Of a stretch of 64,000 bases of DNA, positions 1 through 64,000 are shown in pieces (positions within the stretch are counted from its first letter, which is position 1; each line of letters opens with the position of its first letter). This stretch comes from Chloranthus sessilifolius (lineage: Eukaryota > Streptophyta > Magnoliopsida > Chloranthales > Chloranthaceae), in NCBI GenBank assembly GCA_021018995.1, contig CM037591.1, positions 9,554,001 to 9,618,000 on the forward strand, in the 5' to 3' direction. Under the pieces are notes generated by a model that did not search any database, was not told where the DNA came from, and saw only the letters and a list, made by a program, of their open reading frames with translations. Both the position numbers and the translations under genes were made by a program.

Positions 1-8
1 CCATAGGG

Positions 9-1048
9 ATGGTAGAGGAATTTGAAGAAGAATTGGAGTTTGATCCGTCAAACTTCAATTGTAATTTAGAAATGTTTGTGGCACCAAGGCAAAGAAATCT
101 AGGAGAAGGAACTGTTGGGGTGATTGAACCCCTGAATCTGGCAGATTATTTTCCTACCCCTATACCAACAGTTGAACCCCTAGATCTTAGGGCCTATTTC
201 CCACCATCCACTCCCATTAACTACGTACAAATGAATGCGTATCAACCAAATTCCACCACCCCCATCCATTACCCAATAAACCAACAGACCCCCGATCCCC
301 CACCACCAACAAATTACCAATGTCCTGCTCCCACCCCATTATCGTCAGCTCGATCACATGCAAACTCTACCACCCCTGTCAATTCCCTCATGGCCCATCA
401 AACCCCCAAACCCTCCGCCTGCACCCATCAATTATCAATGGCCTACACCCACACCATTACCCCCGGTGCAACCACCATTAAACCTCACCACCCCTACCTG
501 GCCAAATTTTGCTACCCCCCCATCCATCACGGAGGAAAGCCATGTCTTACCTACTCTCCCAGAGCCATCAGTACATGCACTCCAGACACCGATAGCCATA
601 CCATTTCAGCTCTCATGACCAACCTATGATCCACATCAGGTCCCGCTGAGCTACGAGCAAACCAATGCTAACGCCGGCAGCAGCAGCAGAGAGGGAGCCA
701 TGGACTTGGTAACCAGGTCGGGGAAGATCTCGAGAAAGCCTGAGACAGCGGCAGCAACAACAGCAACAGCAGCAGTAGCACAAGCCCAACCCGTGGGGAA
801 GAAAGAGAGCACTGTGAATCCGTTTGCTACCCCCCCATCCATCACTGGAGACTCAGCTGAAAAGAATGTCGGCCCATATTACTGTATGGGATTTATTGAT
901 GACATCCCCACTCCATTTCCAAGCATTAATGGGGGCGTTGAAAAATACTCATGTATCACTTCAAGTCAGCCCGAATGAAGTTGGGCAGATAATTGGTCAA
1001 GTGATGGCTCCCAATGCCATATCTTTTTCGGATGCGGACCTGCCATAG
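9..1048 (+). pseudogene. Tat gag C-terminal, proline-rich region (frameshifted)
   Basis: Two overlapping + frames (9-629 and 358-618) share a very Pro/Thr-rich composition, with repeated phrases such as NYQ, PPPP and LAYF-like segments. This suggests one disordered linker split by small indels. At about 700-730 the motif DLVTRSGK appears, a phrase often seen in Tat polyproteins ahead of the protease. From 824 the frame enters the protease-proximal segment (motifs HITVWDLLMTS and SFSDADLP), which continues after a TAG at 1046-1048. No CCHC zinc knuckle is visible in this part, so the nucleocapsid region either lies upstream or is lost. It is identified by its place before the protease rather than by a strong domain match. 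Confidence 0.6.
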
Positions 1049-1756
1049 GAGGGAAATAGTCATTCTAAACCTCTCAACATCACTGTAGAATCTGGGAACA
1101 TGATAATTCCCTTGGTTTTAATTGACAATGGATCTGCATTGAACGTGTGCCCATTAAGAACTGCCACCAAAATTGGGGTGGACCCCTGCATGTTGAGGCC
1201 AACAAGGATGAGTGCTCGAGGTTTTGATAACACAAGGCGGGAGATCATGGGAGAAGTTGACCTTGAGCTCGTAATCAGGCCCATGACCTTTTCCATACCA
1301 TTCCAAGTGATGGATATCAAATCCTCTTTTCATCTACTGATAGGACGCCCATGGTTGCATGAGGTTGGGGCGACACCTTCTACCCTCCATCAAAATTTGA
1401 AATTCATATCAGGACAGAAGGTTATCATCATCATCGGTGAAGGGCATGATGAGAAAGACAAGGCCACCCACAACATTGAAAATCCTAAGATAGTGGATGT
1501 GCCACATACTGAGGAAGACACTGACCTGCATAGTTTTGAATATGAGGGGTCGGCTGTAGGCTCAGAACCCCCTAGAAACATCACTTCAACAACCAACGAT
1601 GGAATGGAAGTAGCGGTGGCAATGCTCCAAAAGTGGGGCTATCAGAAAGGAAGGGGTCTAGGACCCAAATTACAAGGCAGAAGAGAGCCAGTTGTGGCTA
1701 AGGGACAGAAAGTAAGATTCAGGCTAGGATACAAGCCTACAGAGCAAAAGGTCTGA
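1049..1756 (+). pseudogene. Tat aspartic protease followed by a G-patch domain
   Basis: The open frame contains the retropepsin active-site region as VLIDNGSALNVCPL, where the usual D-[ST]-G becomes D-N-G, and the conserved flap/C-terminal segment LLIGRPWLHEVGA. This matches the Tat-type protease pattern (LxxGRPWxHxxGAxPSTLHQ). After an acidic linker (about 1440-1600) comes a glycine-rich G-patch: MLQKWGYQKGRGLGPKLQG at about 1621-1680. A G-patch C-terminal to the protease is known in betaretroviruses and recurs in some plant Ty3/gypsy polyproteins, where it may bind RNA. The frame is continuous with the segment upstream except for a TAG at 1046-1048, and stops at a TGA at 1754-1756. Confident as protease plus G-patch, probably inactive. 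Confidence 0.8.
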
Positions 1757-2859
1757 GAGGCCAAAGAGAAAGCCAGGGTGGCCGCGACTGCAAGAGCTCG
1801 AAGAATCAACATAGAAGAGAAACCTCACCCTAAGCCGCACATCAGGGATTCCTTTGTCAGCGCAGGGATCGTAAAAATCGATCAAAATGGGGCAACCCAT
1901 TTGACCCCACATAAACCCATAGCCCTAGTCCATCCCACCAATCCCTAGATCTCCCTTCCCAGCTTGGAGATAGATGTGGTGGCATTGTCCCTTTTCGAGG
2001 AATGACGGTCGGTACCTGAACAAACCCCCCCTATGGTAAATCACCACAAAATCGAGTTATCATTTGAGGACATGATCGCAGACGAAATGGGGATCAATAT
2101 GATGGAGGCTAATTCCAATGAGCCATATCAGTCAGCACCCTCCATCTTAAAAGGTAAAGAAGTGGCCCCTCAGGTACGCAACTGGGCATCCTTGCCCCAA
2201 ACCCTGGAAGCGGGGAGTGGTCTAACATTTGACACCTATTTCCCCAAAAAAAATAACCTATAAAAAGTGAGATAAGCCCTTGGCAGGCGATACCTTGTAT
2301 ATACACAAACCCGCCTTGCCAAGGGTCCGTCTCCGAAGAAAATAAAAATCTCAAAAACATGGAAAGAATACAAAATCTCAAAAATATGAAAAAAATACAA
2401 AACCCCAAAAACATTGAAAAAACCCAAAGTCCAATAATATTGTCATTTAAAATTTTAGGAAATGCCCCACAAAAGGATGCCTTAATCAAAATACCCGTCC
2501 CACGTGAAATCGACCCCTTCCCTGTAGAAATACAAGAAGAGGTAGGGATCACGAGTCTGGACGAGGATGTCCCCTTCGAGGAGCTCCCCAATGAGCTCCT
2601 TGACCGATTTGCCGACTTTGAGTATGGCCCTACCCCCATTGTCGAAGAGACCGAAGACGTCAATCTAGGAACTGAGGAGGTTCCCAGGATAACTAAAATC
2701 GAAACGTCACTATCTCCTGAGGAAAGAAAAAGCATGATCGACTTCCTTTGGTCATACCAAGATATTTTTGCCTGGTCATACGAGGACATGCCTGGTCTGG
2801 ATACTGATTTGGTCGAGCATTAGTTGCCCCTCTACCCTGATATGAAGCCAGTCAAGCAG
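1757..2859 (+). pseudogene. Tat pol linker and RT N-terminal flank (fragmented)
   Basis: Several short + frames continue the polyprotein. About 1757-1945 is an Arg/Ala-rich then IRDSFVSAGIVK segment ended by a stop. 2033-2263 is acidic. 2359-2823 begins with Lys/Asn repeats and leads into LSPEERKSMIDFLWSYQDIFAWSYEDMPGLD-like sequence, which is the conserved stretch just N-terminal to the reverse transcriptase in Ty3/gypsy pol. A TAG interrupts at 2821-2823, and the next residues (LPLYPDMKPVKQKLRR) continue in frame. The Lys/Asn stretch at about 2340-2440 is low-complexity, A-rich DNA (repeats resembling CAAAAACATGAAAAAA) and may be an expansion rather than protein-coding. Confidence 0.65.
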
Positions 2860-3740
2860 AAGCTGAGACGTCTCCGACCGAATGGATGCTGAAAGTCAAG
2901 GACGAGGTCATCAAGCAATATGACGCAGGGTTTCTCATGGTATCCAAATACCCGCAATGGCTAGCCAATATCGTACCTGTGCCAAAGAAGGATGGAAAGG
3001 TTTGCATGTGTATCGATTTTTGCAATTTGAACAGAGCAAGCCCAAAGGATGATTTCTCACTACCACACATCGACATCTTGGTTAATAACACAACTAAGCA
3101 CAGGATGCTTTCTTTTATGGATGGATTCTCAGGATACAATCAAATAAAAATGGCAGAGGTTGATCGTGAGAAGACGACGTTCATTACCCCTGGGGAACCT
3201 TATGCTATCGAGTCATGCCATTCGGGCTGAAGAATGTCGGTGCAACATACTAGAGAGCTATGACTGCACTATTTCATGACATGATGCACCGAGAGATTGA
3301 AGTGTATGTTGACGACATGATAGCCAAGTCACCAGAGTGAAGCAACCATCTGGTAAACCTTCAGAAGATGTTTGAAAGGCTGAGGAAATATCGACTACGT
3401 CTGAATCCACAGAAGTGTGCATTTGGTGCTATGTCAGGGAAACTGTTAGGGTTCATCGTCAGCAGGAGGGGGATCGAGGTCGACCCAATCAAAGTCAAAG
3501 CCATCACTAAAATGCCACCGGCTCTCTACCGAGAAGGAGGTTAGAGGATTTTTGGGTAGAATACAGTATATCAGTCAGTTCATTGCATAGCTAACTCCAA
3601 TCTGCACGCCGATCTTCAAGTTACTAAGGAAGAATTTGCCCGTGGAATGGAACGACGATTGTCAGGCAGCGTTCGAAAAAATCAAAAGCTACCACCTTAA
3701 CCCACCTATTTTGGTACCACCTGAGCCAGGGAGACCACTC
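2860..3740 (+). pseudogene. Tat reverse transcriptase (frameshifted)
   Basis: Classic RT blocks are present: PVPKKDGKVCMCIDFCNLN (about 2980-3035), MLSFMDGFSGYNQIKMA (about 3108-3155) and, after a one-base deletion near 3190, WGTLCYRVMPFGLKN and the catalytic box YVDDMIAKS at 3305-3331. The box keeps both catalytic aspartates. The next block (KCAFGAMSGKLLGFIVSRRGIEVDP, about 3410-3485) is the usual thumb/connection motif. Stops occur just after the catalytic box and near 3540. The enzyme would make cDNA from element RNA, but the frame breaks rule out a full protein from this copy. Confidence 0.85.
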
Positions 3741-4120
3741 TTGATATAACTCTCCACGACTGAAGTTTCCATGGGATGTGTCCTGGGTAAGCACGATGAA
3801 ACAGGAAGAAGAGAGCAGGCCATTTACTATCTGAGCAAGAAGTTTATTGATTACGAGATGCGCTACTCTCATCTGGAGAAAGCATGCCTGGCTCTTGTAT
3901 GGGCTACTCAAAGGCTCCACCACTATTTGCTATCTCAGGCGGTTCTGCTCTTGGCCCGAATGGACCCATTGAAATACCTATTGAAAAGCCAGCTCTCACT
4001 GGACGAACCACACGATGGAAACTTTTATTATCTGAATTCGACATCACTTACGTTACTCAGAAATCGATCAAGGGGCAAGTGCTTGGTGATCATCTTACTG
4101 ATAATCCTTTACCTAACTAT
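3741..4120 (+). pseudogene. Tat connection / first RNase H domain
   Basis: The frame at 3771 onward reads MGCVLGKHDETGRREQAIYY, then YEMRYSHLEKACLALVWATQ, the RNase H fold typical of Ty3/gypsy RT with its E-containing helix (SHLEKACLAL). Near 3985 the reading frame shifts. The other frame carries EKPALTGRTTRWKLLLSEFD and ITYVTQKSIKGQ, the normal end of this domain. In Tat elements this first RNase H is degenerate and a second, archaeal-type domain follows, as seen here. One small indel separates the two halves. Confidence 0.8.
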
Positions 4121-4189
4121 GAGCAGTTAAGAATCGAATTCCTAGATGAAGATATCTTGTTCATGACGGAAGATGATACAGAAGAAGCA

Positions 4190-4945
4190 GAAGAATTATG
4201 GGTAATGCACTTTGACGGGGCAACAAATGTCGAGGGCCAAGGAGTTGGCGCCATCCTAATTTCACCAAAAGGATCCCATGTACCGGTCTCTATCAAGCTC
4301 AACTTCCCTTGCACTAACAATATGGCTGAGTACAAAGCTTGCACCGCTGGTCTGCAGGCAGCTCTTGATCTGAATGTAACTCACCTTCGAGTATTTGGCA
4401 ATTCACAGTTAATCATATGTCAGACGAACGGTGACTGGAAGACGAAAGACGAGAAACTGATCCCTTATCATGAACACCTCGAAGATATGATAGCCTACTT
4501 CCAAGATGTGACTTTCTCATATGTCCCCCGGATAAGGAATTACTTTGCCAACGCATTAGCAACTTTGGCGTCAATGATTGAAATCCCCTATGGTGTTGAG
4601 ATGAAGCCGATCTTGATCGAGCAGAGAAATGAGTCGGCCTTCTGCCTCCAGATTGAGGAACCTACAAAGCCTGATGATGAGCCACCTTGGTTCTCAGATA
4701 TCAAGAATTTCCTCGAGACCCTAATTTTCTCAGAGGGTACATCCAAGACCGACCGACGAACCATTCAACGTTTAGCGACAGGTTACGTCATTTGCGGGGA
4801 ATGCCTCTACAAGCGATCATACAATAACATCTTACTCAGGTGCCTTACTGAAAGTGAAGAGGTCAATATTATGAAAGAAATTGATGAGGGAAAATGCGGA
4901 GCCCACGTCAGCGGTCACATGCTCACCAAGAAAATTTTATGACAA
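4190..4945 (+). pseudogene. Second, archaeal-type RNase H domain of Tat pol
   Basis: A continuous frame (3884-4942) contains WVMHFDGATNVEGQGVGA, NMAEYKACTAGLQAAL, LRVFGNSQLIICQTNG and YFANALATLASM. These are the four catalytic motifs of the archaeal-type RNase H that marks Tat/Ogre elements. The first Asp (FDGA) and Glu (MAEY) are kept. The third-motif Asp is Asn (codon at 4400-4402) and the last-motif Asp is Asn (codon at 4550-4552), so activity is not expected. Both changes are G-to-A at the expected GAY codon. The frame then runs through the RNase H-integrase linker to a TGA at 4940-4942. Confidence 0.85.
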
Positions 4946-5888
4946 GGATACTTCTGGACCACTATGGAATCAGATTGTTGTAAACATGTTCAAAAATGCT
5001 ATAAGTGTCAAGAACACTCCAGTCTGATACACGCTCTTGCCATTGATCTTCACTGCATGACCACTCCTTGGCCATTTGGTACCTGGGGCCTTGACATTGT
5101 CGGAATGATTAATCCGAAAGCATCAAATGGACATCGATTCATCCTCGTCGCCACTGAATACTTCACCAAGTGGGTAGAGGCGGCGTCATATGCCAACATC
5201 ACTGCTAGTCACGTCGAGAAGTTATTCAAGAACAATATTGTGTGCCTATTTGAGAATAAGAGCATCCGAGACTTCTGCGAGCAATACAAAATCAAGCACC
5301 ATTGCTCATCCCCTTATTGGCCTCAAACTAATGGAGCCGTGGAGGCCGCGAACGAGACAGTCGTCCGCATCCTTGAGAATCACTTATCGAGATTAGAGCA
5401 AAATGCTGCCATTTGCTTTGTGGGCTTACCGAACATCGATCCGTACCACTGCAGGGGTAACACCATTCTCCCTTGTGTATGGAATCGAGGCTGTCCTCCA
5501 GGTAGAGGTTGAAGTACCCTCGCTCCGAATCCTCATAGAATCAAGCTGACCCAAAGCAGAAAAAGAAAGATCACGCTTTGATCAGCTGAACTTACTGGAC
5601 GAAAAGAGACTCCTAGCCTTGTGTCACACTCAAGTTTACTAGGGGCGAATCGCACGTGCTTACAATAAACGTGTCCACGGTCGAGATCTAAAGGTAGGAG
5701 ACACTGTGCTGAAGAAGATCTTCCCATCCCTCCACGCCGATCCGAGAGGAAAGTTTAAGCCAAACTGGGAAGGACCATACGTCATTTGAGAAGTGCTACC
5801 AGGATATGCCATCCGCCTCACCACCATGGATGGAGATCATTTTCCTGAGCCCATGAACGCTGGATACATTCGACGATTCTACTCTTAG
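4860..5888 (+). pseudogene. Tat integrase (internal deletion and frameshifts)
   Basis: The zinc-binding HHCC module is visible as HVSGH then CYKCQ (about 4900-5013), broken by a TGA at 4940-4942. The core begins with WGLDIVGMINP (first catalytic Asp) and ends with SPYWPQTNGAVEAANETV (catalytic Glu). The usual segment with the second Asp (an ISDNG-like motif) is absent: NNIVC is followed directly by LFENK at about 5245, so roughly 15 codons seem deleted. Downstream frames preserve [20 protein letters not shown]-like sequence and the C-terminal KVGDTVLKKIF...GKFKPNWEGPYV module. The last codon before the stop at 5886-5888 reads RRFYS. Non-functional integrase. Confidence 0.85.
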
Positions 5889-6056
5889 TCTATCGCGATA
5901 AGGTAAGTATTGATGAAACAAATATATGACTGCTTAAGAAACACCCAAGAGAGGCCACCATTCCAAGCACAGTAGCCCAAAAACATCCATAAAAATGATG
6001 ATATCCTTTACTACCTCATTTGAGCCTGGGCCTTTCTGTCAATAAACCCATTCCCC

Positions 6057-6059
<3 letters not shown>

Positions 6060-6105
<46 letters not shown>
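6060..6105. repeat. (TA)n microsatellite
   Basis: About 22 uninterrupted TA dinucleotides end in TACGTGTACG. Simple repeat in the Tat 3' region. Confidence 0.95.
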
Positions 6106-6579
6106 GTGTACGTATACCAAAAAAAAAGAGAACGAGAAAAGATGCATGTGTATAAAGTTACTATCAAATCCAAAAAAAATTGAAAAAGTAAAACCTCAAA
6201 AAGAGATTACCTGAAATGGAGGAAAAAGAATAACAAAAAAAAATGTGTATAGAAGAATCACGGGGCATGTACAGTAAAAACCCCCAAGGAAGAAAGTATG
6301 TTGAGAAAATTGAAGCCGTATCAAGGAAACCCTTTTAGCCCAGCATACCTTCAAATCCTAACCCATGGCCAAGCTACACCCTGAAGGAAGCCCTCTTTGT
6401 AGGTTCACAAGCAGTCATAATATCTATTAAAGTCAATATGGCCAAGTCGTGAGTCGACACCAGAGCCCCATCCAGCCGGCTATGATGGAATCAACGTCTA
6501 TGTTGTGGCTCTTGAAAAAATATATATAATAAAAAGAATAAAAAAGAATAAAAAAAATACAAGCTCAAAGCAAGATGGA

Positions 6580-6712
6580 CGTAGTGAAAACCCGAAAGGG
6601 CATTACGGGTAAAAACAGCGGGCTTGTGCGGACCAAGTGAAAACCCGAAAGGGCGCTTGGGATAAGAGAGCTAAACCCCATGGACGTAGTGAAAACCTGA
6701 AAGGGTGCCACG
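6580..6712 (+). ncRNA. Three tandem GNRA-tetraloop hairpin repeats in the Tat transcript
   Basis: Three 28-nt units at 6580-6607, 6633-6660 and 6685-6712 each have the plan: 7-nt outer strand, AAAA, CCC (CCT in unit 3), GAAA, GGG, 7-nt outer strand. The CCC/GGG stem closes a GAAA (GNRA) tetraloop with a four-A bulge on the 5' side. The outer strands pair in every unit: CGTAGTG with CATTACG, CCAAGTG with CGCTTGG, CGTAGTG with TGCCACG (one A-C mismatch and several G-U pairs). Between units 1 and 2 two pairs change on both sides (G-C to C-G, U-A to A-U). Each unit is followed by GGGT/GGGA plus A-rich sequence. Inferred to fold in the sense RNA; function unknown. Confidence 0.6.
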
Positions 6713-7316
6713 GGTAAAAAAAGGAGGAGATAAATAAATAAAAAAAGAAAAAAAGAAAGGTTTGGACTGATTAGGAAGATTGATGTTTGAGGAACCCAGT
6801 TGTACCTTCTTGTCCGACTGGGCCGCTCATGCTAGTTCAAATCAAGTCCCGACCAGAATTGTCTTTGTGAAACCCGCACCGTCAAACGTATGACCCGAGG
6901 CAAGGAGAAGGGTTTAACTCAATCTAAAGGGATCAATATATTGGCCTTGGCAAAATCCGAAAACCCACCCAGGTCCGACTCCAAAGAAAGGGTTCGACCA
7001 TGCTCAAAGGTGGACCCAGGGTTTCCCAAAGTATCACCCAATGATCAAGGCATCAAAAAAAAAAGAAGATAATATATATAAACCAAAAATAGATCTCTAT
7101 AGATGTATATAACTGCCTTTTGCATTGCTTACACCACATCCTAAAAAATAGTAGGTGTGATGACTGACGTGTTTTTCTTTTTACAAGTATAAGGCAAAAA
7201 AAAAAAAACATAAAGAAAATATGTATACTAAAAATGTGTGTATTTGTAAAGGGGTTCTTTACGCCCCTTTTCTGTGTATTTGATCTGTGCAAAAAAGTTC
7301 TGTGTGCAGGTAGGAG

Positions 7317-8816
7317 TTAACAGCCCAACTCGCGCTTCAAAGCGCTAATCTCAGCATAAAGGTCATCCTCTCAGGCATTCCTCTCAGTCAGCCAATGACC
7401 ATGCAGACTCTTGAACCTCTTCCAAGAAGAATCGGCGGCTCCAAAAGCAACGCTCAGTGATCCCTTCAAACGAAGAACCTCGCTCTCCGTTGTGTCTGCT
7501 CTAACCCTCTCGCATGCCAAGAGTTCTTGCAGGACCCTCTTCTCATCCACCAATAGCTCGATACGGGTTCGGAGCGTCGCCTCTTTCTTTGGCCAGGAGC
7601 CTCCAATATCAATGATCTCTGATAAATTCGGGCCATCAGCGGCAGGCCGCTCAGTCAATAGCCAGGCCTCGTATTCAGGAGAAGTTCTAACTGAGTCTCC
7701 CTGCTCAAAATCACACATCAGTGTCGACTGATGCGTCTCCCAAAGAGCAGCAATCCGATCTATGTCCCCAAAGGATCCCCTAGAAAATATCAAATCACAT
7801 AAAGGGGGTCTGGCCTCACAAGGCACCTGCTGAGGGCAGCCAAACTGATGCAACACCCAGAATGGGAAGTAGAAGGTGCTGCCGGTCAGTCCTAGGAGGG
7901 TGATGCCCTCATGGTCTCTAGAACGAATCACTGAGAAGGCCTGGTCCAACCAAGGAAGCCTCCATGTCAGCTTAGCATCGACCAACCAAAGTTTCAGAGC
8001 TAACATATCACCCTGGGGAAGCAAGTGACATCTACCCAAAAAACATTGGGCCACCTCACCTTGAGCAACATAAAAGCGGGGCACAGGCCCTAAAATTATA
8101 AAATGCTCACCTAGCCAGACCTGGAGCAACAAGGGGCACCCCCGAAGGCCCTCCACCTTGCCCAAGGCAAAAGAATAGAGGCATCGATACAGCTCGGCAA
8201 GCACCAAGTGCATCATGGACCAACCCGCCTCCAACTCCATCAAAATATCGTAAACTACCAATGAGAAGCTCTCTCCCCCGGTGTAGAAGAGGATTTCAGA
8301 GATGAGACCAAGTGCTAGAGCTTTCACATTAAAGACACTCCTAACCGGAAATTTTCGGAGGCTTTCATCACTGAAAAGTTCTTTGAGGAATTTCAGCGAA
8401 CACCTTGTGGGCCCCCCGATGAGGCTCTTCTCATACTCGGATTTCTTCAAACTGAGAGTAAGGTGAACGAATCTGGAATACCCTGGCCTAGGCATAACCC
8501 TTGCAAAGTCCCTGTGAAGCTTCAGGCCAGACAGATTGGATAGCTCCTCGAGGGTTGGGGTCAGCTCCCGTTTCCCAAAACAGAATACATGGAGGTTCAC
8601 ATCCTAGCACGAAGCGGCGACATGAAGGAGTTCCCACAGAAGAGGAATCTCTAGGAAGGAAGGAAGGCGAGATAGCCCAAGGCGCTCCAAGTCGGCGAGC
8701 TCACTCTCGTTCAGACTCCCAAACCAAGCCGCCAGGAACTTGGGCCCCAGGCCCAACAAAGAGGATACATTGGCTCCGGGCCCTCCACGTAAGGGAGGGT
8801 TAGGAGGCGGATCCAT
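7317..8816 (-). pseudogene. Antisense extra ORF of the Tat element, DUF7745-like with C-terminal coiled coil
   Basis: Reading on the minus strand from ATG 8816 (MDPPPNPPLRGG), the frame runs about 500 codons, broken only by TAG at 8604-8606 and TGA at 7371-7373, to TAA at 7317-7319. The core (FCFGKRELTPTLEELSNLSG, GCPLLLQVWLGEHF) resembles the retrotransposon-associated DUF7745 family; assignment is from memory of its signature and is moderate. The C-terminal ~100 residues (KKEATLRTRIELLVDEKRVL...) are Leu/Glu/Arg-rich and likely coiled coil. The TAG looks like a TGG-to-TAG change. It is antisense to the Tat pol gene, as known for Tat extra ORFs. A palindrome cluster (8984-9142) and a TATA-like CCTTATATGC lie just upstream. 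Role unknown. Confidence 0.65.
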
Positions 8817-8950
8817 GAACGTACAAGGATCTTTTGGGAAGATAAGAATCAATGTAGGGAGATGGACCCGCCTTGGAAAAATAAGAGAAAAAGAGGCCGG
8901 TCAAAGGAGCCAAGTCAAACAAAAAAGAAATAATTTCTAGGCCAACTCGG

Positions 8951-8960
8951 GCATATAAGG
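8951..8960 (-). promoter_or_regulatory. TATA-like element for the antisense DUF7745-like ORF
   Basis: The minus strand reads CCTTATATGC, 135 bases upstream of ATG 8816 and about 25 bases inside the proximal palindrome. Its place between a repeated palindrome cluster and the start codon suggests a core promoter. The match to a TATA box is only partial. Confidence 0.35.
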
Positions 8961-8983
8961 CCCCACTGCCCCCAGGTAAAACC

Positions 8984-9142
8984 TGGCGTAACTAATAGTT
9001 GCGCCAGTGCTTTTTTTCCCTAGTTTGGCCTGCCGCAACTAATTGTTGCGCCAGTGCATTATTTTCTCGGTTTGGCTTGGCGCAACTAATAGTTGCGCCA
9101 GTGTAATTTCCCTGGTATTTTAGCCTGGCGCAACTTGCGCCA
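8984..9142. repeat. Tat palindrome cluster A (internal, 5' of the DUF7745-like ORF)
   Basis: Four copies of an 11-nt arm (consensus TGGCGCAACTA), one central base, and its inverse lie at 8984-9006, 9031-9053, 9078-9100 and 9126-9142. The last copy lacks the central bases. Deviations are mostly single C/T or G/A changes. The same word recurs at 27089-27159 and within the LTR at 29318-29541. Confidence 0.9.
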
Positions 9143-9601
9143 AACTAAAATCCCCCCTCTATGCCCATCTCAGACCTAATTGAGGGGGATTTCCACCCTT
9201 TTTGTTCGCTTTATATACATATATATCTGCACTTCCGACCATCAATGGTTTGTGAGTTATTTTGTTATGTGCAGGATTGTTCCTACATTGAGGCATGCGA
9301 CCCAAAAGACCCCCTCTACAGCCATCTCAGACCTACTTGAGGATTGATCCTACATTGAGGCATGCAACCCAAAAGGCCACTTTAAAAAAAAAAAAAAAAA
9401 AAAAGAAAGGGGGCAACGGGCAGACACATCCTGCAAAGAAACAAATACAGAAGGCAAGGAAACCATGGCATAAACTCAAAACAAAGTTAAAAAAATATTT
9501 TCAAAAGATACATGTCCAAAAAAAATAAATATATCATCCATCCCATAATGTCTGAATCCAAATTCAAAACTCTGAGTTTTAAAAAGCAAAAAACTAAAAG
9601 C
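9143..9601. other. Non-coding stretch with short direct repeats
   Basis: No gene was recognised. A 28-nt phrase (TCCTACATTGAGGCATGC followed by ACCCAAAAG) occurs at 9281-9308 and again at 9348-9375, period 67. A related CCATCTCAGACCTA phrase occurs near 9163 and 9322. A poly-A run of about 20 lies at 9383-9403. On the minus strand this is the 3' flank of the plant-mobile-domain gene. Confidence 0.6.
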
Positions 9602-10683
9602 CTATTCCTTGCTCGCCCCCTTGGACTTCTTGCGGTGGCGAGAAGAGCTCTGATAAGTCCTCATGTCCCCCACTCTAGACCATGCCTGCGAAATCCTACT
9701 GAGCAGGGAACGCGACTCCTTAGCCCGGGCACGCTGCAAGACACAGTCGAGGACAAGATCAGTCAAAGGGCCAATGATAATGAAAAGAGTGAGAGGATGG
9801 TACTCCGCATATTCCACGGCCGAGTTGAAGTCTTGCGATACAATATTCAGTTGTTAGAACAACCCTGAAAGCCTGTGCAGAAGGAAACTAAAATGAAGGA
9901 GAAGTGGCTCATCAGAAAATTTACCCCAGGGACCACCTTAGGAGGAGGAATGCGGGCCGCCTCGACAGAGAGTCGTGCCTGTCGATCTACATCAGCACAT
10001 AGGTCTGAGAGGAAGCCATCATCAAGACGCCGAAAGGTCCCGTAGGCTACAGACAGACCACCACCAAGGACACCCGCCTGAGAGGTACCCGATGGACCAG
10101 CACCTGATGAACCCTCGCTCAAGGGACCCGTGCCAGAAGGACCAGCACCAGAGGGATCTACCCCTGGCGTGTCAGCAGCACTCGGCCCACCTTCACCATT
10201 TGAACCATCCCTCGGAGCAAATTGTGAACCAGATAAGAATCTATTCAGATAAGATCAAGGCCGAGTAAAAGTGAAGGAGAAGCTAATCCAAGCTGAGAAG
10301 AAGTTACCTGACCAAGTGGGCCCCTGAACACAAGGAAATTAGCGCTAGGGACAAAACGAGGCAGGATGAACTGGTAGGGCAGGCACTGGTTCCAGGCATG
10401 ATAATCCCCAGGCACATCAAGAGCGCGAATGGGGAACCCATTGTTGAAGAAGGCCGCTGTCAACTCCTCGATACTACTAGCGGGACTCCAAACGTCAGCC
10501 GGGGGGTCTACGGGTATGGCGTAATAGCCCTGAAATTGGTGCACCACTCTCTCCCCTAAATAGTAGCATCTGGCCCACGCACCATAGAAGAAGACGACGC
10601 GGCAATTATTGAATAGGCGGGAGGCACCCACGACTACTCGATCCCAGAAGGGGGATGTTAGGTATGGATCAGGGAGGATCTAC

Positions 10684-10776
10684 TGAAAATCAAAAAGTGA
10701 GAGTGACCAAGTAAGCAACACCTCAATCAAAAGAAATGCCCAAGCTGAAAGTAAACAAAGGTTGAAAAGTTATCAC
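10684..10776 (-). other. Intron of the antisense PMD gene
   Basis: The minus strand begins GTGATAACTTTTC after ...CCTGAGCAG and ends in TTTGATTTTCAG before the next exon. It is 93-94 bases long, T-rich, with consensus GT-AG ends. Its survival inside a retrotransposon fits an antisense gene, whose introns cannot be spliced from the sense genomic RNA. Confidence 0.6.
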
Positions 10777-11209
10777 CTGCTCAGGCACCATAAAATCAAG
10801 CTGGGACCTTAGGCCCATTTTCCGGTACTTTAGGCCCACGTCACGGCGTTAGGCCTGATGCCAGTTGCTGAGGAGGGGATAGGTGAGCACCTCCGAGAAA
10901 GGGAGCGGGCGCCCAGGGTGAAAGTGGTGATATCCCCATACCTGAAAAAGGGGCATGGCACTAGAGCGAGTTAGTAACATAAATGGATCAGTAAAAAAAA
11001 AATGATGAATGGATGATAGTGATAGCAAAAGCAAAGGGGTGAGGAATTACCTCTAGGACGGCCCAAAATCACACGGCAGACTTCGAGTCCCCGGTCGTAA
11101 CCTGGGATAAGTTGTACATCAGCCAGGCGTATCCCACCCCTCCCCAGTCATGCCTGGGAACGTCGCCCCAATTATCCATCACACACAATAAGGCCAGGAT
11201 GACTTGTCC

Positions 11210-11214
11210 CTCGT
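11210..11214. repeat. Left target-site duplication of the Athila-like element
   Basis: CTCGT lies immediately before the LTR start at 11215; CCCGC (24937-24941) lies immediately after the other LTR. Three of five bases match and the two differences are C/T transitions, as expected for an old 5-bp duplication in methylated DNA. Confidence 0.55.
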
Positions 11215-13705
11215 TGTTGCTTCCCCAGCTGTGCTTCCTTTATTTGTTTGTCGTAAAAGAAATTTAAAATCAAAAGAAAACAGGGGATGAAATCAGCACA
11301 ACAGAGAAGTCCTAGACCTGCAAGATACAGGGTCCATTGTGGCAAGTTTTGATAAGTAAGAGTTTGTCCCACAGGGAAAGATGATCTACAACTCCAAGGG
11401 AGCCATCTCTAGTAGTCCCTCCAGATCTGACAACAGATCTAGCAGTCCTTAAGGGAAGGGAGTTTAAGGTCACTTAGTTTATAGATCCTAAGGTAGCCTA
11501 ATGTCTAAACTACAGAAAGGGTTGAGAGAATGGATGGAGTGTGGAAAATAAATATAAAAGGGTGAGAAGTATGTTATTGAGCCTAGATCAGAGGAGTTTT
11601 GTAACTCAGATTTAGATCTGATGTTATAGAAATCCTGTCTAATGGCTACGTTATTGCCACTGAGGAGAAAGAATCCAACCCATCTCTGTGCCATGATTCA
11701 ATCCCTTAAGGTTATAACCTGTCCACTCAAATGGTCACAGACTATCCCATAGGGGAACCACAATCCAGAGATGGGACAAAACAAGTTAATCATTGTAGGC
11801 ATTATTTCATCCAGGCTACCAGTTCAAGAATCCATAGGGAACCTCAACCTCTAAAGTTCTATGTGTGGGGCTAAGGCTGTATAGGACCATGATAGCCCAG
11901 ACACATAGAACCAGCAAGAGATTGAGTACAACCATCGATCTAGCTATCCATTGCTTGAGTGAGGCTACAATGGTTCAGTCACAAGCCTACAATCTCTATA
12001 ACCAGATCAGATCTAACATCTGATAGCGGATCTATACAAATATAGGGAGTCTCGCCTCAGATGCAATCTCCCACTGTGCTAATACAAGCTCAGGTGCAGA
12101 GAAGAAGGATCCATCTTGGATCGGTGGATTAGAATCACCCTAAGGCTATAACCTGTCCACTTGAATGGTCACAGACAATCCCAGAGGCTATCCTCCTCAC
12201 GGAGCCCAAGACAAAATAAGAATATCGCTGCCACCACCATGATCACAAGGCTACCAGCTCAAGCTTCCATGGGGATTTCAGATCTAGTGGGTCCTGTGGT
12301 GGGGCTAAGGCTGTATAGGACCATGATAGCCCAGACACACAGGTCACTTGGATCTGAGTGGCCCTTAGAATCAGTCCTCCATTGCTTTGAATCACAGCCA
12401 AAGCCATGGCGGATCACAAGGCAGCAACCTTGCACAGAGCATCTCACATTCAAACACAAATCTCATAATGTAAAAATCCTATTACAAAACTTCCATTAAA
12501 CTAGTTCAAAATGCATACAAAGACATAGCCAGCAAGTGCTGGACTATAGAGAGAAGGAAAAAGAAAAAGAAATTTACTTACAGCTATAAAAGAAAAGAAA
12601 AAATGATCTCATATCAAATCTCTAAGAGATGAGATGTGTTCCAAGATATCTAAACCTAAGCTAAGTATGGGTTTATATAGCAGTGGTGTGGCGGCACATT
12701 AGGGTTTGGAAATCCTAATTTTAACGATGCCACGTGGCCTAATAGTGATCCTTGGATGCCTCGGGGCGCATGCACGGAGATTTAAGCGTGGGAGTGCATG
12801 CCCTAATCACTGGAAATTCCCAGAAGGTCCTCTACTGATGCGATGGAAGTTGAAGTTCAGAGCTTCACTAGGTAGCTATTGTTTCCCAGACTTGTCGCGT
12901 GGTAGCTCTTGCTCTTCGCGAGGATGGTTTGACATTGAAGCTTCAACCATCGCGAAGTTGCCTTGGTTTGCTCTTCAGGCAGTCGCGCAGTAGAGAATTG
13001 CGCTCTCGTTGGATTGATCTTCGTGAGGATGGATTTGAATAGCGCGAGAACTGCGCGAGCACTTCTCTTCAATGGACTTTACAAGTTTCCTCACGAGGCT
13101 TTAATGAGTTCTGAATTGTGCGAGGTTCCATGTCTTAATTGATCTTCGTGAGGATGGCTCTGTCTTCGCGAGGATGCTTTCTTCTTGAATAGTGCGAGAA
13201 CTGCGTGAGGAGTTCTCTTCTGATATTGCATCCGCATCTCTTGCACGCTACACGAAGAGTCTTCACAGCTCTCCTTAGCCGTTAAAGCGAATGTGCAAGG
13301 TTGAGAGATGCGCTTTGAACCGCATTTAGAGGCTAGCGATGTGTTCTACTCTTGAGCTTCGCGAGAGTTGCGCGAGTTTGTGCTTCTGAAGCTCTTCAGT
13401 CACTCAACTGTGCGAGAAGTTGTTGTGAAGTCTTGGGAAGCTCAGTTGGACTGCGGGAGGCATATTTCTCCTGAATCCTCTAAAGCTTGGGTCAGCTGCC
13501 CGAGGCTCATTTCAGGTCTGGATTCAGAGTCCATCCTTCTGAGGGACTTCTGGTGCCAAAACAGGCTCCTTAGCAAGAATCCTGGCATTATTTCACTGCT
13601 GATTATTACCTACATAAAACACTTAACAAGAACTTATTAGATGGCTAAGGGTCTAATCAAAGGTTAAGTTAAGGGGTGAAAAGTGATACTTTTCAGGTCT
13701 TAACA
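11215..13705 (-). repeat. Athila 3' LTR (left copy)
   Basis: The LTR is 2491 bp and begins TGTTGCTTCC and ends CTTAACA on the + strand. It aligns over its whole length with 22500-24936, apart from a 54-bp net difference near 12250-12305. On the minus strand the U3 contains about a dozen CGCGAG-type words (12890-13505), and a TATA box TATATAAA lies at 12679-12672. Being the 3' LTR of a minus-strand element, its internal side (13706) carries the polypurine tract. Confidence 0.9.
12672..12679 (-). promoter_or_regulatory. TATA box in Athila 3' LTR
   Basis: The minus strand reads TATATAAACCCATACTTAG; the identical box occurs at the same place in the other LTR (23918-23911). Confidence 0.8.
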
Positions 13706-13717
13706 CACCCCCAAACC
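13706..13717 (-). other. Athila polypurine tract (3')
   Basis: The minus strand reads GGTTTGGGGGTG directly before the LTR start TGTTAAG. This is the expected site of plus-strand cDNA priming. Confidence 0.8.
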
Positions 13718-15353
13718 TAATCTTTGCTAGTCCCTTAGCAAAGCTACATTAAATCTACTGTAAAAATTAAATGCCACTTTCGTAGGGAGCACGGATACAT
13801 TTAGCATATGTACCAAGCCTTTTAAACCCCTAGGTGATCCCTAGTGGAGGAGTGAAGTCTCCTGAGGGTTTTCAGTGAAGACACCCATAAACTTCTCAAT
13901 GAAACAGTTAACAAAAGTGCAATATCATCAAGTGAGCAGTCAAGGAGCAGACTTAGTTTACTCTTGAATCAGTAAATATAAAAGAAATTTAATCAATTAG
14001 TTGCACAGTAATTTAAACAGCATAAACTTCTCATGACTGCACAACATTTCCAATCAGTTTACAACCACAGAAAACTGCACAAGTGTGTGCCAGCACTGAG
14101 CTCATCATCAGATCAAAAATTAGATTATAGGTCATACATAATGCATTCAAGATCAGACCCAAAAACTTTCCAGGGCATACTCTCATAAGGGTCTTGTTGA
14201 GGGGTTCACTTTCTCTCAGGCTCAAGAGCAGTTACATCCCCCAAATGGGTCTGTAAGCATGAGCATAGGCAAAGTTCTTAAGTGCTAACATCATTGACAT
14301 ATCCTCACCATAGATTGGATAACTCTTTATCTCCACATGACAGCTCACTCAACTTTGGATCACAAGGGCTTTTAATTAGGCTGGAATGTGGTTTATGGAG
14401 TGGGGTTAAAAATAATGGAAGGTTGAAAAGGGGTTCAAAATTGAGAAATCAGTAGGTGAAAGAGGTGATTCATGACTTCACCTTCTTGATTTTAGCTCCT
14501 TTCTTCTTTGAGATTTTCATATTTGAAGTGATCAGTTTCTTTTCTTGATTTCGATTTTCCAAAAGAAAGTTCCTCTTGACTCCTCTCATACTCCTCTTCA
14601 TTATTACTTTTGTTTCTTTTTTATGTATTTTTCTTCTTGTTTTTGCTTTTCTGAAATGCCACCATGTTCTCAGTTACCATACTGCCAGAATTTTGAGATA
14701 CTTCTTCTTCATTCACCTAATGTTGACCATAGCTAGTCCATCTTCCACTCTTTCTCCTTTACCTTCTAAATTCTCAGAGTGAGGGTAGACTGAATCAGGT
14801 TCATAGGTTCAGGTACAAGTACTCAGGTGTATTTTGAAGAAATTTAGGATTTAAAGCTCAAAGGGGGTATGGACAAGGGCAGTTGCTTTAGGGTTGGTCT
14901 TTTTAGGCTCAAACTGTCCAAGAGAAGGCCTTGATCCTTTCCTAAGTCTCATGAGTGCTGTCAGTTGTTTCAACTTGGAGTTGCCTAACTCCTAGTGAGC
15001 ACAGTGACTCAGCCAGTCCTTAGAACTAGAAGAAATTGCCTTAGTTACTCCTCAAAGAATAGAAAAAATTTTTGTAGGCCCAATTCTCACTGGTTATGGT
15101 CTTCCTTTGAACTTTTAAGTATGTCCTCACCTTTTTCTCTCTCTAATGATTCACTAAGTGCTGATACAAGTGAGTTTCCTTGGTGATCTCATCATGGAAA
15201 TGTGAAATATTAAAGTTTATAATGTCTAAAGTTTGCAGAAATTATAAATTTCTTATTTGTCATGATTCTTAAGTGAACATAGATCCATTTTCATATTACT
15301 CACATGACTCTGCTGCACTTAGGTTAACTATTCCATTGGTAGGGTTTACCTGC
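13718..15353 (-). other. Athila region between extra ORF and 3' LTR, no gene recognised
   Basis: In Athila elements this space can hold an envelope-like ORF. Here only short frames exist, none with a transmembrane or envelope-like pattern that I recognise. The + strand is T-rich at 14510-14700. Any former ORF is decayed beyond recognition or was never present. Confidence 0.6.
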
Positions 15354-15368
15354 CACACCCCCAAACCT
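15354..15368 (-). other. Second copy of the Athila polypurine tract
   Basis: The 15 bases CACACCCCCAAACCT (+ strand) are identical to 13704-13718, which spans the 3' polypurine tract and LTR junction. It lies 1.65 kb inside the element, just downstream (minus strand) of the small extra ORF. It could be a central polypurine tract or a leftover of an older 3' end. Confidence 0.5.
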
Positions 15369-15565
15369 ATGAGGAGCAGTGTCCTCACTGGTTCAAAGTG
15401 AATGTGTAGCAGATATATTAATGGTAAAAAGAAAAGAAAATAACATGGAACAAAACACATAGAAATAACAAAAAGAACAGAAAAAGAAAAAATCTTTAAC
15501 TAAAAACAAAAAGAAAAAAAGTACAAAGAAAAAAAGTAAAATCCTAAGAAGAAGGTGGATAGGGT

Positions 15566-15811
15566 TCAAGAAGATGGAGTCTGGGGAGGTGGTGGGGGAG
15601 GCTGAGTAGGTGGAGGAGAGGAGGGAGATGGTGCTATTTTCCGCTTCTTCATTTGCTTGTCCTTTTTCTTTTCTTCCTTCTCCAGGATGCGCTGGACCTC
15701 CTCGTATTCGTCCCAGAGGAACTGTAGGGGGTCCGGCTCCTTAGGTGGGGGCGGATCCAACCACATCAGATAAAATTTGTTAGGCAGAGCATTAGGCTTA
15801 TCATCCGCCAT
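15566..15811 (-). CDS. Small extra ORF of the Athila element (81 aa)
   Basis: The ATG at 15811 (minus) gives MADDKPNALPNKFYLMWLDP, an acidic/proline segment, then EEYEEVQRILEKEEKKKDKQ and KKRK, and a proline-rich tail PPPTQPPPPPPQTPSS, to the stop at 15566-15568. The middle is a likely helix with a basic, nuclear-localisation-like KKRK. The frame stays open upstream to 15970, but ATG 15811 is chosen because a TATA-like TTTAAATATA lies 70 bases upstream (15890-15881) with a CT-rich leader between. A CGCGAG-type repeat cluster sits immediately further upstream. It is intact, unlike pol. I do not recognise a family. Confidence 0.5.
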   Translation of the reverse strand: MADDKPNALPNKFYLMWLDPPPPKEPDPLQFLWDEYEEVQRILEKEEKKKDKQMKKRKIAPSPSSPPPTQPPPPPPQTPSS

Positions 15812-15880
15812 TGTTAGGACTAGGGCAGGACCGCAAGGGGAGAGGAGAAAGGATGAGATGAATATGAAAGGGGCTCCCTG

Positions 15881-15890
15881 TATATTTAAA
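15881..15890 (-). promoter_or_regulatory. TATA-like element upstream of the Athila extra ORF
   Basis: The minus strand reads TTTAAATATACAGGG, about 70 bases before ATG 15811 and followed by a CT-rich stretch resembling a plant 5' leader. With the CGCGAG cluster upstream it looks like an internal promoter. Confidence 0.45.
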
Positions 15891-16005
15891 GACGAGGATG
15901 GTGGAAGATGAATCGATGTAATAACATCCAAGTTGCCGCAATTAATTGAGATTGAGTTGGGAAATGACAAATTATCGTAATCCAGGGAAATGACAAATGC
16001 ATGTG

Positions 16006-16306
16006 ACTCGCGCAGCCGGGCAAGGGGATCACGAGATAACTGAATCTCGCGATGATGGATGTTGGAGCTTGAAGTGCGCGAGAGACTCTGCAGTATTTGT
16101 TGAAGCTCGTGACAGCAAAATAAATGTTCTATGTGAATTGCGCGAGAGACTCTGCAGTATTTGTTGAAGCTCGTGACAGCAAAATAAATGTTCTATGTGA
16201 ATTGCGCGAGAGACTCTGCAGTATTTGTTGAAGCTCGTGACAGCAAAATAAATGTTCTATGTGAATTGCGCGAGAGCTTCCCAAATCTCAATTTGGAATG
16301 TGCGAG
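16006..16306. repeat. Athila CGCGAG cluster, internal copy (includes 64-bp tandem repeat)
   Basis: The words CTCGCG, TGCGCGAGAG and TGCGAGG recur at about 16007, 16045, 16075, 16140, 16204, 16268 and 16299. The same words fill the U3 of both LTRs. The cluster includes three identical 64-bp units (16076-16139, 16140-16203, 16204-16267), each starting GCGCGAGAGACTCTGCAG. Confidence 0.85.
16076..16267. repeat. Three identical 64-bp tandem repeats
   Basis: Exact period of 64; I see no difference among the three units. A partial fourth (GCGCGAGAG) follows at 16268. This perfect identity contrasts with the decayed surroundings. Confidence 0.9.
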
Positions 16307-16541
16307 GGCTTAGTACCAAACAGGGGCAATACAGGTAGTGCAGCATACTCATAAAAAATATTCAAACAATATGCATTCAATTCGAAAATCAGTAATTCGC
16401 AGAAGAAGAAGAAGAAATCATACCAATCCTACATAAACTTTATCAAGCTCAACATATTCAGACTCCACATAAACACTACAATTTCCTAAAAATTATTGAA
16501 GAAACAAAAGTGGTATAGTACAACATGGACACAACTGTGGG

Positions 16542-17660
16542 TCAGGTAGATGTAGGGGTCCCATGAAAATGAATAGTGTTCATAGGGTCAGCAGGTTTTT
16601 CGATACAAGGCTTAAGCCTCTGACCATTCACTTTGAAGGTCCTCCCAGATTTGGGATCCTTGACTTCCACAGCACCAGATGGGGAAACATTTAAGACAAC
16701 ATAGGGACCTTCCCATCTGGATTTTAATTTGCCAGGAAAGAATTTTAGTTTGAAGTTGAATAACCAAATCTTACCACCAGGTATGAGGCTTTTTCTCAGC
16801 AAGCCCTTGTCAAAGAAAGCTTTGGACCGTTCCTTGTAGATCCTGGCATTGGTGTAACCATCCATCCTCAGCTCATCCAATTCAGACTGCTGCAATGACC
16901 TGTGATGACCAGTAGAAGTTAGGTTCATATTTAAATTCTTAATGGCCCAATAGGCCTTGTGTTCTAACTCTACTGGGACATGGCAAGCCTTACCATAGAC
17001 CAGTCTGAATGGGGACATTCCAATGGGAGTCTTATAGGCAGTCCTATAAGCCCACAGTGCATCAGTTAGTTTATCGGCCCAATCTCTTTTGTCAGTCCTT
17101 ACTGTTTTCTCAAGGATGTGCTTAATCTCCCTATTGGAAATTTCAACTTGCTCACTTGTCTGTGGGTGGTAGGGAGTAGCAATCCTATGGGTCACAGAAT
17201 ATTTCTTGAGCAAGCTCTCGAAATTTCTGTTGCAGAAATGGCTACCCCCATCACTGATAATAGCTCTAGGGGTTCCAAATCTGGAGAAAATATGTTGCCT
17301 TACAAATTTGAGGACCACCTGGTTATCATTGGTTCTTGTGGCAATGGCTTCTACCCATTTGGAAACATAGTCCACTGCCACTAAGATGAACTGATAACCA
17401 TTAGAAGGAGGAAAGGGGCCCATGAAGTCTATACCCCATACATCAAACAGTTCTACAACAAGGATGGGCTACAAAGGCATTGAATTTCTTTTGGACTGCC
17501 CTCCTAATTTTTGACATCTCTCACATGCCTTACAGTGTGTATATGCATCTTTGAATAAAGAAGGCCAGTGAAACCCACACTGCAGGACCTTGTCAGCTAT
17601 TTTTCTCCACTAAAGTGGCCTCCACAGCCATTTTCATGGCACATGGCCAGAATACAGGGG
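16542..17660 (-). pseudogene. Athila integrase
   Basis: A 293-codon open frame (17423-16542) starts [20 protein letters not shown] and contains [11 protein letters not shown] (second catalytic Asp) and [20 protein letters not shown] (catalytic Glu). The first Asp is in WGIDF just upstream (about 17427-17441), in the same frame. The C-terminal part has the GPY/F-like [20 protein letters not shown] module and ends [18 protein letters not shown]. The zinc-binding HHCC region lies upstream at about 17470-17690 (CILAMCHENGCGGHFSGEK) but is broken by stops. The catalytic core is one of the best-preserved stretches of this element. Confidence 0.88.
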
Positions 17661-17663
17661 ATA

Positions 17664-18640
17664 TCACTTTCGGGAATACATCTTCGGATGATTTGGTCTG
17701 CAATACTTGTATAGGCAAGGTTTATCCCAGAAAAAATATTTGACCTTTGAGAAAAATAGGTCTTTGTCCATTTTGGTCCAGTGGGCAAGAATCTTTCCTA
17801 TAACTAGATAATTGACAATGTGTGCAAACCAAGGGACCAAGGATTGGATGGCAAATAATTGCTCATCCGGAAAGGCATCATTTGTAGGACCATCAAGGCA
17901 TTTCTCCAAGACAATTCTGGACAAGTGTTCAGCCACCACATTCCCCACACCCTTTTTATCCTTGATTTTGATGTCAAACTCTTACAGTAGGAGTATCCAT
18001 CTAATCAGCCTAGGCTTAGCATCTTTCTTGGACAATAGGTACTTCAATACTGAATGGTCAGTGAAGATTACAGTTTTAGATCCTAGTAGATAGGCTCTAA
18101 ATTTGTCAACAGCATAAACCACTACCAGAAGCTCTTTCTCAGTTGTGGTATAGTTCAAATTTGAGCTTGACAAAGTGATTTGCTGACATAAGCAATGACC
18201 ACAGGCAGCTTATCCTTTCTTTGGCCCAAAACAGCACCTATTGCCAAGTCTGATGCATCACACATCAGCTCAAAGGCAGGGTATAGTCTGGTGTTTGGAG
18301 TACAAGGGCAGAGGTGAGGCATATTTTTAATGTTTCAAAAGCCTTAAGACATTCAGCAGAAAAGTGAAAGGGCACATCCTGGCAGAGCAGGAGGCACAAT
18401 GGCTTAGCAATTTTGCTGAAGTCCTTAATGAATCTCCTGTAAAATCCTGCATGCCCAAGGAAAGATCTTATTTGTTTGACTATTTTTGGAGGGAGCAAAT
18501 TGGCAATGAGGTCAACTTTGGCCTTGTCTACCTCAAGCCCTTCTTTAGAGACTACATGGCCCAACACAATGCCTTGTGTTACCATGAAGTGGCTCTTTTC
18601 CTAGCTTAAGACCAGATTGGTCTCCTCACATCTTTGCAAA
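17664..18640 (-). pseudogene. Athila RT connection and RNase H (fragmented)
   Basis: 18585-18265 holds GIVLGHVVSKEGLEVDKAKV and IRSFLGHAGFYRRFIKDFSKIAKP, the usual RT thumb/connection. RNase H follows as MCDASDLAIGAVLGQRKD (about 18262-18209, another frame) and at 18173-17982 as NLNYTTTEKELLVVVYAVDKF and VIFTDHSVLKYLLSKKDAKP. 17948-17664 is the RNase H to integrase linker (NVVAEHLSRI). Several stops and frame changes separate the pieces. Confidence 0.8.
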
Positions 18641-19325
18641 ACTAGGCTGAGGTGTTGTAGACACTGGCCAAACCGCCCCTATAGATGTAAAAATCATCCA
18701 TAAAAATCTCCAAAAACTTGTCAATCATATCAGAGAATATGACATACATACACCTCTGAAAAGTGGCTGGTGCATTACAAAGCCCAAAAGGCATCCTTCT
18801 GTAAGCAAAGGTGCCAAAAGGACAGGTAAAGGTGGTTTTCTCTTGGTCTTGAGGATGTACAGGGATTTGGTTGTACCCTGAGTATCCGTCTAGAAAATAG
18901 TAAAAAGTTGTTCCAGCCAACTTATCCAAAATTTGATCAATGAAGGGGAGAGGGAAGTGGTCCTTTCTGGTCTTAGAGTTGAGCTTCCTATAATCAATGC
19001 ACACTCTCTAGCCAGTGGTCTCCCTGGCTGGTCTCAACTCTCAAGTTTCAGTTTTAATCACTGTTATGCCAGATTTCTTGGGCACCACTTGGATAGGTGC
19101 CACCTAGTTAGAATCAGAGATAGGGTAAATCACCCCTGCATCCAGCAATTTGATGATCTCCCTGGGGACCACTTCCTGCATGTGAGGATTTAACTTCCTC
19201 TGCATCTCCCTAGAGGGTAGTACTCCCTCCTCAAGATGAATCCTGTGCATGCAGATTGATACATCTATTCCTCTCAGATCGGCAATGGTCCAACCAATTG
19301 CCTTCTTGTGCTTCCTCAAAACTGT
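18641..19325 (-). pseudogene. Athila reverse transcriptase
   Basis: 19319-19104 encodes HKKAIGWTIADLRGIDVSIC, a classic Athila RT N-terminal phrase, followed by LLDAGVIYPISDS. After stops, 19004-18642 gives CIDYRKLNSKTRKDHFPLPF, YYFLDGYSGYNQIPVHPQDQ, RMPFGLCNAPATFQRCM and the catalytic box FMDDFYIY. The catalytic aspartates are kept, but stops near 19100, 19055 and 18640 break the protein. Confidence 0.88.
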
Positions 19326-19612
19326 TAGTAATTCCTCTTCCTGCTCATTGGTAAGAGAGGAAGAGATGATTACAGGAAGCTTATCTCCTTTCTCAAGGAA
19401 GGCATATTTTAATGTTTCTGGGAGCTTCTTGAGTTCCAGATCAGGAGCTTATTGGGTGGATGGCAAAATTGGTGCATTGGAGGTTGGAGGAAGAGGCAGC
19501 AATGTAGGTTTCCAACTGGAATGCTGCACTGAGCCCACAGAAGACTTCAATGTGGTCATGTCTTTTGGTATCACATCTGGGCTCTCTTCCTCCACCATGT
19601 CCCAAATTTTAA

Positions 19613-20676
19613 CTAAATCCACTCCAGCAGAGTGGGCAATTCTTCTTCTACAATTTCCTCTAGTACATCCACTGCAAAGCTCTCCTCATTGTCCATCTGA
19701 GGGTACTTTGCACCGTTATACACATTCAGCTCAACTTTCATATGTCCAAAAGTTACCTCTATTACTCCAGACCTGCATTGAATGCATGCATTGGCAGTGG
19801 CCAAGAAAGGCCTGCCCAATATAACAGGTATGGGATTTGGGCTATTCTTTACCCATGTCCAAAACTAAGAAGTCAGGTAGAAAACTTATCCACCCCCACT
19901 AAGACATCCTCAACCATTCCCAGAGGTCTCCTCTCAGACCTATCAGCCATCATTAGCACAATGGGGGTAGCTTTTAGCTCCCCCAAACCTAGCTGCAGAT
20001 ATACACTGTATGGCAATAGGTTAACACTGGCTCCAAGGTCTAAAAGGGCTTTTCCAATTGTATGGTCTCCAATTACGCAGGGAATAGTGGGTATCCCTGG
20101 ATCTTGCAACTTCTCAGGCATTGATATGTTAAATAGATAATTCACTGTATCAGTTGCAAAGACCTTTTTGGACACATGGCCTCTAGCTTTTCTCTTTTGG
20201 GTGCAGAGGTCTTTTAGGAACTTTGCATAGGCTGGGACCTGTTTAATTGCCTCAAGCAGGGGCAAATTGATTTTCACATGCCTGAAGGTCTCCATCATTT
20301 CCTCCATCTGGGCATTCCCTTTATCAAAAGGGACAGGACCATCCAAAGCTTGAGGAAATGGCAGTTGAGGTACTGCTGGTCCCTCAACTGCTAGCCCATG
20401 ACTATACTTCTGTTTTTTTCTATTTTCATGTTTTTCCTCCTGCTGAGGCTCAACTACAGCCTCTTTATTTTTCTCCTGCTGCAAGGTGGCAGGCAATTCT
20501 TGGCTTTGTGTTCCAACAACATCTCTATCACGCTCATTTGCATCATCTGTGGAAATGACCTCTGCTGGTCTGTTACCCACCTGATTGTCTATCAGCCTGC
20601 TAGACCTTAGGGTAGTAACAGCATTGGTTCCCCCAAAACTTGAGGAAGCTTCTTGGGTTAATAACTGGGTTAACAA
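19613..20676 (-). pseudogene. Athila gag-pol junction and aspartic protease
   Basis: 20676-19873 encodes a charged linker (QQEKNKEAVVEPQQEEKHEN), then HVKINLPLLEAIKQVPAYAK and FLKDLCTQKRK, conserved in Athila polyproteins, and the protease active site ALLDLGASVNLLPYSVY. Athila proteases normally read D-L-G-A here, so this is not a mutation. It continues MVEDVLVGVDKF and, after one stop, 19819-19613 gives MGRPFLATANACI and an acidic tail. Function: processing of the Gag-Pol polyprotein in virus-like particles. Confidence 0.88.
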
Positions 20677-20989
20677 GGTGGCAACCTCCCTTCATCTCTC
20701 CTAGCCAAGGCATTTGAAATTTGGCTTATCTGTTCTTCCATTTTCTTGATGCTCTGACCATGAGAATTCACAGTCTGAGCCAAGGAACCCAGGTTTTGTA
20801 GTGAGGTCAAGACCTAGTCCTCGAAAGAAGTATTTCTAGGTTGAGATGTGGGTAAGACCAATTGATTTTGTTACTGGTGGGGCTGCTGATGGTGCTGGAA
20901 GTTAGACTTAGGAGCATACCCTTGATTGAACTACTGCTATGGCCTTTGAGGTACAGCCAACATCTACTGGGGCTGCATATAATTGTCTT

Positions 20990-22008
20990 GCCTCCACCTC
21001 AGATTTGGGTGGTCTCTCCATTGGTAACCAGCATTTTGATGCTGGTAACCATATGGTTGTCTGTTGTAGCCTCAGATTGTTGCTGGCCAAAAGATTGTGC
21101 AACAGCAACATGTTCTAAAACCAATTCGAGATATTGCCCTGCAGATGGGCACTCCTCAATTGTGTGCTGTGGGGACTGGCATATCAGACATGCCTCCGCC
21201 ACATGAGCAACCCTTCTGGGTTGCATCACAGTCAGTAATTTGTCAAACTTCATAAAGAGGTTTGCCATCTGTAGCTGCAGGTCATTGTTCCCAGACACCT
21301 CACAAACTTTTCCTCTTGTCAATGCAGCAGGCCCCACTTTTGACTCAGACTCGTGACTAGTTCTTTCCAAGGATAGCTTTTGAAAAGCATTTTCACTAAT
21401 CACCTCAAACAATTCCCATGCCTCATCAACAGTTTTGTGCATGTAAGTGCCACAACAAGAGGCATCAACCATATCTCTACTTTTTTCATCAATCCCATTG
21501 TAGAAACTTTGATCAAGCTACCAGTCTGGGATCTTGTGGTGGGGGCATTGTTTGAGCATTCCCTTAAACCTATCCCAGGTTTGATTAAAATCCTCAGTTG
21601 GGGCCTGGGAAAAAGCAAGAATTGCCTTCCTCAACTGCTAGTTTTGGTCTCAGGGAAGAACTTGGTCAGGAACTTGGTCTGCAGGTCTTTCCATGAAGCA
21701 ATGCTATTGTTGGGAAGAGTGGTCAACCAGGTACTAGCCCTATCCTTCAGAGAGAAGGGAAAGAGTCTGAGTCTAGTAGCCTCAGGTCCCAAACCAGTGA
21801 TATTAAAAGTGGTGCACAAGGCTAAGAACTGGTCAATGTGCTTGTAAGCGTCCTCCTTGCTAAGCCCATGGAAAGAGGGTAGCATCTGGATGATTGAAGT
21901 CTTTATTTCATAATTCCCCTGAACATCAGGGAATTGAATGCTAAAAGGGGAGTTATAGTCATCCGAAGCATTCAACTCCTTGAGAGTTCTGGGTTGTTCT
22001 TCACCCAT
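20990..22008 (-). pseudogene. Athila gag with CCHC zinc knuckle
   Basis: ATG 22008 (MGEEQPRTLKELNASDDYN) starts the gag; frames also extend upstream to 22203 but without a better start. Capsid phrases are IIQMLPSFHGLSKEDAYKHI and RLRLFPFSLKDRASTWLTTL, then ILAFSQAPTEDFNQTWDRFK. A zinc knuckle CLICQSPQHTIEEC (C-x2-C-x4-H-x4-C) lies at about 21195-21154. Stops at 21631-21633 and near 21520 interrupt it. Binds and packages element RNA. Confidence 0.88.
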
Positions 22009-22475
22009 ATTTGCTGTCACAGATTCACTTGGGGGCTCTCCTGTGGTGTGCCTGTCTCTTCTAAGTCTCCTTCCCCTTTCTAAGTTAAGGTTAAGAGGCT
22101 CTAAAGTAGGGCTGAGAGATCTCCTCCCTAGCATACAAGCACACCAACAACAAGGAGAGCTTCTTGCAGGCACATTGCAAATGAATAACTTTACAATTAA
22201 CAAATTTATCTAACTAATTTACAACTATTCAAAGAATACATTTACAACTATCCTAGATACTGCTAGAGAATTTTCAAGAAAGATAGACAGAGTTTTAAAA
22301 GTTAGATAGTTTGCAAACAGAGGTAGCTAAGCTCCTATTGCAGTCCAACTGTCCTTCACTGCTGCTGTCTAGATCTGTAAAACAAATTCACAAATACATC
22401 AGCAGTATAAATTATTCTTAACTACCAAAGAATAATAAAACTACAAAAACTTAGGGTTTACTAAAAGATCAACTT

Positions 22476-22493
22476 TCCCCGGCAACGCCGCCA
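22476..22493 (-). other. Athila primer binding site (tRNA-Asp)
   Basis: The minus strand reads TGGCGGCGTTGCCGGGGA, matching the complement of the plant tRNA-Asp 3' end (TGGCGCCGTTGCCGGGGA) except one base. It sits six bases from the 5' LTR, the usual Athila arrangement. Confidence 0.85.
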
Positions 22494-23519
22494 AAAACTT
22501 GCTGCTTCCCTAGCTGTGCTTCCTTTATTTATTTGTGGTAAAAGAAATTTAAAATCAAAAGAAAATAGGGGATGAAATCAGCACAACTGAGAAGTCCTAG
22601 ACCTGCAAGATACAGGGTCCATTGTGGCAAGTTTTGATAAGCGAGAGTTTGTCCCACAGGGAAAGATGATCTACAACTCCAAGGGAGTCATCTCTAGTAG
22701 TCCCTCCATATCTGACTACAGATCTGGCAGTCCTTAAGGGAAAGGAGTTTAAGGTCACTTAGTTTACAGATCCTAAGGTAGCCTAATGTCTAAACTACAG
22801 AAAGGGTTGAGAGAATGGATGGAGTGTGGAAAATAAATATAAAAGGGTGAGAAGTATGTTATTGAGCCTAGATCAGAGGAGTTTTGTAACTCAGATTCAG
22901 ATTTGATGTTATAGAAATCCTGTCCAATGGCTACGTTATCACCACTGAGGAGAAAGAATCCAACCCATCTCTGTGCCATGATTCAATCCCTTAAGGTTAT
23001 AACCTATCCACTCAAATGGTCACAGACTATCCCATAGGGGAACCACAATCCAAAGATGGGTCAAAACAAGTTAATCAGTGTAAGCACTATTTCATCCAGG
23101 CTACCAGCTCAAGAATCCATAGGGAACCTCAACCTCTAAAGCTCTATGTGTGGAGCTAAGGCTATATAGGACCATGATAGCCTAGCCACATAGAACCAGC
23201 AAGAGATTGAGTACAACCTTCGATCTAGTTGTCCATTACTTGAGTCGGGTTACAATGATCCAGTCACAAGCCTACAATCTCTATAACCAAATCAGATCTA
23301 ATATCTGATAGCGGATCTATACAAATATCGGGGAGTCTGCCTCTGTACAATCTCCCACCAGGCTAATACAAGCTCAGGTGCAGAGAAGAAGGATCCATCT
23401 TGGATTAGTGGATTAGAATCACCCTAAGGCTATAACCTGTCCACTTGAATGGTCACAGACTATCCCAGAGGCTATCCTCCTCACGGAGCCCAAGACAAAA
23501 CAAGAATATCGCTGCCACC

Positions 23520-23555
23520 ACCATGGTCACAAGGCAGCAGCCTTGTGACCATGGT
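23520..23555. repeat. Inverted repeat in Athila 5' LTR
   Basis: The arm ACCATGGTCACAAGGC and its perfect inverse are separated by AGCA. The other LTR has a different, longer sequence here, so the structure arose after insertion. Confidence 0.8.
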
Positions 23556-23910
23556 AGGACCATGATAGCCCAGACACACAGGTCACTTGGATCTGAGTGG
23601 CCCTTAGAATCAGTCCTCCATTGCTTTAAATCACAGCCAAAGCCATGGCGAATCACAAGGCAGCAGCCTTGCACAGAGCATCTCACATTCAAACACAAAT
23701 CTCATAATGTAAAAATCCTATTACAAAACTTCCATTAAACTAGTTCAAAATGCATACAAAGACATAGCCAGCAAGTGCTGGACTATGGAGAGAAGGAAAA
23801 AGAAAAAGAAATTTACTTATAGCTACAAAAGAAAAGAAAAAACGATCTCAGATCAAATCTCTAAGAGATGAGATGTGTTCCAAGATATCTAAACCTAAGT
23901 TAAGTATGGG

Positions 23911-23918
23911 TTTATATA
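23911..23918 (-). promoter_or_regulatory. TATA box in Athila 5' LTR
   Basis: The minus strand reads GCTATATAAACCC, a full plant TATA consensus, about 1.0 kb from the LTR start and downstream of the CGCGAG cluster. Confidence 0.8.
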
Positions 23919-24936
23919 GCAATGGTGTGGCGGCGCATTAGGGTTAGGAAACCCTAATTTTAATGATGCCACGTGGCCTAATAGTGATCCTTGGATGCCT
24001 CGGGGCGCATGCACGGAGATTTAAGAGTGGGAGTGCGTGCCTTAATCGCTGGAAATTCTCAGAAGGTCCTCTGCTGAAGTGATGGAAGTTGAAGTTCAGA
24101 GCTTCGCTAGGTAGCTATTGTTTCCCAGACTTGTCGCATGGTAGCTCTTGCTCTTCGCGAGGATGGTTTGACATTGAAGCTTCAACAGTTGCGAGGTTGC
24201 CTTAGTTTGCTCTTCAAGCAGTCGCGCGGTAGAGAATTGCGCTCTCGCTGGATTGATCTTCGTGAGGATGGATTTGAATAGCGCGAGAACTGCGCGAGCA
24301 CTTCTCTTTAATGGACTTTACGAGTTTCCTCGTGAGGCTTTAATGAGTTCTGAACTGCGCGAGGTTCCATGTCTTAATTGATCTTCGCGAGGATGCTTTC
24401 TTCTTGAATAGTGCGAGAGCTGCGTGAGGAGTTCTCTTCTGATATTTGCATCCCACGGCTACTGCGTGACAGCTGCGCGAAGAGTCTTTTGAAGTTCTCT
24501 CTCCTCAGTCGTTTTGAGTGAACTGTTCGAGGTTGAGAGAGGTCTGCTTTGAACTACGCGAGACTGCGCGATGTGTTCTACTCTTGAGCTTCGCGAGAGG
24601 TGTGCGAGTTTGTGCTTCTGAAGCTCTTCAGTCACTCAACTGCGCGAGAAGTTGTTATAAAGTCTTGGGAAGCTCAGTTGGATTGCGCGAGGCATATTTC
24701 TCTTGAATCATCTAAAGCTTGGGTAAGTTGCGCGAGGCTCATTTCAGGTCTGAATTCAGAGTCCATCCTTCTGAGGGACTTCTGGTGCCAAAACAAGACC
24801 CTTAGCAGGAATCCTGGCCTTATTTCCTGCTGATTATTACCTACATAAAACACTTAACAAGAACTTATTAGATGGCTAAGGGTCTAATCAAAGGTTAAGT
24901 TAAGGGGTGAAAAGTGGTACTTTTCAGGTCTTAACA

Positions 24937-25733
24937 CCCGCTGGCATTTGTAAAAAGGGTCTTGCCCAGCAGGAGTAGGAGGGTGATGCGAGCTAAAACG
25001 ATCGCCCGCTCTGGCACAATGTAAAGCACTCGATTTGGCTAGCCTAGGTCCTCCAACTCATCAACAGAAAAGAGGGAGGTCAGCCAGGACATCTTGACCT
25101 CTGTGCCATGGGTCTGCCCACGAGGAGGATAGGCCCCGATCATCCAAATAATGTCCTCCCGGCTCGGTACCGCCAAAGTAGATATCAGGACTCCCCCTAT
25201 CCTAATGCCATTAATCATGGCCCAATCAACGGGCGTCAGCGTCAGCTCAGCGTACGACATGTGGAACGTCATGGTCTCGGGATGGAACCTCTCGATGAGG
25301 GCCTTCAGATAGGCGCCATCAACCCTTATGGCAGGGCAGGACAAGAACTCCCCAAAGCCCACCTGCTCCAACAAAACTTTCACCACAGGGGGGACATAAA
25401 GGTAGAACTCGTGGAAGTCGAGCCACCCCCCGCGGAACACAATGTTGGGCAGCTCCTGCACCCAAAGAAGTACACATCAGATAACAGAGATAAAAAAAAA
25501 ATTGTGCAAAGGAAAGAAATTGAACCTATCTTTTACCTTGCCCGCTATTCCGAAATTTGAGATATGGGTGTGCTGCTGATACAAGAGGCCAACCCGGGTA
25601 GCCTCGCCCTACATCTCAAGCCAGGGGCCTGCTCTCCGCTCCACCCAGAGGAATTGCTCCCCCCGCGGGCATACACTATCTCAGGCCCCTCCTCGTGGCC
25701 CTCCTCGGGAATGTGCTCATCACCACCCGACAT
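24937..25733 (-). pseudogene. Antisense plant-mobile-domain gene, 5' coding exons
   Basis: ATG 25733 (MSGGDEHIPEEGHEEGPEI) opens exon 2, which ends at donor AAG/GTAAAAG (25537/25536). An 81-bp intron (25536-25456) with acceptor GGTGCAG leads to exon 3 from 25455: ELPNIVFRGGWLDFHEFY, then TMTFHMSYAELTLTPVDWAM and INGIRIGG, the diagnostic PMD phrase. After a TAG at 25039-25041 the frame continues ANRVLYIVPERAI and LLLLLGKTLFTNASG to the Athila junction, and resumes at 11214. The end of exon 2 (LLYQQHTHISNFGIAGKELP) is in another frame than its ATG, so one indel lies near 25625. Antisense to Tat pol; role unknown, though plant genes of this family act in genome stability and silencing. Confidence 0.78.
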
Positions 25734-25734
25734 G

Positions 25735-26883
25735 CTGGGGCAACAAAACAGTCACATCCAAGCAGATCAGTGATAAAGGAACCATTTATGTGCACAACAT
25801 CAAGGAAAGGTAAGTGTGCTCATCCTCTTTCTGCTCATTGTCAAAATAAAGATGCACACATGCAAAAAAAAATATAATGAATAAATCCTTTTTAGATTGA
25901 AATTACAAAAAAATCCCTTCCTTTCTATCCTAAAAGATAAAGTAAAACAAAATAAATTTCCCTTTTCATCTATGTTTGAAAATAAAAGCTAATTGAAATA
26001 AAAAAAAAATCATCATCAAAATTAAAGAGTCCTTCTTTTATGTAAAAAAAAAAAAAACAAAAAACAACAAAAAAAGAGAGAGACAAAAAACGAAAGTCTT
26101 ATTGTTTACTAAAAAAAAAAAGAGAGAGAACTCCTTCCGTTTAGAAAAACTAAAAACAAAAAAAAACAATTCCATCATCTTATAAAGTCATAAAAACGAA
26201 AAAAAGAATCCTTTCTTTATCGAAAAAGGAAACAAAAAAATCCTTCTTTTATGTTTAGAAAAACAAAGGTTAAAAACAAAAAAAATCCTTTTCGTCATGG
26301 TCCATAAAATCAAAAAAATTCTCCTTTAAAAAAAAAAGAGATCCCTCCTTTTGTGTCCATAGAATAAAAATAAAAAATCGTTCTTTTACAAAAAAAAAAA
26401 CTAAAACCAAAAAATATATATATGCCTTACAACAAAATCAAAGGTAGAATCCTTTCCCTTAATTAATTGAAAGAAAAAAATCGAAAAAAGAGCATTCTCC
26501 TTGATTAATTTTGAATATATATAGGAACCAAACAATCATTTTCTTAATTAATCTTTCAAAAAAAAAGAGAGAAATAAAAATAAAAATCCCCTTTTTCGTA
26601 ACTAGTTTGATATATATAAAATCTTGGCCTTGCATTTAAGATAAAAACAAAAAAAAACAACAAAAATAAAACCCCTTTTTTAGGCACAAATAAGAAAAAA
26701 TATATATATATTGCACCAATAAAACCCATAAAACCACAAAAATAAGGCATTACTCATTCACACGTCATCAGTCAACATGCTTACGACGGAAATAAACCAT
26801 TTGTCATCTAGAAATACAAGTTCATGGTCATATTTGCATGAAAAAGCAAGAAAATCAAGAAAAAAAGAGTTTTAAATGGTTAC
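25735..26883 (-). other. 5' leader intron of the antisense PMD gene (inferred)
   Basis: The minus strand has a donor CATAAG/GTAACC at 26884/26883, and an acceptor TTGCCCCAG immediately before CATGTCGGG, so the ATG begins one base into the next exon. The 1149-bp interval is strongly T-rich on the minus strand, as plant introns are. This explains the A-rich + strand at 25860-26870, which otherwise holds no gene. Confidence 0.55.
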
Positions 26884-27088
26884 CTTATGAAGAAGAAGGG
26901 GTCTTTGGTCTAGCGTAAGCCCGCGATCGATCCACAAGCAAAGTAACGGCAATAGGGCACACCTAGAGGCAATGTAAAGGAACCCTAAGGGGGGGAGCGG
27001 TTTTCAGTTTTAAAGAGGAAGAGGGGGAAAAATTCGAAATGATGCCCCACAGCCCGAGTTCAAGCTGTTTAAATCTCCCAGCCAAACC

Positions 27089-27159
27089 TGGCGCAACTAA
27101 TAGTTGCGCCAAGCAAGTTTTCACCCTCCTTTAGCTTGGCGTAACTAATAGTTGTGCCA
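27089..27159. repeat. Tat palindrome cluster B (internal, 5' of the PMD gene)
   Basis: Two copies of the TGGCGCAACTA-type palindrome at 27089-27111 (perfect arms) and 27137-27159 (one C-to-T in each arm). They lie just upstream of the inferred first exon of the antisense PMD gene. A weak TATA-like ATTTAAAC is on the minus strand at 27074-27067. Confidence 0.9.
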
Positions 27160-28928
27160 GGAACTTAGGCCGGATCTTAGGCCTAGTACGGGCCAGATGC
27201 GAAGACCGGTCCCCCCCCCCCCCACTTCCTTTTGTTTTTTTGTTCTGTCACTTCTGACAGATGCACGTGCTCCCAAGGCGGCATTTCGGTCATCCTTTGA
27301 CTTGCCAAGAAAGCCATGCTAAAATAAGGACGGGCCGAGGTCAACGAGCACCCCAGTCCTACACACAAAGAAAATCCAAAAAAAATAAAAAAAATATAAT
27401 CCCCACAGAGAAGCCGGAAATATTCACGAGACAAATCCACATAAAATGATAAAATTCCAAAAAATTCACATAAAATAATAACTCCAAAATTCCAAAAAAT
27501 TCACATAAGATAATAGCTTCAAAATTCAAAAAATATCATAAAATAATTGTTGAAAATTTCAAAAAAATCCCATAAAATAACAGTTGAAAAATTCGAAAAA
27601 AAATCGCATAAATGATAGAAAAATCAAAAATAGATTTGAACTCCCCACAGAGTGCACAAGCATAAAGCGGTAAAATGTCAATATTTTATCAGCAATGCAG
27701 CTATGCCACATTAAAGTCCTGAGTCGGAGGTTCGCCTCGGATCTTTGGATCCTGCCTTAAGGCAGGAGCAACGGTGTCGGTCTCGGTCAAACAATCAATG
27801 TTTCGATCAAGTCAACTCTACTGCTAAATCTTTGCGACGAGTGCTTCGTTTTGGACTCACATGAACTTAAGCGTCTTAAGCTTCGGATTCTTTGTTGAAA
27901 AAGGTCAATCGTTGGTTGAAACCAACCTGTTAAGAATGAGATTACATATCAATCCAACTATGTGCAACCATGCATTCGGCAGGGTTCATTTCCCTTTTAT
28001 TTTCTGCAGGCTTAAAACCTGTTCGGCAGCAGTATCCCTATAAAGTGTACACCATGCGTCTGGGTATCCGTATGATGGTCGTTTGTTATCGTAAATTGTA
28101 CTCGAGCGGGTCCGGGTTGGGGCTTCCATCACCTTTGTTGTTGCTTATTGCCCCCGATGAGTGCGTGATTATGCATAGTTAATTGACGATTATGATCATT
28201 GTCAACAAAGGCCCGAATTGGATGCCCCCCTTTTTTGGGGAGGTGCCCAATATTGGGCTGGACCTGTTCAAAGGAGTCGAAATTGGATACTCTAGGTCAT
28301 GCTGAGTTGAGGCAGGCTTTCAGAAAAATAGTACGTAATCCCAAAAAGCGTTGTGACATCTATTCACTTCGCTCGGGCAGTCATGCTAAATAAGCTTCGG
28401 GATCGATGGGTTACCCCAAAGATCTCGAACCCTGCCTTCAGTAGGGGCACCAGCGAATAACCCAATGAGGTCATCAAATGCCTTGTAGGATTGGACGCAA
28501 ACTGTGGAGCCTTGTGTATGTTTACTTCGCGCCTATCTTTGAATGTGGGTCGATCACCGCTCTTACTTACGAAACTGTTGTATTCAGAATGAATCTCGAA
28601 CATCAATCACCTTCAAATCATCTCGAGAAGCGGACATTTTTCCTGACTAACGGGATTTTGCAACTCAAGAGGCGAACATTTTTCCCAGCTATTGGGCTTT
28701 CGCCACTCATTCCACCTCGGTTATGCCGAATAATGTCGCTAAGCGCATGGGAACCGATTACCTCGAGAAACGAATGATTAGCCTGGCACTCCAAGGCTTT
28801 TGTTTTCTCACCATGTTACTCACCTGATGTTTAAAGTTCATTCTGAACACAGCGGACTCGTCAGTAATGCCTTGGACCTCTTTGGATGTCTCTTTTTCTT
28901 GACATTCGATCATTAGTGATCGGATACC
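27160..28928. other. Tat 3' non-coding region
   Basis: No gene was recognised. The stretch has a C-run (27211-27222), A-rich degenerate repeats of AAAATTCACATAAAATAA type (27430-27620), and an 18-bp perfect palindrome TCCTGCCTTAAGGCAGGA at 27750-27767 with a decayed relative near 28430. Paired phrases (GGACATTTTTCCTGACTAACGGG, GAACATTTTTCCCAGCTATTGGG) lie near 28630 and 28670. It ends at the polypurine tract. Confidence 0.6.
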
Positions 28929-28937
28929 AAAGAGGGG
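28929..28937 (+). other. Tat polypurine tract
   Basis: AAAGAGGGG followed by CATC and then the LTR start TGTACACACCC. The purine run directly before an LTR starting TG is the plus-strand primer site. Confidence 0.75.
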
Positions 28938-29317
28938 CATCTGTACACACCCAAATTTGGCCCAAGGCCCGATCGAAACACCTTTCGAGAGAAGTGCAAT
29001 ATTTTTAGCTTTTGATGGCATGAATAGAACCCTTAGGAACCTACCCCAAACCCTTAGGAACCTACCCCGAAACCAACCTTGACCCTTATAACCCTTTCCA
29101 AACCCTAAACCTAACCTTCCCAGGCAATAAGGATGAGGGGCATATCGGAACTGGCTACAACCCTCTACAATGACCAACTCCTATATCTTTGAAGAGTAGA
29201 GGTCCTCAGCTTTCTAACGGTCTAAAAATCACCCCAATCGAAGGTGTGCATCAAAAGATATGGCAAACTGAACCCCAAGGGTAAAAAAGGTAAAAACATG
29301 TGGGCCCCTTATGGATT

Positions 29318-29541
29318 TGGCGCAACTAATAGTTGCGCCAGGCCATTTCTCCCCAGAAATGAATAGTTGCGCCAGGTATAATTTTGCCTGGCGCAACTAA
29401 TATCTTCCCAGGATTTTAGCCTGGCGCAACTATTAGTTGTGCCAGGTTTAACAGTGGGCCCCACCCCCGCGAGCTCACTTCCAAGCACTGTTCTTCACTG
29501 TTTTACTGTACATTTGCCTGGCACAACTATTAGTTGCGCCA
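29318..29541. repeat. Tat palindrome cluster C (LTR)
   Basis: Full palindromes at 29318-29340, 29422-29444 and 29519-29541, and half-sites at 29361-29374 and 29389-29403. All lie 280-500 bases upstream of the LTR TATA box. The central base varies (A or T), the arms are conserved. Confidence 0.9.
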
Positions 29542-29822
29542 TGCATATAAACAATAACTGTTGGAATTTGCCCCGAATTTCATGACTGGAGTTTGACTTG
29601 TTGACCACCTCGACCTTTGGGGTGTGTTTTGATAGTTCTGTTGCACCCATTCCTTACCTATTTGCAACCCTCCAAGTGGCCTAAAGCCTCACCCCATCAT
29701 CCACCATTAGAATCACCTTTACACCTTTCCAAACTCTCAAAATCCTAGGAAACCTTAGATTTGAGATCACCTAATTGCTAACCTCAATTAGCATCTAAGT
29801 GGTCTCCTAACCCACCCTTTTC

Positions 29823-29832
29823 CTATAAATAG
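29823..29832 (+). promoter_or_regulatory. TATA box of the Tat LTR
   Basis: CTATAAATAGAGCCCCCC is a strong plant TATA context. It lies 881 bases into the LTR, so transcription would start near 29860. Confidence 0.8.
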
Positions 29833-30555
29833 AGCCCCCCTCCCCTTGGTTTAAGGGTTGAGAATTTTGGCCTAAGAGAGAAAGAGCTTAAAGTGAGAAG
29901 ATCTTTCTCCCTTTGGTGCACACTTCCCATAAAAATTCTAAAATTCTAAAACCTCCTTTGAGTGATATTTTTCACTTTAGATCCCTTAGTTTAGGTATAT
30001 GTTACCCATTCACCTTCCCTCTCTACCTCTTAGTTAGCAAGTCTTAGAGGTTAGAATCCCACTTTCCACCATACAAAGCCTTCAAGAGCTCATCAAAGCA
30101 AGTCACGCAAGGCTCTCCTACGGTGCTACAGGGGCTTGAGGGCTCCGGCTCTCCCCTTTCTTCTCCTATCTCTTTTTGGCATTCCCTACCCTTTCATTTG
30201 TGCCGTTACGCTGCCAAATTTTTGGTAGGAACGGAGGGGCACAAATAGGATTGGAGGCCTATTTGGGCAAGAGGGAACCATTTCCTTTTCTTTTACATCA
30301 TTTTATTTTTTACCATAAGTAGAGACCGCATTAAGCGGGTTGATCGGGTGCCTAACACCTTCCCAATCGATAAGCGAAGCCCCTACCCAAGAGCCTTTGG
30401 TGTTGACCGGATTCAGAGTCATATTTTTAGCACTTAGGTTCTCATAAAAATGAACTAGGTATCCCGGGACACCGAAAGCTCTGGGTGGCGACTCTATATT
30501 TTCGTTAGAGAGCGCATCGTTGCGACGGGATCATATCGATTCCCACGGTTGCACA

Positions 30556-32408
30556 ATAGCATTTAATGTTCCTTAGGAAATAGGGTTTAAAATAGTTAAG
30601 ATTTAGTGAGGTTCGAGTTTGGGGAAAACTCATATCTGAAATGTCTCTGATCCTCGCGCGCACGAGCTTAAGGGCTCGCTCGAGCGAGCCTCAGGGATAG
30701 ACTTGAATAGCTTCACGAGAATTGAATAAAAGCTGTGAGGATCCTGTGTCTCGCTCCGCAAGGAGTTAAAGGTAAAAAGGGCTCGCTCGAGCGAGGCCTC
30801 GTGCGACAGTCATCAGACAACTGAATATCAGTTCGATTGAGCGAGGTTTTGACCAAATTTTGCTCGCGCGCCCGAGCCTTGGGGCTCGCTCGCGCAAGGA
30901 ACAGGGTACTTCACCTTCTTCTTTTCTTCTGAATTCTTCAGTAGTTTATGTCTTTTGTTCTTCTAGGCATTTTTATAGGATGTTTGAATACTTTTGATTA
31001 TAGGATCCACGCTTGAAGGATATAAGAGTGCGTGTTTGGTGCCATTTGGTTTAATCTACATGTGACTCCGTTTGAGGTAGGGAAACTTAGTAGCATGTGT
31101 ATTCTACTTTCAACTAGCGTGTGCATAATGATATGATAAGGAAATATATGCTCTTTCTGAAAGTGCTTAGTATTTGCATGAGTTCATTCATTGCTCTTGA
31201 TCACATGATGTTCATAAGTGTAACCACTAAGAAGAGAATATTGCGTGCGTGTGTGTGTAACTCTCGGATAAATTGAGCTTGTGACATCAAAGAGATGTAA
31301 GGCATGTGTGATGTGATTTAGTATGTGTGAGAATCGTATGAGAAACGTGAATTAAACATATTTACCACAAATTCACGGTGATAAACTATATGTAATGTGC
31401 ACATTGGATTTAAAGTTTAATTGTGAATACCCAACCAACACGGCGGGATACTTGTGAGCGACACGGCGGGATATCCGTGACCGGTACGGTAGAATATCTG
31501 TACAAATTATGTATCGGTTCGGCGGGATATCCGTTCTTTGATTTCCAATAGTGGGGATACTTCTTTCGGCACAAGTCACCTCTTGCAAAGGGACTTGGGC
31601 ATTGTGCAATGGTTCATATGAATGACGATAGTGGGTACTTCCATCGGGGGCTCGATGCTATATTGCTCGAGCAATTATTTAAGTGACTCCTTTAAGTGTG
31701 TGTGTGTATGAGGTGTATTCCGTTAACTAATAGAATGTGATTCAAAACCATGCATCAGATAGTCTCTTTGGTCACAACAAATGCATCAAACTTCGTTCAT
31801 ATGCTTAGAATTGTGTCATGAAAGATATGTGTGATGTTAAATAATATACATGCCATTTATTTTCCTTATTGAGCTATGATGTAGCTCACCCTTCGACTCT
31901 ACGTCATAGGTTCAGAGATAGCTGAGGAAACTGAGGATTAGGATTTAGAGGACTCGGACTACGTGCCTTTGGAGGAGTCGGAGCCCACTCCAGAGGATTT
32001 CTTTTAGTAGACGTACGCTGTGGCACCTTGAAATTTTTGAGAAAACCATTGTAAGGCTTGGTATGTTCGGCCAAATTATATTTTATAGGATATTAAATTC
32101 TGTGATACTTATTATTTTTGTGAACCATCTCTATGTGACTTTTGGTTGTGGCACTGATGGTTCGGTTCGGTTCTTTTATTCATGCGATTGGCATGACAAT
32201 TGAACCGTCTTTTGGACATGCAAGCTTGGGCTATCTAATATAGATGCAGAGTTTAATTTCTTATGGGGAGATTATTTGCGTAGTTAGATATGTTTTATTT
32301 TTTATTGTGGTGTGGATGTACCAAGTGTTCTATGTGAAGTATAGGATACAACCTAAAGGGTTGTATCGACGACGCGGGTTTTGGAGCACCGAAATTCGGG
32401 CTGTTACA
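30556..32408 (+). repeat. Tekay-1 5' LTR (5'-truncated)
   Basis: Aligns with 40543-42378 from ATAG-ATTTAATGTT onward to the end TGTTACA. It carries the GCTCGCTCGAGCGAGC-type cluster (30653-30902) and four GGCGGGATATCCGT-type repeats (31440-31535). The primer site starts two bases after its end. Confidence 0.88.
30653..30902. repeat. Tekay-1 CTCG palindrome cluster, 5' LTR copy
   Basis: Perfect 16-bp palindrome GCTCGCTCGAGCGAGC at 30674-30689, with variants at 30781-30796, 30862-30877 and 30884-30899. The matching region in the 3' LTR is 40640-40890. Confidence 0.88.
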
Positions 32409-32410
32409 GT

Positions 32411-32423
32411 TGGTATCAGAGCC
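32411..32423 (+). other. Tekay-1 primer binding site (initiator tRNA-Met)
   Basis: TGGTATCAGAGCC, complementary to the 3' end of plant initiator tRNA-Met, two bases after the LTR end. Confidence 0.92.
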
Positions 32424-32505
32424 TTTTCTTTAGAATTTCTGATAAGTCTTTGATTTTTTCGGAGTGTAGGGACCTTCTGCTAATGAAGCGTTTGTTTCAT
32501 GTTGT

Positions 32506-33941
32506 AGAGCGTCAATATCTACTAGAGGAAGGGGCCGACCAAGAGGCCGTATGAGGAATTCAAGGAGTTTGGGTGAAATACCTACATTTTCAAATATGAT
32601 TCCATTGAGGAATCGAGAGATCCTGGAGACAAGTACTCCGGAAATGAGAGTCCCGAAAATGAGAATTTCGGAAGTAAGGATCCCAGAAATATGAGGTCCA
32701 GAAGTGAGGGTCCCAGAGGAGAGAGTTCCGGGGGTGAGGATTCTGGAAACACCGGAAGATAGAGAAGTAAGGATGAGAGAAGAGAGAGAACGGATGACGC
32801 ACACAATGAAAGCCATGGCAAACACCATGGCTCAACAAGCAGCACTGTTGACCACCAACAATCATCGGCAAGCACCACCTACCCCTCCGATTCCAGCTAT
32901 AAACCCATATCACTCGGGTTTTGTAGAATTTAGAAAACTAAGGCCTCCTAGCTTTTATGGGCAGACCGATCCCTTAGAGGCAGAGAAATGGTCGAACCAA
33001 ACCGAGAAGCTCCTACAACAAATTCCATGTACTGAGGCAGAAATGGTAAGATGGGCTTCATGTCAATTGGAAGGAGATGCCGACCCATGGTGGAAGTCGG
33101 TGTTGTTGAGGAGAGAGTTGGAGAACCCTGAAGGGATATGGACTTGGGAGGAATTTTGTGACACTTTCAACAAGGAATACTTCCCAAGGCAACTGAGGAA
33201 CCATATGGTGTCTCAGTTTATGAAGTTAGAGCAAGGGGCAAGGACGGTTAGAGAGTATGGCGCAGAATTTATCAGATTATCGCGATTTGCTCCGGAGTAC
33301 GTGGCCACAGAAAGGATGAAGGCCCATAAATTTGATGAATGACTGAGACCGAGCCTATGTGAAAAGGTTGCAGCATTTGAATTGGAAACGTACGCTGACA
33401 TCATGGGAAAGACTCTAGTTATAGAAAAGTCCTCAAACACCATGTATCAGAAAGGAGAACAACAAGGAAAATGGCAATGAATCAAAGCAGAGTGGGAAAC
33501 TACGAACCGGTGAATAAAAAGCCGTGTTTCATACCACCCAATCAAAGGCAGTTCACCCCGACTCACTACTCTAGGCCACCACAGACCAGTTATCCTAGGC
33601 CACCAATGTCTAACTCGGTGCGACCTACTCGCTTTGAAAACCCGGCCACCACTACCGGAGTGTCGGTCACTCAAGGAGTCTCAAGAGCAGCTTCATCGAC
33701 ACCACCTGAGACTTGTGCCAAGTGTGGCAAGTCACATAAGACGTCCGATTGTAGACAAGGAATAGGAGGTTGTTTTAAGTGTGGAAAGATGGGACATTTG
33801 ATCAGGGACTGCCCTATGTTGAGGGGTGAAGGAAGAGCGAACAATGTAGGACATCAAAGGCATACGCGACAAGCACGACCCGTTGTGTCAAGTGTACGCA
33901 GTTACCACTCAAGACGTACAACATACAAACAATGTGATTGA
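32506..33941 (+). pseudogene. Tekay-1 gag
   Basis: An open phase from about 32506 starts with TRGRGRPRGRMRNS, a basic N-terminus seen in such gags, then a pentapeptide repeat region, then the capsid: KLRPPSFYGQTDPLEAEKW, EEFCDTFNKEYFPRQLRNHM and EFIRLSRFAPEYV. A TGA at 33340-33342 (FDE-TGA-LRPSL, likely from CGA) and a frame change near 33475 follow. The last part (33471-33941) has CAKCGKSHKTSDC and the zinc knuckle CFKCGKMGHLIRDC (C-x2-C-x4-H-x4-C). No clean start ATG is visible. Nucleic-acid packaging protein, defective here. Confidence 0.88.
32638..32742 (+). repeat. Seven 15-bp repeats in gag
   Basis: Seven units of 15 bases encode P-E-x-R-V/I-like pentapeptides (PEMRV, PKMRI, SEVRI, PEI-stop-G, PEVRV, PEERV, PGVRI). 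A coding minisatellite in the N-terminal gag. Confidence 0.85.
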
Positions 33942-34200
33942 AGGTATAGCGTCCTATCAAAGTAAATTTGACTTATCTAAATTAGAAAAAGATGATGCAT
34001 AGATATAATTAGTCTGCAAATTTAATTCCCATTCCATGTCAAAATAGTAACTGATTCTGATTCTGTGAAATGTTAAAGCACATTATGCATGTCTGATCTA
34101 TTAGTCACGCAACATAGGTACACTACGATTACACCAACATAAGGATATATGTTGGCATGGAGCACAGGTATTGATCGACCCTTGATCTACACACTCGTTC
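33942..34200 (+). pseudogene. Tekay-1 protease N-terminal region (disrupted)
   Basis: The frame reads YAVTTQDVQ and NNVIEGI after gag, as expected before the protease, then runs into stops. A possible active site reads VTDSDSVKC near 34030, where D-S-G would be expected. The rest of the protease ([13 protein letters not shown]) is in the following open frame. Confidence 0.6.
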
Positions 34201-35450
34201 GTGACCTCACAATTTGCGACCGAATTGAGTGTCACTCCAGAACCTTTGGATTTTGTCATGCAAGTTTCAATTCCTACGGGGGATTCAATGCAAATGGGCA
34301 TGTGTTGTCGATCGATCGTTTTTTTGGTAGGAGATCATGAGACAATGGTAGACCTCATATTATTGGATATACAAGGAATCAATGTGATCCTTGGCATTGA
34401 TTGGTTGTCCGTGTATCATGCACACTTTGACTGTCTGCGAAAGATCGTCACCTTTCGGCCATTGAATAGGAAGTCATTTGGGTTCATCAGTAACAAGGCT
34501 AACCTTATATTGATCATTTCCACAATACAAGCCGCGCGTCTGATAAGGAAGGGCGGCAGTGGATACCTTGCATTCCTAAAAGAGCAGAAGGAGGAGAAGC
34601 ACGTGATAGCCAATATTTCGATTGCTTGTGATTTTGAAGATGTATTCCCAGATGAGTTACCAGGACTACCACCTAATCGAGAAGTGGAGTTTTCTATTGA
34701 CTTAGCTCCAGGTATGGAGCCGATATCCAAAGCACCTTACCGAATGGCTCAGGTGGAGTTAGTAGAATTGAAACTGCAATTGCAGGAACTTCTGGATAAG
34801 GGGTTTATGAGACCTTGTGTGTCTCCTTGGGGGGCACCGGTCTTGTTCGTAAAGAAGAAGGATGGATTGATGAGGCTATGCATCGATTACCGTCAACTAA
34901 ATAAACTCACAATTAAGAATCGCTATCCACTCTCGCGAATCGATGATTTATTTGATCAATTACAAGGAGCGAAATTCTTTTCAAAAATCGATTTGAGGTC
35001 CGATTATCACCAGTTAAAGGTCAAGGCCGATGATATTTCGAAGACGGCATTTAGGACCAAATATGGGCACTATGAATTCTTAGTGATGCCTTTTGGCTTG
35101 ACAAATGTGCTGACATCGTTCATGGATCTCATGAATCGAGTGTTCAAATCTCATTTGGACACATGTGTCATAGCTTTTGTTGACAACATACTGATCTACT
35201 CAAAAACAAAGGAGGATCATGAACAACATTTGAGGATCGCATTACAGACATTGCGAGTGCATCAGCTATACACTAAACTTAACAAATGCGAGTTTTGGTT
35301 AGAACAAGTGAGATTCTTGGGGCATGTAGTTTCTGAAGAAGGAATCAGGGTAGATCCAGCTAAGATTGAAGCAGTGGTGAAATGGGAACAACCTAAAATG
35401 GTTACCGAAGTGAGAAGCTTCCTAGGCTTGGCGGGCTACTACCAAAGATT
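34201..35450 (+). pseudogene. Tekay-1 protease end and reverse transcriptase
   Basis: A long open frame: protease C-terminal part [20 protein letters not shown], linker [20 protein letters not shown], then RT blocks [65 protein letters not shown] and the catalytic box FVDNILIYS. The second catalytic Asp of the usual F-x-D-D is Asn (codon 35185-35187), which should abolish polymerisation. [20 protein letters not shown] and [12 protein letters not shown] follow, after which the frame breaks near 35450. Confidence 0.9.
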
Positions 35451-35962
35451 TTGTGGAAGGATTTTCCAAGCTTTCCGGTCTGCTCACACAACTAACAAGA
35501 AAGAATACCAAGTTTCAGTGGACCGATGCATGCGAGAAAAGCTTCCAAGAGTTAAAGAAGAGACTTACGTCATCACCGGTACTTGCGATTCCAGATGGCA
35601 TTGGGGGATTTGTTGTATTTAGTGATGCGTCACACAACGACTTGGGTTGTGTGCTAAATCAGCACCAGAAGGTCATAGCATATGGATCCAGACAACTTAA
35701 GGATCATGAGAAGAACTATCTGACACATGAACTTGAGCTAGCCGCAGTGATTTTTGCGTTAAAAATATGGAGGCATTATCTCTATGGTGAAGCCTTTGAA
35801 ATCCTTACAGACCACAAAAGTCTCAAGTATTTATTCATGCAGAAAGATTTGAACATGAGACAAAATAGGTGGATTGAATTTCTTAATAACTACGACTGCT
35901 CCATACAGTATCACCCGGGTAAGGCGAACGTGGTTGCCGATGCCTTAAGTCGTAACAACTAA
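35451..35962 (+). pseudogene. Tekay-1 RT connection and RNase H
   Basis: Open frame with [20 protein letters not shown], then RNase [56 protein letters not shown] and [11 protein letters not shown]. All four expected acidic residues are visible (SDAS, HELEL, TDHKS, VADAL). It ends with a stop at 35960-35962, a stop also commonly replaced by read-through sequence in intact relatives. Confidence 0.9.
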
Positions 35963-35989
35963 GCGCAATTGTCAAATCTGATATTGGGA

Positions 35990-37066
35990 CTTTACAGATG
36001 GAAGTTATTAGAGGATATAGCTTTGTGCGATGCACAATTTGAAGCGAAGGTTTCAGGAGCCTTCTTAGCAAACATCACTATCATACCAGTCATTTTTTAT
36101 TAGGTTTATGAGCTACAGTTGAAAGATACAGAATTGATGAAGATCCGCCTAGGAGTGACTTCTCAGTGAAGATTGATGTATGACTATTATATAAGGGGAG
36201 ATTGTGCATCCCAGCTGATGCCGATCTGTGGCAAATCATCTTAGACGAAGCACATAAATCGTCTTATGCTATTCACCCTGGAAGCACAAAAATATTTCAA
36301 GACTTAAGGAAAGGCTTCTGGTGGAGAGGGGTTGAAAAAGGACGCGCAGAGTATGTTTCAAGGTGCTTGGTTTGTCAATAGGTGAAGGTAGATCACCGAC
36401 ATCCAGTGGGATTATTACAGCCATTGCCCATGCCAGAGTGAAAGTGGGAATCAATTTCAATGGATTTCATTTTGGGATTGCCACTAACGACAAGGAGGCA
36501 CAATGCTATATGGGTGATCGTTGATAAACTCACAAAGTCTGCTCATTTCTTGCCATATAACACAACCTATACAGTAAGTAGGCTGGCGGAGCTATATATG
36601 AGGGAGATCGTCAGATTGCATGGCAATCTGGTGAGTATCGTCTCGGATAGAGACCCGTTATACACTTCACAATTCTGTAAGAAATTTCACTAGACTTGAC
36701 TTCAGTTTGGCTCTTCACCCGCAAACAGATGGCCAAATGGAGAGAGTCAACCAAATTATCGAGGATATGCTACGAGCTTGTATACTCGACTTTCAGGGAG
36801 CGTGGGATCAGCACTTGTCATTGATCGAGTTTGCCTATAATAACAGTTTTCAAGCAAGTATTGGCATGGCACCATATGAGGCTCTATATGGGCGGAGATA
36901 TCGGTCCCCAATCAATTGGGAAGAGACGGGAGAAAAGTTTGTTTTGGGGCCCAAGATTTTAGAGAGCAATATCGAGAAAGTGCGCTTGATTAGAGAGCAA
37001 ATAAGGGCCGCACAAAGCAGGTAGAAGAGCTATGCGGACCTAAAGAGAACGAGCGTCGACTTTCAG
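35990..37066 (+). pseudogene. Tekay-1 integrase
   Basis: The zinc-binding part is HKSSYAIHPGSTKIFQDLRK with CLVCQ (about 36250-36380). The core has [14 protein letters not shown] (first Asp), [16 protein letters not shown] (second Asp) and, after a frame break near 36690, ALHPQTDGQMERVNQIIEDM (Glu). The C-terminal part SFQASIGMAPYEALYGRRYR and RRYRSPINWEETGE follow to a stop at 37022-37024, then KSYADLKRTSVDFQ up to an intron at 37067. Stops at 36380, 36441 and 36692 break it. Confidence 0.88.
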
Positions 37067-37149
37067 GTAAAATTAGTCCTAGTTCCATTCATTTGTGTGT
37101 CTCTACATACACAAAAATGTCTAATGTTAAGTGCAGACTAACCTTTCAG
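37067..37149 (+). other. Intron in Tekay-1 pol (83 bp, GT-AG, phase 0)
   Basis: TTTCAG/GTAAAATTAG starts and CTAACCTTTCAG/AAAGGAGAC ends it. Removing it joins SVDFQ to KGDKVFVKISP, the normal continuation in chromovirus integrases. Unspliced, it contains stops and breaks the frame (83 is not a multiple of three). A CTAAT branch-like site is at 37121-37125. An intron at the same codon position is present in Tekay-2. Confidence 0.75.
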
Positions 37150-37569
37150 AAAGGAGACAAAGTTTTTGTGAAGATTTCGCCAAAAAAGGGTGTAATGTGC
37201 TTTGGCAAACGTGGCAAGCTAAGCCCATGGTACGTTGGACCGTTCGAGATATTGGGAGGTGTTGGGGAGGTTGCTTATAAACTCGCACTACCACCCCACC
37301 TCTCTGGCATGCATGACGTCTTTCACGTCTCGATGTTGCGACAGTACATCAAGGACCCAACACACGTGTTAGATTACCAACCATTAGAAATCCAAGAGGA
37401 TTTGACCGTTCAAGAAGATCCGGTGCAAATCCTTGATCAGAGAGAACAAGTACTATGCACCAAGAAAATTCCCTTGGTACTTGTCAAGTGGCGAAATCAT
37501 TCCCAAGAGGAAGCAACATGGGAGTGTGAGTTCGATGTGCGACAAGCCTATCTGGACTTGTTTACGTGA
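37150..37569 (+). pseudogene. Tekay-1 integrase C-terminal module and chromodomain
   Basis: KGDKVFVKISPKKGVMCFGK, GKLSPWYVGPFEILGGVGEV (GPY/F module) and LSGMHDVFHVSMLRQYIKDP are the standard integrase end. Then IPLVLVKWRNHSQEEATWEC and EFDVRQAYLDLF form a chromodomain (W-R-N-H...E-A-T-W-E). The domain in chromoviruses is thought to guide integration to heterochromatin. The frame is open from the intron end to the stop at 37567-37569. No frame damage is seen in this segment. Confidence 0.9.
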
Positions 37570-38182
37570 AGTGGTTTTCGAATTCCATGAATAATGAAGG
37601 TATGAACCTAATAAAATGCTTGGTCTGTGAGACAAAAATCTATAAATTTTATTCTACATGTATTAATCTATTGAGTTAAATTATCAAACATGGAAGATTG
37701 GTCCCATAAATCCGTAGAAAAAGTATTCCTATTACAAGTAGTAACATGGGAGTAATTAAAATTCAAAGTGGAAATGGAAGAAGTGGACAAAGGAAGGAAA
37801 ATTGCTTCACAAACTCTATCTGTACCTCTCTCGCACGAGAACTTAAGCTCGCTCGAGCGAGCTCCTTAGACACGACAAGAAGGGGAGAGCCATAGGCATT
37901 TTCGCGCATTTAATAGAATTGCTGCTCACTCACGCGAGCCACTATACCTCGCTCGCGCGAGGAACAGACTCTATGAGGAGCGAAAAGCCCTTCTCTGCTC
38001 ATTCTGTTCAAACTAAAAGGGGGGGAGGACGAACTAGGGTATTGGAGTTCTTGAGTAAAATATTCCAATCCACTCGATTGCGGGGTCCTTTCATCCATTT
38101 TTGTCGAATTTTCTCTCACAAAAGGTAAATCTACACCTAAATCTACCTTTATTTTCATTATTTTGCAAATTTGAGCCCTAGA
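37570..38182 (+). promoter_or_regulatory. Spacer with internal Tekay-1 palindrome cluster (37829-37967)
   Basis: No coding sequence. It contains the perfect palindrome GCTCGCTCGAGCGAGC at 37847-37862, identical to the LTR one and, as there, preceded by CTTAAG. It also contains CTCGCTCGCGCGAGGAACAG at 37948-37967, identical over 20 bases to the 3' LTR (40874-40893). The two blocks occur in the same order as in the LTR. The extra ORF starts about 215 bases downstream. Promoter or leader function is inferred only. Confidence 0.6.
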
Positions 38183-39448
38183 ATGAGCTCATCCGACCCC
38201 AACCCTAGACAACGAACGAAGTTAGCGGTAAAGCCGCCATCTTCTCGCAAATGGGTGGCGCCTCCGCCCGTCCCTTTGACTCAACCTGCCCCTTGGTGGG
38301 AAGCAAAGATTCATACACCTGAATGGAACATCCACAAAAGTTGTTTTGAGGATCCGTCCACCCCCAAGTGGACCCTAGATTACTTGACCGTTAATGAATT
38401 AAAGCCTCTTTTAACCCCGGTTAGCGCACATTACTACCCTCATTTGGTGAGACTTTTCTACCAAACCCCAAAGACCAATGCCACCAAAACCAAATTAATT
38501 TGTGAAATTGATGGTAAAGAATTCACTTTTGAAGCCAAGGATATTGGCCATGCCATGGGGTGTCCTTTAACCTCTATAGAGGATGGGATTTCCAAACCCC
38601 CACTCCCCCGTGACTTTGACTTTTTGGAAATTTCGGCCGAGATAACAGGCGGTGTGGTAGCCACGGGAAAATCCATCACCCGAGCACAATTACCCAAGCA
38701 CATGTGGCCTTTAGACGCAATCTTTAGGAAGAACTTATTTCCCCTCGGACACGACCAAGAGTGACGGGTACCATTTTTGAATACAATTCACTTGGCATTT
38801 CATGATAGGTGGTCTAGCGTCCCTATCCTTGTGAGGAAGGGTATTTTGCATGCTCTTGAGTGAAACTGTCAGGGTGCCTTTCCCAAGCCCATCAATAAAC
38901 TACCTTACGCCTGTTTAATCTCCAAGCTCTTTGAACTCTAAGACGGGAGCGGCGGCTTTGAAATTCAAGCCCATGAACCGACGCTCACCGATAGCATTGA
39001 GTCCTACCGTATCAAAGATTTAAGGCAGAGCCTTAGGAGCTTAAGCAATAGCGTTAAGAAGAAACGGGCCACCCAGATGGCCGAGCAAGCCATAACCCCT
39101 ACGGGATCAGTTCCACACACGGGGCCTTCACCTACGGCTCCATCATCTTCCCAGTCGATGCCTGACACTATGGAGGCTATGATGCGCGAGGTGCTCCAAC
39201 AGACGCGCGAGATTAGCCTACGTCAGACCAAGGTGCGGCTACATCAAAGATTCCAAGGGGCCGTCAACATCGACCTCATGTGTCACGCCTACCCACAGAC
39301 CTACCGGGACTGTCTCGCCACCACGCGGGACTCTATTTTCAGCTCATCCAACTCCGATGAGGAGGAAGCAAACGAGGGCGAGGAAGAGGACGAGGATGAT
39401 GATGCTGACGATGCAAATGAGGCTTCGAGTTCCGAGTATGATGACTAG
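38183..39448 (+). pseudogene. Extra ORF of Tekay-1 between pol and 3' LTR (plant transposon-protein-like)
   Basis: One frame of 422 codons from ATG 38183 (MSSSDPNPRQRTKLAVKPPS) to TAG 39446-39448, interrupted only by TGA 38762-38764, TGA 38861-38863 and TAA 38939-38941, with no frameshift. The N-terminus is basic/proline-rich. The middle has HYYPHLVRLFYQ, GKEFTFEAKDIGHAMGCPL and MWPLDAIFRKNLFPLGH, resembling the Pfam family of putative plant transposon proteins (PF20167), from memory. The C-terminal part has a helix (MEAMMREVLQQTREISLRQT), CHAYPQTYRDCLA and a strongly acidic tail (EEEDEDDDADDA). Same strand as pol. The same protein occurs in Tekay-2. Function unknown. Confidence 0.75.
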
Positions 39449-40039
39449 TGCTGGCTGCTGGGGCGATTCTGTTTTGGGAGCCTTTAAATTTTGAAAGCAA
39501 ACATGTAAATTTTACATCATTTTGAAAGTTAACTGCTAAAACTACGGTGACATGGCTGTCACTTTTATTATTTTGATGTCAGGTCAAATTCAAATGGTGG
39601 CAATTTGGTAGCCTGACTGCCACATATTTTCTTGTCTCAATGGATTAAATGCACAATGGTTTGTTTTAGCAAATTGATTATGCTTCTTGAGTGAATGGTT
39701 TTTGTTTCTTCTCTTCTAGCAAACTGATTATGTTTCTTGTTAGTAAATGCATTATATTCCTTATGGTGAATGGATTCTCTAGTCACTTAATCATCTTTGT
39801 GTCAAGGGGCTATGTTCTTGAATGGGAAAATTATGGTAGACGGATACGCTCCATTAAAAAGGACAGGTGGGTTATGTAAATAGCTCCTCCACTGTGTAGG
39901 GTGTATTGTAAAAGAGTACATTGTAGTCTTTTTGCAAGCGGTAAATTGATGCTTCTTTATGCATTCCAATTCACGTTATAACTTTGTACGCGAGCCTCCA
40001 GCAATTTTTGAGGACGAAAATTTTATAAGGTGGGGTGAA
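39449..40039 (+). other. Tekay-1 spacer to polypurine tract
   Basis: T-rich non-coding sequence, no gene recognised. It ends in GGACGAAAATTTTATAAGGTGGGGTGAA, whose AAGGTGGGGTGAA (40027-40039) is the polypurine tract directly before the LTR start TGTAATAACCC. Confidence 0.75.
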
Positions 40040-42378
40040 TGTAATAACCCCAAAATTCATGAACCGTGTAGGTGTGGTGTGAGCATGTGTGTGTATGGTT
40101 CACAAGGGAACCCATGCACATGTACACAATTTAGAATGTGTATGTGACTAACACATTGAGTGTTAGAGGATGGGTAACACCTATATTGGGTGTTTGTGCC
40201 TTACAAGTTGACTAATTCAACTTGTGTGTTTGTTTAGTTGTTTGAGAGAGAGAGAAAGAGTAGAGAAAGAGAAGGGGTTGGAGGAGAAAAAGAAAGAATA
40301 GTAAGGATAGTGAGATCTGGGTGATTTGATAAAATAGAAGCTAAGTGAAGTGGTGTGATTGTACATAGAGATTCGAACTACACGATTCAGATGATCTCGT
40401 GTAGATCCGAGAGCTTAATGGGAAGCCGTGATGTGGATCTAGGTTGTTAAACCCTCCTTGATTTCTTTAAGAAGGAAAGATCTAATCCATGGAGCATTCA
40501 AGGCATTAAAGGTAAGAATTTAATGCTATTTATGTTGAAAATATAGTATTTAATGTTTCTTAGGAAATAGGGTTTAAAATAGTTAAGATTTGGTGGGGAT
40601 CGAGTTTGGGAAAAACTCATATCTGAAATGTCTCTGATCCTCGTGCGCACGAGCTTAAGGGCTCGCTCATGTGAGCCTCAGGGATATGACTTGAATAGCT
40701 TCGTGAGAATTGAAGAAGAGCTGTGAGGATCCTGTGTCTCTCTCGCGCGAGGACTTAAAGGTTAAAAGGGCTTGCTCGAGCGAGACCTTGCGTGACACTC
40801 ATCAGACAACTGAATGTCAATTCGATCGCACGAGGTTTTGACCAAATTTTGCTCGCGCGCCCGAGCCTCAGAGCTCGCTCGCGCGAGGAACAGGGTACTT
40901 CACCTTCTTCTTTTCTTCTGAATTCTTCAGTAGTTTATGTCTTTTGTTCTTCTAGGCATTCTTATAGGATGTTTGGATACTTTTGATTATAGGATCCACG
41001 CGTGAAGGATATGTGAGTGCGTGCTTGGTTCCATTTGGTTTAATCTACGTGTGACTCCGTTTGAGGTAGGGAAACTCATGAGTAGCATGTGTATTTTACT
41101 TTCAACTAACATGTGCGTAATGATATGATAAGGATATATGTGTTCTTTTCGAAAGTGCTTAGTATTTGCATGAGTTCATTCATTGCTCTTGATCACATGA
41201 TGTTCATAAGTGTAACCACTAAGAAGAGAATATTGTGTGCGTGTGTGTGTAACTCTCGGATAAGTTGAGCTTGTGACATCAAAGAGATGTAAGGCATGTG
41301 TGATGTGATTTAGTATGTGTGGAAATCATATGAGAATTAAATATATTTACCACAAACTCACGGTGATAAACTATATATAACGTGCACATTGGATTTAAGG
41401 TTTAATTGTGAATACCCAACCGACACGACGGGATACCCGTGACCTACACGGCGGGATATCCATGACCGGTATGGCAGAATATCCATACAAATTGTGTACC
41501 GGTTAGGCGGGATATCCATTCTTTAATTTTCAATAGTGGGAATACTTCGTTTGACACAAGTCACCTCTTGCAAAGGGACTTGGGCATTGTGCAATGGTTC
41601 ATATGAACGACAATGGTGGGTACTTCCATCGGGGGCTCGATGCTATATTGCTTGAGTAATTATTTAAGTGTATGCGTATGAGGGTGTATTCCGTTAACTA
41701 ATAGAATGTGATTCGAAATCATGCATCAAATAGTCTCTTTGGTCATAACAAATGCATCAAACTTCGTTCATATGCTTAGAATTGTGTCATGAAAGATATG
41801 TGTGATGTTAGATAATATACATGCCATTTGTTTCCTTTATTGAGCTATGATGTAGCTCACCCTTCGACTATACGTCACAGGATCAGAGATAGTTGAGGAG
41901 ATTGAGGACTAGGATTTAGAGGACTCGGACTACGTGCCTTTGGAGGAGTCGGAGCCCCCTCTAGAGGATTTCTTTTAGTAGACATACGTTGTGGCACCTT
42001 GACATTTTTGAGAAAACCATTATAAGGCTTGGAATGTCCGGCCAAATTATATTTTGTAGGATATTAAATTCTGTGATACTTATTATTTTTGCGAACCATC
42101 TCTATGTGACTTTTGGTTGTGTCACTGATGGTTCGGTTCGGTTCTTTTATTCATGCGATTGGCATGGCAATTGAACCGTCTTTTGGACATGCAAGTTTGG
42201 GCTATCTAATATAGATGCAGAGTTTAATTTCTTATGGGGATATTATTTACATAGTTAGATGTGTTTTATTTCATATTGTGGTGTGGATGTACCAAGTGCT
42301 CTATGTGAAGTATAGATACGACCTAAAGGATTGTATCAACGGCGCAGGTTCCGGGGCACCGAAATTCGGGCTGTCACA
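40040..42378 (+). repeat. Tekay-1 3' LTR (full length)
   Basis: 2339 bp from TGTAATAACCCC to GGGCTGTCACA. GA-rich stretch near 40240-40300, CTCG palindrome cluster at 40640-40890, and GGCGGGATATCC repeats at 41430-41515. Its last 1.8 kb matches the left LTR closely. No strong TATA box seen; ACACCTATATTGGG near 40180 is the nearest. Confidence 0.88.
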
Positions 42379-44652
42379 AAAACCTTTGGATCATTGATTT
42401 GACTTAGAATTTGATTTCTAGCTAACATCGAATGTTTGAATCTTGGAAGCTTTGAAATATCAAAGGTGTGTTTTGAACCTGTGAATGCATTGAATCTCAG
42501 AACTGCGAATCTCCGAAATTTGAACTGTTGAAATTAAATACGAACTAGGAACCATGAGAATGAATATGAACCTTGAACTTGGAATCCTTTGAATCTTAGA
42601 ATTTGGAATGGAGTAGTATTATTTAAGAATGAACGACACTAGAATCCTCGTAGGGGAAATTCGATACCTATTTGAATTTTGACTTGATTTCATAGATGTT
42701 ATGATATAATCAATGGAATGTGGAAAGTCTTACCGCAATTGAACTAATATTTGAACTTTTTGAAATTTGAACTTTAAATTGTTTTTTATGGTAATCTTGA
42801 TATGAGTGAATGGTATATGATATGCCTGAGTGTATTTGAATTAGAGTTTGAACTCTTTGAAATTGAAATCTAATTTTTTTTCGCTTTTGAGTATGATCTT
42901 TGAACTCTGACTGTGAACCAATGATCATAAGCTTTGAATATAAATTTGAATTGAATGTGAGCTTTGGAAATTGAGTTAGAAATTGTGACCATATAGAGAT
43001 CTTTGGAATATTGAATCACATTGAACTCTTTGAAATTATGAATCTTTGAACTGGAATCTGAGTGTATAGAGATGTCATCGAGCCTTCTAAACCTTGAATT
43101 TGACATTTGAGTCTGGATCCTTTAAATTCTGAATATCGTAAATTCTGATGTGAACAATATATCATTATGATGTAATTGAATGGGAATGTGATAATTCAAA
43201 AATGAATAAGAACTTGGGAAGTTCAGTTGCCTAGGAATCATTTGATATTTGAGTCTGAACTCTGAGTAAGAATCTATTGATATTTGAATCTGAATTCTGA
43301 TGTGTGCATCTAAGCTTGAACTAATCCTTTGAAATTGAGTTTTGAATCTAAACTGCGAACTTGAATATGAATTGGTATGAATATTGAATCTGATGTGAAT
43401 TTAAAATCCTCGAACTTTGAACCTGATATAAATTCTGAACATGAATTGTTAACTTGAATCCGTACACCTTGATTGGACACTGACTGGATCACTGTATACA
43501 CTGATTGAACCGGTATTGCGGGTTATCCGTACACACTGCATACACTGACTGCACCGGTATGGCGGGCTATCCGTACACACTGCATACTATATACACTGAT
43601 TAGACTGGATCGACGGGTTATCCGTACACACTATACACTGCATATACTAACTGAACCACTGTATACACTGACTGGACCGGTATGGCGGGTTATCAGTACA
43701 CAGTGCATACTGCATACACTGACTGGACTGGTACAATGGGTTATCCTTATACACTGTACACTGCATATATTGACTGAACCACTATATACACTGACTGGAC
43801 CGGTACACATTGTCAGATGTGAACTGGAAATCTAACCATTGTAGGATGAGAATAATGAAAATCTAGACCCTGTAAGCCATTGAATCAGAACACTGAACAT
43901 TGTAAGTCATTGAATCTGAACACTGAACTCTGTAAGTCTCTGAGTCCAAATATATAGATTTTGACTTTGACTTTGAAGATGAATTTGGGAACACAAAAGG
44001 GAATTTCAAAAAATTGTATCATCAAATTTTGTGTGAAACTTTGAACTAGTGTGAAATTTTGTGTGAAAATCGATTATGATATTATCATCTTTTGAGCTCA
44101 GTCATTGAATCTATGCATTGATATGATAAGATGTGAAATTGTATTTGATTTTTTTCTACTGAGCTTAGGTTGTTAGCTCACCCCGACTATACGTCATAGG
44201 TGTAGCTCTTGATCAAGACCCTGGACTTGAGGATAGTCTGAAATTTCATACAGGAGAGAGAAGCACAGTAGTGCTACTGATTCAGATTTGGTATTATGAC
44301 TTTTGGGTTTAGAACTTGGTACGTTCATAGGGTTTTGGGTACAATGGTAGAATTAGTGTTGTATATACATTTTGTGTACCATTTCTTAGGTGATGATCAG
44401 CCATCATCGGTGATTTGTGTTAATTTATTACATGTTTTGTATAGAAATGGAAATTATAGAAATTGAAATTTTTAGTTCTGCCATATGTATCTTTGCCTTG
44501 ATTTTCGCATGTGTGTGACATGTACCAAGTGTTCTGTAATCAGATTGTATTCTACGATCTGGCGCTCTGGGTCTTCCTAGTTGGTCAAAAAAAATATATA
44601 TATATATATATACATATAAGAGAATTAGGTTGGAAAAATCTAGACTGTCACA
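42379..44652 (+). repeat. LTR remnant of a related chromovirus (LTR-3)
   Basis: Shares with the Tekay LTRs the phrases GCTCACCCCGACTATACGTCATAGG (44176-44200), ACCGGTATGGCGGGTTATCC and the terminal CTGTCACA (44645-44652). 42420-43440 is a degenerate field of TTGAAT/GAACTT words. 43440-43810 is a tandem array of roughly 55-60-bp units. (TA)n lies at 44591-44612. Its 5' part is missing where Tekay-1 abuts, so Tekay-1 probably inserted into it. No coding sequence. Confidence 0.65.
43440..43810. repeat. Degenerate tandem repeat (about 55-60 bp) with GGCGGGTTATCCGTACACACTG
   Basis: Units contain ACACTGACTG, ACCGGTATGGCGGGTTATCC and GTACACACTGCAT, repeated about six times with indels. The core resembles the GGCGGGATATCCGT repeats in both Tekay LTRs. 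Confidence 0.75.
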
Positions 44653-44969
44653 GAAATTGTTGTTAGAAGCTTACTTGGAATAGCTTATGAGTCTTACTGA
44701 ATGATATATTGTGGAGTACTTTTCTTGTTGTAATGAATTTACCTACAAGGACAAATGTCAATATCAATTTAGATATCATATCATATGAATATCAGGTCTT
44801 GACCTAAAGAGTAAGAAAAAAAATAGAACAACATGTAGTATTTTGATGGGTTTCTAGTCTCTATAATCTACATGAAATTAAAAAGTGTTTCTTAAAGTCA
44901 GATAAAACTAGTTATTTTCAATCTGAGTCTTTTTGTAACTGAAGCTTTTCCTTTTCAACTTTGATAAAT
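44653..44969. other. Spacer, nothing recognised
   Basis: AT-rich sequence between the LTR remnant and the 3' end of the pectate lyase gene. It would contain the 3' UTR of that gene on the minus strand. Confidence 0.5.
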
Positions 44970-46737
44970 TCAACATCTAGATCTTATAGAGCAACGAAGG
45001 GCACCAGAAGATCTAGTTAATGACATCACATCCTTAGCATCTTCAACTCTAAACCTCTGTTGTCGATTATATGCTGGCCTTGCCTGACCATAGCCTGTTT
45101 GACTGAAATAAGATCCACCAATGAAAGCATCCTTCACGGACCTCCAAGTCTATGATCTCCCAATTCCATCACCTCCTTCTCTCCAAGTCACCTGTCAAAA
45201 ATAAATTTTCAGGCCAATAAGTACCGCATCAAAATATAATAAATTATTTTAATTGTATGAAACTTATGTCATTGCCTTGGCATTATTATAGATTGCTAAC
45301 TTCATGGTGATGGTTTAACTAATTAAAGGCAACACATATATGTATGTTTGGGTGTATAATTCTGTATTATTACATATTTGTATTTACGTAGATACATGAA
45401 GTTACATAATATAACTTAAACTAAAGAGAAATCGTATGAAATTTACCGCTTTGCTGCCAGATTTTGGGGCTGAGAGATTTGATTGGCTTTTGATGAATGG
45501 GTTCATACTTCCGCCGATGGCATACTGTAGCCACCCTTGGTAGAGGTTGTTCACTACATGTGCATATCCGAGACGGACCCTGCAATATTTATGGCCACAA
45601 AAGAAAGAGTTAGTGGCATTTATTAAAAAACGAGGGGAGAAATAGGACTCGCAAAGCCGACCCCAAATAGAAGGGATAAGACTGTGAAGATGATGATGAT
45701 GAGAAGAAAGGATTAGTGAGAAAATACTTTTTCTTTTTTATCTTCTTGTTACCGAGGAAAAGATGTTGAAAAGGGATAAATTATTAGGGATGAGAGAGAG
45801 AGAGCAACAAGGTACCTAGGCATTCGCTGATTGCACTTAGGACCAAAATGGTTGAAGACAACAGTCACCTTCATCATCTTATCTTGTAGAAAACTATCAT
45901 CATGACCTAAAAGCATCACCTTGTCATGATTTCTGAACCAGTTGTTTGAGCTGGTTACGTCCGTGGAACAGTGTGTGACATCCAAGAGCCCATCGTGGCA
46001 CTCATATAGGGTGTTGTGGTCGATCCAAATTTTTGAAGATGTTACTAGCCTTATGGCGTCGCCATCAACCATCCCCAAATCTACAATTTTCAACCCAGGG
46101 CCCATCACTGGACCAGGTTGTTGCACCTGACAATGGTGTATTTGAAGGCCGTGGATGATCACATTGGTTACCTGATTTTGTACAAGAGAAATAGAAAAAA
46201 TTAGGTGTCACTCTATCATTCAAAAGAAAAATAAATAAATGAAATCTGTGTCAACTGTCGATTCTATTTGTAATCGAATAGCTAGCATACCTCATAGAGC
46301 AAGAAGCACTCGCCATAGGCAATGTGAATTTCTAGGTCACGACCATCGATGGTGGTGAAGCTGCTAACGAGGAGTGGCTTATTGAGATTAATCTGCATGT
46401 CCCTCTTGAAGTCAATCCACACCTTTCCTTTAATCATCGTAGCACCATATCACAAAGTTCCAAAGCGAGGCTTCAGCGGGTCATCACTTGGATCTGTCAC
46501 CGTGTATCGCCTTACGTTCCTACCTATATTGTTTGACATTTTCCTTGCAAATCCCACGGAGCACATGGCAAGTTGCTCTCTGTTCCTATGCCACATTGGG
46601 TTGCTTCGCCAGCATCGGCCGATCGTGTTCATTTTGTTCTTCCTTGTCCTTGTGGCGCTTGCGTTGCTTGCCAGCAAGAGGAAGAGAATAGCGAGGGAGA
46701 ATTGCAATTGCCCGGAAAGGCCATGAGTGGCTGCCAT
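44970..46737 (-). pseudogene. Pectate lyase-like gene, four exons, two nonsense codons
   Basis: Exons on the minus strand are 46737-46291, 46171-45816, 45579-45447 and 45191-44970, all with GT-AG introns. They sum to 1158 bases, 385 codons plus TGA, a normal plant pectate lyase length. The N-terminus FSLAILFLLLASNASA is a signal peptide, so the product would be secreted to the cell wall to cleave pectate. Family signatures: CWRSNPMW, VTDPSDDPLKP, TTIDGR, VIIHGLQIHHC, MVDGDAIRL, WIDHNTL, DGLLDV, LLGHDDS, QRMPRVRLGYAHVVNN, YAIGGSMNP and the Cys-rich end GALRCSIRSRC. Calcium-binding and catalytic Arg regions look kept. TGA at 46450-46452 (after FGTL) and TAG at 45150-45152 interrupt it. No frameshift. 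The only non-mobile gene in the window. Confidence 0.88.
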
Positions 46738-46786
46738 GAATATTGGTGTTGGAGGTTAGTGAGATATTGGGGCAAGTGTTTGTAGT

Positions 46787-46794
46787 TTTATAGC
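46787..46794 (-). promoter_or_regulatory. TATA box of the pectate lyase gene
   Basis: The minus strand reads CGCTATAAAACTAC, 50 bases upstream of ATG 46737. Consensus plant TATA. Confidence 0.6.
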
Positions 46795-47295
46795 GGGAAT
46801 GGGTGGGAATGCAAGTGCCTGCATTTACTCCGTTAGTTTTGGAGCTAGTGTTTGTTTTGCGGTCTGTTGGGAGGTTTTAGTATGCTTTAGTTAGAAATAG
46901 ATGAGGGCTGGTGGGCAGTTTATTTGCATTACCTATATTTAGGGATGTCTCCGAAATTTGAGGCTAATTTGGCAGCTTAAATGTATTGTATGCATTTTTT
47001 TTTAAAATATCATGTTATATTTATGAGATATTTTTATAAAGTTAAATAAAAGTTAATATTAATTTATCAGGATTGAATGAATATGCCAATACATTTTATA
47101 ATAATCAAATAAAATATGAGATAAAACCTGATTCACATTTTTGAAGTATCTTTTCTGCGTTGTAACTTAATGAAACCAACTCTTTTATTTTTCAAACCAA
47201 TTTTTATTAAAGAATCTAAATACCAAAAATTTAAAGTAGGGTTAAAAATAAAAATCTAAACCCCTCTACTTTATAATCCTTCAATTAAGGTTTTT
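46795..47295. other. Upstream region of the pectate lyase gene
   Basis: AT-rich, no gene recognised. It would hold the proximal promoter of the lyase on the minus strand, truncated at 47296 by the LINE insertion. Confidence 0.5.
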
Positions 47296-49393
47296 AATAT
47301 TCAAGAAAATGGAGAAGGCATATGATAGAGTTAGTTGGGATTTCTTATCATATATGATGGAAATGTTGGGTTTTGGGGAAAGATGGAGGAAATGGATTTG
47401 TGGGTGTATATTTTCACCTTGGTTCTCGATTCTGGTTAATGGATCCTCAAAAGGTTATTTTCGTAATTATAGGGGGCTTAGACTAGGTGAGTCTCTTTCA
47501 CCTATGCCTTTTAACATAGTTGTTGAAGCTTTAAATGACCTAATTGTGAGAGCTGTCGAGTTAGATCAATTAAAAGATTTTTTAAATTTCAGAGGGAGAA
47601 TTAGGGTAACTCATTTACAGTACACGGATGATACAATAAATTTTTGTGAGACTAACCTAGTGGAGCTTCAAGCTATTAAAGATGTGCTAGTAATTTATAA
47701 AGCAGTATGGTCAGAAAGTGAACTTGTATAAATCTAAAATTTCTGGTATCAGAATAGAGAAGTTGGGTTTGATAGCGCTAGTTGAAAGTGTTGGGTGTCA
47801 AGTGGACGAGTTTCCTATTACTTACTTGGGGCTCCCGCTGGGAGTTGGTAAGCCGAAGGCAAAGTTGTGGGATCCTGTTATAAGTAAATTTGAGAAATAC
47901 TTACAGTTTGGAGAAGTAAAATGCTTAGTAGTGGGGGAAGACTCACTTTGATCAAATCTACTTTATCTTCCATTCCTTTATTCTATTTATCCATGTTTAG
48001 AGCTCCAGAAAAAACTATCAAGCGAATAAAGAAAATTATTAGAAAATTTTTATCAGAAGGGGGGAAAGAAAATAAAAAATTTCATCTTATGAAGTGAGAG
48101 ATATGTTGTCTTTCAAAGAAAGATAGAGGGTTGGGCATTAAGAGGTTGGGACTAACTAACATGGCCTTGTTAGGAAAATGATTGTGGAGGATTGGTGATG
48201 AAAGTGAACAGAATCATCTTGGGTGGAAGGTAGTTAGAAACAAGTACAAGAACCCAAAAAAAGGAAATATATTCAAAAGTTCGATTAATAGAGGGTCAGA
48301 ATGGTGGAAAATATTTGCTCGATCAATGAAGAGTTTAGAAACAGGGTCAGATTCAATTGGGGTCGTAGTGAGAGAATAAAGTTTTGGGATGATGTGTGGA
48401 TTGGTGATTCTCCTTTGAAAGATAGATTTCTGGCTATCTTCAGTATTGCATTATATAAGGAAGCGTATGTGAATTATATGAGTGAAATTATCAATATTAG
48501 TATTATCTGGGATATACATGTTCACAAAAATAATTGTAAACATGTTTATGAATGTTGAGGAAGAGTTGAGTATGATTGGGCTGCTCCATGTTTTAAATAA
48601 TTTTAGCAGAAATGCAGCCAATCGGGATCTCAGGATTTGGATTCCACATGCCAAAGGTATTTTTTCTGTGAAATCTTTCTATTCGAATCTGAATTGGGTA
48701 AAGATTTGGAAGAAAAAGATTCTTTCTAAAATCAAATTTTTTGGATGAAATATTGGTTGGGGTAGAATCCTTACCATTGATCAACTCAATCGAAGGGGGA
48801 TGAATTTGAGAAATAGATGTGTTATGTGCCTTCAGGGAGACGAATCTGCAAATCATCTTCTCATTCATTGTTGGGTTGCTAAAAAAGTTTGGAATGTGGT
48901 CCTCCATTTTATGGGTGTTTCCAGAATCATATGTTGATGTCTTAACTGCTTGAATTGGGGTCAGATTTGAAGGAATTAAGAGGGAATTATGAAATTTTAA
49001 GGATCTTGTTGTTATATGGTCTCTTTGGATTGAGAGAAATAGTCGAATTTTTAATAGAAAAAGAAAGCATGTTTCTATGATTCTTAAGGATGTTCAAGAT
49101 TTGGCTTTAAATTGGATCAAGATTGGATGTCGTTCAACACATGATAAAGGTGTAGACTTTATTCATGAATGTATAGCTGTGCATGTAGTTATTTCCCTCT
49201 CGTGTATGGTTGTACTTTCTTGTAGATTTGGCAGATCCCTTGACTTGGGAGTGAGGTTTTTTCGAGTAATGAGTAACCTTTTTTTAGGTTTGCTAGCATC
49301 TTATTGGATATTTCTGGTTTATGTTATTTTTTCAGTATAATAAAGGTTATTGGTAATCGATCAAAAAAAATAAAATAAAAATATTCAAGAAAA
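47296..49393 (+). mobile_element. 5'-truncated L1-type LINE with 14-bp target duplication
   Basis: AATATTCAAGAAAA occurs at 47296-47309 and 49380-49393, exactly flanking an RT fragment and an A-rich tail (AAAAAAAATAAAATAAA, 49363-49379). This is the structure of a LINE inserted by target-primed reverse transcription. The body starts in the middle of the RT domain. It is inserted about 500 bases upstream of the pectate lyase TATA box. Confidence 0.88.
47310..48910 (+). pseudogene. LINE reverse transcriptase C-terminal half and zf-RVT
   Basis: 47309-47731: MEKAYDRVSWDFLSYMMEML, FSILVNGSSKGYFRNYRGLR, GESLSPMPFNIVVEALN and the catalytic region LQYTDDTINFCE (usual YADD is YTDD, both Asp kept). 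Then, in another frame from about 47718, CQVDEFPITYLGLPLGVGKP and more RT-C sequence with frameshifts. 48790-48910 has NRCVMC...ESANHLLIHCWVAKKVW, a zf-RVT zinc-binding motif of plant LINEs. Multiple stops and frame shifts; inactive. Confidence 0.85.
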
Positions 49394-50305
49394 AAAAAAA
49401 TCGCCCTTACACTCCTGAACTAGTCCTAAAAGAAATATAAGGAAGAAGAATAAACTGCATCTCTATGCAACAAGCCCTCGATGAGTTTATAGATGTCTAT
49501 TTCCTCAAAAAAAAAATTCGAATTTGTTGATTTTATTTTTTTTGAATTTTGATGTTTTTGTTTTTACTTACAAAATTTTAGCTTCCCCGAATAATTATCA
49601 AATCCCGAGTTGGTGACTACATCACTAAATAGTCCATAGTTGTGGGAATCTTATTCTAAGTTACTGACGAGACATCTTCAGATCTTCAATAATGTTCTTC
49701 CTTATTAGGCTATAAAGGAAACACCAATTAAAAAACACCCGCCCTTCTCTCCCTCTAGCTAGAGAGAGAAGCTATTACATGTGTGACTAGATTTTTCTTT
49801 TTTTATGACATCATCCAACATAGACAACCTGGATGGGCCGTATATATCATAGAGAGTATGACACTTGAGGAGAAGCCCTTGGGAATAAATCCCACACAAC
49901 AAAATACTCACATTGAGTGACACATAGGAGAGTAAATCCCACCCAACAACACTCACCTTATTAATATAAGAGAAGGAGCAACGTGGAGTGTAGAACCCAC
50001 GACCTCTAGCCACAATATGTCTAGTTTAGTATTAGGTTTCTGCCACATACATCAATGGCCGTTCATGTGACCAGTTTAGTTTTATGTGACACTTATTTAA
50101 ATAGTGGTCAATAGTAGTTTGAACTTTAAATATTGTTAATGTTGGATTTAGTTTTAGCGTAGAGTTATGTTAAACTTGTGAAGAACACACGGTTCTCATA
50201 AAAAAAATTGTTGACTGCCTTCAATCAAGTGATGGAGATCATTTTTTGTCCTAATTTTCCATACAATAGATCTTATGTTGAAGTTTAGTCTCACATCGGT
50301 TATTC
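49394..50305. other. Intergenic, nothing recognised
   Basis: AT-rich. A short minus ORF (50013-49759) has no recognisable domain. The GTCTCACATCGGTTATTC phrase near 50288 resembles a motif often seen at LTR-type repeat ends, but no LTR pair was found. Confidence 0.4.
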
Positions 50306-51465
50306 ATAGCTTTGTCTATCCTCTTATATGATCCTGGGCCCCTCTACTCATAACCAATATGTTTTGAGATGGATAACAAAATCTATCACCTTAAGAACAT
50401 GGCGCACATATCAGACAGTCTGATATTGATTCCACGTGGCACACATACCCAAAAGTGATCGTAATCATGGGCGTTTCTATCAGACGATCATTTTGGGGAT
50501 GTGTGCCATGTGGAATCAACATGTAATCGTTTGATAGGTACGCCATGATCTCAAGATCTTTTGTGTCGAAGATTGGACAGAAAATGATCCCATCGCCTGT
50601 TCTTCGCCATCTTTAATTTAATTTGTGTTTTAGGAAATAATAACTTAGAATATTATATTTTTAAATTTTATCTTAAGACCTTGAAGTTAGATGTTGCATA
50701 GACATAATAAATATTAATTTTTAATTATCTATTAATGATGTAGGTCTCTCTTAAAAATTAATTATTTTATTTTATATTGAGAGATTGAAGAGAGCGATCC
50801 AATACAGGATATATCTCATGTTTACATGATATGAAGCTAATCAGTTGGTCCTGTTTCATCCACCAAACTTGTAGGAGCATATAGAATAGCTTTGTCTATC
50901 CTCTTATATGATCCTGGGCCCCTCTACTCATAACCAATATGTTTTGAGATGGATAACAAAATCTATCACCTTAAGAACATCGCGCACATATCAGACAGTC
51001 TGATATTGATTCCACGTGGCACACATACCCAAAAGTGATCGTAATCATGGGCGTTTCTATCAAACGATCATTTTGGGGATGTGTGCCATGTGGAATCAAC
51101 ATGTGATCGTTTGATAGGTGCGCCAAGATCTCAAGATCTTTTGTGTCGAAGATTGGACAAAAAATGATCCCATCGCCTGTTCTTCGCCATCTTTAATTTA
51201 ATTTGTGTTTTAGGAAATAATAACTTAGAATATTATATTTTTAAATTTTATCTTAAGACCTTGAAGTTAGATGTTGCATAGACATAATAAATATTAATTT
51301 TTAATTATCTATTAATGATGTAGGTCTCTCTTAAAAATTAATTATTTTATTTTATATTGAGAGATTGAAGAGAGCGATCCAATACAGGATATATCTCATG
51401 TTTGCATGATATGAAGCTAATCAGTTGGTCCTGTTTCATCCACCAAACTTGTAGGAGCATATAGA
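50306..51465. repeat. 580-bp tandem duplication
   Basis: 50306-50885 and 50886-51465 are direct copies. I count about seven substitutions and no indel, near 99 percent identity. Each copy contains alternating inverted repeats (see findings). The duplication is younger than most surrounding sequence. No gene within. Confidence 0.92.
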
Positions 51466-52019
51466 AAAGATTCTGTTCAAGTAAGTTCGTTCTTTCTTAT
51501 GTGAGCGATTTATTATAAAAAATAAGGAGAAAAATAATACTTAACGATGTGGGACTATTATGTCACATGAAACTGACAATAAGCAGAAAAAACATCAATC
51601 TTCTAAGTTGGCAGTAAGCCAAATTTCATGCGTCACTCTATCGTAACCGTTTGATATATTGATGCACTTTAAGAATCAACAAAAAAATAACACCGAGAGG
51701 TAAACAAAATCTCCATAATTTGATACAAAGCAGGCAACACCTTGTAAAAGACTTTGTGATACAAAGGAATCTCCATAATGTTACTTTCCTAACCGTCAAT
51801 TAAACACCAAAATAGTGTTTAAATGATCGTGAGCCATCACTGATTTAATCTGTGGGTGACATGTACCGTCAAATGTTAAAAAATGCAATTTTTACATTTT
51901 AAAAATATTTTTTATTTTTAATCATTTCTATTTAATTATTTCCCTTTTTCCAATCCTTTTCAATTGTTACCCTTTTTGGCCAATTTTTTCCCTTGCTGTT
52001 TTATTTCCCGTACTATGTC

Positions 52020-52113
52020 TGTAACGACCTGGATTTTCCTATTTCATTTTAACGGTGTTAGATGTGTTTTACACCGTGCACAGTGTTAGTGATCCACATC
52101 GGAACCTAACCTA
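52020..52113 (+). repeat. LTR relic start, interrupted by CACTA element
   Basis: TGTAACGACCTGGATTTTCC is a typical start of chromovirus LTRs. After 94 bases the CACTA element begins. The sequence probably resumes at 57263 (TTTGATAAAAACTC...), but its other end was not found. Confidence 0.45.
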
Positions 52114-52934
52114 CACTACGTGAAAAAGCTAAAAAAATCACTGCCCTAAACAGTTGTAAAAAAAACAATAACTTTTTTTTACCGTTGTAAAAAAATATGA
52201 GAAAACAATAAAAACTCACTTGCCGTCTTTTTTTTCATTGCCTAGGGTTTCGAAAAAGGAGATGGAGGCTACGGCTTCGAAGAGGGAGATGGAGCGGGAG
52301 GGAGGGGAGGACGCAGTCTAGGGTTTCGAAGAGAGAGATGGAGCGAGAGAGAGGGGAGGAGCCGGTCGCCGCGTTCTTTGGAAATGAAAATGAAATTTTG
52401 GTTTCACGACATATATTAGCGGGGGATCAGGGTTAACAAATTAAACCACTGTCTTAGCATAATAAACAATCGGTTTTGGCAATGGCTTATTATACTACAG
52501 TTGGGGCAGTGATTCTTTTAATCCTATATAGGCTTGCCTGGCCAAATTAAATATATAACCCTACGCAATGTGTTCATCCATGCTTGAAATGCAAGTATAT
52601 AGCAATGGTTTCAATGAAATTTAAAACCATTGCTATATACCCTTCTAGCCATGTTTATCTAAATTTAATGCATCCCAGTGATAACTAAAAATCTGATAAC
52701 TGATAGGTAAATCACGCTCTCAGGTCTCCTTCCATAGACCATTTTCAAATCTAATTAGTAGGAACCAACAAATATCAATCTCTTTTTTGTTGATTTTGCA
52801 GCACAACTAGCTAAAAATGCAGAACTGAACTAATATAAAAAATAACCCTACTGCAACGAATATTTTTAATCAACTTTATTAATAATTTAAAGATTACGGA
52901 CTTCAAAATCCAACCAATCATTATCTAAAATATC

Positions 52935-53345
52935 CTAACCAAGGTCTCTAGCATACAAATGCAGGATACTTATAATCAATTTCATATACAATTTAATGAT
53001 TAGGGATTTGCAGACAACCACTATCCAAAATCTGCTGACCAAGTTCTTAGCATCACATGCATTTCCAAGAAAAAACGAAGAGAAAGATGCCTTCCTTGTA
53101 ACAGCCATTGCCAGTTCATCATATAAAAAATTATAAACTAATTGATGCCAAAGGTAGCATGCCTTCAATTTAAAGCCCAAATTGAAAGTTGGTGTTATGA
53201 AAATCTCTAGTCCAGAAGTTACAAGACAATATAGATAAAGAAATATTAGTATAAGCCATTCACAATTCCCTAAAATGCCACTATCGAAGCTTAAAGAACA
53301 CTGGCTCATGACAATAATTTCCAATGTGAAAATTATTGTCAACAT
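52935..53345 (-). other. 136-codon minus-strand open frame within the CACTA element, unrecognised
   Basis: Leu/Ile/Phe-rich frame (MLTIIFTLEIIVMSQCSLSF). It has no domain I recognise and its composition follows the AT-rich DNA. Likely not a gene; listed because it is the longest frame in the CACTA interior. Confidence 0.15.
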
Positions 53346-53599
53346 GAGAATTTTAATTTTTAACTCTATGTAGTATAGTATAACTTATTGGATTTAGCGC
53401 TGCAATGAGACTCAACATCACTGGATTATTACTGCTGTAGTGCATTTGTAGCTGTGCTTTCACACCTGACATGTGGTTATTACTGCTCTTTAACTGTGTT
53501 TTACACAATCTTAACTTAAATACTTTAAAATCGGGGCAGTTTGATTGTGTTTTTGCACAGTGAAACTGATTTTTAAGTAGGTATTAATCTACTAGCCTA

Positions 53600-53760
53600 A
53601 TTTTAAAGTATTGTGGGCTTTGGTCAGCATAATTTGGTATCGGAGCAGGCGTTATCGTTGGGTACTAATTGAGATGCCTCCAAGAAGAGCTCCAACGTTG
53701 GATAAATGTATGGTAGGGTGGAAGAATTATTGGAGATGTAAACAAGAAAGGATGAATTAA
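53600..53760 (+). other. Retroelement primer-site and gag-start fragment inside CACTA
   Basis: TGGTATCGGAGC at 53635-53646 is the initiator-Met primer site with one change. It is followed by ATG CCT CCA AGA AGA GCT CCA ACG (MPPRRAPT), a start typical of Ty3/gypsy gag. Upstream may be LTR end. The gag is lost after about 30 codons. Confidence 0.55.
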
Positions 53761-56480
53761 CACATGAGCATGAGAGCACCACGAAAGTTAAAGAATATCA
53801 CACAGGGAATGAAATGGATGAAGGAAGAGGCACTTGGAACCTCATAGAGATTCAACTGGCTTGATCCGACCATTATGGGGTTTGCCTTTCAACTTTCAAC
53901 CCATAATCAGAGTAGCACAACTTTAGATGGCTAAGGCTGTGTTTGGACACCTAATCTTATTAGGTTAGAAAAACTATGATGCAACAAATGTGAAAATTAA
54001 TAATTAAAAAGTGATTAATGTCTTATTTTTTGTTAAAAGACATTAATATCTTTGGTTTTTTTAATAATATTTAAATATTGGACACGTAGCCTAATGGAAG
54101 GTTGGCAATATTACAACCTCTAGGTCCCAGGTTCAGTCCCAGCATACCCATAAAAAGAAATAGTGTTATATTTATATTAGTAACCAAACGATGGTCATAA
54201 ACAATATAATGAATATCTCGATTGGTATCGGCTGAGATTTTTAAACCTTGGTATATAAATTAAAGCTCTGCAATGCCCGGATTTTGACCAGGACCTGGCC
54301 CGGGACCCAACCCAGGCTAAGCATGATAGCTGGCCTGAGTTAAACCAAACCAGATTTGGGCTTGACCCGTTTTATTATTATAAATAATAACATATTTAAA
54401 ATAGGTTCTATGGAAAGGGCGCTTTACGAAATTGACCTGAGATTAAACCATTGAGTTGTTTAATCATTGTAGCATTTTATAAAAATGCTATCTAACCATT
54501 GACCTTAAATTTTTTGGCTAAAATAGCCAGCAACCCAGCCGGGCCTGCTAAGGCTGAGCTTGGGCTGAATACTTCTAGGCTCGAGTTGGGCAGACTTAAA
54601 AGCCCTAATCCGGACTGACCCATTGAGAGCCCTAGTACAAATGGAGCCCACCTGAAGGTAAACTTCAAACGTGAAATAAAGTACAGCATTTCATAAAGTT
54701 ATGTGCACGCTCAAAAAAAAAGGTTCCAAACTGGACACGACTGTACAGCAGAGAAGAGGCACTTGAAACTCTGCAGTTTTTCGGCACTATAACTCTCTAA
54801 ATCTTGATATTCTTTTCATAAGAAAATGTCCAATCTAATCTTGTAATTCTCGAGTGCCACAATATCTAAAATTTAAAAAGAAATTTATGAAAGTTAATTG
54901 TCAAATTTTCTTATTAAACCAAGAGCTCTGAGCGAAGGAACTTTGGTACATTTACATGTTAGAAAAATAACAAATATAACATCTTTTTATATTTTGATAA
55001 CTGTGAATGAGAGATTTTGTGTGATATAAGAGCCCATTTCACTTTTATGGGGAAGAACACATACAGTCAGTGAGAAATAATCATATACATATTGTGTTTT
55101 TAATTACCAATCTACTTAGATCATAGGCATGATATAGTATAGACCAAGCAAATTTCTAATATTTCTAGCACATGCAATCATTTAGCATTCATCAAATATA
55201 ATCAAAACAGTGAGCATAATATTTCAGAATCTGAAATTTCATCATAAATCAAGTTAATCTAAACAATGCAAACACATGTACTAATATTCCTATAATTTTT
55301 CTATCAAAATCAAACTATTTCAAGCTTAAGTCCATGAAATTTGACTAAGTCAAAAGCAAAAGAGATCTAAAACCATTAATTTTTGTCAAAGGTCAAGATA
55401 CAAAGAAGACTTTTTCAAAAGTTCTGGGATCACATGGTCATTTGATGGGTAATCAAGGGTTGAGGAGTCATGCTAAGCCATCAAATGGCACATGCACTCA
55501 ACTCTCGCCCATCTTACATCATTCCCATTAATTGATGGGATCATGACCATCCAATTTCTAAGGAATGCCAACTCAACATATTACGACTACACAACTAAGC
55601 ATTTTAGAAGTACTTCATCAAATAGGAAGATGAGGACATAGCAATTGTTTCACCACTTTTGGGTTTGGCTTGGATTTGTTGCTGCTATGATTTGTAGTCG
55701 ATGACTTCTCTTTCACTTGCTTTTTCGCAGTTCTAGTCACAACCTCAAAGATCATTGGAACATCATTTATCATATTAAAGAGGCGTTTCCTGCATCACAA
55801 ATATGAACATTCATCTCTACTTAAAATTAGTAACAAATAATAATAAGTAGAATCAATTCTGAAGATTATCTTTGCATTAACTCTATTGCCTAAATACTAC
55901 TGTTGCAGATCCGACAGAATAACTTCCCCTACACCTAGCGTCGATAAGCACTAGTGTAAGGTTCTGCACCATCTCCAGGGAAGCATAAACATAGAAGCAC
56001 TGTTAAGGACAACAAAGTAACCCTCACAGTTCTGCTTTGGAGATTCTTTGCAAATGGACAATAGGATGAATCATAAATCTATGAAAAACCCATAGATCTC
56101 AATGTAGAAATTTTTTTTTGAATCATTGTGTTCTTTCATATGATAGTTAAGGGACAAACCGTTTGTTTGGAACACCAGTTCGCCCGCGAAAAAGACATCA
56201 ATTCGGCCTCGAAGAAGACATGAAAATGTCTTAACCCAGTAGCTTAAATTAACTTTACTAGTGTAGACAATGATACATAACTATATAAAAGGATAATTCA
56301 CACATAGAAATTTCTACATTGAGATCCATAAAAAAACCAATAGATCTCAATGTGGAAATTTCTACATTGAGATTTATAAAAAAATCAATAAAAAGTAAAA
56401 AATCCCATAGATCTACAAAAAACTAAAAAAAAAATACAACATATCAGCAAATAAATAAATAAATAAATAATCTAGGAAAT
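53761..56480. other. CACTA interior, no gene recognised
   Basis: AT-rich. Contains a near-palindrome at 56344-56373 (ATCTCAATGT...ACATTGAGAT) with related copies at 56100 and 56312, and an (AAAT)n run near 56450-56470. No domain found. Confidence 0.5.
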
Positions 56481-57262
56481 TGAAGAAGATAAAAAGGTGT
56501 ACCTTGGATTGTGAAGCGGACCGACCTTGTTTGTGTAGAGAGGCACTAGATCACCAACTTTATACTTGTGATTTGATGCATTCGAGATTTCTCTCCAAAT
56601 CCAACAACATTTATTCCTTTGAGATTTTGCAATTTAAATCTCTACCTAGGGTTTTGATGAGGGAGATGGAGGCTAGGGTTTCGAAGAGGGAGATAGAGGA
56701 AAAGGAGAGATCTCCTATTGCAAGCAATTAGAAGAGAAATTTCGTAGCTCACCAGAGAAGAGGCTAGGGTTCGTGGAGAGAGAGGAAGAGGAAAGGGAGG
56801 CTAGGGTTCCGTTCAGCTCATCGTGCAAAATCTAGCATTCACTGGCTCCCGATCTGTCTCAAATCCTCTGATCCATCTCGATCCACCATATAACAACTTT
56901 GAAATGGATTACACTGATGAGCTAAACGGAAAGGATGGGTGATTTTGAGAGATACTCGTGCAAAATCTAGGGTTTGTAGAGAGAGGGAGAGGAAGAGGAG
57001 AGAAGTTGCTTCAGAGAGAAAGAAAAGACTAAGGTAGACAGCAGTTATGATAGAAATATAAAGAGAGAAAAGTTGGAAGTAGGGTTCCCGATAGATTTGC
57101 ACGTGACTTGAGGAAAGAGATGCACGTAATGATGGTTAAGGATTTAAACCACTGTCTTACTATAAACCATTGGATTTGACAGTGGATTATTATACTACTG
57201 CTTGGGCAGTAGTTCTTTTTTATATTGCAAAAGTTGTTTTTTGGCTTTTTGACGTAGTGCTA

Positions 57263-58860
57263 TTTGATAAAAACTCTATTTAAGATTAAAATACGCACAA
57301 CTCTTTAAGAAAACCCTAGCCATCTCTTTCTTTGCTTCTTAAAAACCTTAGCCGTCACCGCTCCTTCTCCATCTACCCTTTTCAAAAAATCCTTTAATCA
57401 CTTCCATAAATATTTGGTGTTTTCTTTCACAAGAACATTGTGGTTTATTTCTGCCGTCAAGATCAAGGAGGAAGAAGATAGTGTAATTGTGGACCATCGC
57501 ATGGAACGTCGGACGTCGATCTCTTCTTCCTAATCGCCGTCAATCTACCATTGACGTTTCAATAGGTGGGTACCCGTCAATCTATCTCGTACTTCTCAAA
57601 TCTTGTATGATACGTTCTATCGCATATCGATGAGCTATTAAATGAACCATAGATTTATTTTTTTATAAAATTATTTTTTTGGATTGAAATATAGATTAAT
57701 TCTAATTTTGATGTTATTTTAATTATTTTATGTGAAATTTTGGGTTTATTTTCGGAACCTTAATCTCTTATAGGAATCATACAGTCGGATCGACCTGTTA
57801 TTCTCGATCGAATCTGTATGAATCAAAAATGATGTAATAAACTTATCTGTACGTTCGTTTCTATGCTCAATTGATTGGACTTTGCTATTGAATTAGAAAC
57901 CTATTGGGACTCGTGCCCTCATAACAATATATTATATTATAAAATCCTCTATTTCATGCAATGTACCCAACGAAACAGTATAAAAGAAAAAATATTTATA
58001 TATTATAATATATTAAGTTTAAAGTGTAGGCTACTTTTAGCTTACATCATGACACCCATGTAATAAGTATATAATATTTAACTATTATATTGTATGCAAA
58101 ATAAAAGCACTCGTGTACCTCACTATAATAGTAATATAACTTACCTACTATATTCAGATATAATATATTTTTTTTATAAATAGCAAGTCTATTCCGTCAA
58201 CATATTGACACCCACCGATCACTGTAGATTATAGATTAGTAGGTATAGTGATGGTATTTCCTTAAATAACATTATAATATTCAAAGTCCCTTTGAATTAT
58301 ATATTATATTATATTTTAAAAGGAAGGTTGGAATGGGTTTCTATTATTAAATCAATAATCATCTTATATTATTAGTATAATAATATTATATACTTTCACA
58401 AAAAACGAGAGTACTCAAGTATTCCTTTTTTTATATAATTTAATTAGTCCCTTATACAATATATAAACTGCAAAATCCCCATGAGCATTGCATTCACTAA
58501 TTCATTCTCTGTATCCGACTGTCCAATGCATCACCATTCTCTTCTATCCACTTAAGTTATTGAGTTAGTATCAGGTGTTGACGCCCTAGCACAGTTATTA
58601 ATTTCACTTACTATCTAGATTATAAAAGCATAGATGAGATACCAACCATCTGATTAGAGCACTTCCTGTGGCATTTAGTGGAGACCATCTCCATACAAAC
58701 TTTACTCTGTCTATTCTAATAATCGAAAATGCTACCCATACTATCTTTAATCTTATAGTGGACACACTAACACCATTGTTGGTTGCCCAGTCCCACATTC
58801 GTGTGCGCTCTTCTTAGTATCGATCGATGGACCTTTATTACTGATCGATCGATTCTGAGC
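57263..58860. other. AT-rich sequence, possible LTR relic continuation
   Basis: 57300-57600 resembles an LTR leader (AAAACCCTAGCC, CTTAGCCGTCACCG). Beyond 57600 it is very AT-rich with no recognisable gene. The boundary with the Tekay-2 LTR is not clear. Confidence 0.35.
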
Positions 58861-59540
58861 CAAACCGACTTAAATCTGAACTTAAAATTCTTCTCAAGTT
58901 ACTATATCATGAGAGTAGGAATAATACCGATGGGTACCCCTAACTAACCATCGTCGTTCAGTGAACCCTTTTCAGGAGATATAACAAGCCCCTGTGTTAT
59001 GAGGGTAACTTGTGTCATATAGATACACAGTTAAATAGGTTCCAAAACAAACTCACGAATTTCACACTGTGTCGGTCACGGATATCCCACCGTGTCGGTG
59101 GGGATTCATTCACGAGAACCTTAAATCACATGCCGATTCTAATACATATCTCAGATGTAGATTCTAGTATATAATTCAGGTGCAGAATTCAGGATTCAGG
59201 ATTCAAGTTCATATTGAAATGTATTCAGAAATCATGGTTCAGAGTTCATGCTAATCAAATTCAAGACAGATTCAGATCAAATTTGGAGTTCATGATATAT
59301 TTGGAAACAAATTCAAATGTATTCGGAAAACAAAATCATATTCTATCAAGAAAAATGCAATTAATATTGAGGTTCCCCTACCTAGACTCGGATCTGATCC
59401 AAGCTATCAAATGTCCTCACCAAAGGTTCCCACACGTACCCTAGATTTAAATAGCACCATACTATGTGTTAATAGTGTCTAAAACAGACAAAAGTTTCCC
59501 AGAGTTTTTCCAAAGAAAAATAAAGAAAGCCAGAAATAGG

Positions 59541-59730
59541 GGAAAATCGATCGTTTGATTTCATTTTTGAACGTTTGATTTCAAATTCGAACGTTCAATT
59601 TTCAAATCGAACGTTCTATTTCTTCAAAAATTGAGCGTGTCAGTCTATGCCAAAATCGATCGATCGATTTCAAAATTGATCGTTTGATTTCAATTTCGAA
59701 TGTTCGATTTTGGATTCAAACGTTCGATTC
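59541..59730. repeat. Tekay-2 palindrome cluster, LTR copy
   Basis: Eight units of the type (T/A)TCGAACGTTCGATTT or ATCGATCG-TTGATTT, spaced about 19 bases, in two groups of four separated by about 33 bases (59622-59652). Includes a perfect 18-bp palindrome AAATCGATCGATCGATTT at 59653-59670. It lies downstream of the LTR TATA box in the direction of transcription. Confidence 0.88.
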
Positions 59731-60221
59731 TTACAGGTTTCTACAGTTTTCGGGTTTTCACATCCTTGGCTTGTTTTTTTTCTCCAACTTACTCTAATTT
59801 CTTAATATTTTTACCTGCTAACAAAACTAATTTGGGTATAAATAACTAATATGAAGGTATTATGAGTCTACCTTTCAAGGTTGACTCCCGCGGCTTCCAA
59901 TGATTCTATCCCAAGAGGTCGGATTGAATCTTATGAAGCCTCAAAATGGTAGATTCCAGAATGAGTTATGCGTTAGCACAGAGAGTACCTTATCTCAAAT
60001 CGTGCCGATAACACATCCACCATAATCGGTTCACACACAAACTGCACTAGTCTTCCTCACCAACCTTAATCTAATCAATAGCGGAAAAGCAGAGTTCTCT
60101 ATGATTTATATCACGAGAGCGATTAAAATCCAAGTGATGAAAAAGGAGCAATTCCTTTTGGACAAATGGTAGTTGGGTTTCACAAGAGAGAAAAAGTGAG
60201 AGTTGCTCTTCACTCCCCTTC

Positions 60222-60231
60222 TTTTATAAAG
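60222..60231 (-). promoter_or_regulatory. TATA box of the Tekay-2 LTR
   Basis: The minus strand reads GCTTTATAAAAGAAGG, about 290 bases into the LTR, followed by a CT-rich leader. Confidence 0.7.
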
Positions 60232-60531
60232 CAAGGCTAAGCAAAACAAATATCATGATATTTTCTAAAAATATCATGATATTTATATTATAATTCTTAT
60301 CCACAAAATTTAAATTTAACTGAGTGTTGAGTACGCATACACGAGTCGGTGTACAAGTCATTGGCTAAGGCCTTTACCATATCTAAATCAAAATTCTTTT
60401 CACCAAAATATTCTTGATATTTAATTAGTCCAATAATTCAAGATCAAATCGTGTGACTTGTCCGAGCACGCATACCGAGGTGATTGTGTTCGATTTTCAA
60501 ATTTTCGGGATATTACATTCTCTCCTCCTTT

Positions 60532-61425
60532 AGAAATTTTCGTCCTTGAAAATGCTATCTGTGAGGTTTAGTTTGAAAGGTAGTATGTATCCAAAAGCGT
60601 ATGCATGCAAACTGCGCAACAGAACCCAATCCTTTAACTAAATTAAAATTAAAGACGAATTCATTCCAAAATCGTATCATATTAGACTTATCTAAAATGT
60701 AATATGTAACAGTCACCACTAAGGTCACAAGTGCCTACAATTGAGGAACATCACTCGAAAAATTAGGACAACAGTTCAAGTCTACGGTTAACCCTCGTCC
60801 TAAACAAAAATTCTTCACATAGCATATTCAAGATTATCATAGTTTTAATTAGAATGGGTCATAGTGCGATAGGTTTCACCAATCACGCTTTTCAAGGGAT
60901 GAAATCCGTAGTAACCTGGATATACTTCTTGTGACATCCCATACTGCCATAGAGGAGTTGCATCCATAAATGGATGCCTACATTCCAAGTGTCACGTGCC
61001 TGGGAAAAAGACCCCACCGTGACTCAAGCTTAACAGTCATGTATCTTATCATATTACGTTTATGTATCAGACACACATATTCATTCTGAATTGAGTCGAA
61101 TCATGCAGGTATTTTCAAAATGGATCTAATCAAACAGGTATTTTCCAAATCTGATATCTTGCAGAATTACAAACCACTATAAAAACTACAAAACATGCCA
61201 ATATATACATAGCAAGGCACATATGTAAATGCAAACAAAAGATCATATATTCACACCGATCAAAGGATACCAGTCATAACTATTTCACATTACAAATTAA
61301 TGATATAATTAAGCAAGGATAAGTAGAGCCGCCAGGTTCCAATAATTCATCAAACATTTAAAATATTTACTTTCTCAAAAAAAAATTTAATCTAAAAAAG
61401 AAATTCCGTATAATCCCTAGTTTCC
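60532..61425 (-). other. Tekay-2 spacer between extra ORF and polypurine tract
   Basis: No coding sequence recognised. A GTCACGTGCCTGGG phrase and AT-rich stretches only. Confidence 0.5.
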
Positions 61426-62731
61426 CTAATCCTCCAAATCATCAGCTGGTCTAGCATCCTGATTAGCCACGTCGTTAGTGCCGGATGTAGATGTGTGAGT
61501 AGTGGAAGTTCGTATCTCAGCCATGTATGTAGTGTATGCAGCAGGATAGGCATGTTGCATCAGGTGGGTCAGTACCCCCCTGTGGAACTCCAACTCCCTG
61601 CTCATCGAGTTCGTATGTTGAGTCAGCGTATGGATCTGCTGGCTCATCGCCGACATCTACTGGGTGAACTCAGATAAGGTGAGTACATCATCCTGTGTGG
61701 CCTATAGCTGGATAGGTGGTGGCATCTGAACTGGGGCAGGCTGCTGTGGCTGGTTTGTGGGTGCGGGTGGTTCTGGATCCGGAGCGACTTGTTCAGCAGC
61801 TTCTTGATCTGCTGCTTCTTGGTCAGCTGCTTCTTGGGGTGCTTTCAGTAACTGTATATAGTTCTTCCTCCAATCTTTCAATTAATATGTCTTTACATTG
61901 GCAGTGGACTTGGGTTCATCGTCCAAAATCTCATAGTCATCCCCGCCATCGTAATCCTCAATCATGAGAGAGTGAAGATGAGCATATGGGATTTCATTTG
62001 CAGGGGCTTTCCTTGCTTTACCCATTTTCTCACGAGCCGTGATGATACCCCTAAACACAACCTCCGGAGCACTGAACCATTTTTCTTGGAAATCGAAAAA
62101 TAACGCCTATTGAATGATGCCTCTCCTTTCTTATTTGTGCCCAAACGGGTAAAGGCTACACTTAAATATCATATCGAGCATCCACATTAAATCCAGTAAT
62201 TGGGCTCGTGTTACAGATTGCCCAGACCCCATGTAGTCCATGAATTATTATTTCAATGACATCTTGGAAACCCACTGGTTTGGGGTTTGGTTCCAACAAA
62301 CACATGGTTTGTGAATAATCGGTAGGACAACCCCCCGCCTTGGCGATATCGTCTAGATCAAACTCATAATCTCGCCCATCTAATGATGTATAAATCTTCT
62401 TCCCATCACCCCGACGTATATGTTGGTAAAACAGTCGTACTAGTCGGGGGTAAAAATGGGTGTGAAAAGGTTGGAGTAGGGTTCCCAACCCAGCTCTCTC
62501 TAAGTAATCACGTGCCCACTAAGTGGTCGCCTGCTGTTCAAAAAGCTTAGGGTCAAAAGACCATTCGTCGTCAAAGTCCTCCGCATTCCACCACTCATTT
62601 AGTTGTTCACGTGGTGGAGGCGGTGGTGGTGGTGGTTGTGGTGGAGGTGTAGGGTTCTTCAAAGAGCTGGCCTTAGATGCAGGCCGCTTCGAAGTAGGGT
62701 TCTTGATAGCCGATTTCTTTTTAGGACCCAT
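61426..62731 (-). pseudogene. Extra ORF of Tekay-2 (homologue of the Tekay-1 extra ORF)
   Basis: ATG 62731: MGPKKKSAIKNPTSKRPASK, proline run (PPPPPPPP), then FYPRLVRLFYQ, GRDYEFDLDDIAKAGGCP, and after a frame change near 62170, MLDMIFKCSLYPFGHK, FQEKWFSAPEVVFRGI and PYAHLHSLMIEDYDGG. The C-terminal part has three QEAAD/E repeats, a proline-rich segment, helix HTLTQHTNSMSRELEFHRGV and MQHAYPAAYTTYMAEIR, ending with an acidic tail to the stop at 61426. These line up with HYYPHLVRLFYQ, MWPLDAIFRKNLFPLGH and CHAYPQTYRDCLA of Tekay-1. Several TAG/TAA stops and at least one frameshift. Same strand as its pol. Confidence 0.72.
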
Positions 62732-63503
62732 TAGAATCGAAAGTAAACTTAAATGAAAGCACTAAAATGTGAAGAAACAACCAAGCAAGTTAGGGTTTTA
62801 CCTTTTTAAATGATTTAGAATCCAATTCCTTCACCAAAATCAAGCTTGGTTGGATCCCGAAAGTACAATGGAATTCTCGCTCGAAGAAGGAAAGAACCCT
62901 AAAAAAACTCAAACAGAAATTGCAAATGAGGGAAATAAACCCTTGGTTTGAACTTAAGTCGTCAGAATCGATCATTCGATTTTGATATCGAACGTTTGAT
63001 TTAAGATTTGAACGTTCGATTTCTGATTCGAACATTCGATTTTATTCCCAAAAATACTTAGAAGCTTGACAAATCAATCGTTCGATTTTGAAATCAACCA
63101 TTCGATTTAGAATTCGAATGTTCGATTTTGACAGAAAATTTCAGAATTGAAAATTTTCTGTTTTGAGGACTTTGAGGCCCCAAACATGCTTTAAACATGT
63201 ACCCTTAATGCGGTACATACCCATACATCACCTAAAATGTACCACCGACCTCTCGACCCTTAAAAATTCTCTATGTTTATGTCAATACAAAGAATACTCG
63301 ATAATTTTCAGTTATATAATACATGTTCACTTAATTTGGGGCAGACCTCATAATACGACTTTGTAATACCGAACAAAATGAAACCTTACTCCGCATATAT
63401 ATTGAGAAATCCACATACTATACAAGTCACATTGATTGCAATTCAAAAATCAAAGTACCATTACATTCCTTAAACTATAATTAGTTATAGAAAATTTTCA
63501 TTT
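62732..63503 (-). promoter_or_regulatory. Tekay-2 spacer with internal palindrome cluster (62965-63130)
   Basis: Seven units of the GAACGTTCGATTT/ATCGATCATTCGATTT type, again spaced about 19 bases and grouped four plus three with a gap of about 30 bases (63043-63071). It lies 230-400 bases upstream of the extra ORF ATG. The rest of the spacer is AT-rich and non-coding. Control function is inferred. Confidence 0.6.
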
Positions 63504-63923
63504 TCACTCAAATAGGTGTGAAAATTGCTCGCAGATTTCAGCTTCATGTTCCCAAGTGACTTCTTCGAAACAGTAATTTCGCCACTTCACAAGAACTAAT
63601 GGGATCCGCTTGGTTCGTAAGGTCTGTTCTTTACAATCCAAAATCTGTACTAGCTCCTTGACCAATGTTAGACCTTCCTAAAGCTCAATGGGTTAGTAGT
63701 CTAATACATGAATCGGGTCTTTAATATACCTCCGTAACATTGACAGGTAAAATACATTGTGCATGCTAGATAGTTGCGGCGGTAAAGCTACTCGGTAGGC
63801 GACTTCATCGACTCGGCCCAATATCTCAAAAGGCCCAACATAACACGGACTCAGCTTTCCATGCTTGCCGAAACACATCACGCCTTTCATAGGTGAAATT
63901 CTGACAAATACATTATCTCTAAC
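63504..63923 (-). pseudogene. Tekay-2 integrase C-terminal module and chromodomain
   Basis: From 63923: VRDNVFVRISPMKGVMCFGK, GKLSPCYVGPFEILGRVDEV (GPY/F) and LSSMHNVFYLSMLRRYIKDP. Two stops follow (after HVLDY and after PIEL), then IPLVLVKWRNYCFEEVTWEH and EAEICEQFSHLFE, a chromodomain, and TGA at 63504-63506. Closely matches the Tekay-1 module. The first stop lies at about 63692. Confidence 0.88.
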
Positions 63924-63996
63924 CTGAAATGCAGGGTGTTAGCTACTATATCATAATTTAAAGGAGGGTAAAGGTTATCAATGCTATTATGCTCAC
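63924..63996 (-). other. Intron in Tekay-2 pol (73 bp, GT-AG, phase 0)
   Basis: The minus strand reads TCAG/GTGAGCATAATAG at the window edge and ends GCTAACACCCTGCATTTCAG/GTTAGAGAT. It lies immediately before VRDNVFVRISP, the same codon position as the Tekay-1 intron, with a CTAAC branch-like site about 20 bases before its end. Only the last four exon bases upstream are in the window. Confidence 0.7.
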
Positions 63997-64000
63997 CTGA

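Follow-up and report, generated by a model that had tools for sequence, protein, structure and literature searches.

Private word arrays shared by LTRs and putative internal promoters of extra genes in retroelements of Chloranthus sessilifolius

The window, as we term the whole stretch of 64,000 nucleotides analysed here, holds retroelements in which a cluster of short repeated words lies in the long terminal repeat (LTR) and again just 5' of an extra open reading frame (ORF), and it raises the question of what such a repeated cluster might do for the element. We consider it probable, from its arrangement in the sequence, that this private word module acts as a common switch for the LTR and for the internal promoters of the accessory genes. 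In at least two families the extra ORFs very likely possess promoters of their own inside the element, apparently with TATA boxes, that are built on the word array of the LTR. In the explanation we favour, the array of each element would constitute a private cis-regulatory module, placed in the LTR and at each accessory-gene promoter; a sequence-specific nuclear factor would bind the words and activate, or keep open, the promoter of the genomic RNA, and the same factor would activate the accessory-gene promoters, such that the two might fire jointly even where the gene is antisense to gag-pol.

Word clusters private to each element

An unbiased scan of the whole window, in which repeated or inverted CG-containing 8-mers were counted in 160-bp windows and the peaks merged, returned as its ten top peaks (scores 21 to 71) ten of the eleven regions singled out by an earlier, sequence-only reading, and the first peak outside those regions scored 16. 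The eleventh region, two palindromes on the minus strand ahead of Tat gene a (27089-27159), scored 9. The words described were present in all eleven regions, and all clusters together account for 2978 of the 64000 bases. The words are not scattered at random but confined to the clusters, as observed for 19 of 20 Tat arms (0-1 mismatch), 8 of 8 Tekay-2 words (1 mismatch) and 6 of 6 Tekay-1 words (0-1 mismatch). That they are private to each element was borne out by Smith-Waterman alignment scored against 200 dinucleotide shuffles: the LTR cluster resembles the internal cluster of its own element (Tat, z 23.8 for gene b and 11.8 for the other internal cluster, these two reaching 15.6 with one another; Athila, 5.0; Tekay-1, 7.3; Tekay-2, 13.3) and hardly the clusters of other elements, the top between-element value being 4.8 (Tat LTR against Athila LTR), which was equalled by 1 of 200 shuffles.

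The lineage names Tat, Athila and Tekay are those of the sequence-only reading; they fit the domains found, by which they were judged here. Tat carries RVT_3 ahead of a weak rve, Athila rve and gag, and Tekay-1 Retrotrans_gag, RVP_2 and RVT_1 followed downstream by SH3_Tf2-1 and a weak Chromo, and in all three the domain order, taken alone, is of the Ty3/gypsy type. To call the four elements unrelated was nevertheless too strong, as the extra ORFs of Tekay-1 and Tekay-2 are homologous (34% and 51% identity over two pieces, E 7.8e-25); these ORFs are about 35% identical, and the integrase ends 66%. Similarly, the description of the clusters as CpG-rich holds for Athila, Tekay-1 and Tekay-2, where CpG density is exceptional, but not for Tat, which is not enriched.

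In Athila, which lies on the minus strand, the clusters have an observed/expected CpG ratio of 1.0-1.2 and the remaining element 0.14. The cluster (24130-24740) of the 5' LTR (22499-24937; 90.9% identical to the 3' LTR at 11214-13706) bears 15 directional CTCGCGCA words, allowing up to 1 mismatch, and 41 CpG (ratio 1.15, where the remainder of Athila has 0.14), and that of the 3' LTR (12890-13505) bears 11 sense words and 1 antisense. Described earlier as palindromes, the CTCGCGCA words proved directional: 31 of 33 run in the sense direction. Loss of CpG after insertion was about equal inside and outside the clusters (27 of 49 and 11 of 25 kept, respectively); the clusters are CpG-rich despite this equal loss, and therefore active copies must keep or renew their sites.

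Internal modules and predicted promoters

The earlier proposal that a copied LTR module drives the extra ORFs stands best in Tekay-1 and Tat gene b, where a TATA box lies directly 3' of the internal module; it is weaker for Tat gene a and Athila, and Tekay-2 offers no such box. In Tekay-1 (plus strand) the 5' LTR (30556-32408, cluster 30653-30902) lacks its first 500 bp where Tat begins, and the 3' LTR (40040-42378, cluster 40640-40890) starts TGTAATAACC. The internal cluster of GCTCGCTCGAGCGAGC-like words (37829-37967) precedes the place of the TATA box (37969-37977) and an extra ORF (38183-39448) in two open pieces, Transposase_32-like at a score far under the curated cut-off. The degenerate TATA box of the window's own copy is an observation that we count against our proposal.

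The genome listing holds 150 scored matches to this ORF. The 30 best-matching loci, with the window's own among them, range from 72 to 100% in identity, and every one keeps 2-9 exact half-sites in the same place; the refutation named earlier, an absence of internal clusters from most relatives, is thus not borne out for Tekay-1. In 26 of these 30 loci the last half-site is followed by a TATA box no more than 60 bp further 3', most often 13 or 18 bp away, as compared with 173 of 3000 random windows. The string of half-site, GGAACAGAC and TATATAAGG has 121 + 112 genome matches with up to 3 mismatches, and its reversed controls 0 + 0. Among 100 cluster-plus-TATA sites listed, 49 precede a listed extra-ORF match (150 in all) on its own strand, at a distance of 87-274 bp (median 170); none precedes one on the opposite strand, and none follows one within 600 bp. 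All three Tekay-1 relatives in which the LTR was reached have like words in the LTR and at the internal site. The expected copy-by-copy tracking was not observed in this family, as the internal module fits its own LTR no better than the LTRs of other copies. A Tekay without the extra ORF (L001) has 58 bp between the chromodomain match and the LTR, and its LTR is truncated ahead of the cluster zone.

Tat has two antisense plant mobile domain (PMD) genes, each with one cluster, and as such exceeds the two-site plan that had been proposed, of which the LTR and pre-ORF clusters themselves stand. Its 3' LTR (28942-30555, plus strand, TG...CA) ends where the Tekay-1 LTR begins, and its cluster (29318-29541) comprises three 23-bp palindromes with arm TGGCGCAACTA and two half-sites. 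Among relatives selected by word pairs, a choice that biases their LTR and leader counts, 15 of 16 fetched stretches contain the LTR, with identities of 69-88%, and the LTR TATA box CTATAAATAGAG (29824-29831, plus strand) is identical in all 8 LTRs aligned, that of the window among them. A further word site, 770-929 bp inside the LTR, occurs in eight Tat relatives, which were picked for having it and give no frequency.

On the minus strand, the cluster ahead of gene b (8984-9142; three 23-bp palindromes and one short) is followed after about 25 bp by the TATA box CCTTATATG (8953-8958) and by gene b itself (7371-8816; PF10536, E 3.9e-12; ATG 8816; frame broken near 8603). The cluster is found ahead of the gene in 3 of 3 fetched copies having gene b, and CCTTATAT follows the palindromes in 4 of 4 aligned Tat copies, the window's included. 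The 5' part of gene a (25042-25734, minus strand, ATG near 25734) matches PMD profile positions 1-106 (PF10536, E 1.4e-8, 34.7 bits where the cut-off is 34.9), and from splice-like sites its ATG likely sits behind a 5'-UTR intron. We infer its 3' part at 9602-11213 (minus strand), past the Athila insertion, because copies L020 and L021 show the uninterrupted order of gene a pieces, cluster b and gene b. The gene a cluster is present ahead of the gene in 4 of 4 fetched copies having it; TTTAAA lies near it in the window copy and L020 and is absent in L021. Pfam scans of the antisense pieces tested gave PMD or nothing of note, and no PF04195 (TRP28).

The Tat arm columns are 89-90% identical and the in-cluster spacers 67-68% (gene b and LTR), a contrast favoured by the definition of arms through word similarity. 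The LTR and internal modules give their best alignment without reverse-complementing either, despite the opposite orientation of their genes, as orientation-free sites allow.

In Tekay-2 (minus strand; LTR start near 60517, LTR TATA at 60228) the 3' LTR cluster (59541-59730) has 8 TCGAACGTTCGA-like words with a 20-bp period in two groups of four. The internal cluster (62965-63130), with 7 words in the same 20-bp layout, is 73.7% identical to it over 171 bp (E 1.5e-17), and the internal array is also found in another copy (L061). The extra ORF (61510-62731) is broken. From cluster to ATG the window copy has no TATA except TTTAAA at 62810, 155 bp past the cluster, and L061 has no TATA after its internal cluster. 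The Athila internal cluster (16006-16306, minus strand), a 64-bp unit in 3.2 copies, has one TATA-like site in the window copy and precedes a small proline-rich ORF (15569-15811, 81 codons, with KKRK) that matches no Pfam family below E 0.1; by BLAST, this array shows no match to the LTR at E 1e-3. For both elements, module-driven promoters are suggested by analogy only.

Given these arrangements, the predicted promoters are probably used, and the module probably acts upon them and upon the LTR. The TATA boxes of Tat gene b and Tekay-1 come after the internal module, which therefore should be outside the mRNA; this disfavours the shared RNA leader signal that had been offered as an alternative. 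As noted previously, the LTR cluster precedes the TATA box in Tat (by 283 bp) and in Athila (by about 210 bp) and follows it in Tekay-2, where there is room for an RNA leader role at the LTR site. The LTR role of the module may differ between elements, because the Tekay-2 cluster is 3' of the TATA box and Tekay-1 has no clear LTR TATA, its 5' LTR remnant having only TTTAAA at 30586 and 31409.

Relation to known systems

A similar plan is known from Sireviruses (Ty1/copia), whose RM boxes are element-specific, symmetric, CpG-rich words present in many copies near the LTR TATA box and just 5' of ENV (Bousios et al. 2010, PMC2829016). Among 13 Sireviruses with words, the internal set was present in 9 of 9 with ENV and 0 of 4 without it, and an internal promoter could not be conclusively identified by the authors (PMC2829016). 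The placement in the LTR and 5' of an extra gene is found here also, which extends the plan to Ty3/gypsy and suggests an independent origin of this circuit in unrelated retroelement lineages. However, ENV is a sense gene there whereas antisense genes are included here; a CGG-CCG core is present there in all but one, whereas TGGCGCAACTA, CTCGCGCA, GCTCGCTCGAGCGAGC and TCGAACGTTCGA are without it; and in two families here TATA boxes accompany the internal module.

The VANDAL DNA transposons, for which binding and demethylation by VANC have been demonstrated (PMC5735166, PMC10398659), likewise combine an accessory gene with private short words in noncoding arrays that differ between relatives, as they do here between Tekay-1 and Tekay-2; the accessory proteins here are instead PMD and Transposase_32-like, as predicted from their sequences. 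The Tat PMD genes resemble gene23 of Grande, an antisense gene that sits between pol and the 3' LTR and has a promoter of its own (PMC7264820), in their position and in a predicted upstream promoter, with the gene b TATA in 4 of 4 copies. Retand has tandem arrays in the same region, its usual antisense domain being TRP28 (PMC11963269) where Tat here has PMD; in the portions of these accounts available, no words common to LTR and gene promoter are described (PMC7264820, PMC11963269). PMD is carried by Ty3/gypsy elements, and its relatives in the host, MAIN and MAIL1, have roles in silencing and gene expression; control regions are not described in the available part of that account (PMC5418596). 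Sunflower Tekay and Athila have additional ORFs, one Athila sense ORF being partly Transposase_32-like (PMC11728184); the extra ORF is 5' of gag-pol in sunflower Tekay and 3' in Tekay here, and the available part of the sunflower account does not describe control words (PMC11728184). The DOWN motif (CATGCAGTTT at MORC1), considered as a counterpart of the Tat word, bears no resemblance to it in what was available of its source (PMC9899485).

Candidate readers of the words

Two readings refine the shared-module explanation rather than compete with it. The one we hold tentatively, at somewhat short of even chances, is that host transcription factors read the words and that families settled on different host sites. 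All three window matches to TTTSGCGC, which we take to be an E2F-like consensus, fall inside Tat or Tekay-1 clusters or no more than 5 bp away from them, and so do 6 of 13 matches to the looser TTSSCGC. Such matches are nevertheless few among dozens of words, with none in Tekay-2 and one loose match in Athila, and the four words fit no single host factor; Sirevirus words do have their common core across distant hosts (PMC2829016).

Perhaps one chance in three might be given, on sequence grounds, to an element-encoded binder, whereby the PMD protein of Tat, the Transposase_32-like protein of Tekay, or a partner, would bind its own words and de-silence or activate in the manner of VANC. The words are private by family and differ between the Tekays despite homologous extra ORFs; protein and words both changed fast there, with LTR and internal words agreeing within each. 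VANC itself binds private short words in noncoding tandem arrays (PMC5735166), and Gypsy-encoded PMD clades exist, anti-silencing having been speculated for MULE-captured PMDs (PMC5418596). However, the two Tekay families are a single comparison in which word turnover could be repeat drift, modelling the structure of the Tekay-1 piece gave nothing usable (pLDDT 39.8), and 4 of 13 Sireviruses have LTR words without ENV, so that an accessory gene is unneeded there (PMC2829016). The strict form, in which each Ty3/gypsy accessory protein would read the words of its family both in the LTR and at the promoter of its own gene, seems to us unlikely; if true, it would be a private positive feedback keeping only that family unsilenced, with words and protein changing together. 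The word arrays provide a concrete candidate DNA ligand for each accessory protein. That neither a host factor nor an element-encoded protein reads the words we regard as improbable.

Still less credible is a passive origin, in which family-specific repeats would spread, unselected, through slippage, template switching and recombination. Retand elements commonly have family-specific tandem arrays in the stretch from pol to the 3' LTR (PMC11963269), and the Athila internal array, 99% alike, is hence recent. Comparing the two LTRs of one element, clusters also diverge faster after insertion than the remaining LTR, even outside CpG (Athila, 0.085 versus 0.049; Tekay-1, 0.073 versus 0.053), which we count against our own proposal. 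Passive spread fits poorly, however, with the fixed position beside a TATA box of the Tekay-1 sites listed (of 100, 49 are 5' of a listed extra ORF and 0 within 600 bp 3'), and with Tat arms more alike than their spacers.

Least probable is a folding of the palindromes into RNA or DNA hairpins that work in RNA or give rise to small RNAs, a role put forward for maize Sirevirus LTRs, with small RNAs mapping to Sirevirus palindromes (PMC10760457, PMC5311732): 110-nt windows below -40 kcal/mol number 54 of 330 in clusters versus 112 of 6059 outside, with minima of -50.7 to -65.0 in Tat and -43.8 to -50.1 in Tekay-1, but Tekay-2 reaches only -33.1 and -37.1 and Athila -37.8, -37.9 and -41.0, Athila words are directional, Tat half-sites occur singly, Tekay-2 words show 1 compensatory double change versus 22 one-sided, and the internal modules of Tat gene b and Tekay-1 are probably outside the mRNA.

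Word modules could also affect host genes, because Tat words are so numerous: with up to 3 mismatches, the palindromic Tat word has 51,866 forward and 51,699 reverse matches genome-wide, presumably for the most part the same sites read on both strands.

Word clusters and the elements that carry them

LTR retrotransposons are nested in this part of the genome (2.17 Gb in 32 contigs), with Athila (11214-24937) inserted in Tat, which runs from the window start to 30555. What the sequence-only reading called Tat is very probably a single element, since Athila interrupts the antisense gene a and the same parts stand unbroken in two fetched relatives, L020 and L021. Both have the uninterrupted order cluster, gene a, cluster, gene b, and L020 also has an LTR with its cluster in front. 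The putative target duplication of Athila (CTCGT/CCCGC) is weak, three of its five positions being alike. Tekay-1 (30556-42378) lacks the first 500 bp of its 5' LTR where Tat adjoins, and Tat appears to have inserted into that LTR; Tekay-2 lies on the minus strand and extends past the right window end. By their matches to PF10536 both Tat genes appear to encode plant mobile domain proteins, gene b at E 3.9e-12 and gene a at E 1.4e-8, 0.2 bits under the cut-off. Other features of the window include a G-patch domain (PF01585) in the Tat polyprotein region (1049-1756), a pectate lyase gene fragment (PF00544) on the minus strand at 45749-46207, a 580-bp unit duplicated in tandem at 50306-51472 (two copies, 98% identical), and two short direct-repeat pairs at 52242-52519 and 56646-57219, 4.4-4.7 kb apart, which are possibly old LTRs of another element.

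The clusters of short words are real, as a scan blind to the words first proposed ranked 10 of the 11 regions above everything else in the window; these ten scored 21-71, the next peak 16 and the eleventh region 9. Similarity is strong among clusters of one element and low between elements. Among 29 tandem arrays examined, and leaving aside LTR partners, one other repeated element and runs that are A-rich or AT, only those of Tat and Tekay-2 match a further site elsewhere at E 1e-3, a threshold at which 10 of 200 random 150-mers also have one. The internal array of Athila has no second site at E 1e-3 in that comparison, and its link to the LTR thus rests on the word and on an SW z of 5.0 (0 of 200 shuffles as high).

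The Tat word consists of 11-bp arms facing each other across 1 bp, and lone half-sites also occur, while the Tekay-1 palindromes are built of CTCGC/GCGAG half-sites and its LTR and internal modules have the common ending GAGGAACAG. In Tekay-2, 15 words, each 12 bp long, recur every 20 bp, eight in the LTR (4+4) and seven internally (4+3); CpG transitions make up 16 of the 24 departures from TCGAACGTTCGA, a pattern that methylation decay would give. The Athila word, CTCGCGCA, is directional, so the description of the words as CpG palindromes stands for CpG in all four and for dyad symmetry in three. CpG is enriched above the element's own background in three of the four word sets; a CpG island as the feature common to all clusters fails for Tat, which is without enrichment, and E2F as one host factor unifying them was considered and rejected.

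Position relative to the accessory genes

As proposed, a cluster lies on the 5' side of each of the five extra genes in the window. From cluster edge to ATG the distance is 168 bp in Tat gene b, 195 in Athila, 216 in Tekay-1 and 234 in Tekay-2, and in Tat gene a a 5'-UTR intron probably intervenes. Given two noncoding sides, five of five would fall so by chance about once in 32, and the window alone is therefore insufficient to settle the 5' position. Splice-donor-like AG/GTAA occurs between internal cluster and ATG in Tekay-1 (38120-38183), Tekay-2 (62731-62806) and Tat gene a (26880-26886), which suggests that these accessory mRNAs may be spliced.

The genome copies of Tekay-1, judged on sequence, settle its internal module site. 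In a search with the extra ORF, 150 of 39,911 candidates were scored (54-100% identity), and the best 30 loci (72-100%, the window's own copy among them) keep the module at the same place with 2-9 exact half-sites each, so that none of these 30 has lost the internal cluster. A TATA box stands 3' of the module in 26 of these best 30 loci, most often 13 or 18 bp from the last half-site, against 173 of 3000 random windows; in the copy within the window the box is lost. Genome matches to the module end plus TATA numbered 121 and 112, and matches to the reversed control 0. Among 100 such sites listed, 49 precede one of the listed extra-ORF matches by 87-274 bp on the same strand (some of these partners only 55-57% identical); no site lies upstream of one on the opposite strand, nor in the 600 bp downstream of one. 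For the remaining 51 the list of 150 matches, itself a minor fraction of the candidates, contains no partner.

For Tekay-2, 150 of 30,888 extra-ORF candidates were scored, and the internal array is present in the one relative (L061) from which upstream DNA was taken. The two Tekay elements have a common plan, with one module placed after the chromodomain and before the extra ORF, and another inside the LTR. Their extra ORFs are homologous (34% and 51% over two pieces) and their words differ, with LTR and internal words agreeing within each. Five LTR stretches were fetched for Tekay-1 relatives; in the three where the LTR was reached, LTR and internal words are alike in kind, and L058 and L059 were other sequence and gave no pair. 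As to concerted change from copy to copy, these three relatives match their own LTR no closer than others'.

In Tat gene b the order palindromes, CCTTATAT, gene start is kept in all four copies, including the window's. That each element carries its cluster twice does not suit Tat, for which one cluster per gene is the better description. Eight Tat copies, selected for word pairs, have a further cluster 770-929 bp inside the presumed 5' LTR, ahead of a first long ORF judged gag-like by eye.

Two further kinds of repeat were noted. A GGCGGGATATCCGTGACC-like repeat is common to the LTRs of Tekay-1 and Tekay-2 (31434-31483, 41412-41468, 59053-59099), and an array judged related by eye lies at 43490-43805 in a third Tekay-like LTR remnant, 42379 to about 44652; unlike the private clusters, it is lineage-wide and was seen in LTRs only. 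A fifth word cluster, of nine directional AACCTATCGA-like words (L059:453-693), belongs to an element without BLAST match in the window and lies on the 3' side of the extra ORF in a relative of Tekay-1.

Candidate roles of the modules

We consider it probable that a private word module is common to LTR and accessory-gene promoters. The modules resemble promoter-proximal arrays to which a DNA-binding factor would bind, and those of Tat would serve promoters on both strands. Across four gene b promoters and eight Tat LTRs, identity is 89-90% in the arms, 67-68% in cluster spacers and 81-85% in downstream flanks, the arm/spacer contrast being somewhat inflated as arms were picked by likeness to the word. 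Passive repeats, spread without selection, are an unlikely account. Since insertion, divergence has been faster in the clusters than in other parts of the LTR, also outside CpG, and this, with the lack of copy-level matching, moves a little weight from the promoter module to passive repeats. In Athila, CpG o/e is 1.0-1.2 in clusters vs 0.14 outside. Cluster CpG was tested for protection after insertion and showed none, loss being about as frequent as at other CpG; as dead copies are unprotected, the active lineage must retain or renew its CpG, through selection or repeat turnover. The suggestion of a shared RNA-level (leader) signal fits poorly for Tekay-1 and Tat gene b, their internal module lying upstream of TATA. 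Predicted hairpins are very stable in Tat and of moderate stability in Tekay-1, and those of Tekay-2 and Athila do not stand out.

Under the promoter module, the words may be read by an element-encoded factor, in favour of which the words are private and the extra ORFs homologous yet diverged, or by a host factor, for which Sireviruses offer a precedent, their LTR words occurring, in the available text of PMC2829016, also in elements without ENV.

Known systems and relatives elsewhere

The plan is already known in the Sireviruses, which are Ty1/copia, whereas the present elements are Ty3/gypsy; there an internal ENV promoter is argued and, in the available text, not conclusively identified (Bousios et al. 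2010, PMC2829016). Its Ty3/gypsy occurrence seems new, as we recognised no description of Ty3/gypsy LTR words repeated at an accessory-gene promoter in a literature search that stopped short of Gomez-Orte 2013, Steinbauerova 2011 and Bousios 2016. A separate promoter is described for Grande gene23 in the accessible portion of PMC7264820, and the VANC words, as described in the part of PMC5735166 at hand, are the nearest functional analogue of the present words.

Viral contigs held neither an exact Tat-word match nor relatives of the Tekay-1 RT, Tat pol or Athila pol pieces. At E 1e-3 no protein relatives outside this genome were found for Tat gene b (7996 candidates scored) or the Tekay-1 extra ORF (85 candidates), a piece of which gave an AlphaFold pLDDT of 39.8 from a two-row alignment. 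Plant-type Tekay DNA, without the extra ORF and with its LTR cut too early to be informative, makes up a 3.8-kb contig of a Streptomyces clavifer assembly (L001, BMWJ01000031.1), where it is probably contamination.
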